56,139 nt of DNA, taken from assembly GCF_016595155.1 (NCBI RefSeq), contig NZ_JAENGP010000017.1, positions 1 through 56,139 on the forward strand, given 5' to 3'. The stretch comes from Advenella mandrilli (GTDB taxonomy: Bacteria > Pseudomonadota > Gammaproteobacteria > Burkholderiales > Burkholderiaceae_B). Positions 1 to 56,139 of the stretch are shown here, in pieces. The translations under genes were made by a program, and so were the position numbers. Position 1 is the stretch's first letter. Every line of letters starts with the position of its first letter. A model generated the notes under the pieces. The model saw only the letters and a list, made by a program, of their open reading frames with translations. It made no database searches and was not told where the DNA came from.

Positions 1-165
1 TTAAAGGTAAATGGTCGCTGCTTCACTCAAAAGAAAATAACGTTTATATGTATAAACCTTACTTCTTCATTTCAAGTGAGCGCTTAAAGTATAAAATTTA
101 GCATCACCAGCTTTCGCTGATGTGGCCTCTTACATTCCAAGCGCCCACACTTATCGGCTGTTATA

Positions 166-178
166 TTGTTAAAGAGCA
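166..178 (-). promoter_or_regulatory. boxA antitermination element of the rrn leader
   Basis: The minus strand reads TGCTCTTTAACAA, the boxA consensus that binds NusB/NusE to build the rRNA antitermination complex. It lies about 150 bases downstream of the nearer rrn promoter. Confidence 0.85.
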
Positions 179-183
179 TACAA

Positions 184-201
184 CATGACCCAACGGTCAT
201 G
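184..201 (-). promoter_or_regulatory. boxB-like hairpin upstream of boxA
   Basis: A perfect seven-base-pair stem (CATGACC / GGTCATG) closes a four-base loop immediately 5' of boxA in the direction of transcription. Hairpin-then-boxA is the usual order in rrn leaders. The role as boxB is inferred from position only. Confidence 0.6.
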
Positions 202-325
202 AGGCTGACATAAATCTGCTTTACAGTAGATCTTGTTGCACTCAGCTCAACCCGGCTTGAAACCCGAAGGCTTACTACACCAGACTGACTTGACTGCGTT
301 GCTGTGTCAGCAGCAGAGAAACGAG

Positions 326-354
326 ATTATGAAGCATTGGGTTTTGTTTGTCAA
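326..354 (-). promoter_or_regulatory. rRNA operon promoter, proximal (P2)
   Basis: Minus strand: a perfect -35 TTGACA (349-354), a 17-bp spacer and -10 CATAAT (326-331). Upstream at about 355-395 is a run of A and T tracts that fits an UP element for the RNA polymerase alpha subunit. Strength and position ahead of boxA identify it as an rrn promoter. Confidence 0.85.
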
Positions 355-561
355 GAACTTTTTTAAAAGATTTTAAAACCGTTCTTTTTAAACCACCGGA
401 CCAATTTGATAAAACCAACTGAACCAGACTACCCACTTCACGTTGCCCGCACTTAACATTCAATAACGTAAACATTAAATCATTTAAATCCGGACTTCGT
501 TTCTTTTTCACCGCTTGGCGTTTTGGGGTAAACCCTAGCGCTGTTGCTGCGAAAGAATGTA

Positions 562-591
562 ACTATAGCGGACCAAAGCCCGACTTGGCAA
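562..591 (-). promoter_or_regulatory. Probable second, distal rRNA operon promoter (P1)
   Basis: Minus strand: -35 TTGCCA (586-591), an 18-bp spacer and -10 TATAGT (562-567). The bases after the -10 (ending TTCTTTCGCAGCAACAGC) resemble those after the proximal promoter, which suggests duplicated rrn promoters. From here to the Lrp gene at 877 I see no gene; two short open frames in 275-768 overlap the promoters and lack support. Confidence 0.6.
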
Positions 592-876
592 GCTTTTTCT
601 TGCAATCTCTGTAGGTATTTTACACCAAATACCGCAAGCCATTGTTTTATTTAAGAATTGTTGCTTTTTCAAGTTTTGTGTTTTTATTGCAACAATGCAA
701 CATGGTCTGTTTTTTGCCGCGGCCACAGGTAAGCGAATCCTAAAATATTTATCTGAATCCCTGCCCAAGCCCCGCTAAACCGCTCCTGCTTATGACTACA
801 GGTACCCTTATTCATATTCTTATGCCTATAGGCATCTCCCGTTCTTTTTTTACAACATAAGTAAATCTCATCTCAT

Positions 877-1356
877 TTATTTAACATAAAGCATTTTGCT
901 TTCTTTTATTTTTTGCAACGCAAAACTTGAACGCATGTCTATAACAGAAGGATGCTTCATTAATACATTCATGGAGAATGCCGAAAAAGCCGCCAAGTCT
1001 TTTACCTGCACTCTTAAAATGTAATCCATTTCACCAGACAGAGCATAACACTCTACGACTTCTGGCCATTGTTGTACATCACGGGCAAATGACTCCATGG
1101 GCGCGTGACTGCTGCCACTAACTTTATTCAAATGAATGGATACATAAGCAATCAAGCCGCAACCAATCTTATCCGGATCAACCGTTGCGGTGTAGCCTGT
1201 TATGTATCCCTCATCTTCCAGGCGCTTTACCCGACGCAAGCAGGGGCTGGGGGACAACGCCACCCTATCGGCCAATTCAAGGTTGCTAAGCTTTCCATCT
1301 TGCTGCAACTCATTAATAATTTGTTTGTCTATCCTATCCAGTTCATTTGTTGGCAT
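877..1356 (-). CDS. Lrp/AsnC family transcriptional regulator
   Basis: This 159-residue protein has the family's usual length. Residues about 8-60 form the winged helix-turn-helix (LSNLELADRVALSPSPCLRR), followed by the C-terminal RAM effector-binding domain (residues about 70-150). Lrp/AsnC proteins sense amino acids and often control a divergent neighbour. Here the divergent neighbour, 148 bp away, is 4-hydroxyphenylpyruvate dioxygenase, so control of tyrosine or phenylalanine breakdown is the simple inference. The intergenic stretch is very AT-rich, as Lrp sites often are, but I could not define an operator. The ATG at 1356 is preceded by GGAAGAGAAATT, an acceptable ribosome binding site. 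Confidence 0.88.
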   Translation of the reverse strand: MPTNELDRIDKQIINELQQDGKLSNLELADRVALSPSPCLRRVKRLEDEGYITGYTATVDPDKIGCGLIAYVSIHLNKVSGSSHAPMESFARDVQQWPEVVECYALSGEMDYILRVQVKDLAAFSAFSMNVLMKHPSVIDMRSSFALQKIKESKMLYVK

Positions 1357-1503
1357 TTAATTTCTCTTCCATTTAATTTATTAGCATAATAATTTAAAAA
1401 TCTATTTTTTTAAGACTTATTCGCAATTTTTATTTATTCATTTTTCATTAAAATATCTTTTGAGTAATCGCTAACTATGAATGAATAACTACAGGAGATA
1501 AAC

Positions 1504-2619
1504 ATGAACACTGATACCTTCACCCCCTGGGAAAACCCAATGGGTACTGCTGGCTTTGAATTTATTGAATACACCGCCCCCGACCCGGAAGCACTGGGCA
1601 AGGTGTTTACCTCTTTAGGCTTTAAAGCCATTGCCAGACACCGCACCAAAAACGTCACCCTATACCGCCAGGGCGAAATTAATTTTCTTATTAATGCCGA
1701 GACAGATTCTTTTGCCCAGCGATTTTCCCGCCAGCACGGCCCTTCCATATGCGCCATTGCCTTCCGGGTTCAGGATGCTGCCAAAGCCTATCAACGCGCG
1801 CTGGAGCTGGGCGCCTGGGGTTTTGATTCACAAAGCGGTCCAATGGAGTTGAATATCCCTGCCATCAAAGGTATTGGTGACTCCCTGATTTATCTGGTTG
1901 ACCGCTGGAAAGGAAAAGACGGACACTGTGGTATTGGTGACATCAGTATTTATGATGTTGACTTTGAACCCATCAATTGCGAAACCGCCAGCCAAGATCT
2001 GAATCACCAGGGCGCCGGCCTGCAAATTATTGACCACCTTACCCATAACGTCCATAAAGGCCGCATGCAGGAATGGGCCGAGTTTTATGAGCGCCTGTTC
2101 AACTTCAGAGAAATCCGTTATTTTGATATTGAAGGTAAAGTCACCGGTGTCAAGTCTAAGGCCATGACTTCTCCTTGTGGAAAAATCCGCATCCCGATTA
2201 ATGAGGAAGGCACCGAAGAAAAAGGGCAAATCCAGGAATATCTAGACTTATATCATGGAGAGGGCATCCAGCATATTGCCCTGGGCACCCACAATATTTA
2301 TGAGACGGTAGAAGCACTACAGCAAAACAAACTGAAATTTCTGGATACGCCTGACACCTATTATGAATTGTTAAGCCAACGCCTGCCCAACCACAACGAA
2401 GATGTGGCACGCTTGAAAAAGAACCGGATTCTTCTGGATGGCGGCCCGAATAACGATTTACTACTGCAGATTTTTACCGAAAACCAGATTGGCCCCATTT
2501 TCTTTGAGATTATCCAGCGTAAAGGCAATGAAGGTTTTGGTGAAGGTAACTTCAAGGCCCTGTTTGAATCTATTGAACTGGACCAGATGCGCCGCGGGGT
2601 ATTGAAAACGGTTGAATAA
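1504..2619 (+). CDS. hpd: 4-hydroxyphenylpyruvate dioxygenase
   Basis: The 371-residue protein matches HPPD, the Fe(II) enzyme that turns 4-hydroxyphenylpyruvate into homogentisate in tyrosine degradation. It has two vicinal-oxygen-chelate halves. The three iron ligands expected in the C-terminal half are visible as H178 (IIDHLTHNV), H257 (GIQHIAL) and E335 (FFEIIQ). The C-terminal helix that closes the active site is present. The start has a good ribosome site (AGGAGATAAAC). Homogentisate dioxygenase and maleylacetoacetate isomerase are not nearby, and the FAH-family gene at 34.8 kb belongs to another cluster. An Lrp-type regulator is divergent and is the likely controller. Confidence 0.93.
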   Translation: MNTDTFTPWENPMGTAGFEFIEYTAPDPEALGKVFTSLGFKAIARHRTKNVTLYRQGEINFLINAETDSFAQRFSRQHGPSICAIAFRVQDAAKAYQRALELGAWGFDSQSGPMELNIPAIKGIGDSLIYLVDRWKGKDGHCGIGDISIYDVDFEPINCETASQDLNHQGAGLQIIDHLTHNVHKGRMQEWAEFYERLFNFREIRYFDIEGKVTGVKSKAMTSPCGKIRIPINEEGTEEKGQIQEYLDLYHGEGIQHIALGTHNIYETVEALQQNKLKFLDTPDTYYELLSQRLPNHNEDVARLKKNRILLDGGPNNDLLLQIFTENQIGPIFFEIIQRKGNEGFGEGNFKALFESIELDQMRRGVLKTVE

Positions 2620-2894
2620 CACTGTTGGAACAACAAGGGGGCTGCAACCCGTCAAAAAAACTATCTTAGTGAGCAGCAGCCCTCTTTCATGGAAGCAAAA
2701 TATACTTGGCACTACTGGCGACTTCTTCGCTGCCAGAGCCTTAAGGCAGAACATGTATTCTGGATATGCCTGGTTTATGCTGTCTCTAATACCATTTCAT
2801 TAATATAAAGCCTTTATAAAACACAATCACGCAGCTATTATGCTGTTAAGCATAAAACCTGTTTTTTACAAGACAATTTTGCACACCTGACGCA

Positions 2895-3437
2895 TCAAGA
2901 CGTTTTCAATTTATCGGGAAAACGTTTTATGAACTTGTTTACTTTTTCAGACACCACAAAAGCGCAATAAGGCTGATTGGGATTACGCTCAAAATAATTA
3001 TCATGATAGATTTCGGCTGGCCAGAACTGCGCCTTGGGCAACAACTTGGTGACCACCGACGAAACAAGGTGCTCTTGCAACCGCTCTATATGTAAACGGG
3101 CTATGGTTTCCTGTTCGGGCTTCTGGAAGAAAATGGCTGACGCATATTGCGGCCCCACATCATTACCCTGCCGGTCTGGCGTTGTAGGGTCGTGGGTTTC
3201 AAAAAACACCGTTAATATATCGTCAAAACTGATTTGGGCCGGATCAAACGCCACCTTCACCACTTCTATGTGCCCGGTATTTTGTTCACACACCTGTTCA
3301 TAAGTGGGATTATTGACATGGCCACCACAATAACCGGACTGCACCCCAATCACACCGCGCAAGCGCAAAAAAACCGCCTCGGTGCACCAGAAACAGCCAC
3401 CACCCAACACCGTAATTTCATTTGATGCATCTGTCAT
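2895..3437 (-). CDS. msrA: Peptide methionine sulfoxide reductase A
   Basis: The 180-residue protein reduces methionine-S-sulfoxide in proteins. The diagnostic GGGCFWCTEAVF motif with the catalytic cysteine is at residues 12-23. The open frame extends upstream into the cytochrome gene, but the ATG at 3437 gives the normal MsrA N-terminus and follows the cytochrome stop by 13 bp. The two genes are probably cotranscribed. No MsrB is attached or adjacent. There is no signal peptide, so the product is cytoplasmic. Confidence 0.93.
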   Translation of the reverse strand: MTDASNEITVLGGGCFWCTEAVFLRLRGVIGVQSGYCGGHVNNPTYEQVCEQNTGHIEVVKVAFDPAQISFDDILTVFFETHDPTTPDRQGNDVGPQYASAIFFQKPEQETIARLHIERLQEHLVSSVVTKLLPKAQFWPAEIYHDNYFERNPNQPYCAFVVSEKVNKFIKRFPDKLKTS

Positions 3438-3450
3438 AATATAAGCCCTT

Positions 3451-3780
3451 TTAATTAAGACTGCGTATCCAGCGGGCAATCGCCTCGGCCTGCTCTTCAT
3501 TAACCTGTGGCTGGACCGGCATGGGAATGACCCCCCAGCGTCCTCGCCCTCCTGTGCGTATGGACTGCGCAAGATAAGTGACAATTTCATCGCTGGCATC
3601 TTTATAGCGTTCGGCAATCGCCCTGAAGGGAGGCCCGACCCTGGCGGCCTCCAGCTGATGACAGCCCAGACAAATTTTTTCCTGTACCAGCTTTTCTCCA
3701 TCAAGCTTAGGCTCAGCATAAACGGCTGAAGCCAAAAACACAGACAAGCACAAACCGCCTATACCCACTGAACGCAACAT
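3451..3780 (-). CDS. Small periplasmic class I c-type cytochrome
   Basis: This 109-residue protein begins with a signal peptide (MLRSVGIGGLCLSVFLASA) and carries one haem-binding CLGCH motif. A later PMPV supplies the probable axial methionine, as in cytochrome c551/c552 types. It is a single-haem electron carrier of the periplasm whose partner cannot be read from the sequence. The ATG at 3780 is preferred over an upstream in-frame TTG because it gives a clean signal peptide and follows GGATTTGAGT. It leads into msrA on the same strand, and its 5' end is divergent from lgt. Confidence 0.82.
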   Translation of the reverse strand: MLRSVGIGGLCLSVFLASAVYAEPKLDGEKLVQEKICLGCHQLEAARVGPPFRAIAERYKDASDEIVTYLAQSIRTGGRGRWGVIPMPVQPQVNEEQAEAIARWIRSLN

Positions 3781-3945
3781 ACTCAAATCCAAGCGTTATT
3801 AAAAATTTAATGATTTTGCTATCATTGCCACAAAACTGCCTGACACTTCCGGCTACACTGATTGTCACACTGACAATAATCCTATTGTATCCAGAAAATT
3901 GCTGACTCTCTTATTTATCATTTTATATAAAGCAGAATAAAACGC

Positions 3946-4731
3946 ATGATCCCATTTCCTGAAATCAATCCTGTTGCCATAGAAATTGGCCCGTTAAAAG
4001 TCCACTGGTATGGCCTAATGTACTTACTTGCCTTTGCCCTGGTATGGATACTGGGCAGATACCGCATTAAAAAAGGCATGATTGACCTTACCCAGCAACG
4101 CTTTGAAGACCTGATTTTTTATGGCGTACTGGGTGTTATTGTAGGTGGCCGACTGGGCTACATCCTTTTTTACCAGCCTTCTTTCTATCTGTCACACCCA
4201 TTGGAAATATTTTCAATCTGGGACGGTGGCATGTCTTTTCATGGCGGACTTATTGGTGTTTTACTGGCCATGTATCTGTTTGGACGAAAAGAAGGCAAAA
4301 CCTTTTTCGAAGTGGCCGACTTCATTGCCCCACTGGTACCGCTTGGACTGGCCAGCGGACGCCTGGGCAATTTCATTAACGGCGAACTATGGGGACGCCC
4401 AGCTGATGTCCCCTGGGCCATGATTTTTCCGGGTGCCGGCAATATCCCCCGCCACCCGTCACAGCTTTACCAAATGCTGCTTGAAGGTATTTTGCTATTT
4501 ATCATACTGTGGATTTTTTCAGGCAAAAAAAGGCCAGTTGGGCAAGTCAGTGCCGTTTTCCTGATGGGATACGGTGTTTTCCGTTTTATTGCCGAATACA
4601 CCCGTGAGCCCGACAGTTACCTGGGTTTCCTGGCGCTAGGTTTTAGCATGGGGCAATGGCTGTCAATTCCCATGATTCTGGCAGGCATCTGGTTGTATAT
4701 AGACAGCACAAAAAAACAGATTAGCTTATAA
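3946..4731 (+). CDS. lgt: Prolipoprotein diacylglyceryl transferase
   Basis: A 261-residue inner-membrane enzyme with about seven hydrophobic segments. It moves diacylglycerol from phosphatidylglycerol to the lipobox cysteine of prolipoproteins. The family signature is clear in [14 protein letters not shown] (residues about 140-153), and HGGL (residues about 102-105) is the conserved catalytic-region His motif. Length fits the family. The gene stands alone and ends in a strong hairpin terminator. The Shine-Dalgarno sequence is weak, but the N-terminus ([22 protein letters not shown]) is typical for Lgt. Pal at 15.3 kb is a natural substrate. Confidence 0.95.
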
Positions 4732-4754
4732 ACACCATAAGGCAGTAGCAAAAA

Positions 4755-4786
4755 AAGCGGATCTTTTTCAAGATCCGCTTTTTTAT
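4755..4786 (+). terminator. Rho-independent terminator after lgt
   Basis: Ten-base-pair stem AAGCGGATCT / AGATCCGCTT around a six-base loop, followed by a T run. A tracts on the other side would let it also stop transcripts coming out of the 6S RNA gene on the minus strand. Confidence 0.85.
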
Positions 4787-4789
4787 TAA

Positions 4790-4972
4790 ATGCCCCGCAT
4801 GTACCGTCTAGGCCGGCACCTCGAACCCTAAGGTCCAAAGATTGGTCACCATCAATAAAGCTTCGGGCTCGTCTGGCAAGAGACGCTCACTCCTACTTTA
4901 TAATCCGATAACCTGATGCCATAAGCATAGGTAAGAGATGATAAGCCAAGTCACGAATACCGCAGGGACAAC
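4790..4972 (-). ncRNA. ssrS: 6S RNA (RNA polymerase regulator)
   Basis: About 180 bases between lgt and zapA fold as 6S RNA should on the minus strand. The two ends form a long closing stem (GUCCCUGCGGUAUU near 4969 with GGUACAUGCGGGGC near 4792, allowing two single-base bulges). The 3' arm contains ACCTTAGGGTTCGAGGTGCC, which resembles the conserved 3' arm of E. coli 6S RNA. Position directly downstream of zapA is the standard location of ssrS in proteobacteria. A TATAAA about 20 bases upstream could be its -10 box. 6S RNA binds sigma70 holoenzyme in stationary phase. Exact ends are approximate. Confidence 0.8.
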
Positions 4973-5021
4973 CTTTCGTGTAAATTTATAATACACTAAA
5001 ACCTGATTTGAAGCCTGAATT

Positions 5022-5333
5022 TTACAGGCCTTTTAACTCATTAATTCCGTCATCAAGCAAAGCATTGAGCTCTTTGATTTTTTGCTTGAAGTCACCGTAT
5101 TGTACACCAGCGAATGGCCCATCAACAGCCTTGACAGATAAAAGGTCGGATGCCATTTGAATACATGCCATGATCGCGATGCGTTCATTGCTGACCGAAG
5201 CATTGCCAGCACCTTTTATTTTAAGCATGAGTTGGTCTGCATGCTTAACGGCCTCTACCAACTTCTGCCTTTCTTCAGAAGCACAGGCCAGTGAAAGCTC
5301 ACGACCCAAAATTGATACGTCAATCCGTTCCAT
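5022..5333 (-). CDS. zapA: Cell division protein ZapA
   Basis: The 103-residue protein has the ZapA layout: a small N-terminal beta-alpha domain (ERIDVSILGRELSLACASEE) and a C-terminal helix for tetramer formation. ZapA crosslinks FtsZ filaments at the Z ring. Its ATG overlaps the stop of the preceding coiled-coil gene (TAATG), so the two are translationally coupled. 6S RNA follows directly downstream, as in many proteobacteria. Confidence 0.9.
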   Translation of the reverse strand: MERIDVSILGRELSLACASEERQKLVEAVKHADQLMLKIKGAGNASVSNERIAIMACIQMASDLLSVKAVDGPFAGVQYGDFKQKIKELNALLDDGINELKGL

Positions 5334-5746
5334 TATTCAGCTCCTTCAACAACACCACCAGGCAAATTGGCAAGTACGTGTTCAACACGGTCACGCGCTT
5401 TTTTTGCGCTCTCGCGGAACGCAAGCAACTCATTTTGCGCCTTGGCCAAATCAGCCTGGAGCCGGGTAATTTCCTGCTGCGCGCTGTCGAGCTCTGACTT
5501 TAACTGAACATTTTCATGTTGTGCCTTAGCCCGGATTTCACCGACTTCCTGCTCATGATTATCCAGGCGCTGAACAATACTGTTGAACTCGTCTTCGCGA
5601 GCCAGAAATTGATCGCGAAATGAGTCTCGAGCCTTTTCAGCCAGTAACAGACGTGCGGAAATAGAATCACGTTCAGCCATTAAACTACGTGATAATTGAA
5701 CCACTTGCCCAATACGAGCAGCAACTTGATCTAAGTCTTGCAACAT
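5333..5746 (-). CDS. Coiled-coil protein coupled to ZapA, possibly a ZapB-like division factor
   Basis: This 137-residue protein is almost entirely predicted coiled coil, rich in Glu, Gln, Ala and Leu (heptads are visible across residues 1-120), with no signal peptide or membrane segment. The stop codon overlaps the zapA start. ZapB of E. coli is a short coiled coil that binds ZapA, so a ZapA partner is a reasonable inference from context, but this protein is longer and I see no diagnostic ZapB motif. Confidence 0.7.
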   Translation of the reverse strand: MLQDLDQVAARIGQVVQLSRSLMAERDSISARLLLAEKARDSFRDQFLAREDEFNSIVQRLDNHEQEVGEIRAKAQHENVQLKSELDSAQQEITRLQADLAKAQNELLAFRESAKKARDRVEHVLANLPGGVVEGAE

Positions 5747-5916
5747 AGTGATATCGTATTCAATACAAAAGGCGCATTTACAGGTAAACGCACTGAATTA
5801 AAAATAAGGTGAACTTGATTTTACCCTGTATTCAAAACCACAAACCGGATTTTTTAATATTAAGGTATATTAATCTTTCAAGTGCTTTTTCCCATTTTGA
5901 CATCAATAGGATTGCC

Positions 5917-6822
5917 ATGCCATCAATTACCGAAAAATCTTACGAGACAACCCCTTCCATCAATGTCGCTTTTATTGGTTTGGGCGTTATGGGCTTTCCC
6001 ATGGCAGGCCACCTGGCCAAAGCCGGTCACAACGTTTGCGTCTACAACCGCACCACTGCCAAAGCCGAAAGCTGGGTGGCCGAATTTGGTGGATCCTGGG
6101 CGCTTACTCCGGCACAGGCAAGCAAAGATGCGGATATTGTTTTTTGTTGCGTGGGTAATGATAATGACCTGCAAAGCGTTATTCTGGGCGAAACGGGTGC
6201 TTTTAGCGGCATGAAACCGGGTGCTATTTTTGTTGATCACACCACTGCCTCTGCCGATGTGGCCCGCGAACTGTACCAGTTGGCTAAAGAAAAACAGCTT
6301 GGGTTCATTGACGCCCCCGTCTCTGGCGGACAAGCGGGCGCCGTCAATGGCGTACTTACCGTTATGTGCGGTGGCGAAACGGCCGTTTTTGACAAAATCC
6401 AGGCAACTGCCAAGCCCTATTCACGCGCCATTACCCTTTTGGGTGACCCGGGCGCAGGCCAACTGGCCAAAATGGTCAACCAGATTTGCATTGCCGGCCT
6501 GGTTCAGGGCCTATCGGAAGCCATTGCTTTTGGAGAGCGGGCCGGTCTTGATATGCATGCCGTACTGGATGTGATTGGCAAAGGTGCCGCTCAAAGCTGG
6601 CAAATGGATAACCGTGGCAAAACCATGATTGAAAATAAATTTGATTTTGGCTTTGCCGTAGACTGGATGCGCAAAGACCTTGGACTGGTGCTGGATGAGG
6701 CTAAACACAATGGCGCGCTACTACCGGTAACGGCTTTAGTCGACCAGTTTTATGCCGAAGTACAGCAAAAAGGGGGAAGCCGCTGGGATACCTCCAGCCT
6801 TATTTCTCGCCTGAAACCTTAA
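5917..6822 (+). CDS. NAD(P)-dependent beta-hydroxyacid dehydrogenase (3-hydroxyisobutyrate dehydrogenase / GarR family)
   Basis: The 301-residue protein has the Rossmann motif GLGVMGFPMAGHL near the N-terminus, the substrate-binding signature DAPVSGGQAGA (residues about 136-146) and the catalytic-lysine region AGQLAKMVNQ (residues about 187-196). The family includes 3-hydroxyisobutyrate dehydrogenase, tartronate semialdehyde reductase (GarR/GlxR) and broader succinic semialdehyde reductases, and the sequence alone does not decide the substrate. An open frame continues upstream to 5809, but the ATG at 5917 follows AATAGGA and gives the normal family start. It is a single-gene unit closed by a terminator. 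Confidence 0.85.
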   Translation: MPSITEKSYETTPSINVAFIGLGVMGFPMAGHLAKAGHNVCVYNRTTAKAESWVAEFGGSWALTPAQASKDADIVFCCVGNDNDLQSVILGETGAFSGMKPGAIFVDHTTASADVARELYQLAKEKQLGFIDAPVSGGQAGAVNGVLTVMCGGETAVFDKIQATAKPYSRAITLLGDPGAGQLAKMVNQICIAGLVQGLSEAIAFGERAGLDMHAVLDVIGKGAAQSWQMDNRGKTMIENKFDFGFAVDWMRKDLGLVLDEAKHNGALLPVTALVDQFYAEVQQKGGSRWDTSSLISRLKP

Positions 6823-6845
6823 TAAGCACTGTTTTTACAAAAAAA

Positions 6846-6876
6846 TCGTGCCACCCGAAAATGACACGACTTTTTT
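6846..6876 (+). terminator. Terminator after the hydroxyacid dehydrogenase gene
   Basis: Stem TCGTGCCA / TGACACGA (one mismatch) around an eight-base loop, then CTTTTTT. A tracts on the left make it potentially bidirectional, so it could also serve the minus-strand gene that ends at 6936. Confidence 0.65.
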
Positions 6877-6935
6877 ACAATATATTCAAGACCTTAGCAT
6901 AAAATGACGTTAACGCCTGATTAGTGTAAAACTGG

Positions 6936-7196
6936 TTAGTTTGAAATAAACTCATCACCATGAGTCTGTTGGTAGTCAACCAACTCTTGCATGACCATCT
7001 CATGGGTTTTTGTGCTGTTTACCACCACCACCGGAGAGGAAGACTCTTTAGTCATGCGCTGCTCGGCTTTTTGTCCTGCATCGATGCTTGCGGCATTTGG
7101 CACAAACGGATAATCGGACTCACTCAAGACTGCAGCATGTGCTGCACCAGCGGTAATAACGGTGGCAATAAAGGCGACTTTAACAATGCTTTTCAT
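6936..7196 (-). CDS. Small secreted protein of unknown function (DUF4148-like)
   Basis: An 86-residue protein with a clear signal peptide (MKSIVKVAFIATVITAGAAHA) and a short, polar mature part without cysteines. Small exported proteins of this form, often grouped as DUF4148, are common in Burkholderiales and have no assigned role. The ATG at 7196 follows TTTGGAGTT, a good ribosome site, and an upstream extension of the frame would bury the signal peptide. Assignment to DUF4148 is by general resemblance only. Confidence 0.7.
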   Translation of the reverse strand: MKSIVKVAFIATVITAGAAHAAVLSESDYPFVPNAASIDAGQKAEQRMTKESSSPVVVVNSTKTHEMVMQELVDYQQTHGDEFISN

Positions 7197-7330
7197 AATA
7201 AACTCCAAAATATTAATATCTTTCAATAAAAATCAAGTTTCACGCCGGTTTACAGAACCTTGGGAAAGTTGATTTGATGGGTCTATTATGAAGTGGTACA
7301 CATGATAGAAAAATAGCGATTGCTGCAAAC

Positions 7331-7352
7331 ATATTTCCATTAATGGAAATAT
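7331..7352. promoter_or_regulatory. Perfect 22-bp palindrome between divergent genes
   Basis: The arms ATATTTCCATT / AATGGAAATAT meet without a spacer. The palindrome lies in the 236-bp gap between the small secreted protein gene (minus) and the SDR gene (plus). It has the form of an operator for a dimeric regulator, but no regulator gene is next to it. Confidence 0.5.
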
Positions 7353-7432
7353 AAAACGAAAACCACACTGAAATCCCCATTATTGACATTGGTTTCAGGA
7401 ACAATCAATAACAAACCCACAGGAGAATCATC

Positions 7433-8326
7433 ATGAAAGTACTTGTATGTGGTGCAAAAGGCTTTATTGGCGGAAACATTTCCCGGGCACTGGAACAGGC
7501 GGGGCATGAGGTCATTGCCGGTGTCTCATCACGGCATGCAGGGACCGTGCCAAACAGCGTGGTTGTTGATTATTCCAAAGATACCAGCCCCCAGGCCTGG
7601 TTGCCCCGGCTTGAGCAAATCGACGCCGTCATCAATGCGGTGGGCGTATTGCGCACATCTCGGGCTCGTCCTATTGAGGCTGTACATCAACACACCCCTA
7701 TTGCCTTATGGGATGCCTGCGCTCAGGCCAATATCAAAAAAGTCATCCAAATTTCCGCGCTGGGTGCCGAGACCGGCAACACGCTATATGCAAGCACCAA
7801 ACGGGCAGCCGACCATCACCTTATGGCTCTGGCTGACGGTGGAAAAATAAGCTACACCATATTGCGTCCCAGCATTGTTTTTGGCAAAGGCGGCGCCAGC
7901 AGCGCACTATTCATGAATTTAGCCAAACTGCCTTTTCTGATTTTACCCAAACCGGTATTACGCGCACGGGTCCAGCCGGTTTCCGTGCTTAATCTGGCTG
8001 AAGCCATCGTCGCTTTACTGGGCCCTTCTTTTGTTCAACAGGGAGTGATTAGCTGCACTGGCGCAGAATCGGTGTTAATGAGTGATTTTATTGCCAGCCT
8101 GCGACAACAATGTGGCAAACGTCCAGCCAGCATTCTGCCCCTGCCGGATAGCCTGAGCACCCTAAGTGCCCGCATGGGAGATCTGGTCCCAGGCGTTCCA
8201 TGGTGCACAGAAACCATGACGATGCTGGCGACAAATAATGAAGACAGCTGCGCTGAGTTTCAGGACTTGATTGGTCACACGCCGGTTCATTACAGTGAAC
8301 TGGTGGCAAACGCCTGGAACACATAA
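7433..8326 (+). CDS. NAD(P)-binding atypical short-chain dehydrogenase (NmrA/NDUFA9-like)
   Basis: The 297-residue protein starts with the nucleotide-binding motif VCGAKGFIGGNISRALEQAG, followed by a Rossmann fold and a short C-terminal substrate domain. A Tyr-x3-Lys pair (YASTKRAA, residues about 120-127) is present, so it may be catalytically active. Members of this group act as sugar epimerases, quinone-linked oxidoreductases or redox sensors, and I cannot choose. The ribosome site AGGAGAATCATC precedes the ATG. The gene is monocistronic. Confidence 0.72.
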   Translation: MKVLVCGAKGFIGGNISRALEQAGHEVIAGVSSRHAGTVPNSVVVDYSKDTSPQAWLPRLEQIDAVINAVGVLRTSRARPIEAVHQHTPIALWDACAQANIKKVIQISALGAETGNTLYASTKRAADHHLMALADGGKISYTILRPSIVFGKGGASSALFMNLAKLPFLILPKPVLRARVQPVSVLNLAEAIVALLGPSFVQQGVISCTGAESVLMSDFIASLRQQCGKRPASILPLPDSLSTLSARMGDLVPGVPWCTETMTMLATNNEDSCAEFQDLIGHTPVHYSELVANAWNT

Positions 8327-8407
8327 AGCACCTGACAATACCAACATCAAGTAAAATTTGAAAAAATGAAAGGGAGATGAAATGAGATAAGATTAGATTA
8401 AATTTAC

Positions 8408-8447
8408 ATTAATTGCGTATTTTGTTTTTTATTTAAATACAATTAAT
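8408..8447 (-). terminator. AT-rich hairpin directly behind tRNA-Leu
   Basis: Stem of 13 base pairs (ATTAATTG plus TATTT against AAATA plus CAATTAAT, with a two-base bulge) starting right at the encoded CCA end. It is a plausible 3' processing or termination hairpin. No long U run follows, so the call is tentative. Confidence 0.4.
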
Positions 8448-8533
8448 GGTGCCCAGGAGAAGACTCGAACTTCCACAGGATTGCTCCCGCTAGGACCTGA
8501 ACCTAGTGCGTCTACCAATTCCGCCACCTGGGC
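8447..8533 (-). tRNA. tRNA-Leu, anticodon CAG
   Basis: The minus strand gives an 87-base tRNA with acceptor stem GCCCAGG / CCTGGGC, discriminator A and an encoded CCA. The D arm contains AATTGGTAGACGC. The anticodon stem CTAGG/CCTAG holds the loop TTCAGGT, so the anticodon is CAG and reads CUG. A long variable arm (class II) and the T arm GTTCGAGTC complete it. It is a solitary tRNA gene with its own promoter. I see no integrated element at its 3' end. Confidence 0.96.
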
Positions 8534-8580
8534 ACTTACATGCGATTTGCTTTTTTAGTGCATTTCGCGATGAAGATGAA

Positions 8581-8608
8581 ATTATAATACCATTATAAAA
8601 AAACACAA
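8581..8608 (-). promoter_or_regulatory. Promoter of tRNA-Leu
   Basis: Minus strand: -35 TTGTGT (8603-8608), a 16-bp spacer and a perfect -10 TATAAT (8581-8586). This predicts a leader of about 40 bases before the tRNA. Confidence 0.7.
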
Positions 8609-8692
8609 GCTATTTAAGAAAGTTTTGTATATTTTTTTATATATGTTGTTTTTCACACAAAAAACAACAGTTTCACCTATTCCGACAAAAAT

Positions 8693-8729
8693 GGGCAATG
8701 CCATTTAAAAAACAGCATTGCCCCTCTTT
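8693..8729 (-). terminator. Terminator after rppH
   Basis: Stem GGGCAATGC / GCATTGCCC around a 13-base loop. On the minus strand it is followed by ATTTTTG, and on the plus strand by a T run too. Direction of use is inferred from rppH ending 20 bp upstream. The 8327-8748 gap otherwise holds only the tRNA gene and its promoter. Confidence 0.7.
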
Positions 8730-8748
8730 TTAAAACGCAAATTGCAAA

Positions 8749-9354
8749 CTAATCAACATTCAACGGAATTTTGGTTTCCTCCGTATTCTGAATATTGCCT
8801 GCCTCTGTTTTTTTTCCACGACCGGCCTGGGATTTACGTCCATAAAACTGACGCGGTCTTGAATAGCGGGGCTCTGACGGATTACGAAAAATAATTTTCG
8901 ACAATTCATTGAGCGCCTGTAAATATACGTCACGCTTGAATTCTATTACCGCATCAAGGGGTACCCAATACCGGTTCCAGCGCCAGGCATCAAATTCCGG
9001 ATGATTGGTTGCCCGTAGACTGACATCAGAATCTTTACCCACCAACCGTAATAAAAACCAAATTTGCTTTTGCCCCTTATAATATCCTCGCGACTCGCGT
9101 CGCACAAAATTATCCGGTACGTTGTACCGTAACCAATTACGTGTTCGTCCCAATATTCGTACATGCTCCGGTTTCAGACCAACTTCTTCATGAAGTTCCC
9201 GGAACATGGCCTGCACAGGGCTTTCACCATGATTAATGCCACCTTGCGGAAACTGCCACGAATGCTCTCGAATTCTTTTACCCCAGAACACCTCATTCTT
9301 GTGATTAACAAGGATAATACCAACATTAGGACGGTAGCCTTCGCGATCTAGCAT
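8749..9354 (-). CDS. rppH: RNA pyrophosphohydrolase (Nudix)
   Basis: The 201-residue protein removes pyrophosphate from the 5' triphosphate end of mRNA and so triggers decay. The Nudix box is intact ([20 protein letters not shown], then VGL, residues about 38-60). The N-terminus [17 protein letters not shown] is typical of RppH. The last 50 residues are basic and low in complexity ([17 protein letters not shown]), longer than in E. coli and possibly an RNA-binding tail. Divergent from proS with a 62-bp gap, which is a common pairing in beta-proteobacteria. Confidence 0.94.
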
Positions 9355-9416
9355 GCGGCCACCCCCATTTTCAAATACAATTTACTTGATTATACGTTTC
9401 TATTGAGTCCGTAACC

Positions 9417-11159
9417 ATGTTAGCCTCCAAATTTCACTTAAATACCTTAAAAGAAGCACCTGCAGAAGCCGAAATAGCCAGTCATCAACTAATGACCCGT
9501 GCCGGCATGATTCGAAAACACGCAGGCGGCATTTATACCTACATGCCATTAGGCCTGAAAGTCATGCGTAAAGTAGAAGCCATTGTTCGTGAAGAAATGA
9601 ATAATGCTGATGCTATTGAACTGCTTATGCCTGTGGTACAACCCGCCGAGCTCTGGGTTGAATCGGGCCGTTGGGAAGAGTATGGCCCCGAACTGCTGCG
9701 CATCAAGGACCGCCATCAGCGCGATTTCGTGTTGCAACCCACTTCTGAAGAAGTCATTACCGATATTGCCCGTAATGAAATCCACAGTTACCGGCAACTA
9801 CCCGTTAATTTTTATCACATCCAAACCAAATTTCGTGACGAACGACGCCCTCGTTTTGGTCTGATGCGTGGGCGTGAATTCACCATGAAAGACGCCTATT
9901 CTTTCGATCGTGATGAAGCCAGTGCCTTGGCCAGTTACGACATTATGTATAACGCCTATATGCGTATCTTCAAGCGCCTTGGCCTGATTTTCCGTGCGGT
10001 GGCCGCAGATACCGGCTCAATTGGCGGCTCACGCAGCCATGAGTTTCAGGTCATTGCCGATACTGGCGAAGATCTTATTGTGTACAACCCCGATTCCGAA
10101 TATGCCGCCAACATAGAGTTGGCCGAAGCGCCTTGCCTGATTGCAAAACGTGACGAACCAACCCAAGAACTGCAGGAAGTTGAAACCCCCAACGCCAACA
10201 AATGCGAACTGGTTGCACAGCAACTGGGCACAGGCCTGGACAAAACCGTCAAATCGGTTGTATTTGTAACCACGCCTGAAGAAGGTCCTGCCAAATTATG
10301 GCTGCTCATGGTACGTGGCGACCATGAGGTTAATGAAGTCAAGGTCAGCAAACTGCCCGCCTTCAAAAACGGTTTCCGCCTGGCTACCGAAGAAGAAATT
10401 CTTGAGTACTTTGGCTCTGAGCCCGGCTATCTTGGCCCGCTCAATACCGTCAAACCCGTCAATATTATTGTTGATACCACGGTTGCCAATATGTCAGACT
10501 TTATTTGTGGCGCCAATAAAGCGCCCTATCACATTAGCGGTATCAACTGGGGTCGTGACCTGCCCGAACCCGAAGTGGCCGATTTGCGCAATGTGATTGC
10601 CGGAGACCCTGCCATTGGCGAATCCGGTACGCTGGCGATCCAGCGAGGCATCGAGGTGGGTCATGTGTTTTTCCTGGGTGACAAATATTCGTCCGAACTG
10701 AAAGCCACCTTCCTGAACGAAAACGGCAAGCCAGAAACCTTGCAAATGGGCTGCTATGGCATTGGTATCAGCCGCATCACGGCCGCCGCGATTGAACAAA
10801 ATCATGATGAAAAAGGTATTATCTGGCCAATCGCCATGGCTCCCTTCGAGGTTGTGATTTGCCCGGTTGGCTGGGGCAAAAGCGAAACAATTCGCAATGA
10901 AGCCACGGCACTTTACGAAACACTGAAACAAAACAAGATAGACGTTATACTTGATGATCGGGATGCCCGCCCTGGTGTTATGTTCTCGGAATGGGAGCTG
11001 ATTGGTGTGCCAATCAGGATAACCATTGGCGATCGTGGACTTAAGGATGGCATTATCGAAGTGCAGGAACGCAGCAAAACAGAAGCGGTCAAAGTTCCTG
11101 TCGCAGAAGTAAACGCTTACGTTTCGTCCTTGTATCAAGGCCTTAAAAATACGCTATAA
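9417..11159 (+). CDS. proS: Prolyl-tRNA synthetase (bacterial type)
   Basis: This 580-residue class II synthetase charges tRNA-Pro. In order: catalytic core with motif 2 region [18 protein letters not shown] (residues about 140-157), the bacterial INS editing insertion for mischarged Ala-tRNA-Pro (about 225-405), motif 3 (GCYGIGISR, about 445-453) and the anticodon-binding domain (about 475-570). Length is normal. ybgC follows after 24 bp, so proS may share a transcript with the Tol operon. Confidence 0.96.
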
Positions 11160-11183
11160 TTCACTGATTTATCAGGGCTTTAC

Positions 11184-11609
11184 ATGTCTGACACACAAGA
11201 CAACAAGCAATTCACGCTCCCTATCCGGGTCTACTACGAAGACACGGATGCTGGGGGGGTGGTTTTTTACGCCAATTATTTGAAATTTTTTGAGCGGGCC
11301 CGCACTGAATGGCTACGTCACCTTGGTGTTAATCAATCAGCGCTGGCCAGCAGCGACAACCGCATTTTTGTGGTTGTTGGCACCCAGCTGAACTACAAAA
11401 GACCCGCCCGGCTTGATGATATGATTCTTATCAAAAGCAAGATCACCAAAGTCGGCGACGCCTCTGCCACCTTCGAACAACGGGCAGAACGGGGCTCCCA
11501 GCTACTCGTTGAAAGCACCATTAAAATATGCTGCGTCAACAATCAAACTTTCCGGCCGGCGGCCATACCGCCATCTGTAAGAACCTTATTAATTTCCGTG
11601 CAGGACTAA
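11184..11609 (+). CDS. ybgC: Tol-Pal associated acyl-CoA thioesterase
   Basis: A 141-residue hot-dog-fold thioesterase, the first gene of the Tol-Pal cluster. The catalytic region EDTDAGGVVFYANYLKFFER contains the active Asp and the conserved Tyr. YbgC hydrolyses short to long acyl-CoA or acyl-ACP and is associated with phospholipid synthesis proteins at the inner membrane. tolQ follows after 9 bp. Confidence 0.93.
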   Translation: MSDTQDNKQFTLPIRVYYEDTDAGGVVFYANYLKFFERARTEWLRHLGVNQSALASSDNRIFVVVGTQLNYKRPARLDDMILIKSKITKVGDASATFEQRAERGSQLLVESTIKICCVNNQTFRPAAIPPSVRTLLISVQD

Positions 11610-11618
11610 TACTTTATT

Positions 11619-12299
11619 ATGCAACCCGTTCAAGATGAGATGTCAATTTTCTCGCTGATAGTCAATGCGAGCGTCCCCGTACAAATCGTTATGCTTATCC
11701 TGCTGGCCATTTCAGTGGTCTCCTGGACGTACATCATTAGCAAACGGCTAACGTTAAAACGCACACAATCACAAACCCGCGAATTTGAAAATGCCTTCTG
11801 GAAAGGCGGTGACCTGTCTTCATTACACCAGTCCATCAGCCGCAACACCGAAGAACATGGTGCGTTGGCCCGTATTTTTGAGGCCGGCATGAGCGAATTC
11901 ATGAAAGCCCGCCGCACCGGGAACACCGACGTCAATGCACTTATGGACGGCCCCAACCGCGCCATGCGGGCCACCTACCAGCGTGAACTTGACCTGCTGG
12001 ATTCCCGCCTCAATTTTCTGGCTTCTGCGGGTTCGGTCAGCCCTTATATCGGCCTGTTAGGCACCGTTTGGGGAATCATGCACTCCTTTATCGGGCTTTC
12101 AACGGCCCAGCAGGCAACCCTAGCCGCTGTGGCACCCGGCATTGCCGAAGCGCTTATTGCCACGGCAATCGGCCTGTTTGCCGCCATTCCCGCCGTGATT
12201 GCCTATAACCATTTTTCAAATGACATCGACAAACTCGCCAGCCGTTTTGACAGCTTTATTGATGAGTTTCTGAACATTTTGCAACGTCAGGTACGCTAA
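11619..12299 (+). CDS. tolQ: Tol-Pal inner-membrane motor protein TolQ
   Basis: 226 residues, with the MotA/ExbB family pattern of three membrane helices (residues about 17-40, 138-160 and 170-192). The conserved GSVSPYIGLLGTVWGIM stretch opens the second helix. With TolR it forms a proton channel that energises TolA and keeps the outer membrane constricted during division. An internal ATG at 11640 is an alternative start. tolR begins two bases after the stop. Confidence 0.95.
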   Translation: MQPVQDEMSIFSLIVNASVPVQIVMLILLAISVVSWTYIISKRLTLKRTQSQTREFENAFWKGGDLSSLHQSISRNTEEHGALARIFEAGMSEFMKARRTGNTDVNALMDGPNRAMRATYQRELDLLDSRLNFLASAGSVSPYIGLLGTVWGIMHSFIGLSTAQQATLAAVAPGIAEALIATAIGLFAAIPAVIAYNHFSNDIDKLASRFDSFIDEFLNILQRQVR

Positions 12300-12301
12300 T
12301 C

Positions 12302-12742
12302 ATGTCTTCCAGAAGAAATAGCCATCGACGCGGGCGTCGAATGAAAAATGAGATGAACGTGGTTCCCTATATCGACGTCATGCTGGTATTACTGGTTATT
12401 TTTATGGTAACCGCCCCCATGATCACGCCTGGCCTGATCAACCTGCCTTCGGTTGGCCAGGCGGCCACCGTTCCATCAACCCCCGTTGAAATCGAGCTTG
12501 CCGAAAACGGTGAAGTGTCGATTCGCTTGCGTGAGTCCGGCAATACCTTCCAGAAAATTGAAAAAGACAATTTACTCTCCGAAGTACAGGCACTAGTTCA
12601 GGCCGACACGCCGGTCATTATTGCCGCCGACGGGAAGGTGCCCTATGAAGAAGTCGTCAAAGTCATGGATACCCTGCGTAGCAATGGCCTGACCCGCCTT
12701 GGTCTGTTGGTGAACCAAAACGGCGAAAGCTCCTCAAATTAA
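12302..12742 (+). CDS. tolR: Tol-Pal inner-membrane motor protein TolR
   Basis: 146 residues, single N-terminal membrane helix (about 22-42) in the ExbD/TolR pattern MNVVPYIDVMLVLLVIFMV. The helix contains the essential proton-carrying Asp (D25). The periplasmic C-terminal domain follows. The basic N-terminus (RRNSHRRGRRMK) sets an inside orientation. Confidence 0.95.
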   Translation: MSSRRNSHRRGRRMKNEMNVVPYIDVMLVLLVIFMVTAPMITPGLINLPSVGQAATVPSTPVEIELAENGEVSIRLRESGNTFQKIEKDNLLSEVQALVQADTPVIIAADGKVPYEEVVKVMDTLRSNGLTRLGLLVNQNGESSSN

Positions 12743-12771
12743 AATTGCCTGATTAACACGACCCTATTTTC

Positions 12772-13944
12772 ATGAAACACACTGAAAATCCTAACGAGTT
12801 CTATGAGCAGTCCGATGACCGCAAAGGGCTTATCGGTGCCCTGACGCTTCATAGCCTGTTAGTGATCGCGCTTATTGTCAGTCTACTGGCCTCTCCCGAG
12901 GCGCCTACCGGCCCCATACAGCTGGAGTTATGGACAGAAGGCACAGAGCAGGTGCTTAAGGCTCCGGCGCAAACACAATCTCCCGAACTGGCTGAAGAAG
13001 ACACCACAAGCGATGAGGATGTTGACCCCCCTGCTGAAGAGCCGGAAGCCCAGGAACCACAGACCGAACCCGAAGCAGCGGCAACGGCACCTGAACCACC
13101 TCCTGCTCCCCAGCAGTCGGCAGCTAACGCCCAGCAACAGGAAGACCCTGAAATTGCCATAGAAAAGAAACGCCAGCAAGCCCAGGAAGAACAACGCCAA
13201 AAAGCACTGGCCGACGCCAAGGCGGCCAAAGAAGCCCGCGAAAAAGCACTGGCTGAAACACGCGCCCTTGAGGACGCCCGCAAGAAAGCATTAGCCGAAG
13301 CAAAAGCGGCCAAACAAGAGGCGGAACAAAAAGCCAAGGCACTGGCTGAGGCCAAGGCAAAACAGGAAGCTGAAGCAAAGACCAAGGCACTGGCTGAGGC
13401 CAAGGCAAAAGCAGAAGCCGAGAAAAAAGCCAAAACACTGGCTGAAGCCAAGGCCAAAGAAGAAGCTGACAAAAAAACCAAGGCGCTGGCAGAAGCCAAA
13501 GCCAAGCAGGAAAAGGAAAAAACCCTTGCCAAGGCAAAAGCCGATGCAAAAAAGGCCGCACAAGCTAAACTGAAAGCCGAATCCCAAGGTGACGCTTTGC
13601 GTGCCGCCATGCGCGGTGACATCGCCAGCGCGGCCGGTATCAAGGGTGGCGCAAGCAATCGAAACCAGGTGGGTGGCGGTGGTGGCAACTCAGCCTACGC
13701 CAGGCAAGTACAACAATGTGTACAGCCCCGACTGCGTTTTAATGGAAACACCAAATTAAGTTTGAACTATCGTGTTGATTTTGATACCTCATTCAAACCA
13801 AAATCTGCCAAAATAACAAAGCGCTCAGGTAACCCCGCGTTTGATGCGGCAGTACAAAAAGCCCTGATGGCCTGCAATCCATTTCCAAAACCACCATCAG
13901 GAAATACCTATGTGGCAGGCCCTTATACCTACACACCACAATAA
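12772..13944 (+). CDS. tolA: Tol-Pal system protein TolA
   Basis: 390 residues. One membrane helix (about 20-40), a Pro/Glu/Gln-rich stretch (45-125), a long Lys/Ala/Glu helix with repeated KALAEAKAK units (about 125-275), a Gly hinge and the C-terminal domain D3 that contacts TolB and Pal (about 295-390, with two cysteines in QQCVQP and MACNPF that likely form a disulfide). It carries energy from TolQR across the periplasm. The repeats make a long spurious reverse-strand open frame over this gene. Confidence 0.94.
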   Translation: MKHTENPNEFYEQSDDRKGLIGALTLHSLLVIALIVSLLASPEAPTGPIQLELWTEGTEQVLKAPAQTQSPELAEEDTTSDEDVDPPAEEPEAQEPQTEPEAAATAPEPPPAPQQSAANAQQQEDPEIAIEKKRQQAQEEQRQKALADAKAAKEAREKALAETRALEDARKKALAEAKAAKQEAEQKAKALAEAKAKQEAEAKTKALAEAKAKAEAEKKAKTLAEAKAKEEADKKTKALAEAKAKQEKEKTLAKAKADAKKAAQAKLKAESQGDALRAAMRGDIASAAGIKGGASNRNQVGGGGGNSAYARQVQQCVQPRLRFNGNTKLSLNYRVDFDTSFKPKSAKITKRSGNPAFDAAVQKALMACNPFPKPPSGNTYVAGPYTYTPQ

Positions 13945-13981
13945 CCCTTACCCCTTTTTTGTCTGACTAAGGAGATGTGCT

Positions 13982-15265
13982 ATGACTGCAACCCTTGATA
14001 ATCGCAGCATGCTGAATACCGGCCAAGACCGGCTCGCATTCATGCACCGTTTTTTTCTGTTCCTGGCTTTTGTGTTTTTCCTGCAACTGGGCAATTTTGC
14101 CCAGGCACAGGTTCAGGTCGCCCTGCAAGGCTCAGGCACTTCCAATAAATTCCCCGTCGTCATTGCCGATTTTGCCGGCCCCAATGGCAAGGAAATTGCC
14201 GACATCATCAGCGCCGACCTGATCCGCTCGGGTCAATTTGAAGTTACCCGTACCCAGGCCCTTACGATTGATTCAAATGGCACACCAAACTGGGCAGCCC
14301 TTTCTAACCTGGGCGCAACTACCGTTGCCTATGGTTCGATTAGTGGTTCAACGGCCAATTACCAGCTTACCGACACCGCCCTGAAAGCACCTTTGGAGGC
14401 CAAAAATATTACTGAACCCCAAATGCGTCGCCTGGCTCATAAAGTTGCCGATGCCATCTATGAAAAAATGACGGGTGTTCGTGGCATTTTTGCAACAAGA
14501 GTCGCCTATGCAACAGGGCAGCAATTAGTGGTAGCTGATGCCGATGGTGAAAACAGAAAAGTCATCGTTAACTCACCAAGTTCCATCATTTCCCCTGCCT
14601 GGTCTCCAGATGGTTCAAAGCTGGCTTATGTTAGTTTTGAAACCGGCAAACCCGTTGTTTATGTGCAAAACCTGGCCACCGGTTCACGCCAGGTTGTCGC
14701 TAATTTCAAGGGTAACAACAGTGCTCCCGCATGGTCTCCCGATGGCAGCCAGCTTGCCGTAGCGCTTAGTATGAACGCACTTTCCAACATCTACCAAATC
14801 AGTGCTTCGGGTGGTTCCAACCCCCGTAGAATTACCGATTCTGCTGAGATCGACACCGAGCCTTTTTACTTTCCGAATGGCAGTGGCATCATCTTTACCA
14901 GTGACCGCGGAGGCAGCGCACAGATTTACCGTACAGGCCTTGGCGGTGGCGGTGCAAGTCGAATCACCTTTAACGGCTCACAAAACGTCTCTGGAAAAAT
15001 TTCACCCGATGGCACAAAACTGGTATATTCTAGTCTAAGAGGAGGTTCATATTCCATTGCCCAGCAAGGCCTTGGAAGTGGCTCTGATAAAATCCTTACT
15101 TCCGGGCCAAATGATCTTTCTCCAAGCTTTGCACCAAACGGAATGCAAATACTTTATGTTTCAAGCGGAGGCTTAAGCATTGTTAACACTGACGGCTCTT
15201 TCCAAGCAAGTATTCCATCAGTCGGAAACGTATCAAGCGCTGCTTGGGGCCCGTTTACTGATTAA
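13982..15265 (+). CDS. tolB: Tol-Pal periplasmic protein TolB
   Basis: 427 residues. A cleavable signal is preceded by about 20 extra N-terminal residues; cleavage is likely after about residue 42 (GNFAQA/QVQVAL). The N-terminal domain precedes a six-bladed beta-propeller with repeated SPAWSPDGSKLAY-type blades. The start is placed by AAGGAG seven bases before the ATG; an internal Met21 would give a shorter conventional signal peptide. TolB binds Pal and TolA. Confidence 0.95.
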   Translation: MTATLDNRSMLNTGQDRLAFMHRFFLFLAFVFFLQLGNFAQAQVQVALQGSGTSNKFPVVIADFAGPNGKEIADIISADLIRSGQFEVTRTQALTIDSNGTPNWAALSNLGATTVAYGSISGSTANYQLTDTALKAPLEAKNITEPQMRRLAHKVADAIYEKMTGVRGIFATRVAYATGQQLVVADADGENRKVIVNSPSSIISPAWSPDGSKLAYVSFETGKPVVYVQNLATGSRQVVANFKGNNSAPAWSPDGSQLAVALSMNALSNIYQISASGGSNPRRITDSAEIDTEPFYFPNGSGIIFTSDRGGSAQIYRTGLGGGGASRITFNGSQNVSGKISPDGTKLVYSSLRGGSYSIAQQGLGSGSDKILTSGPNDLSPSFAPNGMQILYVSSGGLSIVNTDGSFQASIPSVGNVSSAAWGPFTD

Positions 15266-15291
15266 TCGTGTATATTTATAAAGGAAATACT

Positions 15292-15777
15292 ATGAGTTCT
15301 CGCATCGCGAAAACTTTGGCAATCGCAGCCATCGCAGCTTCACTGGCAGCATGTAGTTCAACACCACTGGACGGCAGTGCTGGTGCAGGCGACGCTTCTG
15401 CATCAGGTGCCACCATGGATCCATTCAACCCTAACAGCCCATTAGCTCAACAGCGTTCTGTTTATTTCGCTTTTGACAGCTACGCTGTAGAACCGCAATA
15501 TCAGCCTTTAGTTCAAATGCACGCTCAGTATTTGGCTGCCAACTCACAACAGCGTGTCCGTATTGAAGGCAATACCGATGCCCGTGGCAGTGCCGAATAT
15601 AACCTGGCCTTGGGTCAGCGCCGTTCGGTTGCTGTTGGCAATCAATTGGTACAACAAGGTGTAAATGGCAATCAAATCGAAGCAGTCAGCTTTGGTAAAG
15701 AGCGTCCTAAAGCATCTGGCAACACCGAAGCAGCCTATGCAGAAAACCGTCGTGCAGATATTAACTACCTCCGTTAA
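15292..15777 (+). CDS. pal: Peptidoglycan-associated lipoprotein Pal
   Basis: 161 residues. Lipobox LAAC with the lipidated Cys21, a short linker, then an OmpA-like peptidoglycan-binding domain (about 55-160) including the signature IEGNTDARGSAEYNLALGQR. Outer-membrane anchored, it ties the Tol complex to the cell wall. The frame opens earlier at 15268, but AAGGAAATACT before the ATG at 15292 and the lipobox fix this start. Confidence 0.95.
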   Translation: MSSRIAKTLAIAAIAASLAACSSTPLDGSAGAGDASASGATMDPFNPNSPLAQQRSVYFAFDSYAVEPQYQPLVQMHAQYLAANSQQRVRIEGNTDARGSAEYNLALGQRRSVAVGNQLVQQGVNGNQIEAVSFGKERPKASGNTEAAYAENRRADINYLR

Positions 15778-15807
15778 TCTCACGTTCGACTAATTTGCAT
15801 TGCTAGG

Positions 15808-15832
15808 CGCCGCACGGTTTGGCTGTGCGGCG
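15808..15832 (+). terminator. GC-rich hairpin between pal and cpoB
   Basis: Eight-base-pair stem CGCCGCAC / GTGCGGCG with a nine-base loop, followed by TTGCTGTTTT. It could act as a partial terminator that lowers cpoB expression relative to pal, or protect the pal mRNA 3' end. Confidence 0.6.
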
Positions 15833-15854
15833 TTGCTGTTTTACTGGAGTAAAC

Positions 15855-16529
15855 ATGATCGTTAAGAAAAAACACACACTTTTACTACTCACTTCCGCTT
15901 TGTTTTGTAGCATCTTGAATACCAATGCCTATGCATTTGAAGATGAAGATGCACGTCGTGCCATTCTTGATCTGCGTGCCCAGTTAAGACAAAGCGCACA
16001 GGCAAGGCTTGAGCTTTCCAATAAAATCCAAAGTCTTCAAAGCCAGGTTAGCCAATTGCGTGGTGAGATAGAAAAAATCAGCAGTTCAGACATGCTTTCC
16101 CGTCAATCGGCGCGCACTGAGGCCGGCTATGACCCTACCCCCCAGGTAGGTGATCCAAACGAACAGCGGGCCTATGACGAGGCCCTGGACCTGTTCCGAC
16201 AGGGAAATTACTCACAATCAAGTATAGCACTGGGTAATTTTGCCACTGCCTATCCAAACAGCCCCTTAACACCCGGGGCCCGTTTTTACGAAGGTAGCAG
16301 CCTTTACGCCAGCAAAGATTTCAGGGGTGCCATACAAAGACTGCAATCCATGGTTTCTGCCTACCCGTCTGACCCCAAGGCCGGAGATGCCTTGTTGGTG
16401 ATTGCCGGCAGCCAGGTTGAGCTTAATAACATTGCCGGTGCCAAATCAACCCTGCAAAGCATTATCAACCAATATCCCGACACGCCATCTGCCGATACGG
16501 CCAAACAACGCCTGGAACTGTTCAGATAA
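15855..16529 (+). CDS. cpoB: Cell division coordinator CpoB (YbgF)
   Basis: 224 residues: signal peptide (residues 1 to about 25, ending NAYA), an N-terminal coiled coil for trimer formation (about 30-70), a linker, then TPR-like repeats (about 100-224, for example AYDEALDLFRQGNYSQSSIA). CpoB links PBP1B-driven wall synthesis with Tol-driven outer-membrane constriction. The ATG at 15855 follows CTGGAGT and starts a normal signal peptide. It is the last gene of the Tol-Pal operon and is followed by a terminator. Confidence 0.92.
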   Translation: MIVKKKHTLLLLTSALFCSILNTNAYAFEDEDARRAILDLRAQLRQSAQARLELSNKIQSLQSQVSQLRGEIEKISSSDMLSRQSARTEAGYDPTPQVGDPNEQRAYDEALDLFRQGNYSQSSIALGNFATAYPNSPLTPGARFYEGSSLYASKDFRGAIQRLQSMVSAYPSDPKAGDALLVIAGSQVELNNIAGAKSTLQSIINQYPDTPSADTAKQRLELFR

Positions 16530-16551
16530 GTTGTTTTTGCTTTAAAAACAC

Positions 16552-16603
16552 AGGCATCATTGCATCACGCGCCATTAAGCGTGATCATGATGCCTTTACT
16601 TTT
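16552..16603 (+). terminator. Terminator at the end of the Tol-Pal operon
   Basis: Two stacked stems (AGGCATCA / TGATGCCT and ATCACGC / GCGTGAT) around an eight-base loop, followed by TTACTTTTAT. Confidence 0.75.
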
Positions 16604-16626
16604 ATACCTCCTTTACCCGCACCGTT

Positions 16627-17433
16627 ATGATTCCCTCTTCACCCATCAAAACACTCCAGACCGAAAACGGCTGTTTTCACTACCAGGATGAGGGCATAGG
16701 CCAAGCACTATTATTAATTCATGGTTCATTATGTGACTGGCGCTACTGGCGCTGGCAATTACCCGAGCTTGCCAAGCATTGCCGGGTCATTGTACCCAGT
16801 TTGCCCCACTATTGGCCCTATGAAAATACGCAAACCGGTTTTTCAGTTTACCAGCATGCCCGCGACATGCATCACTTGCTGGACGCCTTAAACATTGAGT
16901 CTGCCCATGTACTGGGCCATTCGCGCGGTGGTTCAATTGCCATACAGATGGCGCTCAAACACGCCAACAAAGTACGTTCGCTTATTCTGGCCGACCCCGG
17001 CATTAGAACCCGCCAACAGGAAAACCACGCCAACTTCAAACATGAAGCATTATTGGCCATACAGGAAGGTAACATTGACGAAGGCCTGGCCCTGTTTATT
17101 GATGCAGTAAGTGGTCCAAACACCTGGAAACGGATGGTCAGATGGTTCAGGCAAATGGTTCGGGACAATGCAAGTACACTGGTACTACAACAAAATGAAC
17201 CGGCTTTTTATTTTGATGACACGGCTTTTTCAGGCTTGACGCTACCTGTCACTTTACTGGGTGGATCAGATAGCCCTGCCCCGTTTCCCGCTATCATTTC
17301 ACGCCTTGAAAATATTTTACCGCAGGCCCAGAGCCATTTCATCACGCCGGCTTCCCACGGCATGAACCTGGCATTACCCCATGAATTCAATCGTATAGTT
17401 ATTACCCACGTCGAACGTCACCAGTTAAAATAA
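16627..17433 (+). CDS. Alpha/beta-hydrolase fold protein
   Basis: 268 residues. The nucleophile elbow GHSRGG (Ser99), the oxyanion region LLIHGSLCDWRYWRWQ, an acid in LLGGSDSPAPF and the final His in PASHGMNL give a complete catalytic triad. No signal peptide. The substrate is unknown; esterases, epoxide hydrolases and C-C hydrolases share this fold. Its 3' end overlaps the convergent membrane-protein gene by 16 bp. Confidence 0.78.
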   Translation: MIPSSPIKTLQTENGCFHYQDEGIGQALLLIHGSLCDWRYWRWQLPELAKHCRVIVPSLPHYWPYENTQTGFSVYQHARDMHHLLDALNIESAHVLGHSRGGSIAIQMALKHANKVRSLILADPGIRTRQQENHANFKHEALLAIQEGNIDEGLALFIDAVSGPNTWKRMVRWFRQMVRDNASTLVLQQNEPAFYFDDTAFSGLTLPVTLLGGSDSPAPFPAIISRLENILPQAQSHFITPASHGMNLALPHEFNRIVITHVERHQLK

Positions 17434-17861
17434 AACATGGACTTGGCCAAAAAAACAATAAAAATCATATGAACAAAGACGCTTATATGAATATAGCGTG
17501 ACCATGCCTTGGTTAGGGTTTTGTGTTTCATTTTGACAATAGCAATTAAAAAATGCACAAATACACTTAACGCCAACAAAATTTTAAGGCTTAGCTGCCA
17601 GGCAAAAGCCGATGCGAAGGGGTTGGCCAGCACTGTTCCGTAACGCATGGCCATTAGCGTGCCCGAAAGAAAAAGCACAATGACTACCCAGGGCATGAAA
17701 CTTTTTACCCGGTTACCAATGACGGGCATGACTTCCCGTCGGGCCTGCCTTGAAACCTGACTGCCATGAACGGCAGACAGAACCAACACCTCGAAAAACA
17801 CCCCGCCTACAAAAACAATTGCGCAGAACAGGTGTACGATATGCGCAATACTGTAGCTCAT
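17418..17861 (-). CDS. Four-helix inner-membrane protein, CopD-like
   Basis: About 147 residues with four predicted membrane helices and histidines near helix ends (SIAHIVHLFC, VFVHFLIA, HISVFVHM). That pattern fits CopD-like or haem/copper-binding membrane proteins. It sits just downstream of the PCu(A)C copper chaperone gene on the same strand, which supports a copper link. The frame is open to 17912, where the longer form would overlap the upstream gene by 23 bp; neither start has a strong ribosome site. The function is inferred. Confidence 0.6.
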   Translation of the reverse strand: MSYSIAHIVHLFCAIVFVGGVFFEVLVLSAVHGSQVSRQARREVMPVIGNRVKSFMPWVVIVLFLSGTLMAMRYGTVLANPFASAFAWQLSLKILLALSVFVHFLIAIVKMKHKTLTKAWSRYIHISVFVHMIFIVFLAKSMFYFNW

Positions 17862-17889
17862 ATAGCGTCCAATCCAAAAAAACCAATAA

Positions 17890-18399
17890 TTAGCTGTCAA
17901 ATGACCTGGCATTGGCCGCTTTCAACTCACAAGTAACCGGAATTTTATCTCCGGTACCAAGCACAAAACGGGTTTGTATTTTATCGCCGGCTTTCAGGCC
18001 CGAAGCCGGTTTTTCCAGCATGGCATGAAACCCGCCTGGCGCAAAACTCAAGGTTTCACCCGCCTTGACGATCACTTCGGGCACCATTTCCATACCCGAT
18101 AAGCCATTTTTCATATACGAACGATGCAGCATGGTCTCTTCAAACGCATCTGTTTCAATGGCCTTGATGACCGCAATTTGTGTGGCGTCATTATTCTTGA
18201 TATCAAAAAAACCACCCGAAGGGGTGACCGATGGCATCAGACGTATCCAGCATTTATCAATGGAGACATTATTGCTCCCCTTTTCAGCGGTGACTTCGGT
18301 ACTCATGGCATGACCGTGACCATGGCCGTGCTGGGCATGTGCCCCCGACATAAACATTGCCAACAACCCTACAGACACTGCAATTAATGATTTTTTCAT
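17890..18399 (-). CDS. Periplasmic copper chaperone PCu(A)C
   Basis: 169 residues. Signal peptide (MKKSLIAVSVGLLAMFMSGAHA), a His-rich mature N-terminus (QHGHGHGHAMS) that adds copper-binding sites, and the PCu(A)C core. The core shows the family Cu(I) ligands in MLHRSYMKNGLSGMEM and, about 30 residues on, GGFHAML. These proteins deliver copper to the CuA/CuB sites of cytochrome c oxidase. The neighbouring four-helix membrane protein is probably in the same unit. Confidence 0.9.
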   Translation of the reverse strand: MKKSLIAVSVGLLAMFMSGAHAQHGHGHGHAMSTEVTAEKGSNNVSIDKCWIRLMPSVTPSGGFFDIKNNDATQIAVIKAIETDAFEETMLHRSYMKNGLSGMEMVPEVIVKAGETLSFAPGGFHAMLEKPASGLKAGDKIQTRFVLGTGDKIPVTCELKAANARSFDS

Positions 18400-18551
18400 A
18401 ACCCGCCTTCATGAAAACAAATGGTTCAAAATCAAAAAGGAAACAACACTGTTTATTCCGTTTTAAGCATACTATCATGTGTCAGATCAAATGACATTGA
18501 TCTGCGTTATCACTTGAGTCTGCCTAGTCCGCTCTCTTTCCTTCAGGGATA

Positions 18552-18586
18552 AAAAAAGACATGGTTGATTAGACCATGTCTTTTTT
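18552..18586 (-). terminator. Bidirectional terminator at the CoA-transferase end
   Basis: A 14-base-pair stem (AAAAAAGACATGGT / ACCATGTCTTTTTT) with a seven-base loop, giving U runs in both directions. It lies 12 bp past the CoA-transferase stop on the minus strand. Confidence 0.85.
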
Positions 18587-18597
18587 GATATACCGGT

Positions 18598-20109
18598 TTA
18601 CATATGACCGGTTTTTTCATAGCGATCGTGCCAGCCTAACGCTTCTGTCAGGATATGCGGGGTATGGACTGGACGTCCTGAATTATTGGCACGATCAAAG
18701 TAATCCAGCAAAGCTGCCTTATAGCTGGGATGCGCACAGTTTTCTATGACGCAAATTGCACGCTGGCGTGGTGACAGGCCGCGCAAATCGGCCAGCCCTT
18801 GCTCGGTCACAATGATCTGGACATCGTGCTCAGTATGGTCAACGTGAGAAACCATAGGCACAATAGCGGAAATGGCACCATTTTTAGCCGTTGAAGGCGT
18901 CACAAAGAATGACAGATAGCCATTACGGGCAAAGTCACCCGAACCGCCAATGCCGTTCATAATACTGCTTCCCATAATATGGGTTGAATTCACATTACCG
19001 TAAATATCGGCCTCTATCATGCCATTAATGGCAATAATGCCAAGACGCCGCACAATCTCAGGGTGGTTGCTGATTTCCTGGGTACGCAAAATGATACGTT
19101 CACGGTAAAAGTCGATATTATCGTTCAACTCTTTAAGTCCGTCGGGGCTTAAAGACAGGGAAGTTGCAGACGCGCTAACGAGCTTTCCGGATTTGATCAT
19201 GTCCAGCATGCCGTCCTGGATGACTTCGGTATAAGACTTCAGATTTTCAAACTCGCCCTCGTTAAGGCCAGCCATCACGGCGTTGGCAATATTTCCCACA
19301 CCGGACTGCAAAGGTAACAGGTTCTTGGGCAAACGACCTTCGGCCACTTCCTTGCTAAAAAAATCCAGAATATGTTTGGCAATACGCTTGGAGGTTTCAT
19401 CGGGCTCGGTAAACTTGTTAACCCGGTCTGTTTCATTGGTTTCAACAATCGCAATGATCTTATCTAATGGACAACGCAGATAGGGTTCGCCAATGCGCTC
19501 ATCGGGCTCGGTCATCATGATGGGCTTGCGATTGGGCGGCAAGGCAGTACCATAGTAAATATCGTGCATGCCTTCAAGCTTTTCACTTAATTTATGATTG
19601 ACTTCAATAATAACTTTGTCTGCCTGGTCAATCCAGGTTTTATTGTTACCTACGGAAGCGGCTGGAATCAAACGCCCATCTTCCAGGATACCGGCTACTT
19701 CAATCACCGCAATATCCAGTTTGCCAAAAAAACCAAACCAGGCAAACTGAGCCACATGCGACAGGTGAATATCCATATAATGCATTTGGCCTGAATTGAT
19801 TTTCTGACGACAGACCGGATCAGACTGATAGGGTAAGCGCATTTCAATACCATCAACCTCTGCCAAAACACCATCCAGTTCTGGCGCGGTTGAAGCGCCT
19901 GTCCAGACACTGATGCGAAACGGCTTACCCTGATCATGAACCGATTTGATATGCTTGGCCAACGCCACGGGAATGGCCTTGGGGTAACCGGCACCGGTAA
20001 AACCGCTCATGCCGACATTGACGCCTGATGGAATTAGTTTGGCTGCCTCGTCCGCACTCATCACACGGTTTTGCAATGCCTCACATTTTATTCTTGAATT
20101 AGTTGACAT
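18598..20109 (-). CDS. Succinyl-CoA:acetate CoA-transferase / acetyl-CoA hydrolase family
   Basis: 503 residues, matching the AarC/Cat1/ScpC group of class I CoA transferases. The catalytic Glu that forms the enzyme-CoA thioester is most likely E295 in KSYTEVIQDG. The family Gly-rich stretch NGIGGSGDFARNGYLS and EQGLADLRGLSPRQRA are intact. It moves CoA between succinyl-CoA, acetate and possibly propionate, by-passing succinyl-CoA synthetase. In this window it could connect beta-ketoadipate end products (succinyl-CoA, acetyl-CoA) with acetate metabolism, but its position is not within that island. Single-gene unit. Confidence 0.9.
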   Translation of the reverse strand: MSTNSRIKCEALQNRVMSADEAAKLIPSGVNVGMSGFTGAGYPKAIPVALAKHIKSVHDQGKPFRISVWTGASTAPELDGVLAEVDGIEMRLPYQSDPVCRQKINSGQMHYMDIHLSHVAQFAWFGFFGKLDIAVIEVAGILEDGRLIPAASVGNNKTWIDQADKVIIEVNHKLSEKLEGMHDIYYGTALPPNRKPIMMTEPDERIGEPYLRCPLDKIIAIVETNETDRVNKFTEPDETSKRIAKHILDFFSKEVAEGRLPKNLLPLQSGVGNIANAVMAGLNEGEFENLKSYTEVIQDGMLDMIKSGKLVSASATSLSLSPDGLKELNDNIDFYRERIILRTQEISNHPEIVRRLGIIAINGMIEADIYGNVNSTHIMGSSIMNGIGGSGDFARNGYLSFFVTPSTAKNGAISAIVPMVSHVDHTEHDVQIIVTEQGLADLRGLSPRQRAICVIENCAHPSYKAALLDYFDRANNSGRPVHTPHILTEALGWHDRYEKTGHM

Positions 20110-20328
20110 ATTTTTACTTCACGAAAAAAACGCAATACTGCGTACAATAGAAAATAATGCATAAAAAATGCACACTTCACTTTATAATCGGTAATAGACT
20201 CTAATAGTTACAAATGCATTCAAATTGCCATGTTATGTTAATGAAATTTGATGCAAATCAATAGATAACCAGGAGTAACATCCAAATCTGGCCTTTCATG
20301 AAAGTAACCATTACCTGTGAGGAACAAG

Positions 20329-20802
20329 ATGAAACCAAAAACCGCCATGCCCATCCTGTTAGGTATGCAAAAACTGGCCAAAGCCTTGCTAGGCCTAACC
20401 ATGCTAACGCCAATTGTAGCATCCGCCCAACCTGTCCCCCCCATTAACATCTGGCAAACCGAAAGTTGCAACTGCTGCAAACAGTGGGCCAGCGAGATGC
20501 AAAACCACGGTTTTCTGCTAAATATTCATACGGTCCCAGACACCACTACCTATCGCCGGCAGCTTGGCATTCCTGATGAACTGGCTTCTTGTCAAACGGC
20601 CCAGGCAGGGCCTTACGCCCTTGAAGGACCAGTTCCTGTTCTGGATATCATAGACCTGCTACAGGCCCAGCCCGATATTATCGGATTGGTCAATCCCAAC
20701 CGGGAAGGCCCAAATCCCAAGGTAAAAACCAACAGCAGCATGGCACAAAGCACCTACATACTGCATAAAAACGGCCAGGCCACCCCCTTGCATCCCAACT
20801 AA
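20329..20802 (+). CDS. Periplasmic DUF411 family protein with altered metal motif
   Basis: 157 residues. N-terminal signal sequence ending near ASAQP, then a DUF411 domain with CNCCKQWASEMQNHGF. In the family the second half usually reads SCHTA and EGHVP; here it reads SCQTA and EGPVP, so two histidines are missing. The cysteines remain. DUF411 proteins occur with copper and other metal resistance genes, but no such genes are adjacent. The ATG at 20329 follows GTGAGGAACA and is preferred to the GTG at 20317. Confidence 0.78.
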   Translation: MKPKTAMPILLGMQKLAKALLGLTMLTPIVASAQPVPPINIWQTESCNCCKQWASEMQNHGFLLNIHTVPDTTTYRRQLGIPDELASCQTAQAGPYALEGPVPVLDIIDLLQAQPDIIGLVNPNREGPNPKVKTNSSMAQSTYILHKNGQATPLHPN

Positions 20803-20878
20803 ACACTTCCAAAACCGTGAATTCTTGGGTATGGTTTGACTATCTGATCAACAAAGTGAATAAAGGAGTTCCTGAAAA

Positions 20879-21895
20879 ATGAAGACATTGAGCTATACGC
20901 TAGCCGCTTTCGCACTGGCTGCCGGAGCACAAACGGTCCAGGCATCCACCCTGGATACGGTAAAAAAACGCGGTGAGGTACTATGTGGCACCACCACCGG
21001 ATTTGCCGGTTTTTCAGCCCCCAATGCCAAAGGCGAATGGGAAGGACTGGATGTGGATCTGTGCAAATCAATTGCCGCCGCCGTTTTGGGTGATGCCAAT
21101 AAATTCAAGGCTGTCCCCCTGAATTCCCAGCAGCGTTTTACCGCCCTACAATCGGGCGAGATAGATGTCTTAACCCGCAACACGACCGTTACCCAACAGC
21201 GTGACACCGCACTGGGTATTTTGGGTGCGGGCATCAACTTTTATGATGGCCAGGGCTTTTTAGTACCCAAAAAACTGGGGGTCAACAGTGCCAAAGAACT
21301 GGATGGCGCAACCGTTTGCATGCAAACCGGCACCTCCAATGAAAACACCATGGCCGACTGGGCGCGGGCCAACAATATTAAGTACACCCCCGTTGTCTTC
21401 GACCAATTCAATGAGGTTGTCAATGCTTTTGCCGCCGGCCGTTGTGATGTTTTCACCACCGATGCCTCCGGTCTGGCCTCTATCCGCATTTCAAGACTGG
21501 GCAACCCCGATGACTATCAGGTACTGCCGGAAATCATCTCCAAAGAGCCCTTGGGCCCCTTTGTACGCCAAGGCGATGACCAGTGGCTGAATATCGTCAA
21601 ATGGACCCTGCAAGCTCAGATCAATGCCGAAGAGCTTGGCCTGACTTCTGCCAATGTTGATGAACAGCTGGAAAGCACCAACCCCAATGTACAGCGTTTA
21701 CTAGGCACCACACCAGGGTCTGGTAAAAACCTGGGACTGGATGAGAAATGGGCTTATAACATTATTAAACAGGTGGGCAACTATGGCGAAAGCTTCGAAC
21801 GTAACGTAGGCCAGGACAGCCCGCTGAAAATTGATCGCGGCCTGAATGCCCAATGGAACCAGGGTGGCCTGTTATATGGGTTACCAGTAAGGTAA
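20879..21895 (+). CDS. Orphan periplasmic general L-amino-acid binding protein (AapJ/BztA type)
   Basis: 338 residues. Signal peptide (MKTLSYTLAAFALAAGAQTVQA), then a family 3 solute-binding fold. Hallmarks include RGEVLCGTTTGFAGFS, the long AapJ-type C-terminal region and CMQTGTSNENTMADW. In the usual operon the permease genes aapQ and aapM and the ATPase aapP follow, but here the next gene is the pab fusion. The protein must therefore use a transporter encoded elsewhere or act alone. A good ribosome site (AAAGGAG) precedes the start. Confidence 0.88.
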   Translation: MKTLSYTLAAFALAAGAQTVQASTLDTVKKRGEVLCGTTTGFAGFSAPNAKGEWEGLDVDLCKSIAAAVLGDANKFKAVPLNSQQRFTALQSGEIDVLTRNTTVTQQRDTALGILGAGINFYDGQGFLVPKKLGVNSAKELDGATVCMQTGTSNENTMADWARANNIKYTPVVFDQFNEVVNAFAAGRCDVFTTDASGLASIRISRLGNPDDYQVLPEIISKEPLGPFVRQGDDQWLNIVKWTLQAQINAEELGLTSANVDEQLESTNPNVQRLLGTTPGSGKNLGLDEKWAYNIIKQVGNYGESFERNVGQDSPLKIDRGLNAQWNQGGLLYGLPVR

Positions 21896-21977
21896 GCCAT
21901 TTGCATTTACGATCACAAACTTAAGCGCATACACTGCCACAATATATAATGACTTTTTTTGTGGCAGTGATTTTCTT

Positions 21978-23966
21978 ATGCAAGCCCCTTTTTTCGTTCT
22001 TCTTGATGATGCTGTCGCCCAAACGGGCATGCTACACGAACAGCTGGTACACACTGACAGTATAAATACCGCTGCCCTTGACCGTTTGCAACCCTTGTTG
22101 CAACGAGGCTGGCAAAATAACTGGCATGCCATTGTGTGGGCGCCCTATGGTTTGGGGCGGAATATGATGGGGCTTGAAAAAGCAGGCCTGCCCAACACCG
22201 GTACTTTGCCCCCCACGCAAGATACCTTGCTCATTTATTGGTTTGCACAAAAAACTGTCTTAAACAATAAAAAAACTATCCAAAACTGGCTCAAGGCACA
22301 GTTCAAGCCCGAAGAGCCTGCTGGCTTATTGCAGCCTGCCCTTGGACAAAACCGGACTGATTACATTAAAAGCATTGAACAGATCCGGCAAGACATTGCC
22401 GCTGGCGAGGTTTACCAGATCAACTACACCACCGAGCTACACTTTCAGGCTTATGGCTCCCCCTTCAGGCTTTATCAGAAATTACGGAAAAAACAACCCG
22501 TACCCTACGGTGCCCTGGCCTGTCTTCCTGTTTCTGCGGCTAGTCCAGACCAAGAAATGGCAAGTAATGCACACTGGACCCTGTGCTTCTCGCCAGAGCT
22601 GTTTCTGGACATCCGCCACGATGGCTGCATTCATACCGAGCCCATGAAAGGCACGGTGCCCGCCCATGATGACGGCCAAAACGAAGCCCGGGCAAAGGCG
22701 CTGCGGGCCGACACCAAGAATCGGGCCGAAAACGTCATGATTGTTGATTTGCTGCGCAATGACCTGAGTAAAATTGCCGTACCAAATGGCGTGAAAGTAC
22801 CCGAGCTTTTTACCGTTACACCCTTTGGCACGGTACTGCAAATGACCACCCCTATTTATGCCCAGTCAAAACCCAATACCCGTGCAGGCGAGATTTTTCA
22901 GGCGCTTTTCCCCTGCGGCTCCATTACCGGTGCCCCTAAAAAAAGAAGCATGCAGCTGATTGAAAAATATGAACAACGTGACCGTGGCCTGTATACCGGC
23001 AGCATCGGCTATCTGGAGCCCTGCCAGGGCGGCCTGGGTTTCTGTGGCAAACTGAATGTTGTCATCAGGACCTTAGTGCTGACTGAGACAACACCTGATT
23101 GGCCGAACGCGGCAAACGTCAACCATTCACCCCTTCAATTTAGCGGCATCATGGGGGTTGGCTCGGGTATTGTCTATGACAGCACAGCCGACAGTGAATA
23201 TGAAGAGTGCCACTGGAAATACCGCTTTTTACAAAACCTGCCCATTGATTTCACCCTGTTTGAAACCATGCTGTATAGCCAGGGGACATGCCGCCTGCTT
23301 GAAGCGCATGTGTCGCGCCTGAAGCGTTCGGCGTTGGAACTGGGATTTACCTTTAATGAAGATAATATCCGTCAAGCGCTGACAAGTCACTTCAACCAAC
23401 TGCTTGAACAGGATAAAAAAGCCGGGCACCATCAGGCATACCGGGTCAAGGCCAGCCTGCACGGCAATGGCACCCTGGCGATTCAGCATGCCGCACTAGA
23501 ATCCCTGGCACAAGAAAAGCAAAGCGTGATTATTTCCCCAGCCCTACTTCCCAATCATGACATTTTGCGTCGTTACAAAACCAGCCATCGCCAGCAATAC
23601 GATGAACAAATGCACCGGGCCTTACAACGTCGTGCCTTTGACAGCCTGTGTTTTAACCAGGATGGTTTTTTACTGGAAGGTGCACGCAGCAGCATTTTCA
23701 TTTACCACCAGGGCCAATGGCTGACGCCTGCGCTGGAACTGGATATTTTACGCAGCGTGATGCGGGCGCAAATAATACAAAACCCGGCCTATTGGCTGGC
23801 CACCCATACACCAAAAAATGAACACCCAGGCAACGGAGAATGGAAAATCACAGAAACAAAAATCACCCGTCAGATGCTGGCAAACGCCCGGATTATTCTG
23901 GCAGTTAATGCACTTAGAGGACTTATCCCGGTTAAATTGCTACACTTAAACGATTTTAACGCTTAG
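21978..23966 (+). CDS. pabBC: Fused aminodeoxychorismate synthase component I and aminodeoxychorismate lyase
   Basis: 662 residues. Residues 1 to about 415 are the chorismate-binding PabB domain, with the motifs [18 protein letters not shown] and [12 protein letters not shown]. Residues about 420-660 are a class IV aminotransferase-fold PabC domain beginning FTLFETMLY, with the PLP lysine probably in LRRYKTSHR and [10 protein letters not shown] near the cofactor. The fusion makes p-aminobenzoate from aminodeoxychorismate in one polypeptide for folate synthesis. The amidotransferase PabA is not in the window. Confidence 0.92.
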
Positions 23967-23986
23967 CAAAACAAAGGAAACAATTG

Positions 23987-24319
23987 ATGAGTTTTCCCCC
24001 CTGTCCACAATGTGCCTCTGAACTTGCCTATAACGATGGCATTCAATTTGTGTGCCCCGAATGCGGGCACGAATGGCTTGAGGGCGAAGAGGCCCAGTCC
24101 GAAGAAGGCCGTGTTGTCAAAGACAGCAATGGCACCGTTTTACAAGATGGTGATAGCGTTACCCTGATCAAAGACCTGAAAATCAAAGGTTCCTCGCAGG
24201 TCATCAAACAGGGAACCAAGGTAAAAAGCATCCGTATTGTCGACGGCGATCATGATATTGCCTGCAAAATTGATGGCAGCAACATGATGCTGAAATCTGA
24301 ATTCCTGAAGAAAATTTAA
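23987..24319 (+). CDS. yjdM: PhnA/YjdM family zinc-ribbon protein
   Basis: 110 residues. N-terminal zinc ribbon ([10 protein letters not shown] and VCPECGHEW) and a C-terminal SH3-like domain with [20 protein letters not shown], the standard PhnA/YjdM layout. The old link to alkylphosphonate use is historical, and the true function is unclear. The ATG at 23987 is eight bases past AAAGGA; a TTG codon directly before it is less likely. Close spacing to pabBC (20 bp) suggests one transcript. Confidence 0.88.
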
Positions 24320-24327
24320 TGCCAACA

Positions 24328-24365
24328 TGCTTTGTCATTGCCGCAACAGCGGTCATGACAAAGCA
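24328..24365. terminator. Hairpin between convergent yjdM and the NCS2 permease gene
   Basis: Stem TGCTTTGTCA / TGACAAAGCA with an inner CCGC / GCGG stem and a four-base loop. It lies nine bases past the yjdM stop. There is no long U run, so it may be a stability hairpin rather than a simple terminator. Confidence 0.5.
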
Positions 24366-24398
24366 CCGGTATCTGCCACAGCAAACTACCGGCAAAAA

Positions 24399-25670
24399 CT
24401 AATGCCGACGGTTCAGGGTATGCTCAAGGAACAGCACCGCCATGCAGCCCATGATAAAACCATTACCCACTATTGGCCTTGCCATAGCCGGAATCTGCGC
24501 TACCACCCCGGGTGGCAAAAAAGCAATCAGAATAGAAAGCATGACCGGAAAAGCAACGGTTACACCACTGTAAAAATCAATGATGCCCTTATCCCTGACC
24601 AGCATTTGCAATGATGCCGCCAGTTGAGCCGTCATGACATATAACAGGGCCGCCCCCATGACAACCGCCGGTATCAACGACATAAAACCAATAATACCCG
24701 GCACCCAGGAACACAGCACCAGCAGCAATCCGGTCAATACCAGCGGGTAACGGGAGGCACACTGGGTAGCGGCAATGACGCCAGGACTCATAGAGTAATC
24801 AATCGGGCCAATCACACCAAAAAAACCGGCCATTACATTACCCAGCCCGGTAATGCCCATTCCCTTTTTACTACGTTCGGGCATGTTACTGGCGCCCAGC
24901 ATGGCACCCACCCCCTGTATAGAACCCAGCTCATTAATCATGAGAGCAATAAAACTGAAGAAAAATGCCAACAACGTTGGCAGGTCAAATTCTGGGTGCC
25001 ATAGCAGTGAAGAAAGAAAAAGGGGCCCCGTTTGTAGCCAGGGTAGAAGCGCAGGCAAGCTGCCGGGCCAGCCAGCAAAGCTAAAATAAGCCAAAGAGCC
25101 CAATACCAGGCCCAGCAATACCACCATGGATTTCCAGACCCCGGGCAGCCACTTGTTACCCAGCAACATCATGAGCGCCAGCAACAGGGAAAATACCAAA
25201 TTGCCCGCAGAATTACCGGTTTCCCCCATGGATAAGCGCAAAATAAGCGGTGACAGGGTAACGGCCACCAGAACCAGAATGACCACCACTACCCGGGTGG
25301 TAAAAATCTTCTGTATTTTGCCCAGCCCACCGCTAAACGCCAAGAGAGCGACGCAGGCCCCACCTATTCCAATAGAAGAATAAATGGCCGCATCAGAGCC
25401 GGTACCCGCGACAATGCCTAACAATAATACGGATGCAGGACCAATAATCAGGGGTAATTTATGCCCCCACAATACCTGCACAAACATAACAAGACCGCAA
25501 ACGGCAAACAGTTTTTGCATATACATGATCTGGGCGGGAATATCCCGCCCCTGCAAAACCGCCACCACACTGCCAATAATAAGTAAAGAAGGTACCGCAA
25601 TACTAAACCACTGCACCCCATACATCAGCATGGGAAAAGCACGGGGCTTATCCTCCAGTTGGTACTTCAT
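24399..25670 (-). CDS. NCS2 family nucleobase permease (xanthine/uracil type)
   Basis: 423 residues with 12-14 membrane segments. NCS2 features are seen in LPLIIGPASVLLLG near the N-terminus and in FFSFIALMINELGSIQGVG and TGLGNVMAGFFGVIGPIDYS in the middle. It is a proton-coupled importer of a purine or pyrimidine base; the substrate is not readable. The ATG at 25670 is eight bases after GAAGGA; the first ATG in the frame (25679) overlaps that site and is unlikely. Only 12 bp separate it from the AidB-like gene. Confidence 0.85.
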   Translation of the reverse strand: MKYQLEDKPRAFPMLMYGVQWFSIAVPSLLIIGSVVAVLQGRDIPAQIMYMQKLFAVCGLVMFVQVLWGHKLPLIIGPASVLLLGIVAGTGSDAAIYSSIGIGGACVALLAFSGGLGKIQKIFTTRVVVVILVLVAVTLSPLILRLSMGETGNSAGNLVFSLLLALMMLLGNKWLPGVWKSMVVLLGLVLGSLAYFSFAGWPGSLPALLPWLQTGPLFLSSLLWHPEFDLPTLLAFFFSFIALMINELGSIQGVGAMLGASNMPERSKKGMGITGLGNVMAGFFGVIGPIDYSMSPGVIAATQCASRYPLVLTGLLLVLCSWVPGIIGFMSLIPAVVMGAALLYVMTAQLAASLQMLVRDKGIIDFYSGVTVAFPVMLSILIAFLPPGVVAQIPAMARPIVGNGFIMGCMAVLFLEHTLNRRH

Positions 25671-25682
25671 GAAACACATCCT

Positions 25683-27305
25683 TCAAAAAACCACTGCCCT
25701 ATTCAGGATTTCCTGTGGATCGGCATAAACATAAGACCCAACAATACGCCCACCATGCGAAAAACGACTCTGAATAAACGCTTCAGCAATGTAAGAAGGC
25801 GCATAATGACACATCAAAGTGGCCTGCACCAGCAAAACCAGCTCTTGCGCCACCTGCCGCGCGCTGTATTCCAGTTCAGTCGCATTATTACGCAAGCGCA
25901 TCTTAAGCGTATTTACCGCCCCGCTTAACAATGAATGCATACCTGCCTCGGTTGAAAGGTTTCCCAGCAACACTTCTCCCAGCTCGGGTTCATTCCGCAA
26001 GGCCCGCAATACATCCAGGCACATTACATTACCCGAACCTTCCCAAATTGAATTGACCGGTGCTTCACGTAGCAGACGCGGCATGGGACCTTCTTCGACA
26101 TAACCGTTACCCCCCCACACCTCCATGCATTCGGCAACTGTTTCAACCGCCCGCTTGCACACCCAAAACTTGGCGGCAGGCGTCACAATTCGGGCATAGG
26201 CCCGGGACAAGCTTGAATGCCGGTTTTCCACCGCATGCGCAAGACACATGGACAACCACATGGCCGCCTCACTTTCCAGCACAAGGTCACACAGCACCAT
26301 TTGCATTAAGGGCTGCTCAATCAGCCTCTTGCCAAATACCTTCCTGTGGCTGGCATGATGCACGGCCTGCACAACCGCCTGGCGCAACAAGGCAGCACTA
26401 CCCAGCACACAATCAAGCCGGGTTTGTGCCACCATTTTGATAATGGCCTGTATGCCCTGCCCAGGCTCACCCACCGGTAAGGCCCAGGCATTATGTAACA
26501 AGACTTCGGCACTAGCATTGGAACGGTTCCCCATTTTGTCTTTAAGATGCTGTATTTGCACTCCGTTCAGGCTGCCATCAAGACACCAACGCGGCACAAA
26601 AAAACAACTTAACTCACCCTTCAATTGTGCCAATACCAAATGGGCATCAGACAGTGGCGAGGAAAAGAACCATTTATGCCCGTTCAGGCAATAGGTTTTG
26701 GTTTGTTGGTACTGGCCGGATGGCTCTGCCATCGTAGTATTGGCACGTACGTCAGACCCCCCCTGTTTTTCGGTCATGCCCATGCCAATCATGATGCCTT
26801 TCTTACCCTCCAGGGGCTGATCGGACGAATCATATTCCCGACTATATAAATGAGGCGCCAATTCATCAAACCAGGGTTCATATTTCAGGGCAGGAATGGA
26901 AGCAAAGGTCATGGTAACCGGACACAGGCTGCCCGCTTCGGTTTGCCCATGCAAATAAAACAGGGCTGCCCGCCTGACATGGGCATTGCTTTGCCAGGCA
27001 TCAGAATGGACTCCTTGCTGGAACAGGCTGCGCAACAGCACATGCCAGCTGTCATGAAAAGAGACCGGGGCGGTTTGCGCGTTGGTGCGATGAGACTCGT
27101 TAAACCGGGGAGGATACTTGTTCGCATTGACGGCATGCTGCAATAAAGAGGCGGACCCCATGAGGGAGCCATATTCATGGCAATCATCAATCGCCCACGA
27201 AGCACCCAGAGATTTAAGGGCCTCTTTCAGGGCGGGGTCACTGTCAAAAACATTATAATTTTGCAACCCCACTACCTGGTTATCTGAACTTTGATCGTGC
27301 TGCAT
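25683..27305 (-). CDS. AidB-like acyl-CoA dehydrogenase family protein
   Basis: 540 residues, about the size of E. coli AidB (541). The FAD-binding acyl-CoA dehydrogenase core contains GMGMTEKQGGSDVRANTT (residues about 175-192) and WGGNGYVEEGPMPRLLREAP, both typical of AidB. AidB is a flavoprotein of the adaptive response to alkylation with weak dehydrogenase activity and DNA binding; its physiological substrate is unclear. A perfect ribosome site AAAGGAGG precedes the ATG at 27305, which excludes a longer form. It may be cotranscribed with the LysR gene upstream and the NCS2 permease downstream. Confidence 0.88.
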   Translation of the reverse strand: MQHDQSSDNQVVGLQNYNVFDSDPALKEALKSLGASWAIDDCHEYGSLMGSASLLQHAVNANKYPPRFNESHRTNAQTAPVSFHDSWHVLLRSLFQQGVHSDAWQSNAHVRRAALFYLHGQTEAGSLCPVTMTFASIPALKYEPWFDELAPHLYSREYDSSDQPLEGKKGIMIGMGMTEKQGGSDVRANTTMAEPSGQYQQTKTYCLNGHKWFFSSPLSDAHLVLAQLKGELSCFFVPRWCLDGSLNGVQIQHLKDKMGNRSNASAEVLLHNAWALPVGEPGQGIQAIIKMVAQTRLDCVLGSAALLRQAVVQAVHHASHRKVFGKRLIEQPLMQMVLCDLVLESEAAMWLSMCLAHAVENRHSSLSRAYARIVTPAAKFWVCKRAVETVAECMEVWGGNGYVEEGPMPRLLREAPVNSIWEGSGNVMCLDVLRALRNEPELGEVLLGNLSTEAGMHSLLSGAVNTLKMRLRNNATELEYSARQVAQELVLLVQATLMCHYAPSYIAEAFIQSRFSHGGRIVGSYVYADPQEILNRAVVF

Positions 27306-27360
27306 ATCAACCTCCTTTGAAAATACCGTTGGCATTTCCTGTTGATGACCGCTTCACTTT

Positions 27361-28251
27361 TCACTTATATCCCATTGCCATTTTTTTTGCCAGCCCCAAC
27401 ACTTCCTTCAGGAACTCGGATTCATCCGTTTTTCGCCAACTCATCATGACTGGAGAGGTAAATCCCGCGGCATTGAAATCAATATAGACCACGTCATCAC
27501 GCAATAATCGCTTCACCGACTCGGGCACCAGCGACACACCAATACCAGCGGCCACCAAACCAATCGCGGTTTGCAATTCATTAACTTCCTGCACGACATT
27601 GGGCACATATCCATGTTGACTGAACAGATCCAGCACATGATCAGCATAACTGGGGCGTGGGGCAGCCGGATACACAATTAAGGGTTCCTGCAAAATTTCA
27701 TTAACGCCAATCCCCGACACGCTGGCCAGTGGATGATCCCGAGGCATGGCAACCACTAAGGGTTCATCAAGCAGAACCAGACGCGCAATTTCAGGATCAC
27801 TTAACTTGATACGTCCCATGCCAATATCTATCCGCCCCATTTTCAAGGCCTCAAACTGCTGCAAGGTGGTCATTTCAACCAGACCGATTTCCACCTTCTC
27901 ATTCAACTCCCTTAACTCGCGGATAAAATCGGGCATGTAGCCATAAAGTGTAGAGGGCACAAACCCCACGCCAAACCACACCCGGTCTTTTTTACCAATC
28001 CGTTGTGTGGCCTTAATGGTCTCTTCGAGCTGCTGCGTCATTTTCTGGGTATGATCCATGAAATACTTACCCGCATCAGTAAGGTGAATTCCGCGCCCCT
28101 GGCGTTCAAACACCTTAACCCCTAACTCTTCTTCAAGCAGCTTGATCTGCCTGCTTAGCGGAGGCTGGGCGATATGCAACAACCTGGCTGCACGCGTAAA
28201 ACTAAGCTCGCGCGCAACACAGTGAAAATAGCGAATTTGCCTTAATTCCAT
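27361..28251 (-). CDS. CatM/BenM-like LysR regulator of catechol or benzoate degradation
   Basis: 296 residues. N-terminal winged HTH (MELRQIRYFHCVARELSFTR, then AARLLHIAQPPLSRQIKLLE), then an effector domain. Stretches such as GRIDIGMGRIKLSDPEI, the YPAAPRPSYADHVLDLF region and LQTAIGLVAAGIGVSLVPES are strongly reminiscent of Acinetobacter BenM/CatM, which respond to cis,cis-muconate. It is divergent from the Bug-catC-pcaD operon. A perfect ATAC-N7-GTAT site sits 5 bp upstream of its start codon, which fits autoregulation. The same site is found before catB at 53.4 kb. Confidence 0.88.
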   Translation of the reverse strand: MELRQIRYFHCVARELSFTRAARLLHIAQPPLSRQIKLLEEELGVKVFERQGRGIHLTDAGKYFMDHTQKMTQQLEETIKATQRIGKKDRVWFGVGFVPSTLYGYMPDFIRELRELNEKVEIGLVEMTTLQQFEALKMGRIDIGMGRIKLSDPEIARLVLLDEPLVVAMPRDHPLASVSGIGVNEILQEPLIVYPAAPRPSYADHVLDLFSQHGYVPNVVQEVNELQTAIGLVAAGIGVSLVPESVKRLLRDDVVYIDFNAAGFTSPVMMSWRKTDESEFLKEVLGLAKKMAMGYK

Positions 28252-28256
28252 AACCC

Positions 28257-28271
28257 ATACCTTTAAAGTAT
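28257..28271. promoter_or_regulatory. CatM/BenM-type operator, ATAC-N7-GTAT
   Basis: ATAC CTTTAAA GTAT is an exact match to the consensus described for BenM and CatM. Its centre (28264) lies 52 bp before the -10 box of the rightward promoter, which puts it near -64, the usual recognition-site position of LysR activators. It also overlaps the translation start region of the divergent regulator gene. Confidence 0.75.
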
Positions 28272-28292
28272 CGACACCTACAAATATAGTCT

Positions 28293-28321
28293 TAGACAGC
28301 AGAAAAAACTACAAGGATAAT
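28293..28321 (+). promoter_or_regulatory. Promoter of the Bug receptor-catC-pcaD unit
   Basis: -35 TAGACA (28293-28298), a 17-bp spacer and -10 GATAAT (28316-28321), each five of six to consensus. The start site would be near 28328. Geometry relative to the upstream ATAC-N7-GTAT site is identical to that of the catB promoter. Confidence 0.7.
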
Positions 28322-28411
28322 TAATTTACCTATATTAAAACATATGGCTATATCCAAAACCCGCATTCAAACTGCATTGATATATTCCATGCCGAAAAAC
28401 AGGAGATTTCC

Positions 28412-29407
28412 TTGATCCCAAACCTCACCCCTTCATTTGTGGTTAAAAAAATAATAACGCTTGCCACAGCCGGCAGTTTGCTTGCCCTTTCCAATACTGC
28501 ACTGGCAGCCTACCCGGAACGCCCGATCTCCTGGATTGTTCCCTTTCCGCCTGGTGGCGCCATGGACGTGATAGCACGAACACTGGGTGAAACCATGAGC
28601 AAAGAGCTGGGCCAATCTATTGTGGTTGAAAACAAACCCGGTGCCGGTGGCAATATTGGCGCTGCCCAGGTTGCCAACGCCAAACCCGATGGTTACACCA
28701 TCATGATTGTTGCCAATGGCATGGCGGTCAACCCGTCTTTATACAAGCAACTTACTTACGACCCCATTAAAGACTTTACGCCCATTTCCCTGTTGGCGGC
28801 GGTGCCCAACATCCTGGTCACCCAGGTTACCCGCGATGACATCAACTCGGTCAAAGACGTGATTGACCAAACCAGGGAAAATCCGGGCAAATATACCTAC
28901 GCATCGGCCGGAGTAGGCACCTCTATTCATCTGGCAGGTGCCCTGTTTACTTACCTGGGCAATCTGGACATGCTGCACGTGCCTTACCGTGGCAGTGGCC
29001 CGGCCGTGACCGATTTACTGGGCGGACAAGTAGATTACATGTTTGACAGCATTACCTCGGCCAAACCACATATTGATGCCGGCAAACTTAAGGCCCTGGC
29101 CATTACAACCGCCAAACGCTCTTCCACCCTGCCAGACTTGCCCACCGTTGCAGAAAGCGGGCTGGACGGCTATGAGCTGACACCCTGGTTTGCCACCTTT
29201 GCACCGGCCGGCACGCCCGATGACATTATCCAGACCCTGAATAAAGCCATGCTCAACGCCATGGATTCAGAAAAGGTCAAAACAACCTTTGCCACTATTG
29301 GTGCAGAAAAAATCGGCAGTACGCCCGAAGAACTGCAGTCCTATCTGCAGGACGAAACCACCAAATGGCAAAAAATTATCAAGGAAACCGGAATTTCCGC
29401 AAACTGA
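28412..29407 (+). CDS. Bug-type tripartite tricarboxylate transporter receptor
   Basis: 331 residues. After a short N-terminal extension comes a signal peptide ending NTALA, then the Bug/TctC fold: YPERPISWIVPFPPGGAMDV, VVENKPGAGGNIGA and MLHVPYRGSGPAVTDLLGGQ. These periplasmic receptors capture carboxylates or aromatic acids. No TctA or TctB membrane genes are in the window. The start is a TTG at 28412, six bases past AGGAG; no in-frame ATG fits. As first gene of a unit with catC and pcaD under a CatM-type promoter, its ligand may be an aromatic acid such as benzoate, or muconate. Confidence 0.88.
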   Translation: MIPNLTPSFVVKKIITLATAGSLLALSNTALAAYPERPISWIVPFPPGGAMDVIARTLGETMSKELGQSIVVENKPGAGGNIGAAQVANAKPDGYTIMIVANGMAVNPSLYKQLTYDPIKDFTPISLLAAVPNILVTQVTRDDINSVKDVIDQTRENPGKYTYASAGVGTSIHLAGALFTYLGNLDMLHVPYRGSGPAVTDLLGGQVDYMFDSITSAKPHIDAGKLKALAITTAKRSSTLPDLPTVAESGLDGYELTPWFATFAPAGTPDDIIQTLNKAMLNAMDSEKVKTTFATIGAEKIGSTPEELQSYLQDETTKWQKIIKETGISAN

Positions 29408-29450
29408 GTAAAATAGAATACTCATGGATCATCTTTTTAAAGGAACTCAT

Positions 29451-29726
29451 ATGCTTTACATGGTTGAAATGGACGTTAATATTCCTCACGATATGCCCGA
29501 GGAAGTTGCTAATGAAATCAAGAAAACAGAAAAAGCCTATTCACAAGAACTGCAACGTTCGGGCAAATGGGCTTATATCTGGCGCGTGGTAGGCGAATAT
29601 AAAAACGTCAGCATTTTTGATGTAGAAAGCAATGAAGAACTGCATACCCTTTTGTCCGGACTTCCCCTGTTCCCGTACATGGATATCAAGGTAACGGCCC
29701 TATGCAGGCACCCTTCCGCTATCTAA
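29451..29726 (+). CDS. catC: Muconolactone delta-isomerase
   Basis: 91 residues, the usual CatC size. It starts MLYMVEMDVNIPHDMP and contains GKWAYIWRVVGEYKNVSIFD, both typical of the family. The enzyme turns (S)-muconolactone into beta-ketoadipate enol-lactone, the third step of catechol ortho-cleavage. The ATG at 29451 follows AAAGGAACTCAT; an upstream in-frame ATG at 29424 lacks a ribosome site. catA and catB lie 21-24 kb to the right, outside this unit. Confidence 0.92.
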   Translation: MLYMVEMDVNIPHDMPEEVANEIKKTEKAYSQELQRSGKWAYIWRVVGEYKNVSIFDVESNEELHTLLSGLPLFPYMDIKVTALCRHPSAI

Positions 29727-29756
29727 CACGCAGACTTGCCGTCTAAGCAATCTTGT

Positions 29757-29787
29757 AACAGCAAACCTGGTTTGCTGTTTTCTTTTT
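29757..29787 (+). terminator. Terminator-like hairpin between catC and pcaD
   Basis: Nine-base-pair stem AACAGCAAA / TTTGCTGTT with a five-base loop, then TTCTTTTT. It would lower or uncouple pcaD transcription relative to catC. Confidence 0.75.
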
Positions 29788-29806
29788 CAGCAACAGGATA
29801 CCTACT

Positions 29807-30586
29807 ATGAGCACCATCCAGATTAATAATGAAACCTTTAACTACCAGTTAAACGGCCCCGAAAACGCACCCGTGCTGTTTTTTTCAAACTCCCTGGGCA
29901 CCACTTACAGCATGTGGGCCAAACAGGTGGATTATTTCAGCAAAAACTATCGTGTCTTAAGCTACGACACGCGCGGACATGGCGAATCCGTTAAAAACAA
30001 AGGTCCCTACACGCTTGAACAACTGGGCAATGATGTGTTGCAAATTACCCAGGCCCTGGAGATTGAAAAATTCAGTTTTTGCGGTATTTCCATGGGCGGC
30101 CTGATTGGCCAATGGCTGGGTATTCACGCAACTGAAAAACTGGAAAAACTGATTGTATGTAACACCGCCGCCAAAATCGGCCAGGAAGCCGGCTGGAATG
30201 AGCGCGCCGCCCTGGTGCGTTCTCAAGGCATGAATCCGGTGGCCGACAGCTCTGCCGGCCGCTGGTTTACCGAAGGCTTTGTTCAGGCCAACCCGGCGAT
30301 TGTTGACGAACTGATTAATGGCTTGCGCCAGACGGATGCCGAAGGCTATGCCGGCTGTTGTGAAGCACTGGCCCACGCCGATTTGCGCGACAACATTGCC
30401 CTGATCAAAACCACCACCCTGATTGTGGCCGGAAGCCATGATCCGGTAACTACCGTGGCCGATGCCGATGCCATGGCAGAAAAAATTACAGGTTCAAGCC
30501 GTGTGGATCTTAACGCCTCACACCTGTCCAATATTGAAGCCAGTGACGCATTCAATAGTGCCCTGGAAGCCTTTTTAAAGGGCTAA
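29807..30586 (+). CDS. pcaD: 3-oxoadipate enol-lactonase
   Basis: 259 residues of alpha/beta hydrolase fold. The nucleophile is Ser95 in FCGISMGGLIGQWLG, the oxyanion segment is SNSLGTTYSMW and the final His is in ASHLSNIE. RGHGES and the cap region match enol-lactonases, and the gene next to catC makes PcaD/CatD the best call. It forms 3-oxoadipate, which is then activated and cleaved to succinyl-CoA and acetyl-CoA by genes not in the window. Its 3' end overlaps the convergent mobA-like gene by 12 bp. Confidence 0.88.
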   Translation: MSTIQINNETFNYQLNGPENAPVLFFSNSLGTTYSMWAKQVDYFSKNYRVLSYDTRGHGESVKNKGPYTLEQLGNDVLQITQALEIEKFSFCGISMGGLIGQWLGIHATEKLEKLIVCNTAAKIGQEAGWNERAALVRSQGMNPVADSSAGRWFTEGFVQANPAIVDELINGLRQTDAEGYAGCCEALAHADLRDNIALIKTTTLIVAGSHDPVTTVADADAMAEKITGSSRVDLNASHLSNIEASDAFNSALEAFLKG

Positions 30587-31168
30587 GCTTCTTTCTTGCT
30601 CAAGTATTTCAGGGGTATCGAAATCCATGATGCATCCCCGGTCATTGACCGGGATTTTCATCAAAAAACCCGCATTTTCCTGCAGGATTTTTTTTGCTCC
30701 TTTATCTCCGCCCAGGTTCACAAGTTGTGTAAAAAAAATATTGGAAAACCAGACCGGATGGCCCTGTTGACCATCATAAAAAGGAGCCGCCAATCTTGAA
30801 TATGCCGTTGAGGCAATCATGGCCCGGATCGTGGATTCCTGAATAAACGGCAAATCTGCCGGACAAATAAGCCAGCCCTCATATTGTTTCAAACAGGAGA
30901 CGGCGTAGGCAATCGAATCTCCCATGCCCGGTGAGGAAAATGGCATTTCAAGGAAATTAATGCCTTCACGTTTTAAACAATCGATATGTTGCTCAGAGTG
31001 ATTGCTTAGCACGACCCAGACATCTTCATTAAGGACTCGCTGGATTACTTTTGCTGTATGAAGAAACATGGGTACGCCATTCAAATCAACCAAACGCTTA
31101 TCTGAACCAAAGCGTACCGATTTCCCCGCGGCCAGAATAATAGCCCCTGTTTTTTTGGGTATTTCCAT
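30575..31168 (-). CDS. MobA/MocA-like molybdenum cofactor nucleotidyltransferase
   Basis: 197 residues. The N-terminal nucleotide-binding motif GAIILAAGKSVRFGSDK and WLICPADLPF mark the MobA-like NTP transferase family. The single-domain form next to xdhC and xanthine-oxidase-family subunits points to a CTP:molybdopterin cytidylyltransferase (MocA type), which makes the MCD cofactor used by such hydroxylases. It is 14 bp downstream of xdhC, at the end of the long minus-strand gene series. Confidence 0.85.
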   Translation of the reverse strand: MEIPKKTGAIILAAGKSVRFGSDKRLVDLNGVPMFLHTAKVIQRVLNEDVWVVLSNHSEQHIDCLKREGINFLEMPFSSPGMGDSIAYAVSCLKQYEGWLICPADLPFIQESTIRAMIASTAYSRLAAPFYDGQQGHPVWFSNIFFTQLVNLGGDKGAKKILQENAGFLMKIPVNDRGCIMDFDTPEILEQERSLAL

Positions 31169-31182
31169 ATCGTTATCCTGGG

Positions 31183-32190
31183 TTAAAACACTTTTTCCGC
31201 TTCAATGTTTTTGGCATAAGCAACATCAGCAGTTTGATGTAAAAATACGCTATTTTTAACCGCAAGAATTTCAGCCATAACACTGACCGCTATTTCAGCG
31301 GGTGTCTTGCTGCCAATATAGACACCAATCGGACCGCGCAAGCGGGCAAGAGAGGCTTCCGTTTGATCAAAATGCGCTATCATCCGCTCTTTTCTGGCCT
31401 TATTATTTCTGCGCGAACCAATACCGCCAACATAAAAAGCATTGCTTTCCAGTGCCTGCAACAATGCCAGGTCATCCAGTTTAGGGTCATGGGTAAGCGC
31501 GACAATGCTGGTGCGGGCATCTGGCCTGAATTGATCAACGGCATCATCGGGCATTAATGTTGTCAGCTTGGCTTGCGGTATCGACCATCGCTTATCCGCA
31601 TTGATACGCGGATCACACACAGTGACTTCAAATCCGCAAAATAAAGCCATTGTGGCCAGATACTCGGATAGCTGACCTCCACCTATAATCAGCATGCGAT
31701 ATTCCGGACCGAAACAACTGATAAGAAGATCATTATCAAGCAGCAACGGTGTGGGCGCGGTTGCGCGCCTCAGCATCACCTTTCCATCAGCAAGCCTGAC
31801 CTTCCTTTGCATCAGATGACCGGCATCCAATTCAGCCACCAGTTCGGCCAGGGCACTGATTTCCGGATTGAACTCCAGAAAAAGCTCAACGGTTCCACCA
31901 CAAGGTAGCCCGAACTGATGTGCTTCATCAGCTGTTACACCATACTTAATCAGCTCGGGAGGGCCATCCTGAATGTCTGAAGATGATCCAAAACGGAGAA
32001 TAAGGTCATCTTCCAGACAGCCCCCCGAAACAGAACCGACGGTAGAACCATTTTCAGACAAGGCCATAATGGAACCGATTGGGCGGGGTGAAGAACCCCA
32101 TGTCCTGACGACAGTCACCAAAACCGCTTTCAGGCCTTGTTGACGCCACTCAAGCAAGGTACGTAAAACCATAACGTCCAGATTTTCCAT
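31183..32190 (-). CDS. xdhC: XdhC/CoxI family molybdoenzyme maturation protein
   Basis: 335 residues. N-terminal XdhC/CoxI domain (VRTWGSSPRPIGSIMA and GSVSGGCLEDDLI) and a C-terminal Rossmann domain starting LIIGGGQLSEYLATMALFCG. XdhC binds molybdenum cofactor, promotes its sulfuration and inserts it into xanthine-oxidase-type enzymes. The client is almost certainly the hydroxylase subunits encoded at 35.7-40.5 kb on the same strand. The strong ribosome site AAGGAGGAGTC fixes the start. Confidence 0.92.
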   Translation of the reverse strand: MENLDVMVLRTLLEWRQQGLKAVLVTVVRTWGSSPRPIGSIMALSENGSTVGSVSGGCLEDDLILRFGSSSDIQDGPPELIKYGVTADEAHQFGLPCGGTVELFLEFNPEISALAELVAELDAGHLMQRKVRLADGKVMLRRATAPTPLLLDNDLLISCFGPEYRMLIIGGGQLSEYLATMALFCGFEVTVCDPRINADKRWSIPQAKLTTLMPDDAVDQFRPDARTSIVALTHDPKLDDLALLQALESNAFYVGGIGSRRNNKARKERMIAHFDQTEASLARLRGPIGVYIGSKTPAEIAVSVMAEILAVKNSVFLHQTADVAYAKNIEAEKVF

Positions 32191-32270
32191 GACTCCTCCT
32201 TACATTAATTTGTTGTCAAGACATAGTAATTCAAACCGGTCCCCGCAATGTGAAAACCGGTTTCGGTTCT

Positions 32271-33383
32271 TTAAAACACCGTCTGGATACCAATACGGGT
32301 AATAGACTGGTTCCTGCTGGAGGAAGCATCGTTGGGGCCAAATAAACCATTAATGCTGGCTTTTGCGTCTTTATTGGTTCTTTGGTAAATTTGCTGCGCA
32401 TAAACCAGTGTCCGTTTGGACAAAGAATATGACAGCGTCGAGTTAACTTGATGTGCGTAATTTTTGTTTAATTGTGCATTGCCTTTTGAATAATTATAAC
32501 TGGCACCCAGTGCCCATTTCGGGTCTATTTGCCACTTGCCGCCAATTTCAGCGCCATAAACAGAGGCCTTGTTGGAGCGGTTGGTGGTTTTGGTAAACAG
32601 AGCCATAGCCGTCACTTTCTCAAACGCATAGTGCATGCCAACCCCCCATGTCCTGATAGGAGTTTGCACCGGCTCCATGGCTGCGTTTACCCCGTATTTA
32701 ACATCGGTATAGGCGGCTCCCGCTCCAAAGTTTCCTGACTTATAGTTCATGCCAAAACTCAAGGTCCTGTCTTTGGTTGAGCGATTCGGCCCTGAACCGA
32801 AGCCATACTGCGCACCCGCCGAAAATCCGCTCAAGTTAGGCGTTGTATACTTGACAGAATTGTGTACTTGTTGCCCCGAAGTCCTATCCCAGTCAGAGCT
32901 TCCCGTCGCATTAAAAGGAATGCCCAAACCCGAAAAAGGGCCTTGCCTGAACGTATACAGTCCTCCTGCTCCGGGGCTGGCCGAGTTCCCTGAAATGGTC
33001 AGGGAATCCCACATGAAATCAAATTGGTTACCCAAGGTCAAACGACCAAATTTATCATTTTCAAGGCCCACCAGTGCGGTACGGCCAAAAATACCTTGCC
33101 CCGGAATGGTTTCACCGTTATGAATATTGAACTGGCTTTGCAAGTCGAAGATGACTTTTGTCCCGTTACCTAAATGCTCAGTTCCTTTGAAACCAATAAA
33201 AGATGGCGTGTAAATTCCCGAATCCGTTCTGAAACGACGGTCATCTCCCTGGTTTGAAATATAGGATACCCCTATATCCAACAAACCGTATATTTGTACA
33301 CTATCTTTTTTTTCTGTTTCAGCATGGGCTATTCCTCCTGCCAAACAACATGCCAGACCCACCACAACTAACTTCTTCTCCAT
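32271..33383 (-). CDS. Gram-negative general porin
   Basis: 370 residues. Signal peptide (MEKKLVVVGLACCLAGGIAHA), then a 16-strand beta-barrel pattern starting VQIYGLLDIGVSYISNQG and ending with a terminal Phe (ITRIGIQTVF), as outer-membrane porins do. It is of the OmpC/Omp32-like beta-proteobacterial group. Being inside the catabolic series, it probably lets the aromatic substrate into the periplasm. An inverted repeat AAACCGGT / ACCGGTTT at 32233-32263, just past its stop, may end its transcript, though it has no U run. Confidence 0.88.
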   Translation of the reverse strand: MEKKLVVVGLACCLAGGIAHAETEKKDSVQIYGLLDIGVSYISNQGDDRRFRTDSGIYTPSFIGFKGTEHLGNGTKVIFDLQSQFNIHNGETIPGQGIFGRTALVGLENDKFGRLTLGNQFDFMWDSLTISGNSASPGAGGLYTFRQGPFSGLGIPFNATGSSDWDRTSGQQVHNSVKYTTPNLSGFSAGAQYGFGSGPNRSTKDRTLSFGMNYKSGNFGAGAAYTDVKYGVNAAMEPVQTPIRTWGVGMHYAFEKVTAMALFTKTTNRSNKASVYGAEIGGKWQIDPKWALGASYNYSKGNAQLNKNYAHQVNSTLSYSLSKRTLVYAQQIYQRTNKDAKASINGLFGPNDASSSRNQSITRIGIQTVF

Positions 33384-33529
33384 ACCGTCTTCCTTTTTGG
33401 ATTATTAATACTATGTTGATTTAATTAAACTTTTTATTTATTTCGATTGTTTTATGCAAAACAGAAAGCAATAAGAGACCCTCCGTTTTACACGGTGTTT
33501 TTTTACTTCGTTTATTTAAAGGTCTTTGA

Positions 33530-33955
33530 TTAAGACTTGGCTAGAAAATCACCTATCGTTTCATCTGTATGAAAGACAGGTTTTTCATGATAGTGAGGAC
33601 CATCATAAATTTCGATCAGCACACTACGCTCATGTGCAATCGTCGGACCATGCGGATGCCCAACGGGATTCATATAAAATGAACCGGGTTGCAGTCTCAG
33701 ACCAACATCAACATACTCATAGTCTCCCTCAAGGCAATACATGAACTGATTGGATGCATGCGTATGCTTTACAGGAATCTGTCCATCCTTCTGGAATTCA
33801 AGCAAGGCAATGCTCGCTCCCGTTTCAGCATTTTTCCATAGAAAATACTGACGAAACCCGTATTCAGGATAGTCAATCCATTGTTCAGGATCCAGATCCT
33901 TGGTATTTAACAAGACTTCCAATGTCTGACAAAGTGCTTTGTTTTGCTCATGCAT
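33530..33955 (-). CDS. Small single-domain cupin protein
   Basis: 141 residues. One cupin barrel with motif 1 IPVKHTHASNQFMYCLEGDY (two His; the usual Glu is replaced) and motif 2 PVGHPHGP. A metal site is likely. It could be a dioxygenase, isomerase or sensor-like cupin and cannot be assigned from sequence. Its ATG overlaps the end of the RraA-like gene by eight bases, so it is coupled to that gene and most likely acts in the same pathway. It is too short for gentisate dioxygenase. Confidence 0.75.
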   Translation of the reverse strand: MHEQNKALCQTLEVLLNTKDLDPEQWIDYPEYGFRQYFLWKNAETGASIALLEFQKDGQIPVKHTHASNQFMYCLEGDYEYVDVGLRLQPGSFYMNPVGHPHGPTIAHERSVLIEIYDGPHYHEKPVFHTDETIGDFLAKS

Positions 33956-34730
33956 AGTAAAACTCCAGTTCAGGACGTCCTTCTTTAACCCAACGGTTAT
34001 ATTCTTCCCTGCTTGAAACATTGGCAGGAAACAAACCAATCAATGAGCGCCCACGTTCCAAATGCCAAGCGACAAATTCCTCATACTTCTCCGCTTCAGC
34101 TGCTTCCTGGGCCACTTCATCAACGAGATAAGCGGGAATAACAACCACGCCATCTCCGTCACCTACAATAATGTCGCCCGGGTATATGGATACGCCAGCA
34201 CAACCAATTGGTACATCCCACTCCAGAGGATGCATGCTCAACGGCGTTGCGGGTGCAGCACTTCTCTGCTGAAAGGCAGGTAACCCTATTTTCAGGAATG
34301 CAGGGATGTCACGAAAACCGCCATCGGTCACCACTCCTTCAACACCACGCATTTTCAGACGCAGTGCCATCATGTCTCCCATTGAGGAAGCTCGTGTATT
34401 ACCGAAAGCATCAATAACTAAAACCGATCCTTTCGGACAGATCTCCATCACCCCCCGATGCTTGTTGTCATCACGGCAATAGGAGTCCATCGTATCGATA
34501 TCTTCACGTGATGGAATGAACCGTAATGTAAACGCAGGTCCGATCATTTTCGGTTGTCCTGGTGAGAGAGGATTAATCCCTAACATTAAGGTATTACGAA
34601 AGCCGCGTTTCAATAAGGCATTAGCCAGATTCGCTGTACTGCTTATCATCAAAGCAGCTCTTGTTTCCTCAGACAATGATGTAGACTCGCTTTTTTTTCT
34701 CATCAGATTATCTGTTATATTATTAGACAT
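33948..34730 (-). CDS. RraA-like class II aldolase (HMG/CHA aldolase family)
   Basis: 260 residues, longer than RraA of E. coli (161) and similar to catabolic members of the family. The catalytic region GVVTDGGFRDIPAF holds the Arg-Asp pair (R140, D141) needed for 4-hydroxy-4-methyl-2-oxoglutarate / 4-carboxy-4-hydroxy-2-oxoadipate aldolases and oxaloacetate decarboxylation. These enzymes release pyruvate at the end of meta-cleavage routes. The start at 34730 is supported by CCAGGAGT eight bases upstream. It lies between the FAH-family and cupin genes. Confidence 0.85.
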   Translation of the reverse strand: MSNNITDNLMRKKSESTSLSEETRAALMISSTANLANALLKRGFRNTLMLGINPLSPGQPKMIGPAFTLRFIPSREDIDTMDSYCRDDNKHRGVMEICPKGSVLVIDAFGNTRASSMGDMMALRLKMRGVEGVVTDGGFRDIPAFLKIGLPAFQQRSAAPATPLSMHPLEWDVPIGCAGVSIYPGDIIVGDGDGVVVIPAYLVDEVAQEAAEAEKYEEFVAWHLERGRSLIGLFPANVSSREEYNRWVKEGRPELEFYYA

Positions 34731-34769
34731 AATATTTACTCCTGGACTCATTGTTAAGCCTCACCTATT

Positions 34770-35630
34770 CTATTTAGCCAAAGTTTCTTTAATTATCGTA
34801 TTTTTCAAAATACCCACACCTTCAACCTCTACTTCAACCACATCTCCCTCTTTCATCCAGACCTGGGGATCACGACGCAGTCCAACCCCACCTGGCGTAC
34901 CCGTCACAATGACATCACCAGGCTCTAAAGAAGTGAAAGTAGAAATAAAATTAATTAGCGTGGGGATAGAAAATGTCAGCATATCGGTGGTTGTTCTTTG
35001 CATTTCTTCGCCGTTCAACCGGGTAACCAGACTTAACACGCGATCAGTTGACAGCTCATCGGTAGTAACCAGCCAGGGACCAAAACCACCTGTTGCATTG
35101 AAGTTCTTACCAGGTGTCCATTGATTAGTCGCCAGTTGCCAGTCCCGAACACTGCCATCGTTATAACAAGAATAGCCGGCGACATGCTGCATTGCCTGAT
35201 CTTCAGGAATCCGACGGCCGCCTTTACCGATCACGATCGCAATTTCACCTTCAAAGTCAAATTGATCTGATTCAGCAGGACAAATCAAAGGACGATTATG
35301 ACCTACCTGGGATTCATTCAAACGCAGAAAAATAACAGGTACAGTTGTATCCGGACGATTGCCTTCAACGCGGTGTGCCAGATAATTCAGGCCAGCACAG
35401 AAAATTCGTGGGGCATTGGGAATAACCGGCAGGAATACCACATCATCAATATGAAAATCAGGTTGTGAATTTTCAATTAATTTTTCCAGTCGATCCAGCC
35501 AGCCGCCTTTGAGGACAGACAAAAGGTCTGGACAAGAGGCGCCCAAACGTCGGCCCAAATCATATATATAATCGCCTTCAACCAATCCAAAACTTGAGCG
35601 ATTCTGACTTACAAATGACATTAATTTCAT
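34770..35630 (-). CDS. Fumarylacetoacetate hydrolase (FAH) family enzyme
   Basis: 286 residues. The FAH active site is complete: GLNYLAH with His86, metal ligands E127 and E129 in FDFEGEIAIVIGKGG, D158 in YNDGSVRDWQ, and TGTPGGVG. The family covers C-C hydrolases (fumarylpyruvate, acylpyruvate), 2-hydroxyhepta-2,4-diene-1,7-dioate isomerase (HpaG type) and decarboxylases/hydratases of meta-cleavage. Given an extradiol dioxygenase upstream and an RraA aldolase downstream, it should act on the ring-fission product. The exact reaction is open. Confidence 0.85.
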   Translation of the reverse strand: MKLMSFVSQNRSSFGLVEGDYIYDLGRRLGASCPDLLSVLKGGWLDRLEKLIENSQPDFHIDDVVFLPVIPNAPRIFCAGLNYLAHRVEGNRPDTTVPVIFLRLNESQVGHNRPLICPAESDQFDFEGEIAIVIGKGGRRIPEDQAMQHVAGYSCYNDGSVRDWQLATNQWTPGKNFNATGGFGPWLVTTDELSTDRVLSLVTRLNGEEMQRTTTDMLTFSIPTLINFISTFTSLEPGDVIVTGTPGGVGLRRDPQVWMKEGDVVEVEVEGVGILKNTIIKETLAK

Positions 35631-35692
35631 TACAACCCCATTTATCCTTATTTATTTCATAAAAAATTAACTAAGTTTTTTCTACAACCCTA

Positions 35693-36496
35693 TCAATGCG
35701 ACTCGGCAAATTCAATAGCCCGCTTCAACGCATAAATAACCAGTTGTGCACGATAAGCAGCCGAAGCATGCATATCAGCATTCAGACCTTCTGCCGATTG
35801 AACACACGTTTTAACTGCATTCACACTAAACTCGGACTCAAGCAATTTCTCAAACTCATGTTGACGGAATACACAAGGACCCGCCCCATTAACCGCAACA
35901 CGAACCTTTTTATCCTGACTTTGCGAAACAAAACATCCAGCCATGACATACCCGGATGCCGGATTGGGCATCTTGCAATAACCTGCTTTCAGTACTCGCG
36001 GAAAATTCACACGCATCACAAACTCGCCCTTTTCAAGGGCCGTACTGAACAACCCAGTAAAAAACTCATCTGCGTTAATGGTGCGTTTGCTAGTCACGAT
36101 TTGCGCTCCCAACCCAAGTACAGCACCTGGATAATCGGCTGAGGGGTCGCTATTGGAAATAGACCCGCCAATGGTGCCCATATTTCTAACCTGAGGATCT
36201 GCAATGCCGCTGGCCAAAAATGCCAGGGCCGGAATGGCCTGTGCAATTTCCTTGTGAGCCGCCACGTCAGTATGCCGGGTCATGGCCCCCACCGACACCA
36301 TCTTTTCATCAACGGTAATGCCACGCATTTCAGGCAGATCCTGTAAGTCAATCAGCAATGCCGGATTGGCCAGTCTTTGTTTCAGGGTTGGCAACAGCGT
36401 CATACCCCCGGAAATGAAGCGGGCTTCAGGATTTTTACTGAAAAGCTCATTGACTTCCTGAACACTTTTCGCACGCACATAATCAAAGTTATACAT
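35693..36496 (-). CDS. Molybdenum hydroxylase FAD-binding (medium) subunit
   Basis: 267 residues of the CoxM/CutM type. FAD-binding motifs are seen in RFISGGMTLLPTLKQR (residues about 25-40) and GTIGGSISNSDPSADYPG (about 106-123). It passes electrons from the iron-sulfur subunit to the final acceptor. The start codon is two bases after the CoxS-like stop, so the two are coupled. Confidence 0.92.
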   Translation of the reverse strand: MYNFDYVRAKSVQEVNELFSKNPEARFISGGMTLLPTLKQRLANPALLIDLQDLPEMRGITVDEKMVSVGAMTRHTDVAAHKEIAQAIPALAFLASGIADPQVRNMGTIGGSISNSDPSADYPGAVLGLGAQIVTSKRTINADEFFTGLFSTALEKGEFVMRVNFPRVLKAGYCKMPNPASGYVMAGCFVSQSQDKKVRVAVNGAGPCVFRQHEFEKLLESEFSVNAVKTCVQSAEGLNADMHASAAYRAQLVIYALKRAIEFAESH

Positions 36497-36498
36497 AG

Positions 36499-36993
36499 TT
36501 ATACGTTCCCTGCCGATACGCTACCCTGACACTTCCTGGCACAAGAATGAATGGCATCCACAATCCCCTGGTAACCGGTGCAACGGCACAGATTACCCTC
36601 CAGCTCATGACGAATGACCGCCTCGTTGTCAGCACAGCCACGATTCAGGATATCCAGCCCCTGCATGACCATTCCCGGTGTACAGTAACCACACTGTAAG
36701 GCATGGTGTTCCTGAAAGGCGGCCTGCAGCGGATGCAGGTTTTCCGGAGTTCCCACCCCTTCAATCGTGATCACTTCTTTTCCATCTGCCATAACGGCAA
36801 GCGTGGTACAGGACTTGACACTTCGGCCATCCAAATGCACAGTGCAACAACCGCACTGTGTCGTGTCGCAACCCACATGAGACCCTTTCAGGCCACAATT
36901 TTCACGCAGAAAATGAACCAAAAGCGTACGGGGTTCAACCTCGTGTTTCTGCTCAATACCATTAACCATAATGGCGACTGTAGTTTTTGACAT
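36499..36993 (-). CDS. Molybdenum hydroxylase 2Fe-2S (small) subunit
   Basis: 164 residues of the CoxS/CutS type. The plant-type cluster ligands are C42, C47, C50 and C62 (GSHVGCDTTQCGCCTVHLDG), and the second cluster is held by C101, C104, C136 and C138 (LQCGYCTPGM; NLCRCTG). The frame runs further upstream, but the ATG at 36993 gives the normal N-terminus (KTTVAIMVNGIEQ). No Tat signal is seen, so the enzyme is cytoplasmic. Confidence 0.93.
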   Translation of the reverse strand: MSKTTVAIMVNGIEQKHEVEPRTLLVHFLRENCGLKGSHVGCDTTQCGCCTVHLDGRSVKSCTTLAVMADGKEVITIEGVGTPENLHPLQAAFQEHHALQCGYCTPGMVMQGLDILNRGCADNEAVIRHELEGNLCRCTGYQGIVDAIHSCARKCQGSVSAGNV

Positions 36994-37033
36994 ATTTTGA
37001 ATACCTCGGTAAAAATCCTGACCTGAAACACCC

Positions 37034-37702
37034 TTATCTGGAGCCCAGATAAGCAGCCAGTAAAGCAATTACTAAAACGGTGAAAGCCCAGGTCCATGCC
37101 GGCATTTGAATGGATACACCCGATTTGGATGGTGTCGCTTGCGCATACACCGGAGCAGGTACAAAAGCCGGTGTCGCAGCAACCGCCGAACCAGCCGCTG
37201 CAACAGCAGTTCCCATTGCCGGTGCTGCCACCTTGGCAGGTTCTGCCACCGCAGGCGCTGGACCCAGCAATTGTTGGCTGAAACGCTCAAAAAACTGTTT
37301 GGTCAATTTGGCTGAAGTGGCATCAATCAGGCGTGAACCAATCTGCGCCAAACGCCCGCCTATTTCAGCCTTGGCTTCATATTTCAGCACCGTTCCCTTA
37401 TTGGCCCCCTCTTCCAGTGTGACAACCGCACTGCCTTTGGCAAATCCGGCGACGCCCCCATCTCCTTCAAATGCCAAGGTGTAGGTTTCGGGTGCTTTCA
37501 TGTCAAGTTGCCTAAGCTTTCCATTAAAACGAGCCTTGACCGGACCAATTTCAATCACAACTTTGACCGCATAAATACCTGGTTCCACTTCAGTCACTGA
37601 TTCACATCCAGGAATTGACAATCGAAGCACTTCCGGATTCATCAGGGCAGCCCACACCTGTTCTCTGGATACGGGAAGCTGTTGCTCACCATTTAAAATC
37701 AT
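37034..37702 (-). CDS. CoxG-like SRPBCC protein with C-terminal membrane anchor
   Basis: 222 residues. Residues 1 to about 150 form the CoxG/SRPBCC domain (MILNGEQQLPVSREQVWAAL at the start). A Pro/Ala/Val-rich linker follows (about 150-195) and a single C-terminal membrane helix (AFTVLVIALLAAYLGS). In Oligotropha CoxG helps attach CO dehydrogenase to the membrane; here it may recruit the hydroxylase so that electrons can enter the quinone pool. It sits between the small-subunit gene and the YciI-like gene. Confidence 0.85.
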   Translation of the reverse strand: MILNGEQQLPVSREQVWAALMNPEVLRLSIPGCESVTEVEPGIYAVKVVIEIGPVKARFNGKLRQLDMKAPETYTLAFEGDGGVAGFAKGSAVVTLEEGANKGTVLKYEAKAEIGGRLAQIGSRLIDATSAKLTKQFFERFSQQLLGPAPAVAEPAKVAAPAMGTAVAAAGSAVAATPAFVPAPVYAQATPSKSGVSIQMPAWTWAFTVLVIALLAAYLGSR

Positions 37703-37722
37703 ACTTTTGTCTCACAAAAAAA

Positions 37723-38034
37723 TTATAGTGGCGGCAAAGTTGCCGGACGCTTGGTTTGCCATCTGAATTGATAAACCTCTATTTTTGATGACAGCTCCGC
37801 CTTCTCAAATGGATCGTTATTGATCATCTCCCATACTTCCGCTTCATCATGAGCATCAATCACCATCATCCCGCCAATAGACACCCCATCCTTATTCTGC
37901 ATGGGTCCACCAAAATGAACCTTTTCATGAAACTGCTTCATGTATTCTGCATGCAAGGGACGCGTCGTCTTTCTTATTTCTTCCGCTTTTCCATCGGTAC
38001 GATCAGTCCTGTATACAATAAACTGCTTCAACAT
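37723..38034 (-). CDS. YciI-like small protein in the hydroxylase operon
   Basis: 103 residues of ferredoxin-like (dimeric alpha/beta barrel) fold resembling YciI and muconolactone-isomerase-type proteins (MLKQFIVYRT, GGPMQNKDGVSIGGMMVIDA). The reaction is unknown; relatives act as dehydrochlorinases, isomerases or deaminase-like enzymes. Two ATGs occur, at 38040 and 38034. GAAGGG lies eight bases before the second, which is preferred. Confidence 0.75.
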   Translation of the reverse strand: MLKQFIVYRTDRTDGKAEEIRKTTRPLHAEYMKQFHEKVHFGGPMQNKDGVSIGGMMVIDAHDEAEVWEMINNDPFEKAELSSKIEVYQFRWQTKRPATLPPL

Positions 38035-38089
38035 CCTCATTTCCCTTCGCCCTCCTGATTTAACTCGTTCATCTCAAATTCAATGCTTA

Positions 38090-40465
38090 TTACTCAACAA
38101 CTTGCAATGCTTCTCCTGATGCTTTACTTTGTTGAATGGCATTCCAGACTTTCAATGCCGTCAATGGCATATCAATATGCCTGATGCCATACGTGCCCAA
38201 CGCATCCATAACGGCCGAAACAACTGCTGGAGGAAGTCCGATCGTTCCGGTTTCCGCCCCACCTTTGACACCAAGCGGGTTGGTTTTTGTTGGCACTGGC
38301 CTTAAGCCTATATGCATACGTGGAAAATCCTTTGCTTTAGGCATGGCGTAATCAGTAAACGACCCCGTCAGCAACTGACCGTCCTTATCGTGTACGATTT
38401 CTTCTAATAGTGCCTGGCCTACTGCCTGGGCAATACCCCCAATTATCTGTCCCTCAAGAATCAGGGGATTGATGACATTACCAACATCGTCTATGCCTGA
38501 AATAGATACCAGCTTGATCTCGCCTATTTCAGGATCAACCTCTACTTCACAGGTATAGCAACCGTTCGGATAGTTTTGTGGCTGGGCGGTAAAATAACCC
38601 CGCCCCTCAAGGCCTGACCACAGTTCAGGCGGCAATGGCTTGGGTGAGCCCCATGCATACGTTGCCTTTGCCACAGTGTCCAGGGTGATCTCCTTATTCA
38701 GGCCGGGATGGCGATAAACACCGTTACCAAACTCAAGGCCATCCTCATCACATCCCAGCAGGATGGCGGCAACCCGTTTTCCCCGCTCGATAATCTGGTT
38801 ACATGCACCCAGCAAGGCAGAACCGCCTACCGTCATGCTGCGTGATCCAAAACTGCCCCGACCATTGGCGACCTTATCGGTGTCACCCTGAATGAGCCTG
38901 ATTTTTTCAATTGGCACACCCAGCCATTCATGGACCATTTGTGCATAACTGGTTTCATGGCCCTGGCCATATGAAAAAGTACCGGCAATGATCGTCAGTC
39001 CACCTGTTGCATCAAACCGTACCTCCATGCGGTCGTTAATCGTGGCGGCCACTTCGATATACATGGATAAGCCACGTCCGCGCAACAAGCCACGAGAAGC
39101 ACTTTCTTTACGACGCGCCTCAAAACCATCCCAATCGGCCAGTTTCAGCGCATCATCCATAAGGGCTTCAAACTCACCACAATCATAGGTCTCATTAATA
39201 CCCGTACGATAAGGCATCAGGGACGGACTAATCAGGTTACGGCGACGGATTTCAACCTTGTCCATGCCCAATTCTGCAGCAGCCAGATCCATCATGCGTT
39301 CAACAATCAAGGTTGACTCAGGACGCCCCGCACCCCGATAAGTGGTTAATGTACGGCTGTGCGTAAACACCCCGTTTACTTTGACATGCATGGCCGGAAA
39401 GGCGTAAACTCCCGACAACATACGTGACCCCACCAAGGGAGGATGCGCGGTTGAGGGACCTAACTGACATCCCAGGTTGTGGTGGATATCCACCCGAAAA
39501 CCAAGTACCGTACCATCATTCTTTAGTGCGATTTCAGCATCGGCAACCTGATCACGCCCGTTGAAATCAGACAGGAAAGACTCACTGCGATCGGCCACCC
39601 ACTTAACCGGCCGACCCACGCGTTTGGCGGCCCATAAAACCAGCACTTCCTCGGGATAAAGACCGCCTTTGGTACCAAACCCGCCACCGACATCGCCAGC
39701 AACAACATGAACTTGATGAGCGGGAACACGGAAAATATGTTCTGCCAGCAACAACCGTATACGACTTGGATTAGCCGTAGACGAAGTCAGGTGATAACGT
39801 TTGTCCGCCTCTTGATAGGCACCAATACAAGTACGTGGTTCCAATGGATTGCCAGCAAGGCGCTGGCTACGAATACGGCTCTTGACGACACGGTCCGCTT
39901 TTTCAAAAGCGGCATTTGTTGCCTGCTCATCACCCATTTCATGTCGGAAGCAAATATTACCCGTTGCCTCTGGCCAAACAAGCGGTGCATTTTCTGCCAT
40001 CGCCGACTCTACGGTAGGCGCAGCAGGTTTACTGTCATAAACCATCTGTATACGTTCAGCGGCATCCATCGCTGCAGGAAGCGTTTCTGCCACAATAAAG
40101 GCAACTGGACTGCCAATAGCCAGGACACGATCTGAAGACAGCGGCGGAAACGGGGTATGGTGATATTTTTTACCCGTAATAGTTGGTGGTATGCTAACGC
40201 ATGGAATATTGCCAAGCCCATCCTGCTCATAATCTTCCGCTGTCAAAACCGCTAATATTCCCGGAATTGCCAATGCACCTGAAACATCAATACTGACAAT
40301 ATTTGCATGGGCGACTGTGGAGCGTAAAACATAACCTCTGGCCTGTCTTGGTAAATTGACATCATCCGCAAAGGTTCCCTGTCCGGTTAACAGACGTACA
40401 TCTTCCACCCTGGGAAGCGGTGCCCCTATTCCTTGGGATACCTTGACCATTGACTCTACTTTCAT
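38090..40465 (-). CDS. Molybdenum hydroxylase large (Mo-binding) subunit
   Basis: 791 residues of the xanthine oxidase family. Visible are the N-terminal a/b hammerhead (QGTFADDVNLPRQARGYVLR), PLEPRTCIGAY, the cofactor motif GGGFGTKG (about 261-268) and KGGAETGTIG near the C-terminus with the base-catalyst Glu. The loop over the Mo site reads TYRGAGR (residues 375-381), as in form II or aromatic/aldehyde hydroxylases and unlike the AYXCSFR loop of true CO dehydrogenase. The substrate is therefore an aromatic ring, N-heterocycle or aldehyde, not CO. Confidence 0.92.
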   Translation of the reverse strand: MKVESMVKVSQGIGAPLPRVEDVRLLTGQGTFADDVNLPRQARGYVLRSTVAHANIVSIDVSGALAIPGILAVLTAEDYEQDGLGNIPCVSIPPTITGKKYHHTPFPPLSSDRVLAIGSPVAFIVAETLPAAMDAAERIQMVYDSKPAAPTVESAMAENAPLVWPEATGNICFRHEMGDEQATNAAFEKADRVVKSRIRSQRLAGNPLEPRTCIGAYQEADKRYHLTSSTANPSRIRLLLAEHIFRVPAHQVHVVAGDVGGGFGTKGGLYPEEVLVLWAAKRVGRPVKWVADRSESFLSDFNGRDQVADAEIALKNDGTVLGFRVDIHHNLGCQLGPSTAHPPLVGSRMLSGVYAFPAMHVKVNGVFTHSRTLTTYRGAGRPESTLIVERMMDLAAAELGMDKVEIRRRNLISPSLMPYRTGINETYDCGEFEALMDDALKLADWDGFEARRKESASRGLLRGRGLSMYIEVAATINDRMEVRFDATGGLTIIAGTFSYGQGHETSYAQMVHEWLGVPIEKIRLIQGDTDKVANGRGSFGSRSMTVGGSALLGACNQIIERGKRVAAILLGCDEDGLEFGNGVYRHPGLNKEITLDTVAKATYAWGSPKPLPPELWSGLEGRGYFTAQPQNYPNGCYTCEVEVDPEIGEIKLVSISGIDDVGNVINPLILEGQIIGGIAQAVGQALLEEIVHDKDGQLLTGSFTDYAMPKAKDFPRMHIGLRPVPTKTNPLGVKGGAETGTIGLPPAVVSAVMDALGTYGIRHIDMPLTALKVWNAIQQSKASGEALQVVE

Positions 40466-40509
40466 TTACTTTTCTCCACAAATACCCATGCCGAAAACTT
40501 AACCAACGA

Positions 40510-41085
40510 CTACCAGCATGAGCTAGCATCGTATACATTCTCATCCAATGAGAATGTCAGCGGGGCACCCTTACTAATAATCTTTCCATAACGACCTGCA
40601 TAAAAAAGCAGACCTCTGTCCGGATGCCTTGGGCGCTCCAGAGTATGAACCCGTCCAACAAACAAGGTATGGTCACCACAGGGATAAGCGTGTTCCAGAT
40701 CCGCTGCAATCTGTAAATTGGCACCAGACAAAACCGGCACATTACCAATACGTTCAAATTGAGGACATTTTCCTTCTATAGGCTTACCTGCAAAATGGTT
40801 ACTGCACCACTCCTGATGTTCACTTAAAATGCTCACACCAAAATAACCCGAACGTTGAATGCGCTCATGCATTCTTGCCGTACATGCAACAGAAACAATA
40901 ATCAGCGGTGGTTCAAGAGAACCCGACATGAAAGCATTCGCGGTCATGCCATGGGGTTCCCCATCCATATCAGTGGAAATAACAACAACACCGGTGGCAA
41001 ACTCACCCATGGCATTGCGAAATTCACGCGGATTAAAATTAACAGCTCGCTCAGTGCGCTGTTCTTCAAGGATTAATTCTGTCAT
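40510..41085 (-). CDS. Flavin reductase (HpaC-like) of the two-component monooxygenase
   Basis: 191 residues with the flavin-reductase-like FMN-binding fold (NAMGEFATGVVVISTDMDG, HGMTANAFMSGSLEPPLIIV). HpaC-type proteins use NADH to supply reduced FAD to an HpaB-type oxygenase. The oxygenase is encoded two genes upstream. The ATG at 41085 follows GAGGCAGATTCAA and is chosen over the one at 41100. The C-terminal SLDENVYDASSCW is not a family motif. Confidence 0.88.
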   Translation of the reverse strand: MTELILEEQRTERAVNFNPREFRNAMGEFATGVVVISTDMDGEPHGMTANAFMSGSLEPPLIIVSVACTARMHERIQRSGYFGVSILSEHQEWCSNHFAGKPIEGKCPQFERIGNVPVLSGANLQIAADLEHAYPCGDHTLFVGRVHTLERPRHPDRGLLFYAGRYGKIISKGAPLTFSLDENVYDASSCW

Positions 41086-41133
41086 TTGAATCTGCCTCAT
41101 GTTGATTGGATTAAAGTCTTGTCTTAACCGTTT

Positions 41134-42069
41134 TTACTCAAAAAAGTCCCGCGTAGGGTCCATGCCCCACTGGGTCGTATCATCAGCAAAAACATCGTAA
41201 TACAAAGGCTCGTAATCCTCATTAACGATATCACCATCGGTATAGTGCTCAACGCGGAAACCGAATGGATCGCGCCAATAATCAAAAATTTGGCTACCTA
41301 TTAAATGGCGGCCAACACCACAATCCAGCCTATGTCCTTTAGCCACCAGGTAGTCATGAGAACCCATGACGGAATCAATATCCTGGAATTCAAAAGAGCA
41401 ATGATGAACACCGGTCACTTCTGCCTGGACGATAAGCATGGAATGGTGATCAACAAACTCCTCAGCTTTGTCCATGCGCAGGAATGTACCAATTACCTGA
41501 CTCTTGTCGCCCGGCACGCACATGTAATCGGAAGCCAGCAGACCAAAACGGTCCTGGAACCATTTGACGGATTCAGAGTGACCGCTAACTCGCAACACAA
41601 AATGTCCGATACGCAAGGCCAGACCAGGCTCCCGCTTGGGACGCAAAGACGCATTGAACCGGGATTTAGCCTGCCCCGCATTAAATGGATTTGGCAGTCG
41701 ATGGGTGATTTCCTCTGCGGGCTCCTGACCCCAGATAGCATCTATTTGTACGTTATCTGGCGTCATCATACGAACACGCCACCCACCTCCTGGATAATCC
41801 TCAACCTTGGTAACGGGTGAGGAACCTGGCAGAGCCGCCAGCTCATTCAGATCCTCCATGCCGCTTACCCGAATAGCTGCACCAATGAATTTATTTTCTT
41901 CTCCAAGCAGAGTGACATGCAAAAAGGGTGATGTACCTGCCCCGCGCATAAACAGACTTTTGTCGTCTTTATGTGCTGTTAATAACCCGAAGTCCTGCAT
42001 AAAAGACTCCATCAGATCCAAATCATTAACTTGGTAAACAACATAGGCAATTTCATTTCCTAATGGCAT
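41134..42069 (-). CDS. Type I extradiol (vicinal-oxygen-chelate) ring-cleaving dioxygenase
   Basis: 311 residues in two VOC modules, the size of catechol 2,3-dioxygenase and BphC. The three iron ligands in the C-terminal module are H156 (RIGHFVLRV), H222 or H223 (GVHHCSFEF) and E274 (FGFRVEHYTDGD). The spacing fits active type I enzymes. It opens a catechol next to the hydroxyl pair. It lies 33 bp behind the HpaB-like oxygenase, whose product should be such a catechol. Ribosome site TAAGGAGAGAG. Confidence 0.9.
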   Translation of the reverse strand: MPLGNEIAYVVYQVNDLDLMESFMQDFGLLTAHKDDKSLFMRGAGTSPFLHVTLLGEENKFIGAAIRVSGMEDLNELAALPGSSPVTKVEDYPGGGWRVRMMTPDNVQIDAIWGQEPAEEITHRLPNPFNAGQAKSRFNASLRPKREPGLALRIGHFVLRVSGHSESVKWFQDRFGLLASDYMCVPGDKSQVIGTFLRMDKAEEFVDHHSMLIVQAEVTGVHHCSFEFQDIDSVMGSHDYLVAKGHRLDCGVGRHLIGSQIFDYWRDPFGFRVEHYTDGDIVNEDYEPLYYDVFADDTTQWGMDPTRDFFE

Positions 42070-42102
42070 ATCTCTCTCCTTAAAATAAAAATATTGATTT
42101 AA

Positions 42103-43668
42103 TTATCTGCGTTTGATAACACTTACATCATCAGGATTGATCAAATCAGGTACGGTCCATCCGTCAAGATCATATTCACTCATACATGTATCAACGAATG
42201 ATTTCATCTTATCCAGATCACCTGTTCCTTGCGCATCCCACAAGTTGGCCAGGCGGGTCACATCGTTGGAGCCAAGATAATTGATTTCATACAATTCATG
42301 ACGGGCACCAAATTCAGTACCAATGGTGTCCCACAGCAGCTTCATAGTCTTGACACGTCCCTCGGCATCCACATCACCCGTACCACGGACATATTTGTCC
42401 AGGTAGCCACGAATTTCAGGCGCTTTGAAGTCATTTGCGTGTGAATTCAAGTAGATCAGGCCACTTGCCACGCTGGATTCAATAATATTTTTGATGGCAG
42501 GGTAGGCAATTTGCGACAATACACGATAAGACGTTGCAAAACGTGCATCAGGCTGAACCATGCCATTCCATGGCACATTACTTTTTGCCATCGCATCAGA
42601 CAAGCCCCACATTGCATTACGCCAAGCAATAACTTCGCCAAAACGCGACTGCACGCCATGGAAACTGGAGCTGCCGGTAATTTCCAATGCCTTTGCCAAT
42701 AAACCGCAAATAAAATCAAGTTTGACAGCAAGACGAGTACAACCATGCATAGCAGCACGACTATTAAAGCCGGAGCCGGGTGCAAAATCGTTTGCCAGAT
42801 CGGCATTACCGTACATAAACACGTCTTCCCATGGAATAAATACATTATCCATGACCAGAATCGCATCGTTTTCATCCAGACGGCTTGACAGCGGATAATC
42901 AAACGGGCTGCCTACAACAGCTGCACGATATTCGTTTGAAATACGGGAAATCATTTTCATGCCAGGCGCACCGGTAGGCACCATGAAAATAGGTGTATAT
43001 TTAGGATCTTTAATCGGAAGCTGGCCAGCATGTGCCACAAAGGTGTAGTGAGTCAGGGCTGAACCGGTCGCCACCACTTTGGCACCACTGACATAAATAC
43101 CCGCATCGGTTTCTTTTTCAACGTGGATGAAAACATCAGAAGTATCTGCCGTCGGCTTGTTACGGTCAACAGGGGGATTCATGATCGCATGGTTGATATA
43201 CAAAGTGCGCTGCTGTGCTTTCGAATACCAGCGCAAGGCGTTTTCTTCGAAGCCTTTATAAAAGGCCGAGTTGGCGCCCAAGGTACCCAGGAAAGACCCC
43301 TTGTAATCTGGAGAACGTCCCATCCAGCCATAGGCAACACGCTGAATTTCAGCAACCGCATCACGCGCGGCAACCTGTTCTTCTACGGTTTTGGGAGCCA
43401 AAAAATAACGATGGGTAAAACCACCCGAGTCATTGGGAGCTGTCAGCAGCTCACGACGTGACTCATCATGCATCGCATCATACATGCGCGCAATCATGCG
43501 GGCCGAGTTTCTGAAAGCCGGGTGCTCTGCAATATTTTTAACCCGCTCACCATAAATCCAGACCTCACGACCGTCATCAAGACTTTTCAGGTATTCTTCT
43601 CCGGTAAACGGTACGTTTTTTTCATTCATTTTGCTTTCTTTCTCTTTCAAGTTTGTTTCAACTTTCAT
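42103..43668 (-). CDS. HpaB-like FADH2-dependent aromatic monooxygenase (4-hydroxyphenylacetate 3-hydroxylase family)
   Basis: 521 residues, the same length as E. coli HpaB and clearly alike across its length: PFTGEEYLKSLDDGRE, GWMGRSPDYK, NHAIMNPPVDRN, EKETDAGIYVSGAKVVATGS and GARHELYEINYLGS. The enzyme adds a hydroxyl ortho to an existing phenol using reduced FAD from a partner reductase (40510-41085). The substrate may be 4-hydroxyphenylacetate or another phenol. The usual hpa lower-pathway genes (hpaE, hpaF, hpaH, hpaI) are missing. GGAG seven bases before the ATG at 43668 supports this start; 43629 is an alternative. Confidence 0.88.
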   Translation of the reverse strand: MKVETNLKEKESKMNEKNVPFTGEEYLKSLDDGREVWIYGERVKNIAEHPAFRNSARMIARMYDAMHDESRRELLTAPNDSGGFTHRYFLAPKTVEEQVAARDAVAEIQRVAYGWMGRSPDYKGSFLGTLGANSAFYKGFEENALRWYSKAQQRTLYINHAIMNPPVDRNKPTADTSDVFIHVEKETDAGIYVSGAKVVATGSALTHYTFVAHAGQLPIKDPKYTPIFMVPTGAPGMKMISRISNEYRAAVVGSPFDYPLSSRLDENDAILVMDNVFIPWEDVFMYGNADLANDFAPGSGFNSRAAMHGCTRLAVKLDFICGLLAKALEITGSSSFHGVQSRFGEVIAWRNAMWGLSDAMAKSNVPWNGMVQPDARFATSYRVLSQIAYPAIKNIIESSVASGLIYLNSHANDFKAPEIRGYLDKYVRGTGDVDAEGRVKTMKLLWDTIGTEFGARHELYEINYLGSNDVTRLANLWDAQGTGDLDKMKSFVDTCMSEYDLDGWTVPDLINPDDVSVIKRR

Positions 43669-43707
43669 CTCATATCTCCATATATTTAAAATTTAAATTA
43701 ACATCAG

Positions 43708-44724
43708 TTATTTTCTTGACAAGGCCATCGCCAATATCAGTATCAATCCAATGGTCATTGTTGATGCATAAGCACCAACTTGCATCAGATTTAAACCGTT
43801 TTGAACCAACATAATTAAAAGCGTACCAACTACAACCGCAAATACCCGTCCTACTCCACCCGCCAAACTCACGCCTGCAATAACACAAGCTGCAATTGAT
43901 TCAAGCGGCAAGGTAACGCCTACATTAGCCTCACCAGTTCCCAAGCGCGCAGTCAACAACAAACCTGTCAAAGACGCGAATACACCACAAATTACAAAGG
44001 CATTAATAATCACCTTTTTTGTACGAATACCTGAAAGATCAGCAGCTCGCTGGTTTCCACCAGTGGCATACACATGGCGTCCAAAACGTGACCACTCCAA
44101 AAGAGCATAAGTAATCAGAATCAATAACAAGGCAACCAATGAAGGAATCGGTATACCCATCACTTCACCAAATCCAAATACTTCACCCAGGACATCTGGC
44201 AAACCATATACGGGGACACCACCACTGATAAACAAAGTAATGCCAAACAGGACTGAAGACATGCCCAATGTCATCATAAAAGGAGGAATTTTCATCACTG
44301 CCATACCAACACCATTGATCAAGCCAAAAACAGCACCAATCGCAAAACCGACAGCACTGCCAGCCGCAATGGCCAGCCACGGACTTTCCGGCATGGCAAC
44401 CAGCATGGCTGCCATCACCAATGAAGCGGCTACTGATGAAAGCGCGGCAATTGCACCCACTGACAAATCAAGCCCCCCCACAACCAGCACAATCAATTGT
44501 CCCAAAGAAACAATCAACAGGTAGACTGATTGCCTGGCAACATTAACCAGGTTATCGACTGTTGCAAACCCAGGAGCCAGAACATAAAAAACGATGGAAG
44601 AAACAATAAACAAAACTGGTAACACCATCATTTGACGGTATTTATAAATAAAATTTGTACTCAGTCCTGATACTGGTTTCTTATCTGAAACAGGTAACGT
44701 ATTAGTCATTGTTGTTGTGTTCAT
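43708..44724 (-). CDS. Ribose-type (CUT2) ABC transporter permease
   Basis: 338 residues with about 8-10 membrane helices. RbsC family hallmarks include GQLIVLVVGGLDLSVGAIAA, FGRHVYATGGNQRAADLSGI and VIAGVSLAGGVGRVF. It forms the membrane channel for the binding protein and ATPase encoded directly upstream. Placed before the oxygenase genes in one series, its cargo is more likely the aromatic substrate than a sugar. Confidence 0.92.
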   Translation of the reverse strand: MNTTTMTNTLPVSDKKPVSGLSTNFIYKYRQMMVLPVLFIVSSIVFYVLAPGFATVDNLVNVARQSVYLLIVSLGQLIVLVVGGLDLSVGAIAALSSVAASLVMAAMLVAMPESPWLAIAAGSAVGFAIGAVFGLINGVGMAVMKIPPFMMTLGMSSVLFGITLFISGGVPVYGLPDVLGEVFGFGEVMGIPIPSLVALLLILITYALLEWSRFGRHVYATGGNQRAADLSGIRTKKVIINAFVICGVFASLTGLLLTARLGTGEANVGVTLPLESIAACVIAGVSLAGGVGRVFAVVVGTLLIMLVQNGLNLMQVGAYASTMTIGLILILAMALSRK

Positions 44725-44736
44725 TTGAATTCTTAC

Positions 44737-46290
44737 TCAAAAAAAGTTTTCTAGAATGCGATGCTCATCAAATTCATCACGCTGGAATTCGGCAGTAATT
44801 TCGCCATTATTCATCACCAGAATTCGATGACACAGGCCAAACAACTCTGGCAAATCTGAAGAAATCAGCAAAATTGCCGCTCCTTCCTTACTTAAATCTG
44901 CCAAATAGCGATAAATTGATGGTCGTGCTCCCATATCGACACCAACCGTCGGCTCATCAAAAACAAACACTGAAATTTCCTGGGCCAACCCTTTGGCAAG
45001 CATTACTTTTTGCTGATTACCTCCTGAGAAATTGCTAATTGGCTCACCCAATCTTTCTTTTGCAAATTCCACTTTATCCGACAGATTCCTTAACAGATTA
45101 ATTTCCTGTTGTGGCTTCAATACTTTGCCGGCAATTCTTCCCCAGATTAGTCCCGACAAGGACATGTTTTCTCTGGCTGGCCGACACATCACCAGACCTT
45201 CCTGCTTGCGGTCTGCCGGGCTATACCATAAACCAGCCTCAATCGCATCGGCAGGATGCCGGAAGTTTGTTTTATTACCATCAAGAGAAACTTCACCTCC
45301 TGTTATTTTCTTAAGCCCAAAACAGGCTTGCCCCAGTTCGCTTTTGCCGCAGCCAACCAAACCGGCAATTCCTACGATCTCACCTGCCTTTACTTCAAGG
45401 TTTACATTCTCGATATTTGGTACACCCAATTCATGTGCCAAAGACAAACTGGATATTTTCAAACGGGCCTTGCCAATTTCCGTATTCAATTCCGGATAAA
45501 TGGCATCCAGTGTCCTGCCCGTCATCAATTTGATCAATTCAGCCTCTGGGGTTGCGGCTGGCACGGTTGCTATCTGTTTGCCATCTCTTAAAACGGTCAC
45601 CACATCACCCAGAAGCGGGATTTCATGCATTCTGTGCGTGATATAAATAATTGCTGTTCCCTGTTTTTTTAGTTCTAAAACCAAATCAAACAAGGAACGC
45701 GCATCATGCTCGGACAAAGAGGCAGTAGGCTCATCCAGAATAAGAATCTTCGGTTTTTTTCTTAAGGCCTTGCAAATCTCAACCATTTGCTGCTTGCCTC
45801 GCGGCAAGGTGGCTACATAAGATTTGGCATCAAGATCAAAACCCAAGGTATTGATAAGTTCTTCAGCTGATTTAAGTGCTTCACTTCTGGCCAGCAAACC
45901 GAGTGAATCAAGCGGCTCCTCACCTAATACAATATTTTCCGCAACCGTCAGTTGGGGTATTAGGGAAAATTCCTGGAAAACAGCACGAATCCCTTCAGCA
46001 CGCGATTGCGCAACACTATGAAATACGCCTTTATGCCCTCCAACCTCAATCTCTCCGTTGCTTGGTAGATTGGCACCTGCCAGCATTGAGATAAATGTTG
46101 ATTTACCGGCTCCATTTTCCCCAAACAGAACATGGACCTTTCCAGATTCGATATCCATATGAATATTATCCAGAGCCACATGGTTTCCATATACTTTGGT
46201 AAGCCCCCGGATCGCAAGGACGACCCGAGACTTGCCTTCATGTTGCTCGGGCGCGATATCCTGGATATTTTCAAGAACTGCGCTTTGCAC
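44737..46290 (-). CDS. Ribose-type (CUT2) ABC transporter ATPase with two nucleotide-binding domains
   Basis: 517 residues. First domain: Walker A GENGAGKST, signature LPRGKQQMVE (degenerate) and Walker B ILILDEPTASLS. Second domain: Walker A GLVGCGKSE (degenerate), signature FSGGNQQK and Walker B VFVFDEPTVGVD. This asymmetry is normal for RbsA/MglA. The start is best taken as the GTG at 46290: the binding-protein stop is seven bases upstream and GTGAGG lies just before it. A longer open frame overlapping the previous gene is rejected. Confidence 0.92.
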   Translation of the reverse strand: MQSAVLENIQDIAPEQHEGKSRVVLAIRGLTKVYGNHVALDNIHMDIESGKVHVLFGENGAGKSTFISMLAGANLPSNGEIEVGGHKGVFHSVAQSRAEGIRAVFQEFSLIPQLTVAENIVLGEEPLDSLGLLARSEALKSAEELINTLGFDLDAKSYVATLPRGKQQMVEICKALRKKPKILILDEPTASLSEHDARSLFDLVLELKKQGTAIIYITHRMHEIPLLGDVVTVLRDGKQIATVPAATPEAELIKLMTGRTLDAIYPELNTEIGKARLKISSLSLAHELGVPNIENVNLEVKAGEIVGIAGLVGCGKSELGQACFGLKKITGGEVSLDGNKTNFRHPADAIEAGLWYSPADRKQEGLVMCRPARENMSLSGLIWGRIAGKVLKPQQEINLLRNLSDKVEFAKERLGEPISNFSGGNQQKVMLAKGLAQEISVFVFDEPTVGVDMGARPSIYRYLADLSKEGAAILLISSDLPELFGLCHRILVMNNGEITAEFQRDEFDEHRILENFF

Positions 46291-46297
46291 TATTGCC

Positions 46298-47371
46298 TCA
46301 CTTTCCAAAACTGAAAACAGGCCTGAAGCCGGCTGGCGCAAAGGTGATCGCAGGATCAAATTCGCTGACATCGGCAGGTGTATAAACCGTCCCAATGGTA
46401 TCTACTCTCGTTAACGCTTCAGGTTTGTCGCCTTGCTCAAGAATTCGAACAGCGGAGTCAATGGTCATTTTTGCAGTCGTAACGATAGGCGCAACACCTG
46501 CTGCTTCAATTTCGGCCTTTTTCAGACCTTGATGTACGCCAGGCGTCATGTAAACTGATACCAGTTTGACTTTATCCAGCAACTTACGTGCTTTTAATAA
46601 TGGCAAAGCTCCTTCCACCATCACAGCCGTACCCACGATATAGTCCAGATTTTTGTGTGTTTGCAACATGTCTTCAACAAGACGTGCCTGAATTTCTTTA
46701 CCTACATCACCATATTTGGTTTCAGCAATAACCACCGCACTATCTTTGATGCCATCATTAAAGCCAGCATTAAACCCTTCCACAAAACCTGCGCCAGCAG
46801 GGCCTGGCAACCAACCCACACGAACCTCAGGCGTTCCTTTTGGATGTTTTTTAGCCAAATATTCACCCGCCCGGAAACCTTCATCACGCGGATTAGTCAG
46901 AACCCGTGCTGCCACATCGGTTGATTTGGAACCATTGAAAGCATCAATCACGACAATGTTTTTTTCCTTGAGCTGTTTTAACAGATTGCCAACCCCCTCT
47001 GCATCAATGGAAACCATCACAACTGCTTTAGCGCCACCGGCCACACAGTTTTCAATTTGGGAAATCTGATTGTTAAGTTGGGTATATCCACCGGCATCCA
47101 GTACCTGTACGCTAACACCCAGTCTTTTAGCCTCTTCAACAACGCCATAATTGGCTGCCAACCAGAATGGATCTTTCATATGAGGGAAAGATACACAGAT
47201 GGGCCAATTCTGACTAGCCTTCTTCTGGCCCTCATAATCTATCTGAACCACCTCACCATCAACACCTACCTGATTCACCTTGAGAGGGAACCAATCAGCT
47301 GCACTGACGATTGAACTGCTTAATGTAATAGATGCGGTTACTACGCACTTTAAAAACAAATTAGATGTCAT
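46298..47371 (-). CDS. Periplasmic binding protein of the ribose/LacI type (TorT-like)
   Basis: 357 residues. Signal peptide ending VSAAD, then a two-lobe type I periplasmic binding fold (PICVSFPHMKDPFWLAANYG; AVVMVSIDAEGVGNL; VDTIGTVYTPADV). The extended N-terminus DWFPLKVNQVGVDG resembles TorT, a TMAO-sensing relative, but the adjacent ATPase and permease show it feeds an importer. First gene of the long minus-strand series. A strong AAAGGAG lies upstream and a promoter is seen at 47452-47480. Confidence 0.9.
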   Translation of the reverse strand: MTSNLFLKCVVTASITLSSSIVSAADWFPLKVNQVGVDGEVVQIDYEGQKKASQNWPICVSFPHMKDPFWLAANYGVVEEAKRLGVSVQVLDAGGYTQLNNQISQIENCVAGGAKAVVMVSIDAEGVGNLLKQLKEKNIVVIDAFNGSKSTDVAARVLTNPRDEGFRAGEYLAKKHPKGTPEVRVGWLPGPAGAGFVEGFNAGFNDGIKDSAVVIAETKYGDVGKEIQARLVEDMLQTHKNLDYIVGTAVMVEGALPLLKARKLLDKVKLVSVYMTPGVHQGLKKAEIEAAGVAPIVTTAKMTIDSAVRILEQGDKPEALTRVDTIGTVYTPADVSEFDPAITFAPAGFRPVFSFGK

Positions 47372-47451
47372 CCTCTTGCTCCTTTAAATTTATCGCTTGA
47401 TTTTTTACTTACATTCACTGATTTGTGTTCTGTTGAGCTTTATTAAAAATA

Positions 47452-47480
47452 ATGATAGGTTTATGACGATATAAGATCAA
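47452..47480 (-). promoter_or_regulatory. Likely promoter of the ABC importer-oxygenase gene series
   Basis: Minus strand: -35 TTGATC (47475-47480), a 17-bp spacer and -10 TATCAT (47452-47457). It gives a leader of about 75 bases before the binding-protein gene and lies next to a set of inverted half-sites for the divergent LysR regulator. Confidence 0.6.
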
Positions 47481-47499
47481 ATGAAAATAAATCACTACC

Positions 47500-47533
47500 A
47501 GTATTCCATTTTGGTTATACTGTTTCAAAGTAT
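47500..47533. promoter_or_regulatory. Cluster of AGTAT/ATACT inverted half-sites between divergent LysR gene and importer operon
   Basis: AGTAT at 47500-47504, ATACT at 47517-47521 and AGTAT at 47529-47533 alternate in orientation; the last two make ATACT-N7-AGTAT. They lie upstream of the leftward promoter and just before the LysR start, the usual place for LysR-type operators with autoregulation. Confidence 0.5.
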
Positions 47534-47555
47534 TGATAATAAACAGGGGAGTTTC

Positions 47556-48536
47556 ATGTCTCGTGCCGACTGGTATTTACGTGCAAATCTACGTTTCAAG
47601 CACCTGCAACTTTTAATCTATCTAGACGAAATGAGGAGCGTGAGTAGAGTGGCATCCGCGCTGGCATTGACTCAGCCGGCGATTTCCAAGATGTTGTCGT
47701 CAATGGAAACCGGCTTGGGAATTAAAATTTTCAAACGTACTTCCTCTGGGCTTGAGCCTACTCAACATGGCCTGTGCATGATTCAAAATGCCAAGGACAT
47801 TCTGTACAAACTGGAAGCCACCCGCTTGCAACTTAGGGAAATCACTGAGGGTCCAATGATACAAATATCAATGGGCGTCATGCCTATTGCGGCCCTTACC
47901 TTTGCTCCCACCCTACTTACGGCACTGGACAAAAGCTCTATCGATTTCTCTGTAAACGTGCGGGAAAGCAACCTTGGCACACTGCTACCACAATTGAAAA
48001 CAGAACAACTGAAATATATTGCAGGCGTTATCCCTAACAAACCGCTCCCAGCGGATATTTGCTCTGAAGTTTTTTATGAGGACTCCTTTGTTATCGCCGT
48101 CAGGAAAGAGCATCCATTAGCCAACAAACCGGATTTGGAATGGAAAGACCTTAGCAACTTCCCCATGATTCTACCCACCCGTGATGCAATCACCCGGGAA
48201 ATTATTGTGGATACGCTGTTAAGCTACAACATCCCCATTCCCAAGCAAACTGTCGAGTCATTATCAACACTGACCAATGTAGGCATGCTGAAAGAATCCG
48301 ATTGCTTTGGAACCATCCCGCTGGAAATGGCTAATTTTTTCAAAAAAATTGGCGTACTGGAAATTTTGCCACTCACCATCACCGATATTGTCAGGAAAGT
48401 AGGCTTAATCTGGCATATCAATCACGAAAAAACGCCGGAACATGAAATAGTTATAAAAATCTTTCGCGAAGCTTACGCTGAATATAAAAAGGATCCTGAC
48501 AATATATCAATCACGGAAATACCTTTGTACGGATAG
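47556..48536 (+). CDS. LysR-family regulator of the importer-oxygenase series
   Basis: 326 residues. The N-terminal HTH reads RFKHLQLLIYLDEMRSVSRV and ALTQPAISKMLSSMETGLG, close in form to the GbpR/PcaQ/CbL group. A full effector-binding domain follows. It is divergent from the ABC importer operon with 184 bp between, so control of that operon in response to its substrate is likely. The ATG at 47556 follows AGGGGAGTTTC; the frame is open further upstream but without a ribosome site. Its last 26 bp overlap the convergent gntR gene. Confidence 0.86.
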   Translation: MSRADWYLRANLRFKHLQLLIYLDEMRSVSRVASALALTQPAISKMLSSMETGLGIKIFKRTSSGLEPTQHGLCMIQNAKDILYKLEATRLQLREITEGPMIQISMGVMPIAALTFAPTLLTALDKSSIDFSVNVRESNLGTLLPQLKTEQLKYIAGVIPNKPLPADICSEVFYEDSFVIAVRKEHPLANKPDLEWKDLSNFPMILPTRDAITREIIVDTLLSYNIPIPKQTVESLSTLTNVGMLKESDCFGTIPLEMANFFKKIGVLEILPLTITDIVRKVGLIWHINHEKTPEHEIVIKIFREAYAEYKKDPDNISITEIPLYG

Positions 48537-49173
48537 AGGTAATATGCTGTTCCATCATTTCAACAGCCGCCTCCCGGTCTGCTGAAGCGATGGTTTCATA
48601 CAAAGCCTCCAACTCATGAATATTCGGGTTTTCAGCGCCGGGCGTATATGTCCTGAACCACAGTCTCATGGAGCGGTCCAGTAACTGACTGGCAAAATTA
48701 GCTAACAGCTCATTATTGGCTGCTTCATAAAGTGTCTGGTGAAAAAGACGATCCACCTCCATACTGCTGCCTTGGTGATCATTGTTTTGCGCACACTGGC
48801 GCCCGATCTGTACAATTTTTTTCAGCTTATCCAAAAATTCAGGGGTCATTCTTTGCATGGCCTCTCCCGTTAGGTATGGTTCTACCAGCAAACGAGCATC
48901 AATCAAGTTCAAAAAACTGTCGATGGTTTCGGCCTTAATCAATATGCCTTTGCGCGGTAAAATAGCCACCAGCCCTTCTCTGTCCAAACGATGAATGGCC
49001 TGGTGAATGGGACTGCGGCCTATTGAAAGAAGATGGCACAATTGTGCAACGTTAACCTGATCTCCCGGCTTTAAGTCGTTTTCCAGGATCATTTTCTTAA
49101 TGGCAATATACGCTTTTTCAGCAAGTGGCAGCAATAAACTTTCAGGGCTATCACCCTTCTGAGGTTGAATCAT
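48511..49173 (-). CDS. GntR-family (FadR/FCD type) transcriptional regulator
   Basis: 220 residues. N-terminal winged helix (AYIAIKKMILENDLKPGDQV, then VAQLCHLLSIGRSPIHQAIHRL) and a helical FCD effector domain (about 85-215) with the metal-ligand pattern typical of the subfamily (EVDRLFHQTLYEAANN). FCD regulators are mostly repressors released by organic acids. A terminator (49267-49293) separates it from the Bug gene, so it has its own promoter. It is the natural candidate to bind the palindrome in front of ridA. Confidence 0.88.
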   Translation of the reverse strand: MIQPQKGDSPESLLLPLAEKAYIAIKKMILENDLKPGDQVNVAQLCHLLSIGRSPIHQAIHRLDREGLVAILPRKGILIKAETIDSFLNLIDARLLVEPYLTGEAMQRMTPEFLDKLKKIVQIGRQCAQNNDHQGSSMEVDRLFHQTLYEAANNELLANFASQLLDRSMRLWFRTYTPGAENPNIHELEALYETIASADREAAVEMMEQHITSIRTKVFP

Positions 49174-49207
49174 GAGTTTACAGGTAGAGAGGATAAATTA
49201 ATTATGC

Positions 49208-49222
49208 ATGACAGGATGTCAT
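49208..49222. promoter_or_regulatory. Inverted repeat ATGACA-N3-TGTCAT before gntR
   Basis: A 15-bp dyad about 35-50 bases upstream of the GntR start codon, itself flanked by ATGCAT on both sides (49204-49209 and 49225-49230). Position and form fit an autoregulatory operator. Confidence 0.45.
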
Positions 49223-49266
49223 CAATGCATCAATATCTAATGACAATTATTTTGTAATCACCATAC

Positions 49267-49293
49267 AAAAAAGCAGGCAGAAAATCTGCCCGC
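49267..49293 (-). terminator. Terminator after the second Bug receptor gene
   Basis: Stem GCAGGCAGA / TCTGCCCGC with one mismatch and a three-base loop; on the minus strand it runs into TTTTTTG. It lies about 50 bp past the stop codon. Confidence 0.8.
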
Positions 49294-49343
49294 CACGATA
49301 ACCCTATGCACAAAGAAAAGGGAAAACACAAAACACCAAATGC

Positions 49344-50300
49344 TTATTCAATTTTGATATTTGCGTCATTAATGACCTTCTTGTATTTTAAAGCTTCTTT
49401 AGTCATAAAATCTGCAAAACCGGCGGCATCGCTAGGTTTTGCCTGCATACCTTGCTGCTCAAGTATTAGCTGTACATCTGGGTGAGCCAGAGCGGTGATA
49501 AATAACTGGTTTAATTGATCAATTCTTTCATCACTGACACTGGATTTGGCCAGTAAACCCAACCATGTTTCCGAGATGAAATCCGGATACCCCTGTTCAG
49601 AAAAGGTGGGGACATCTGGCAGCTTGAGATGACGTTCCGTACCCGATACCGCCAATGCTTTCAGTTTACCCGCCTCAAGATGGGGCACAATGGCCCCCAC
49701 ATCACCCAAAGTGGAATGGACTTCTGAGCTTAATACCGCCAGCGTTGCCGGAGCAGCTCCTTTATAGGGAACATGAAGCAGATCAAGACCAACCTGATGA
49801 TTAAACAATTCATACCCTAAATGGCCTGAAGAACCAGTCCCGAATGATGAATACGTGCCTTTATTTTCTTCTTTTTTAGCCCAATCAATAAATTCTGCCA
49901 AATTGGAGACCGGTACATCATTAGCAACAACCAAAACATGCGGGCTTGAAGCAAGACCGCTAATCTGGCGAAAATCTTTATTAATATCGTATGGCAACTT
50001 CTGCATTAAACTGGGCGTAATCACAAAACTGGCAGCGATCAGCAAAACCGAATTGTCATCATCCGCTTTATTTAATAAGGCCTGTGCACCAATAACCGTA
50101 TTGCCTCCCGGACGGTTTTCTACAATAGCGCTTTGGCCCGTACCCTCGTCAATCACTTTACCTATTGAGCGGATAATTGAGTCGGACGGTCCGCCAGCGG
50201 CATAAGGTACTACAATACTTAAAGGCCTGACCGTTTCAGCCTGGGATACCGAAGCATAGATACCTAGCGACAGACTTAATCCTAATAATATTTTTTTCAT
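49344..50300 (-). CDS. Second Bug-type tripartite tricarboxylate transporter receptor
   Basis: 318 residues. Signal peptide ending VSQAE, then the Bug fold: VRPLSIVVPYAAGGPSDSII, AIVENRPGGNTVIGAQ, LDLLHVPYKGAAPATLAVL. A periplasmic receptor for a carboxylate or related anion. As for the first Bug gene, no TctA or TctB membrane partners are nearby. The ribosome site (AGGAGGATGTC) is strong. It is flanked by terminators on both sides but lies in the ridA transcript direction. Confidence 0.9.
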   Translation of the reverse strand: MKKILLGLSLSLGIYASVSQAETVRPLSIVVPYAAGGPSDSIIRSIGKVIDEGTGQSAIVENRPGGNTVIGAQALLNKADDDNSVLLIAASFVITPSLMQKLPYDINKDFRQISGLASSPHVLVVANDVPVSNLAEFIDWAKKEENKGTYSSFGTGSSGHLGYELFNHQVGLDLLHVPYKGAAPATLAVLSSEVHSTLGDVGAIVPHLEAGKLKALAVSGTERHLKLPDVPTFSEQGYPDFISETWLGLLAKSSVSDERIDQLNQLFITALAHPDVQLILEQQGMQAKPSDAAGFADFMTKEALKYKKVINDANIKIE

Positions 50301-50322
50301 GACATCCTCCTGTTAATAGAAT

Positions 50323-50354
50323 AAAAAAGGCTGTCACCAGGTGCAGCCTTTTTT
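50323..50354 (-). terminator. Terminator between ridA and the Bug receptor gene
   Basis: Stem AAAAAAGGCTG / CAGCCTTTTTT with a ten-base loop, about ten bases past the ridA stop on the minus strand. Read-through into the Bug gene would be partial. This intergenic stretch is too short to show a clear second promoter. Confidence 0.85.
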
Positions 50355-50365
50355 ATTATTTATTC

Positions 50366-50770
50366 TTATTTTTTAGCCAATCTTGCCTGACCTTGTATTT
50401 CCACCAGAATTTCAGGTTTTGCCAACCCTTTCACTTCAATTAAAGCGCAAGCAGGAAAATCACCCGTGAAAAATTCGCGGCGGGCTTTCCATACGCCTTG
50501 ATTCTCTTTCATATCGGTAACAAAAATGGTCATTGTCACGACGTCATCAATCGTGCCACCCGCAGCTTCACACAAATCTTTCATTTTCTGAAAAATAACT
50601 TTGGCCTGCTCGTAACCATCTTTACCAATAATGGTTTCACCATCGTTAGAACGGGATGTGAAACCGGATAAATACAATGTGTCTTCCACTTGCAAACAAT
50701 TTGACCACAAACCAGGAGCTGCTTCGGCAACACTGGGGCTAGTAATACGAACACGATGAGATTGTGACAT
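50366..50770 (-). CDS. RidA (YjgF) family enamine/imine deaminase
   Basis: 134 residues of the RidA fold. Visible are LWSNCLQVEDTLYLSGFTSR, EQAKVIFQKMKDLCEAAGGT and the C-terminal PEILVEIQGQARL; the ring-stacking Arg seen in most active RidA proteins is not placed with confidence. The family includes the housekeeping 2-aminoacrylate deaminase and catabolic members such as 2-aminomuconate deaminase. Its regulated promoter and place in a catabolic island favour a specialised role in breaking down a nitrogen-containing intermediate. Confidence 0.85.
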   Translation of the reverse strand: MSQSHRVRITSPSVAEAAPGLWSNCLQVEDTLYLSGFTSRSNDGETIIGKDGYEQAKVIFQKMKDLCEAAGGTIDDVVTMTIFVTDMKENQGVWKARREFFTGDFPACALIEVKGLAKPEILVEIQGQARLAKK

Positions 50771-50796
50771 GTTTTTTCCTTTGATGATAAGTTAGT

Positions 50797-50826
50797 TTAA
50801 CAACAGTGATATATCACTGTTGTTAA
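50797..50826. promoter_or_regulatory. Perfect 30-bp palindromic operator at the ridA promoter
   Basis: Arms TTAACAACAGTGATA and TATCACTGTTGTTAA meet with no spacer. It begins at the base next to the -10 box, so it covers the transcription start. A repressor bound here would block the promoter. The GntR protein encoded 1.6 kb away is the likeliest ligand. Confidence 0.7.
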
Positions 50827-50855
50827 ATAATAGATGGCGTCACATGTCGTGTCAA
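50827..50855 (-). promoter_or_regulatory. Near-consensus sigma70 promoter of ridA
   Basis: Minus strand: perfect -35 TTGACA (50850-50855), a 17-bp spacer and -10 TATTAT (50827-50832). The start site would fall inside the adjoining palindrome. Such a strong core promoter is most easily understood as one held off by a repressor. Confidence 0.82.
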
Positions 50856-51151
50856 GCTTATATTCTTATTTGGTTATATTTGTTGTAATTTACATTCCAG
50901 GATGGAATATTTCAGGCGGTAAAATCAGATGTCAAAAAAGTTAAACTTAATCCATGCATGATACAGGTACGGCCATGCTGCGCTGTAAAAGTCAGCATTG
51001 ACATTCTCTGAAGGGCGAGGTTTACCGTACACTTGATCAAATATAAAAACACGGCAGGCCGACTGTTTCATGAAGAATTATTATTATTTATTCTATTAGT
51101 TGCCTGTTTTTAAATTACAAGCTCATCCAGTTTCTTAAGGCTTTTATGTGC
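50856..51151. other. Non-coding stretch between the ridA promoter and the catA-side hairpin
   Basis: I see no credible gene here. It contains one inverted repeat, ATTCC-N5-GGAAT at 50894-50908, upstream of the ridA promoter, which could be an additional regulator site. The rest is AT-rich sequence without an open frame of note. Confidence 0.5.
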
Positions 51152-51196
51152 TAACGCCTTATCAGGCAGGTCATTCCCCTGCCTGATAAGGCGTTA
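51152..51196. repeat. Perfect 19-bp-stem hairpin downstream of catA
   Basis: Arms 51152-51170 and 51178-51196 (TAACGCCTTATCAGGCAGG and its exact complement) with a seven-base loop. It lies about 50 bp past the catA stop. On the minus strand no U run follows, so it may be a 3' stabiliser or a rho-linked stop; on the plus strand TTTGCTTTT follows. Confidence 0.7.
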
Positions 51197-51246
51197 TTTG
51201 CTTTTGATGGCCTAACCTTCCCAGCCAGGCTGAAAAGGTGCGTTCA

Positions 51247-52155
51247 TCAGGCTTGTGCGCGGGCGCGCTCTACTTCTGTCGTTTTCAGCGGTGCCGGACG
51301 CTCTGCGTGCAGATCAAAATTAAATTTGATATGTGAAAACGGGCCGTTCATGCCGTATTGTTTGATCAACTCAGGATCAGATTCTTTCTTGATTTCAGGA
51401 ACCAGTCCCTCACGGGTTGCGAAAGCAAAGTCATCCCACAGGTATGGATCACCATCAATATTGATCTGGGTTGTCAGCTTGCGCTGGCCTTCAGCGGTCA
51501 CAAAGAAGTGAATGTGTGCAGGACGATTACCATGACGACCCAATTTTTGCAGGATAACATCGGTTGCACCACCCGGAGGAACACTATATCCGACCGGCAG
51601 CACACTGCGGAAACAGTAACGGCCATTTTCATCAGTGCGAATGCTGCGACGCAGATTAAACGGCTCTTGCGAAGGATCAAAATGAGAATAATTACCCAAA
51701 TGGTTGGCGTGCCATACTTCAACCAAAGCATTCTTCAGCGGATTACCCGCTTCATCACTTACCACACCTTCCATCACCAGTGCCTCACCAATCTCACCAT
51801 CCTTGTCCAGGCGGGCAAAACCAACAGATTCTGGCGCACCGGCAACATACAGGGGACCTTCAATGGTACGTGGTGTACCACCGGTAATTCCCGCTGCGGC
51901 CTCTTCCTCATCCAGGCGAATATCCAGCAAACGCTCAAAACCCAAACCAGCCGCAATCAGGCCATATTCCTGTCCACTATTGCCCAGGAAATTCAATGCT
52001 ACCCAGAACTCACTGGGCGTAATATCAAAATCTTCAATCGTATTAAACAAATCGCTAATAATACGATTGATAATTGCTTTAATACGCTCATCCTCAACAG
52101 CGGATTCTGTTTTTTGCATTTGTGCCAGCAAGGCGGCAACAGACTCTTTACTCAT
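51247..52155 (-). CDS. catA: Catechol 1,2-dioxygenase (intradiol)
   Basis: 302 residues. N-terminal helical dimer domain (about 1-90), then the catalytic domain starting GGTPRTIEGPLYVAGAPESV. Fe(III) ligands are Y156 (GNYSHF), Y190 (PVGYSVPP), H214 and H216 (RPAHIHFF), the complete intradiol set. The sequence fits CatA better than hydroxyquinol dioxygenase. It converts catechol to cis,cis-muconate, the substrate of the preceding catB product and the likely inducer of the CatM-like regulator. Confidence 0.92.
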   Translation of the reverse strand: MSKESVAALLAQMQKTESAVEDERIKAIINRIISDLFNTIEDFDITPSEFWVALNFLGNSGQEYGLIAAGLGFERLLDIRLDEEEAAAGITGGTPRTIEGPLYVAGAPESVGFARLDKDGEIGEALVMEGVVSDEAGNPLKNALVEVWHANHLGNYSHFDPSQEPFNLRRSIRTDENGRYCFRSVLPVGYSVPPGGATDVILQKLGRHGNRPAHIHFFVTAEGQRKLTTQINIDGDPYLWDDFAFATREGLVPEIKKESDPELIKQYGMNGPFSHIKFNFDLHAERPAPLKTTEVERARAQA

Positions 52156-52218
52156 AATGTCTCTTCCTTTTGCGAAGTGATTAAAAATTCAAATTAACAT
52201 TTAACGCTTATCAAGTCG

Positions 52219-53337
52219 TTATTTTCGTGTGTAAAAATTCACTTTATCATCGTCCAGACTAACGCCCAGCCCCGGACCGGTTGGAATTTTCAGGGTGAAA
52301 TTGCTGTAATCCAGCGGCGTTGCCAAAATCTCATCTTTCAGCAAAAGCGGGCCAAACAACTCGGTACCCCATTCCAGGTTATTGAGTGTAGAAAACAAAT
52401 GAGCCGCAGCGATAGTGGCAATAGAACCTTCAAGCATGGTGCCACCATACAGGGCGATATCGGCAGCCTGGGCAATGCCAATCAAATCACGGGCGTGCTG
52501 CAAGCCACCCGCCTGCTCAATCTTGATGGCAAACACATTGGCACTGTGCTGGGATGCAAGCGTGAAGCCGTCTTCCGGGCCTTTCAGGGATTCATCAGCC
52601 ATAATCGGCACAATACCCAATGCCGTCAAACGCTGCATGCCTGCCAGGTTTTTCTCATGAATGGGTTGCTCTACCAGCTCAACCCCAACATCAGCCAAGG
52701 CCCTAAGGTTTTGTACGGTCTGCGTTTCAGACCAACCCTGGTTAATATCAACGCGAATGCTGATCTCATCCCCCACCGCCTTCCTGATGGCTGCGATATG
52801 CTTGATATCGTCTTTGGGTGAACGCATTCCTATTTTAAGCTTGAATATATTATGCCTGCGTGTGGCCAACATCTGTTCAGCTTCGGCAATATCTTTCTGG
52901 GTGTCGCCACTGGCCAGCGTCCAGGCTACATTAACTTCATTGGAGACTACGCCCCCAAATAAAGCATTTAGCGGAACGCCCAGGCGTTTTGCATAGGCAT
53001 CATATAGAGCGGTTTCTATCGCGCACTTGGCAAAACGGTTATCTTTAATAGTTTTATTGATCAGTTTGCGCAAGGCCGCCAGTTTAGTGGCTGATTGGCC
53101 AATAATCAGGGGCGCAAAATAACTGTCGATATTTGTCTTGATGCTTTCAGGGCTTTCTCCACCATAATTCAAGCCGCCAATGGTAGTGGCCTCTCCAATT
53201 CCTTCGATGCCATCTGACGTTTTAATACGAACCAGCACAATGCTTTGGCAATGCATGGTCGCCACAGACATTTTGTGTGGCCTGATGGTAGGGATATCCA
53301 AAATTTGGGTATTAACTTCAACAATCTTTGCGTCCAT
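52219..53337 (-). CDS. catB: Muconate cycloisomerase
   Basis: 372 residues of the enolase superfamily, MLE subgroup. Catalytic K166 and K168 (FKLKIG) and metal ligands D197 (RVDINQ), E223 (LVEQPI) and D248 (MADES) are all present. It converts cis,cis-muconate to muconolactone, the substrate of CatC. The ATG at 53337 follows AGAGGATAAG; the frame is open upstream to 53436, which would extend through the promoter and is rejected. First gene of a catB-catA unit with a CatM-type promoter. Confidence 0.93.
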   Translation of the reverse strand: MDAKIVEVNTQILDIPTIRPHKMSVATMHCQSIVLVRIKTSDGIEGIGEATTIGGLNYGGESPESIKTNIDSYFAPLIIGQSATKLAALRKLINKTIKDNRFAKCAIETALYDAYAKRLGVPLNALFGGVVSNEVNVAWTLASGDTQKDIAEAEQMLATRRHNIFKLKIGMRSPKDDIKHIAAIRKAVGDEISIRVDINQGWSETQTVQNLRALADVGVELVEQPIHEKNLAGMQRLTALGIVPIMADESLKGPEDGFTLASQHSANVFAIKIEQAGGLQHARDLIGIAQAADIALYGGTMLEGSIATIAAAHLFSTLNNLEWGTELFGPLLLKDEILATPLDYSNFTLKIPTGPGLGVSLDDDKVNFYTRK

Positions 53338-53369
53338 CTTATCCTCTGATGAAATAATTCTTTTCATTA

Positions 53370-53384
53370 ATATCCATAGAGTAT
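53370..53384. promoter_or_regulatory. Secondary CatM-type half-consensus site over the catB -10 region
   Basis: Forward strand ATAT CCATAGA GTAT, one base off ATAC-N7-GTAT. It overlaps the -10 box and start site. BenM/CatM-controlled promoters of Acinetobacter also carry an imperfect site over the -10 that supports repression without inducer. Confidence 0.5.
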
Positions 53385-53408
53385 ATAAGGACAATCCCGA
53401 CGGGTCTA
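53380..53408 (-). promoter_or_regulatory. catB-catA promoter
   Basis: Minus strand: -35 TAGACC (53403-53408), a 17-bp spacer and -10 TATACT (53380-53385). The predicted start is near 53373, about 36 bases before the catB ATG. The -35 is close to the TAGACA of the catC-side promoter. Confidence 0.68.
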
Positions 53409-53429
53409 ATACGGATTTTATTACCATCC

Positions 53430-53444
53430 ATACCAAAAAGGTAT
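53430..53444. promoter_or_regulatory. CatM/BenM-type operator, ATAC-N7-GTAT
   Basis: ATAC CAAAAAG GTAT, exact consensus and extended to a six-base inverted repeat CATACC-N5-GGTATG. The centre (53437) lies 52 bp from the -10 box of the catB promoter, the same distance as at the catC-side promoter. Confidence 0.75.
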
Positions 53445-53472
53445 GAGTATTTACATGAAACTGTTTTTATAA

Positions 53473-53508
53473 AAAAACCGCTATCCCGTTTAATGGATAG
53501 CGGTTTTT
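53473..53508 (-). terminator. Terminator after the autotransporter gene
   Basis: Stem AAAAACCGCTATCC / GGATAGCGGTTTTT with an eight-base loop and A/T tracts on both sides. It lies 45 bp past the adhesin stop codon and insulates the catB promoter. Confidence 0.85.
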
Positions 53509-53551
53509 GCTCTTTGGCAACAAGACTTAAGGCCGAAACCTTAAGCGGGTA

Positions 53552-56139
53552 TTACCACTGGTAGCCAGCACCAATGGTTGCACCCATTTGACCGCGTGAA
53601 GAACCAGCCACGCTGCCTTTAAGCACCCACTTGCCATTTTCGGTAACAGTGGATGCACCCAAGGCGTAACCAGACTCGGAGGCATAAACACCACCGGCCA
53701 TGGAAACCATGCTCTTGCCTGGCAGATATGCTTGTGGCAAACCGGCCACCGCCATGGCTGTTGCCGCGCCGGCATCAGCCCGTTTTTCAACACGACGAAC
53801 ATCACCACGCAAGGAAGAAATATCATTACGTACTTCGGTCAGATCGGCGGGTGTTGCACCCTGAACCATGCGGGTAACCTGATCCAGGTTAACGGCATCG
53901 GTTCCTTCAACAGCTTCGGACACACCGGTCAGGCGACGGGTTTCACCACTTTCATTTCTGAAATTAACCTCGTTACCACCTGTTGATTTACCCACTGTGA
54001 TGGCTGCATTGGGGGATGCCTGTTGAACCAGACCAATCTTGCCGTCATTAACCTGATTGTACAAGTTGGTTACTGAATTACTGACACTGTTAAAAGCATC
54101 TCCGACATTAGTGTAGTTATTATTAACAATACCACCCTGAGTAACTTCATTGATATTGTAGGTGGTGCCTGTAATGGAACCATCAATATTAACTACCGTA
54201 TTTCCACCCAGCGCATCGGCAATGGATTTGTTAGTTGCATGCAATTGAGCACCGTTGATAGCATCGGTACTTGTTGCATTAACTGTACCGGCTGCCACAC
54301 CAGTCAGCTTACGGGCATCACTATCCTTATTCTGGAAGTTCACCACACCACCATCAGTATCTTTACCAACTGTAATGTCTCTTGAAACAGCATCTTGCTG
54401 AACCAGGTTATTGCCACCTACACCGCTATTTTCCAAGTCTGTCACACGGGTATCCAGGTAATACAAGGCACTTCCCACATCAGTAAATGACTGACTGGCA
54501 TCAGAAAAACCATTGTAAGTGGGGCCGGTTACTGTACCGTTTAGCGCGATGCTAGCATTACCACCCAATGCTGCAATAACTGGTGTCAATTGCCCAACGG
54601 TAGCAGCATCACTAAGCTTGGTACCATTTGCAACATTAGTGATACGACGCTCATTACCCACCGAACCGACTGAAACGGTATTGGCTTCGTCAGCAACAGA
54701 ACCTGCACCCAAGGCGACTGCGTTTGTCGCCGTTGCCTGGGCAAGTGCACCAACTGCAACAGAGCTATTTACAGTTGCGAGAGCACCTAAACCTATAGCG
54801 GTAGAACCTTCTCCGGCCGCAGAAGCCCCTGACCCCACAGCAGTGGCGCCAGCCTGTGCCGCTGAAGCGGCACCACCCAAGGCAACAGTAGCTTCAGCCG
54901 TAGCCGCTGCGGCTGTACCCAAAGCAGTCGTTAATGCACCACTGGCCTTGGCACCATCACCAATCGCCATTGCGCCTGCTCCGTTCGCTGTCGCTACAGC
55001 ACCAGTGCCCAAACCATTTATTTCTCCACCACCAATTGCAATTTCACCAACAACAGGGGCAGGGATTGGGTTACCGGGAGTAGGTGCAGCGGCAGGCTGC
55101 ACTAAACCCAAAATATTACCGTCAGATTGCAGCAATGCCAGGTCTAAAGGCTGTTTTCCCTGCAATGCCAGTGACAGGTCATTAACCAGATCCAGATGCA
55201 GATTTTGTGGCAGCTCGATACCCAGGTTACTGGTAACACCATTAACCACGCCTACAACCGGATTAACAACTGGCGCCAAGGCACCTAACAGGGAGTTAAC
55301 CAGGCCTTCAACCGGTTTCAGAAGAGGTGTCAGCACGCCGTCAAGTGTGTTGCCAAGCTGGTTTTGGGGCAAGGTAATGCCAGTAGCCAAGTCCAGTACG
55401 TTGCCTGAGCCACCTTGGGCACCGCCACCCAGTAAACCGCCAAGCAGGCCACCACCCTGGCCACCACCCAGCAAGCCACCCAAGAGGCCGCCTGAACCAG
55501 CACCACCCGTTCCGGTATTGCCGGTTAATCCACCAAGCAGACCCAATACAGGATCAAGCGGGCCACCCTGGGCACCACCGGTTAAACCGCCAGTCAGGCC
55601 ACTTAATAAATTATTAACAGTACCTACAACAGGGGTTAGTGCGCCCTGATCGCCTACCAGGCCATTTACCAAACCACCTACGGGTGCCAGTGGACCATTG
55701 GCAGATGTCAAACCATTAACCAGACCGGTTACCGGTGCCAAAGCGCCAGTTTGTGGATCGACCAGACCATTTACCAGGCCACCTACTGGTGCCAGGGCGG
55801 TATTATTCACCAGTCGGCCAACGGTTCCCTGCACATCGGTAACCACACCGTCACCAGCACTGCCACCCCCCAGCAAACCGCCATTGCCGCCCGTCAAACC
55901 ACCCACCAGACCAAGGACGGGATCAAGCAAACCACCGACCCCATTTCCGGATTGACCACCAGTTAATCCACCAAGCAGACCCAAAACAGGATCAAGCGGG
56001 CCACCCTGGGCACCACCGGCTAAACCGCCAGTCAGGCCACTTAATAAATTATTAACAGTACCTACAACAGGGGTTAGTGCGCCCTGATCGCCTACCAGGC
56101 CATTTACCAAACCACCTACGGGTGCCAGTGGACCATTGG
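53552..56139 (-). CDS. Trimeric autotransporter adhesin (YadA-like), C-terminal part; N-terminus off the window
   Basis: 861 residues are visible and the frame is open to the right edge, so the gene is partial. In order: a Gly/Leu/Val-rich repeat region with PVxGLVNGL and LDPVLGLLGGLTGG units (about 1-260), a segment with LPQNLHLDLVNDLSLAL, YadA-type head repeats (AVALGAGSVADEANTVSVGS and similar, about 370-500), a neck (GNERRITNVANGTKLSDAAT), stalk modules with two further necks (ARKLTGVAAGTV; TRRLTGVSEAVEGTDAVNLD), and the C-terminal anchor (about 775-861) ending GATIGAGYQW. Trimers form a 12-strand outer-membrane pore and display the stalk and head for adhesion. Confidence 0.9.
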   Translation of the reverse strand, partial: NGPLAPVGGLVNGLVGDQGALTPVVGTVNNLLSGLTGGLAGGAQGGPLDPVLGLLGGLTGGQSGNGVGGLLDPVLGLVGGLTGGNGGLLGGGSAGDGVVTDVQGTVGRLVNNTALAPVGGLVNGLVDPQTGALAPVTGLVNGLTSANGPLAPVGGLVNGLVGDQGALTPVVGTVNNLLSGLTGGLTGGAQGGPLDPVLGLLGGLTGNTGTGGAGSGGLLGGLLGGGQGGGLLGGLLGGGAQGGSGNVLDLATGITLPQNQLGNTLDGVLTPLLKPVEGLVNSLLGALAPVVNPVVGVVNGVTSNLGIELPQNLHLDLVNDLSLALQGKQPLDLALLQSDGNILGLVQPAAAPTPGNPIPAPVVGEIAIGGGEINGLGTGAVATANGAGAMAIGDGAKASGALTTALGTAAAATAEATVALGGAASAAQAGATAVGSGASAAGEGSTAIGLGALATVNSSVAVGALAQATATNAVALGAGSVADEANTVSVGSVGNERRITNVANGTKLSDAATVGQLTPVIAALGGNASIALNGTVTGPTYNGFSDASQSFTDVGSALYYLDTRVTDLENSGVGGNNLVQQDAVSRDITVGKDTDGGVVNFQNKDSDARKLTGVAAGTVNATSTDAINGAQLHATNKSIADALGGNTVVNIDGSITGTTYNINEVTQGGIVNNNYTNVGDAFNSVSNSVTNLYNQVNDGKIGLVQQASPNAAITVGKSTGGNEVNFRNESGETRRLTGVSEAVEGTDAVNLDQVTRMVQGATPADLTEVRNDISSLRGDVRRVEKRADAGAATAMAVAGLPQAYLPGKSMVSMAGGVYASESGYALGASTVTENGKWVLKGSVAGSSRGQMGATIGAGYQW
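55524..55701 (-). repeat. Tandem repeat in the adhesin gene, copy 1 (matches 55962-56139)
   Basis: This 178-bp stretch matches 55962-56139 almost base for base (a few substitutions). The offset is 438 bp, exactly 146 codons, so it marks the end of one repeat period. Confidence 0.9.
55962..56139 (-). repeat. Tandem repeat in the adhesin gene, copy 2, cut by the window edge
   Basis: Near-identical to 55524-55701. The match continues up to the last base of the window, so the true length of the shared block and the number of 438-bp units cannot be read here. Confidence 0.9.

Follow-up and report, generated by a model that had tools for sequence, protein, structure and literature searches.

A horizontally moving gene unit of Advenella mandrilli for a candidate modified meta-cleavage pathway with a molybdenum hydroxylase

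A 21-gene catabolic unit (about 20 kb) that moves horizontally and runs from a mobA-like gene to a gene of the Rid family was found within the catechol (cat) locus of Advenella mandrilli in the stretch of 56,139 nt analysed here (the window; Table 1). The data support a ring-cleavage unit not described before and equipped with a dedicated importer, belonging to the already known modified meta-cleavage kind; literature searches in an open-access library brought up no description of the cluster. There is about an even chance that the unit serves uptake and modified meta-cleavage of a small hydroxylated, probably nitrogen-carrying ring (of hydroxypyridine or aminophenol type), with the Mo enzyme replacing an aldehyde dehydrogenase (ALDH). 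The complete combination, in which a Mo hydroxylase took over from ALDH on the semialdehyde of a nitrogen-containing ring and travels as a unit with a VOC dioxygenase, an Arg-less Rid protein, a cupin hydratase and an RraA aldolase, is proposed somewhat more tentatively.

Extent, transfer and conservation of the unit

A sequence-only reading had placed the series at 30575..47371, and its genes, strands, coordinates and families were all recovered; recounting gave 14 minus-strand genes plus the porin, xdhC and mobA-like genes (17) instead of 15 plus these three. The unit proved longer, since comparison with relatives showed that the LysR, GntR, TctC-type and Rid genes also belong to it; the earlier reading had missed the unit's mobility as well as Rid and the other genes at its boundary. 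Gaps were short as claimed, with neighbours -98 to 62 nt apart up to the cupin gene and 146, 80 and 14 nt thereafter, the large overlaps arising because mechanically assigned start codons were over-long. The 169-aa TTG reading frame of the cupin was judged over-long from start candidates and alignment, and ATG 36993 is a likelier start than TTG 37068 for the [2Fe-2S] subunit. All 16 minus-strand terminator-like sites in 30575-47371 (consensus scan; some overlap one another) lay within genes, none between them; 32 sites were counted on both strands of 30000-49900, versus 20.3 ± 4.1 in shuffles. A palindrome at the Rid gene is a candidate operator, its 24-bp core occurring once in the window and in none of 100 shuffles, and its 12-bp core being conserved in loci L009 and L010.

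Table 1. Features of the transferred unit
Feature	Coordinates	Strand	Evidence or remark
Whole transferred unit within cat locus	30587..51214		homology break points
MobA-like NTP transferase	30575..31168	-	PF12804; nearest models DVU_1551-family NTP transferase, molybdenum cofactor cytidylyltransferase (MocA type)
XdhC maturation factor	31183..32190	-	PF13478, PF02625
General porin	32271..33383	-	PF13609
Small cupin, 141 aa	33530..33955	-	PF12973; ATG 33955
RraA-like protein, candidate aldolase	33948..34751	-	PF03737; above cut-off for PRK08245 subfamily
FAH-family enzyme	34770..35630	-	PF01557
Mo hydroxylase FAD subunit	35693..36496	-	PF00941
Mo hydroxylase [2Fe-2S] subunit	36499..36993	-	PF01799, PF00111
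CoxG-type protein	37034..37702	-	PF06240
YCII-domain protein	37723..38040	-	PF03795
Mo hydroxylase large subunit, proposed semialdehyde oxidase	38090..40465	-	PF01315, PF02738, PF20256
Flavin reductase (HpaC/StyB type)	40510..41100	-	PF01613; best NCBIfam model StyB, below cut-off
Type I (VOC) extradiol dioxygenase	41134..42069	-	PF00903; TIGR02295 below cut-off
HpaB-type FADH2-dependent hydroxylase	42103..43668	-	PF11794/PF03241; TIGR02310 below cut-off
CUT2-type permease	43708..44724	-	PF02653
CUT2-type double ATPase	44737..46290	-	PF00005; start uncertain, TTG ORF to 46395
TorT-like periplasmic binding protein	46298..47371	-	PF13407; NF008185 above cut-off, TIGR02955 below
LysR regulator, divergent	47481..48536	+	PF03466/PF00126
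GntR/FCD regulator	48511..49173	-	PF07729, PF00392
Intrinsic-terminator-like hairpin, between TctC-type gene and gntR	49272..49294	-	10 pairs, 6 GC, T tail
TctC-type binding protein	49344..50300	-	named by reading sequence
Rid-family protein, Arg-less	50366..50770	-	TIGR00004 and RutC models, below cut-off
32-bp perfect palindrome	50796..50827		upstream of Rid gene, 25 nt between

Homology of the cat locus to L093 and L094 ended at 30586 and restarted at 51215, and the stretch homologous to the unit in A. faeciporci started at 30609-30674 and ended at 50901, placing the left junction at 30587 to about 30609 and the right junction at 50902 to 51214; the last 12 bases of the mobA-like gene overlap the end of pcaD. 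The cat locus, split here by 20.6 kb, was uninterrupted in all three same-genus relatives examined (L092, L093 and L094), and A. faeciporci and A. alkanexedens carried the unit at another chromosomal place. The whole block has moved between chromosomal places as a single unit.

The proposed search for conserved gene order in other genomes found the core kept in nine other Burkholderiales loci (L009-L013, L019, L020, L056 and L057; L012, L019 and L020 are cut by contig ends). The cluster is more than a chance grouping, because the series recurs in A. faeciporci and A. alkanexedens, with most core proteins 50-83% identical in seven further Burkholderiales loci. A LysR homologue stood at the corresponding place in all nine, GntR homologues (33-35%) occurred in L053 and L063, and a TctC-type homologue occurred in L056 (43%) and, partially, in L057, from which the importer was absent. 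Rid was inserted after the dioxygenase, before HpaC or the contig end, in five loci (L011-L013, L056 and L057), and HpaC had moved ahead of the dioxygenase in L020. A wider comparison covered 15 loci with an extradiol dioxygenase (EDO) identity of at least 44%; the cupin was present in 11 of them and was not seen beside L011, and the FAH proteins of L051-L053, L058 and L064, just 33-37% identical, are perhaps a different enzyme.

Ring hydroxylation and cleavage

The HpaB_N/HpaB domains and conserved active-site stretches identified an HpaB-type two-component hydroxylase, with GWMGRSPDY kept in 11 of 11 HpaB rows examined and NHxhx[NHS]PP in 9. The nearest solved chain was 4oo2 for HpaB and 4yhs for the TorT-like binding protein. 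The dioxygenase carried the 2-His-1-Glu iron site of a type I (VOC) extradiol enzyme (H156, H223 and E274, aligned with the iron ligands of 1f1r and 3hpv), kept in all 20 aligned rows; TTQ at 298-300 was present in all 15 cluster EDOs and in none of five outgroup EDOs. Identity with homoprotocatechuate 2,3-dioxygenase (HpaD) was rejected, the score being 74 bits against a TIGR02295 cut-off of 321 and the positions of HPCD Arg243 and Arg293, which bind the carboxylate of homoprotocatechuate, being Cys250 and Thr299. Lack of both residues makes a 4-hydroxyphenylacetate pathway unlikely, and that compound, listed earlier among those on which to compare growth, is disfavoured.

The hpa/hpc pathway has the HpaE dehydrogenase, HpaF isomerase and HpcH aldolase, none of which was among the scanned cluster proteins, and membership in it was rejected, HpcH_HpaI matches occurring elsewhere in the genome only. 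The semialdehyde dehydrogenase, tautomerase, hydratase and HpcH aldolase of known meta-pathways, already reported as missing, were likewise not among the scanned cluster proteins. The families HpaB, HpaC, type I extradiol dioxygenase and FAH are common to hpa/hpc and the cluster, whereas the cluster adds the Mo enzyme, Rid, cupin and RraA and lacks the homoprotocatechuate-binding Arg pair. A rearranged hpa pathway with its lower enzymes elsewhere in the genome, for which the HpaB, HpaC, HpaD-like and HpaG-like families and the four HpcH_HpaI matches might speak, is very improbable given HpaB and EDO scores under the equivalog cut-offs, the replaced Arg pair and a window whose cluster proteins include no HpaE or HpcH.

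Exchange of the Mo hydroxylase and ALDH

Mo, FAD and 2x[2Fe-2S] subunits, the catalytic Glu of the large subunit (alignment with 8uem) and XdhC-type maturation characterised a Mo hydroxylase of the xanthine-oxidase family. An aerobic CO dehydrogenase, whose active-site Cys motif is AYxCSFR, was rejected (YRGAGR here versus YACSFR in 8uem, Cys being replaced by Gly; 526 and 476 bits versus model cut-offs of 950 and 991). No protein of the genome other than the large subunit matched MoCoBD_1, which makes this enzyme the probable target of the maturation genes; the MobA-like protein scored about 112 bits with each of its two nearest models, under both cut-offs.

Among the 15 dioxygenase loci, the Mo enzyme was found in nine, ALDH in four (three Streptomyces plasmids and one same-order genome), both in none and neither in two, both contig-cut. 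When eight of these genomes were searched, a close ALDH (67%) was found in G1074 only and a close Mo enzyme (at least 73%) in six others; counting against the proposal, G164 (locus L020; 94% completeness) gave neither at E <= 1e-100. The Streptomyces ALDH scored highest (569 bits, cut-off 730) with the model for the amino-semialdehyde enzyme L-piperidine-6-carboxylate dehydrogenase. This mutual exclusion supports, as yet without proof, the earlier suggestion of the Mo enzyme as oxidant of the ring-fission semialdehyde in place of a dehydrogenase; it probably stands in for the different enzyme with which relatives carry out this step. The split follows the EDO tree (Mo, three changes; ALDH, two), and L052 and L064 are almost identical copies; few events may therefore lie behind it.

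It is rather unlikely that the Mo hydroxylase acts first, on the carbon next to the nitrogen of an N-heterocycle, before HpaB makes a vicinal diol, with ALDH elsewhere marking a different lower pathway. Consistent with this order are the solved-structure relatives (6-hydroxypseudooxynicotine dehydrogenase and quinoline 2-oxidoreductase, ranked after CO dehydrogenases), an extra acyl-CoA-dehydrogenase-type monooxygenase in Streptomyces that could fill such a slot, and the two Mo hydroxylases of Gemmobacter (L053). It is countered by L058, where one FAD monooxygenase stands beside ALDH and no second hydroxylase was recognised among the genes scanned, and by an exclusion that is complete across the 13 loci showing either enzyme.

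Nitrogen and the lower pathway

Rid was present in 13 of the 15 dioxygenase loci, the other two being contig-cut, which suggests a nitrogen-containing substrate. Gemmobacter L053, from which HpaB is absent and in which a second Mo hydroxylase is present, would likewise suit an N-heteroaromatic ring. The window protein was 57% identical to the Rid of L011 (other genomic paralogue, 24%). The substrate-binding Arg was absent from all 15 Rid rows (13 from clusters, two in L062/L063), the position being Cys, Ser or Ala (PAC in the window versus PAR in the genome's other paralogue), so deaminase activity is doubtful. This absence, together with the solved chains nearest HpaB (chlorophenol-4-monooxygenase and 4-hydroxyphenylacetate 3-monooxygenases), would suit a nitrogen-free phenol, with Rid as an isomerase or hydrolase and the Mo enzyme oxidising an ordinary hydroxymuconic semialdehyde. 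That substrate is nevertheless unlikely in view of the amino-semialdehyde-type ALDH of Streptomyces, a gene annotated as cytosine permease in three Streptomyces loci (weak NCS1 model matches of 43-46 bits in L051, the one scanned), and an Agrobacterium cupin-Rid-FAH trio near an amidohydrolase and a hydrolase of the isochorismatase family, whose nearest models, biuret amidohydrolase and RutB among them, were below cut-off.

AmnBA, the dioxygenase of the amn pathway, is not of the VOC type. Membership in that pathway was rejected, as Rid lacks the substrate-binding Arg and no ring-cleaving dioxygenase other than the VOC enzyme was recognised in the cluster. In the available part of its description, amn (2-aminophenol, Pseudomonas sp. 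AP-3, PMC6742747) shares ring fission, semialdehyde oxidation, a Rid-family step, decarboxylase, hydratase and aldolase, but uses the semialdehyde dehydrogenase AmnC where the cluster has a Mo enzyme, an AmnE with Arg117 and another aldolase, AmnG, and names no HpaB. The kpi system (4-hydroxypyridine, Arthrobacter sp. IN13, PMC7356986), again as far as the available text goes, shares a monooxygenase, extradiol ring opening, an FAH enzyme (KpiD, of proposed rather than demonstrated role) and a permease of the family annotated in the Streptomyces relatives; its dioxygenase KpiC is of the amidohydrolase family, and Mo enzyme, Rid, cupin and RraA are not described in that text. The lum system (lumichrome/vitamin B2, Nocardioides simplex, PMC12746152, excerpts) shares an extradiol step, a Mo enzyme and an FAH gene (LumV, given no role there), but its Mo enzyme LumJ hydroxylates a quinoxaline, its ring hydroxylase is a Rieske dioxygenase and LumE has a size of 46 kDa. 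Its final cupin hydratase LumY (16 kDa) and retro-aldolase LumX (26 kDa), likened to the cupin and RraA here by size and annotation alone, make RraA plausible as the final aldolase. A 4-carboxy-4-hydroxy-2-oxoadipate aldolase (LigK type) was rejected for RraA (67 bits, ligK_PcmE cut-off 304), and the best FAH models (2,4-didehydro-3-deoxy-L-rhamnonate hydrolase and the HpaG C-terminal domain) were both below cut-off.

In the proposed pathway, inferred throughout as to reactions, late-step order and substrate, the compound would enter through the porin and CUT2 importer, HpaB and the flavin reductase would place a second hydroxyl adjacent to the first, and ring opening by the VOC dioxygenase would yield a semialdehyde. 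With XdhC and the MocA-like protein as its maturation factors, the Mo hydroxylase would convert this to an acid in the usual place of ALDH. Rid might then remove ammonia from the enamine/enol acid or isomerise it, the FAH enzyme decarboxylate or hydrolyse, the cupin add water, and RraA make the final retro-aldol cut to pyruvate and a second small acid.

Since the dioxygenase and its companions occur in Burkholderiales, on a Gemmobacter plasmid and on Streptomyces plasmids, more than one habitat probably offers the substrate. If true, the proposal would show clearly that a Mo hydroxylase and ALDH can swap places in a ring-cleavage pathway, and would provide candidate functions for the Arg-less Rid group, the well-conserved small cupin, the YCII protein and the PRK08245-type RraA protein.

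Gene series and extent of the unit

In the window (contig C7, 56,139 bases; genome 3.28 Mb), the gene list of the sequence-only reading was borne out by gene coordinates and family scans. Fifteen minus-strand genes plus mobA-like, xdhC and porin genes had been counted there; the series stood, and the total was corrected to 17 genes, running on the minus strand from the gene for a TorT-like binding protein to the MobA-like gene. The terminator-like minus-strand sites that a consensus scan placed within the series all lay inside genes (16 of 16), and a promoter scan gave no excess (26 found vs 31.5 ± 6.8). The three mechanical ORFs of the ATPase, the [2Fe-2S] subunit and the cupin probably begin upstream of the true starts. 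The genome yielded a single MoCoBD_1 match, so that no other partner of that family was found for XdhC, CoxG and the MocA-like protein.

The same series was present in the nearest named relatives, A. faeciporci and A. alkanexedens, at 85-99% protein identity (91-99% for most genes), the MobA-like gene of A. faeciporci being 71% identical to that of the window. A close catA (91% or more) was detected in three others of the 10 genus genomes searched (own included), namely A. faeciporci, A. alkanexedens and the genome G189, and in all three the catechol ortho-cleavage (cat) genes lay together in the order LysR, TctC-type, catC and pcaD, followed by catA and catB on the opposite strand (families assigned by profile scans, TctC-type by reading the sequence). 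In the window, pcaD and catA were 20.6 kb apart with the whole series between them, and cat-locus homology ended at 30586 and restarted at 51215. The series copy and the cat locus of A. faeciporci were on different contigs, and the match of this copy to the window extends from the MobA-like gene past the Rid gene, as far as 50901. In G189 (91% complete), the cat locus was uninterrupted and no match to the VOC extradiol dioxygenase (EDO) was found. From the intact cat loci in relatives, the homology breakpoints and the A. faeciporci copy on another contig, it was concluded that the unit moved as one piece, direction aside, and that it is larger than reported, including the LysR, GntR, TctC-type and Rid genes.

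The styrene/indole-monooxygenase-type gene observed in A. faeciporci (Table) was absent from the corresponding place in the window, and the best score of the window's flavin reductase was to StyB.

Table. Coordinates of features in the window and in fetched loci
Feature	Location	Strand	Remark
Gene series	window 47371 to 30575	minus	TorT-like binding protein to MobA-like gene
Split cat locus (LysR, TctC-type, catC, pcaD / catA, catB)	window 27361-30586 and 51247-53436		uninterrupted in three same-genus genomes
32-bp perfect palindrome	window, upstream of Rid gene		25 nt between
6S RNA	window 4788-4971	minus	
tRNA-Leu gene	window 8447-8533	minus	
YadA-like trimeric autotransporter reading frame	window 53552-56110		repetitive; stalk and anchor domains; very contig end
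Two adjacent transposase fragments	L096:1979-3297 (A. faeciporci)		~1.1 kb beyond Rid end of unit
Styrene/indole-monooxygenase-type gene (Smoa_sbd)	L095:7101-8327 (A. faeciporci)	minus	~200 bp downstream of MobA-like gene, same strand
Second HpaB-like reading frame	L012:10753-12388 (Rubrivivax)		75% over 310 aa; after Rid; cut contig end
Cupin, Ldh-family reductase, Rid, FAH without EDO	L062:11944-14740 and L063:11983-14776		Mesorhizobium and Agrobacterium plasmids

Conservation of the cluster and its candidate regulatory elements

The search for the gene order in other genomes, proposed in the sequence-only reading, was run and related loci were found. Using one script, 22 loci were mapped, 15 of which carry an EDO sharing 44% identity or more with that of the window. 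They are the window itself, nine other Burkholderiales cluster loci (L009-L013, L019, L020, L056 and L057), a further Burkholderiales locus (L058), three Streptomyces plasmid loci (L051, L052 and L064) and a Gemmobacter plasmid (L053). Rid, HpaB and RraA were each present in 13 of the 15, Rid being absent in L019 and L020 (both contig-cut), HpaB in L053 and L058, and RraA in L012 and L019 (both contig-cut). FAH was present in 12 loci, with just 33-37% identity in five of those, and the cupin in 11, being absent in L011 and the three contig-cut loci. In L058, HpaB is replaced by a group A FAD monooxygenase and an aldehyde dehydrogenase (ALDH) adjoins the cupin. The Rid gene directly follows that of the EDO in L011-L013, L056 and L057, and is at the opposite end of the unit in Advenella; the window's unit Rid was the closest in its genome to that of L011 (57% vs 24% for the next).

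EDO matches were obtained in 7 of 200 genomes of the family (5 at 57% identity or more) and, in the family to which G850 belongs, in 23 of 399 genomes (4 with at least 52%), and only in the window's own genome in a class-wide search at E 1e-60 (1 of 369). A phylum-wide cupin search at E 1e-25 likewise matched only the own genome (1 of 299), a PDB search with the cupin gave 0 matches, and its AlphaFold2 model (mean pLDDT 54.6) was too poor to use. HpaB matches in three genomes (G739, G576 and G660; L021-L023) lacked genes for the EDO, Rid, the cupin, RraA and the Mo enzyme. Of these loci, L023 also carries a pair of FAH genes and a weakly matching HpaC, and it resembles ordinary 4-hydroxyphenylacetate (hpa) genes. 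No further core gene was recognised in a Cupriavidus plasmid stretch with HpaB (L054), and the fetched stretches around EDO relatives at 32-39% (L024, L025, L055, L059 and L060, used as outgroup) were without Rid, cupin, RraA and Mo enzyme. A cupin-Rid-FAH trio without this EDO occurs on Mesorhizobium and Agrobacterium plasmids, where the cupin/Ldh-family/Rid/FAH group is perhaps a separate module.

A LysR gene is divergent at the series head in the window and in all nine other Burkholderiales cluster loci; in L057, where no importer gene was found, it faces HpaB. The palindrome upstream of the Rid gene has a 24-bp core that the window contains once and that none of 100 shuffles contained; L009 and L010 retain the central 12 bp. 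A terminator-like hairpin lies between the TctC-type gene and gntR.

Molybdenum hydroxylase and aldehyde dehydrogenase

The EDO, one aldehyde-oxidising candidate and one or more ring-hydroxylase candidates are present in each of the 12 loci without a contig cut. The three-subunit molybdenum hydroxylase (Mo enzyme) was found in nine of the 15 loci (window, L009-L011, L013, L019, L053, L056 and L057) and an ALDH homologous to the Streptomyces plasmid enzyme in four (L051, L052, L058 and L064); both were together in none, and L012 and L020, both contig-cut, had neither. In the EDO tree, L012 grouped with the eight Burkholderiales Mo loci (100/99, starred) and L020 with the ALDH loci (84/83, unstarred); Gemmobacter (Mo, long branch) fell outside both groups. 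On this tree 3 changes account for the Mo label and 2 for the ALDH label, counts that were equalled or undercut in 2 and 9 of 500 shuffles, respectively; two of the three Streptomyces loci are near-copies. These counts correspond to at least one Mo/ALDH exchange, but not to many independent ones. In eight genomes searched, a close ALDH was found solely in G1074 and a close Mo enzyme in six others, and G164, the source of L020, had neither at the cut-off used; ALDH relatives elsewhere in the window's genome were weaker (best 44%).

A CO dehydrogenase identity for the Mo enzyme was rejected, the Cys being replaced. A Mo large-subunit match in G1212 (L081) was reported with one internal TGA, which may be a genuine stop codon or an effect of the edge of the alignment.

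Candidate substrate

The EDO keeps its iron ligands (H156, H223 and E274), and has Cys250 and Thr299 at the positions of Arg243 and Arg293, the carboxylate-binding arginines of homoprotocatechuate dioxygenase. The plain hpa pathway was rejected by these residues and by model scores. A TTQ stretch (298-300) was present in all 15 cluster EDOs vs none of the five outgroup EDOs.

Searches for the gene combination in an open-access library, short of most subscription journals, gave no description of this cluster. The kpi cluster for 4-hydroxypyridine, in which the FAH protein has a proposed role, is a precedent for a cytosine-permease-type permease and FAH gene in hydroxypyridine breakdown (PMC7356986), the lumichrome cluster for a cupin hydratase and then a retro-aldolase after extradiol cleavage (PMC12746152), and the amn pathway serves as the model for oxidation of the semialdehyde with a Rid step following it (PMC6742747).

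Four features suggest a nitrogen-containing substrate: Rid, a cytosine-permease annotation in the Streptomyces loci (NCS1 scores weak), the amino-semialdehyde type of the Streptomyces ALDH and the second Mo hydroxylase of Gemmobacter. The substrate-binding Arg is absent in all 15 Rid rows and present in the genome's other Rid paralogue, and these Arg-less rows count against a nitrogen-containing substrate. The chance that the substrate of the unit contains nitrogen is put at somewhat better than even.
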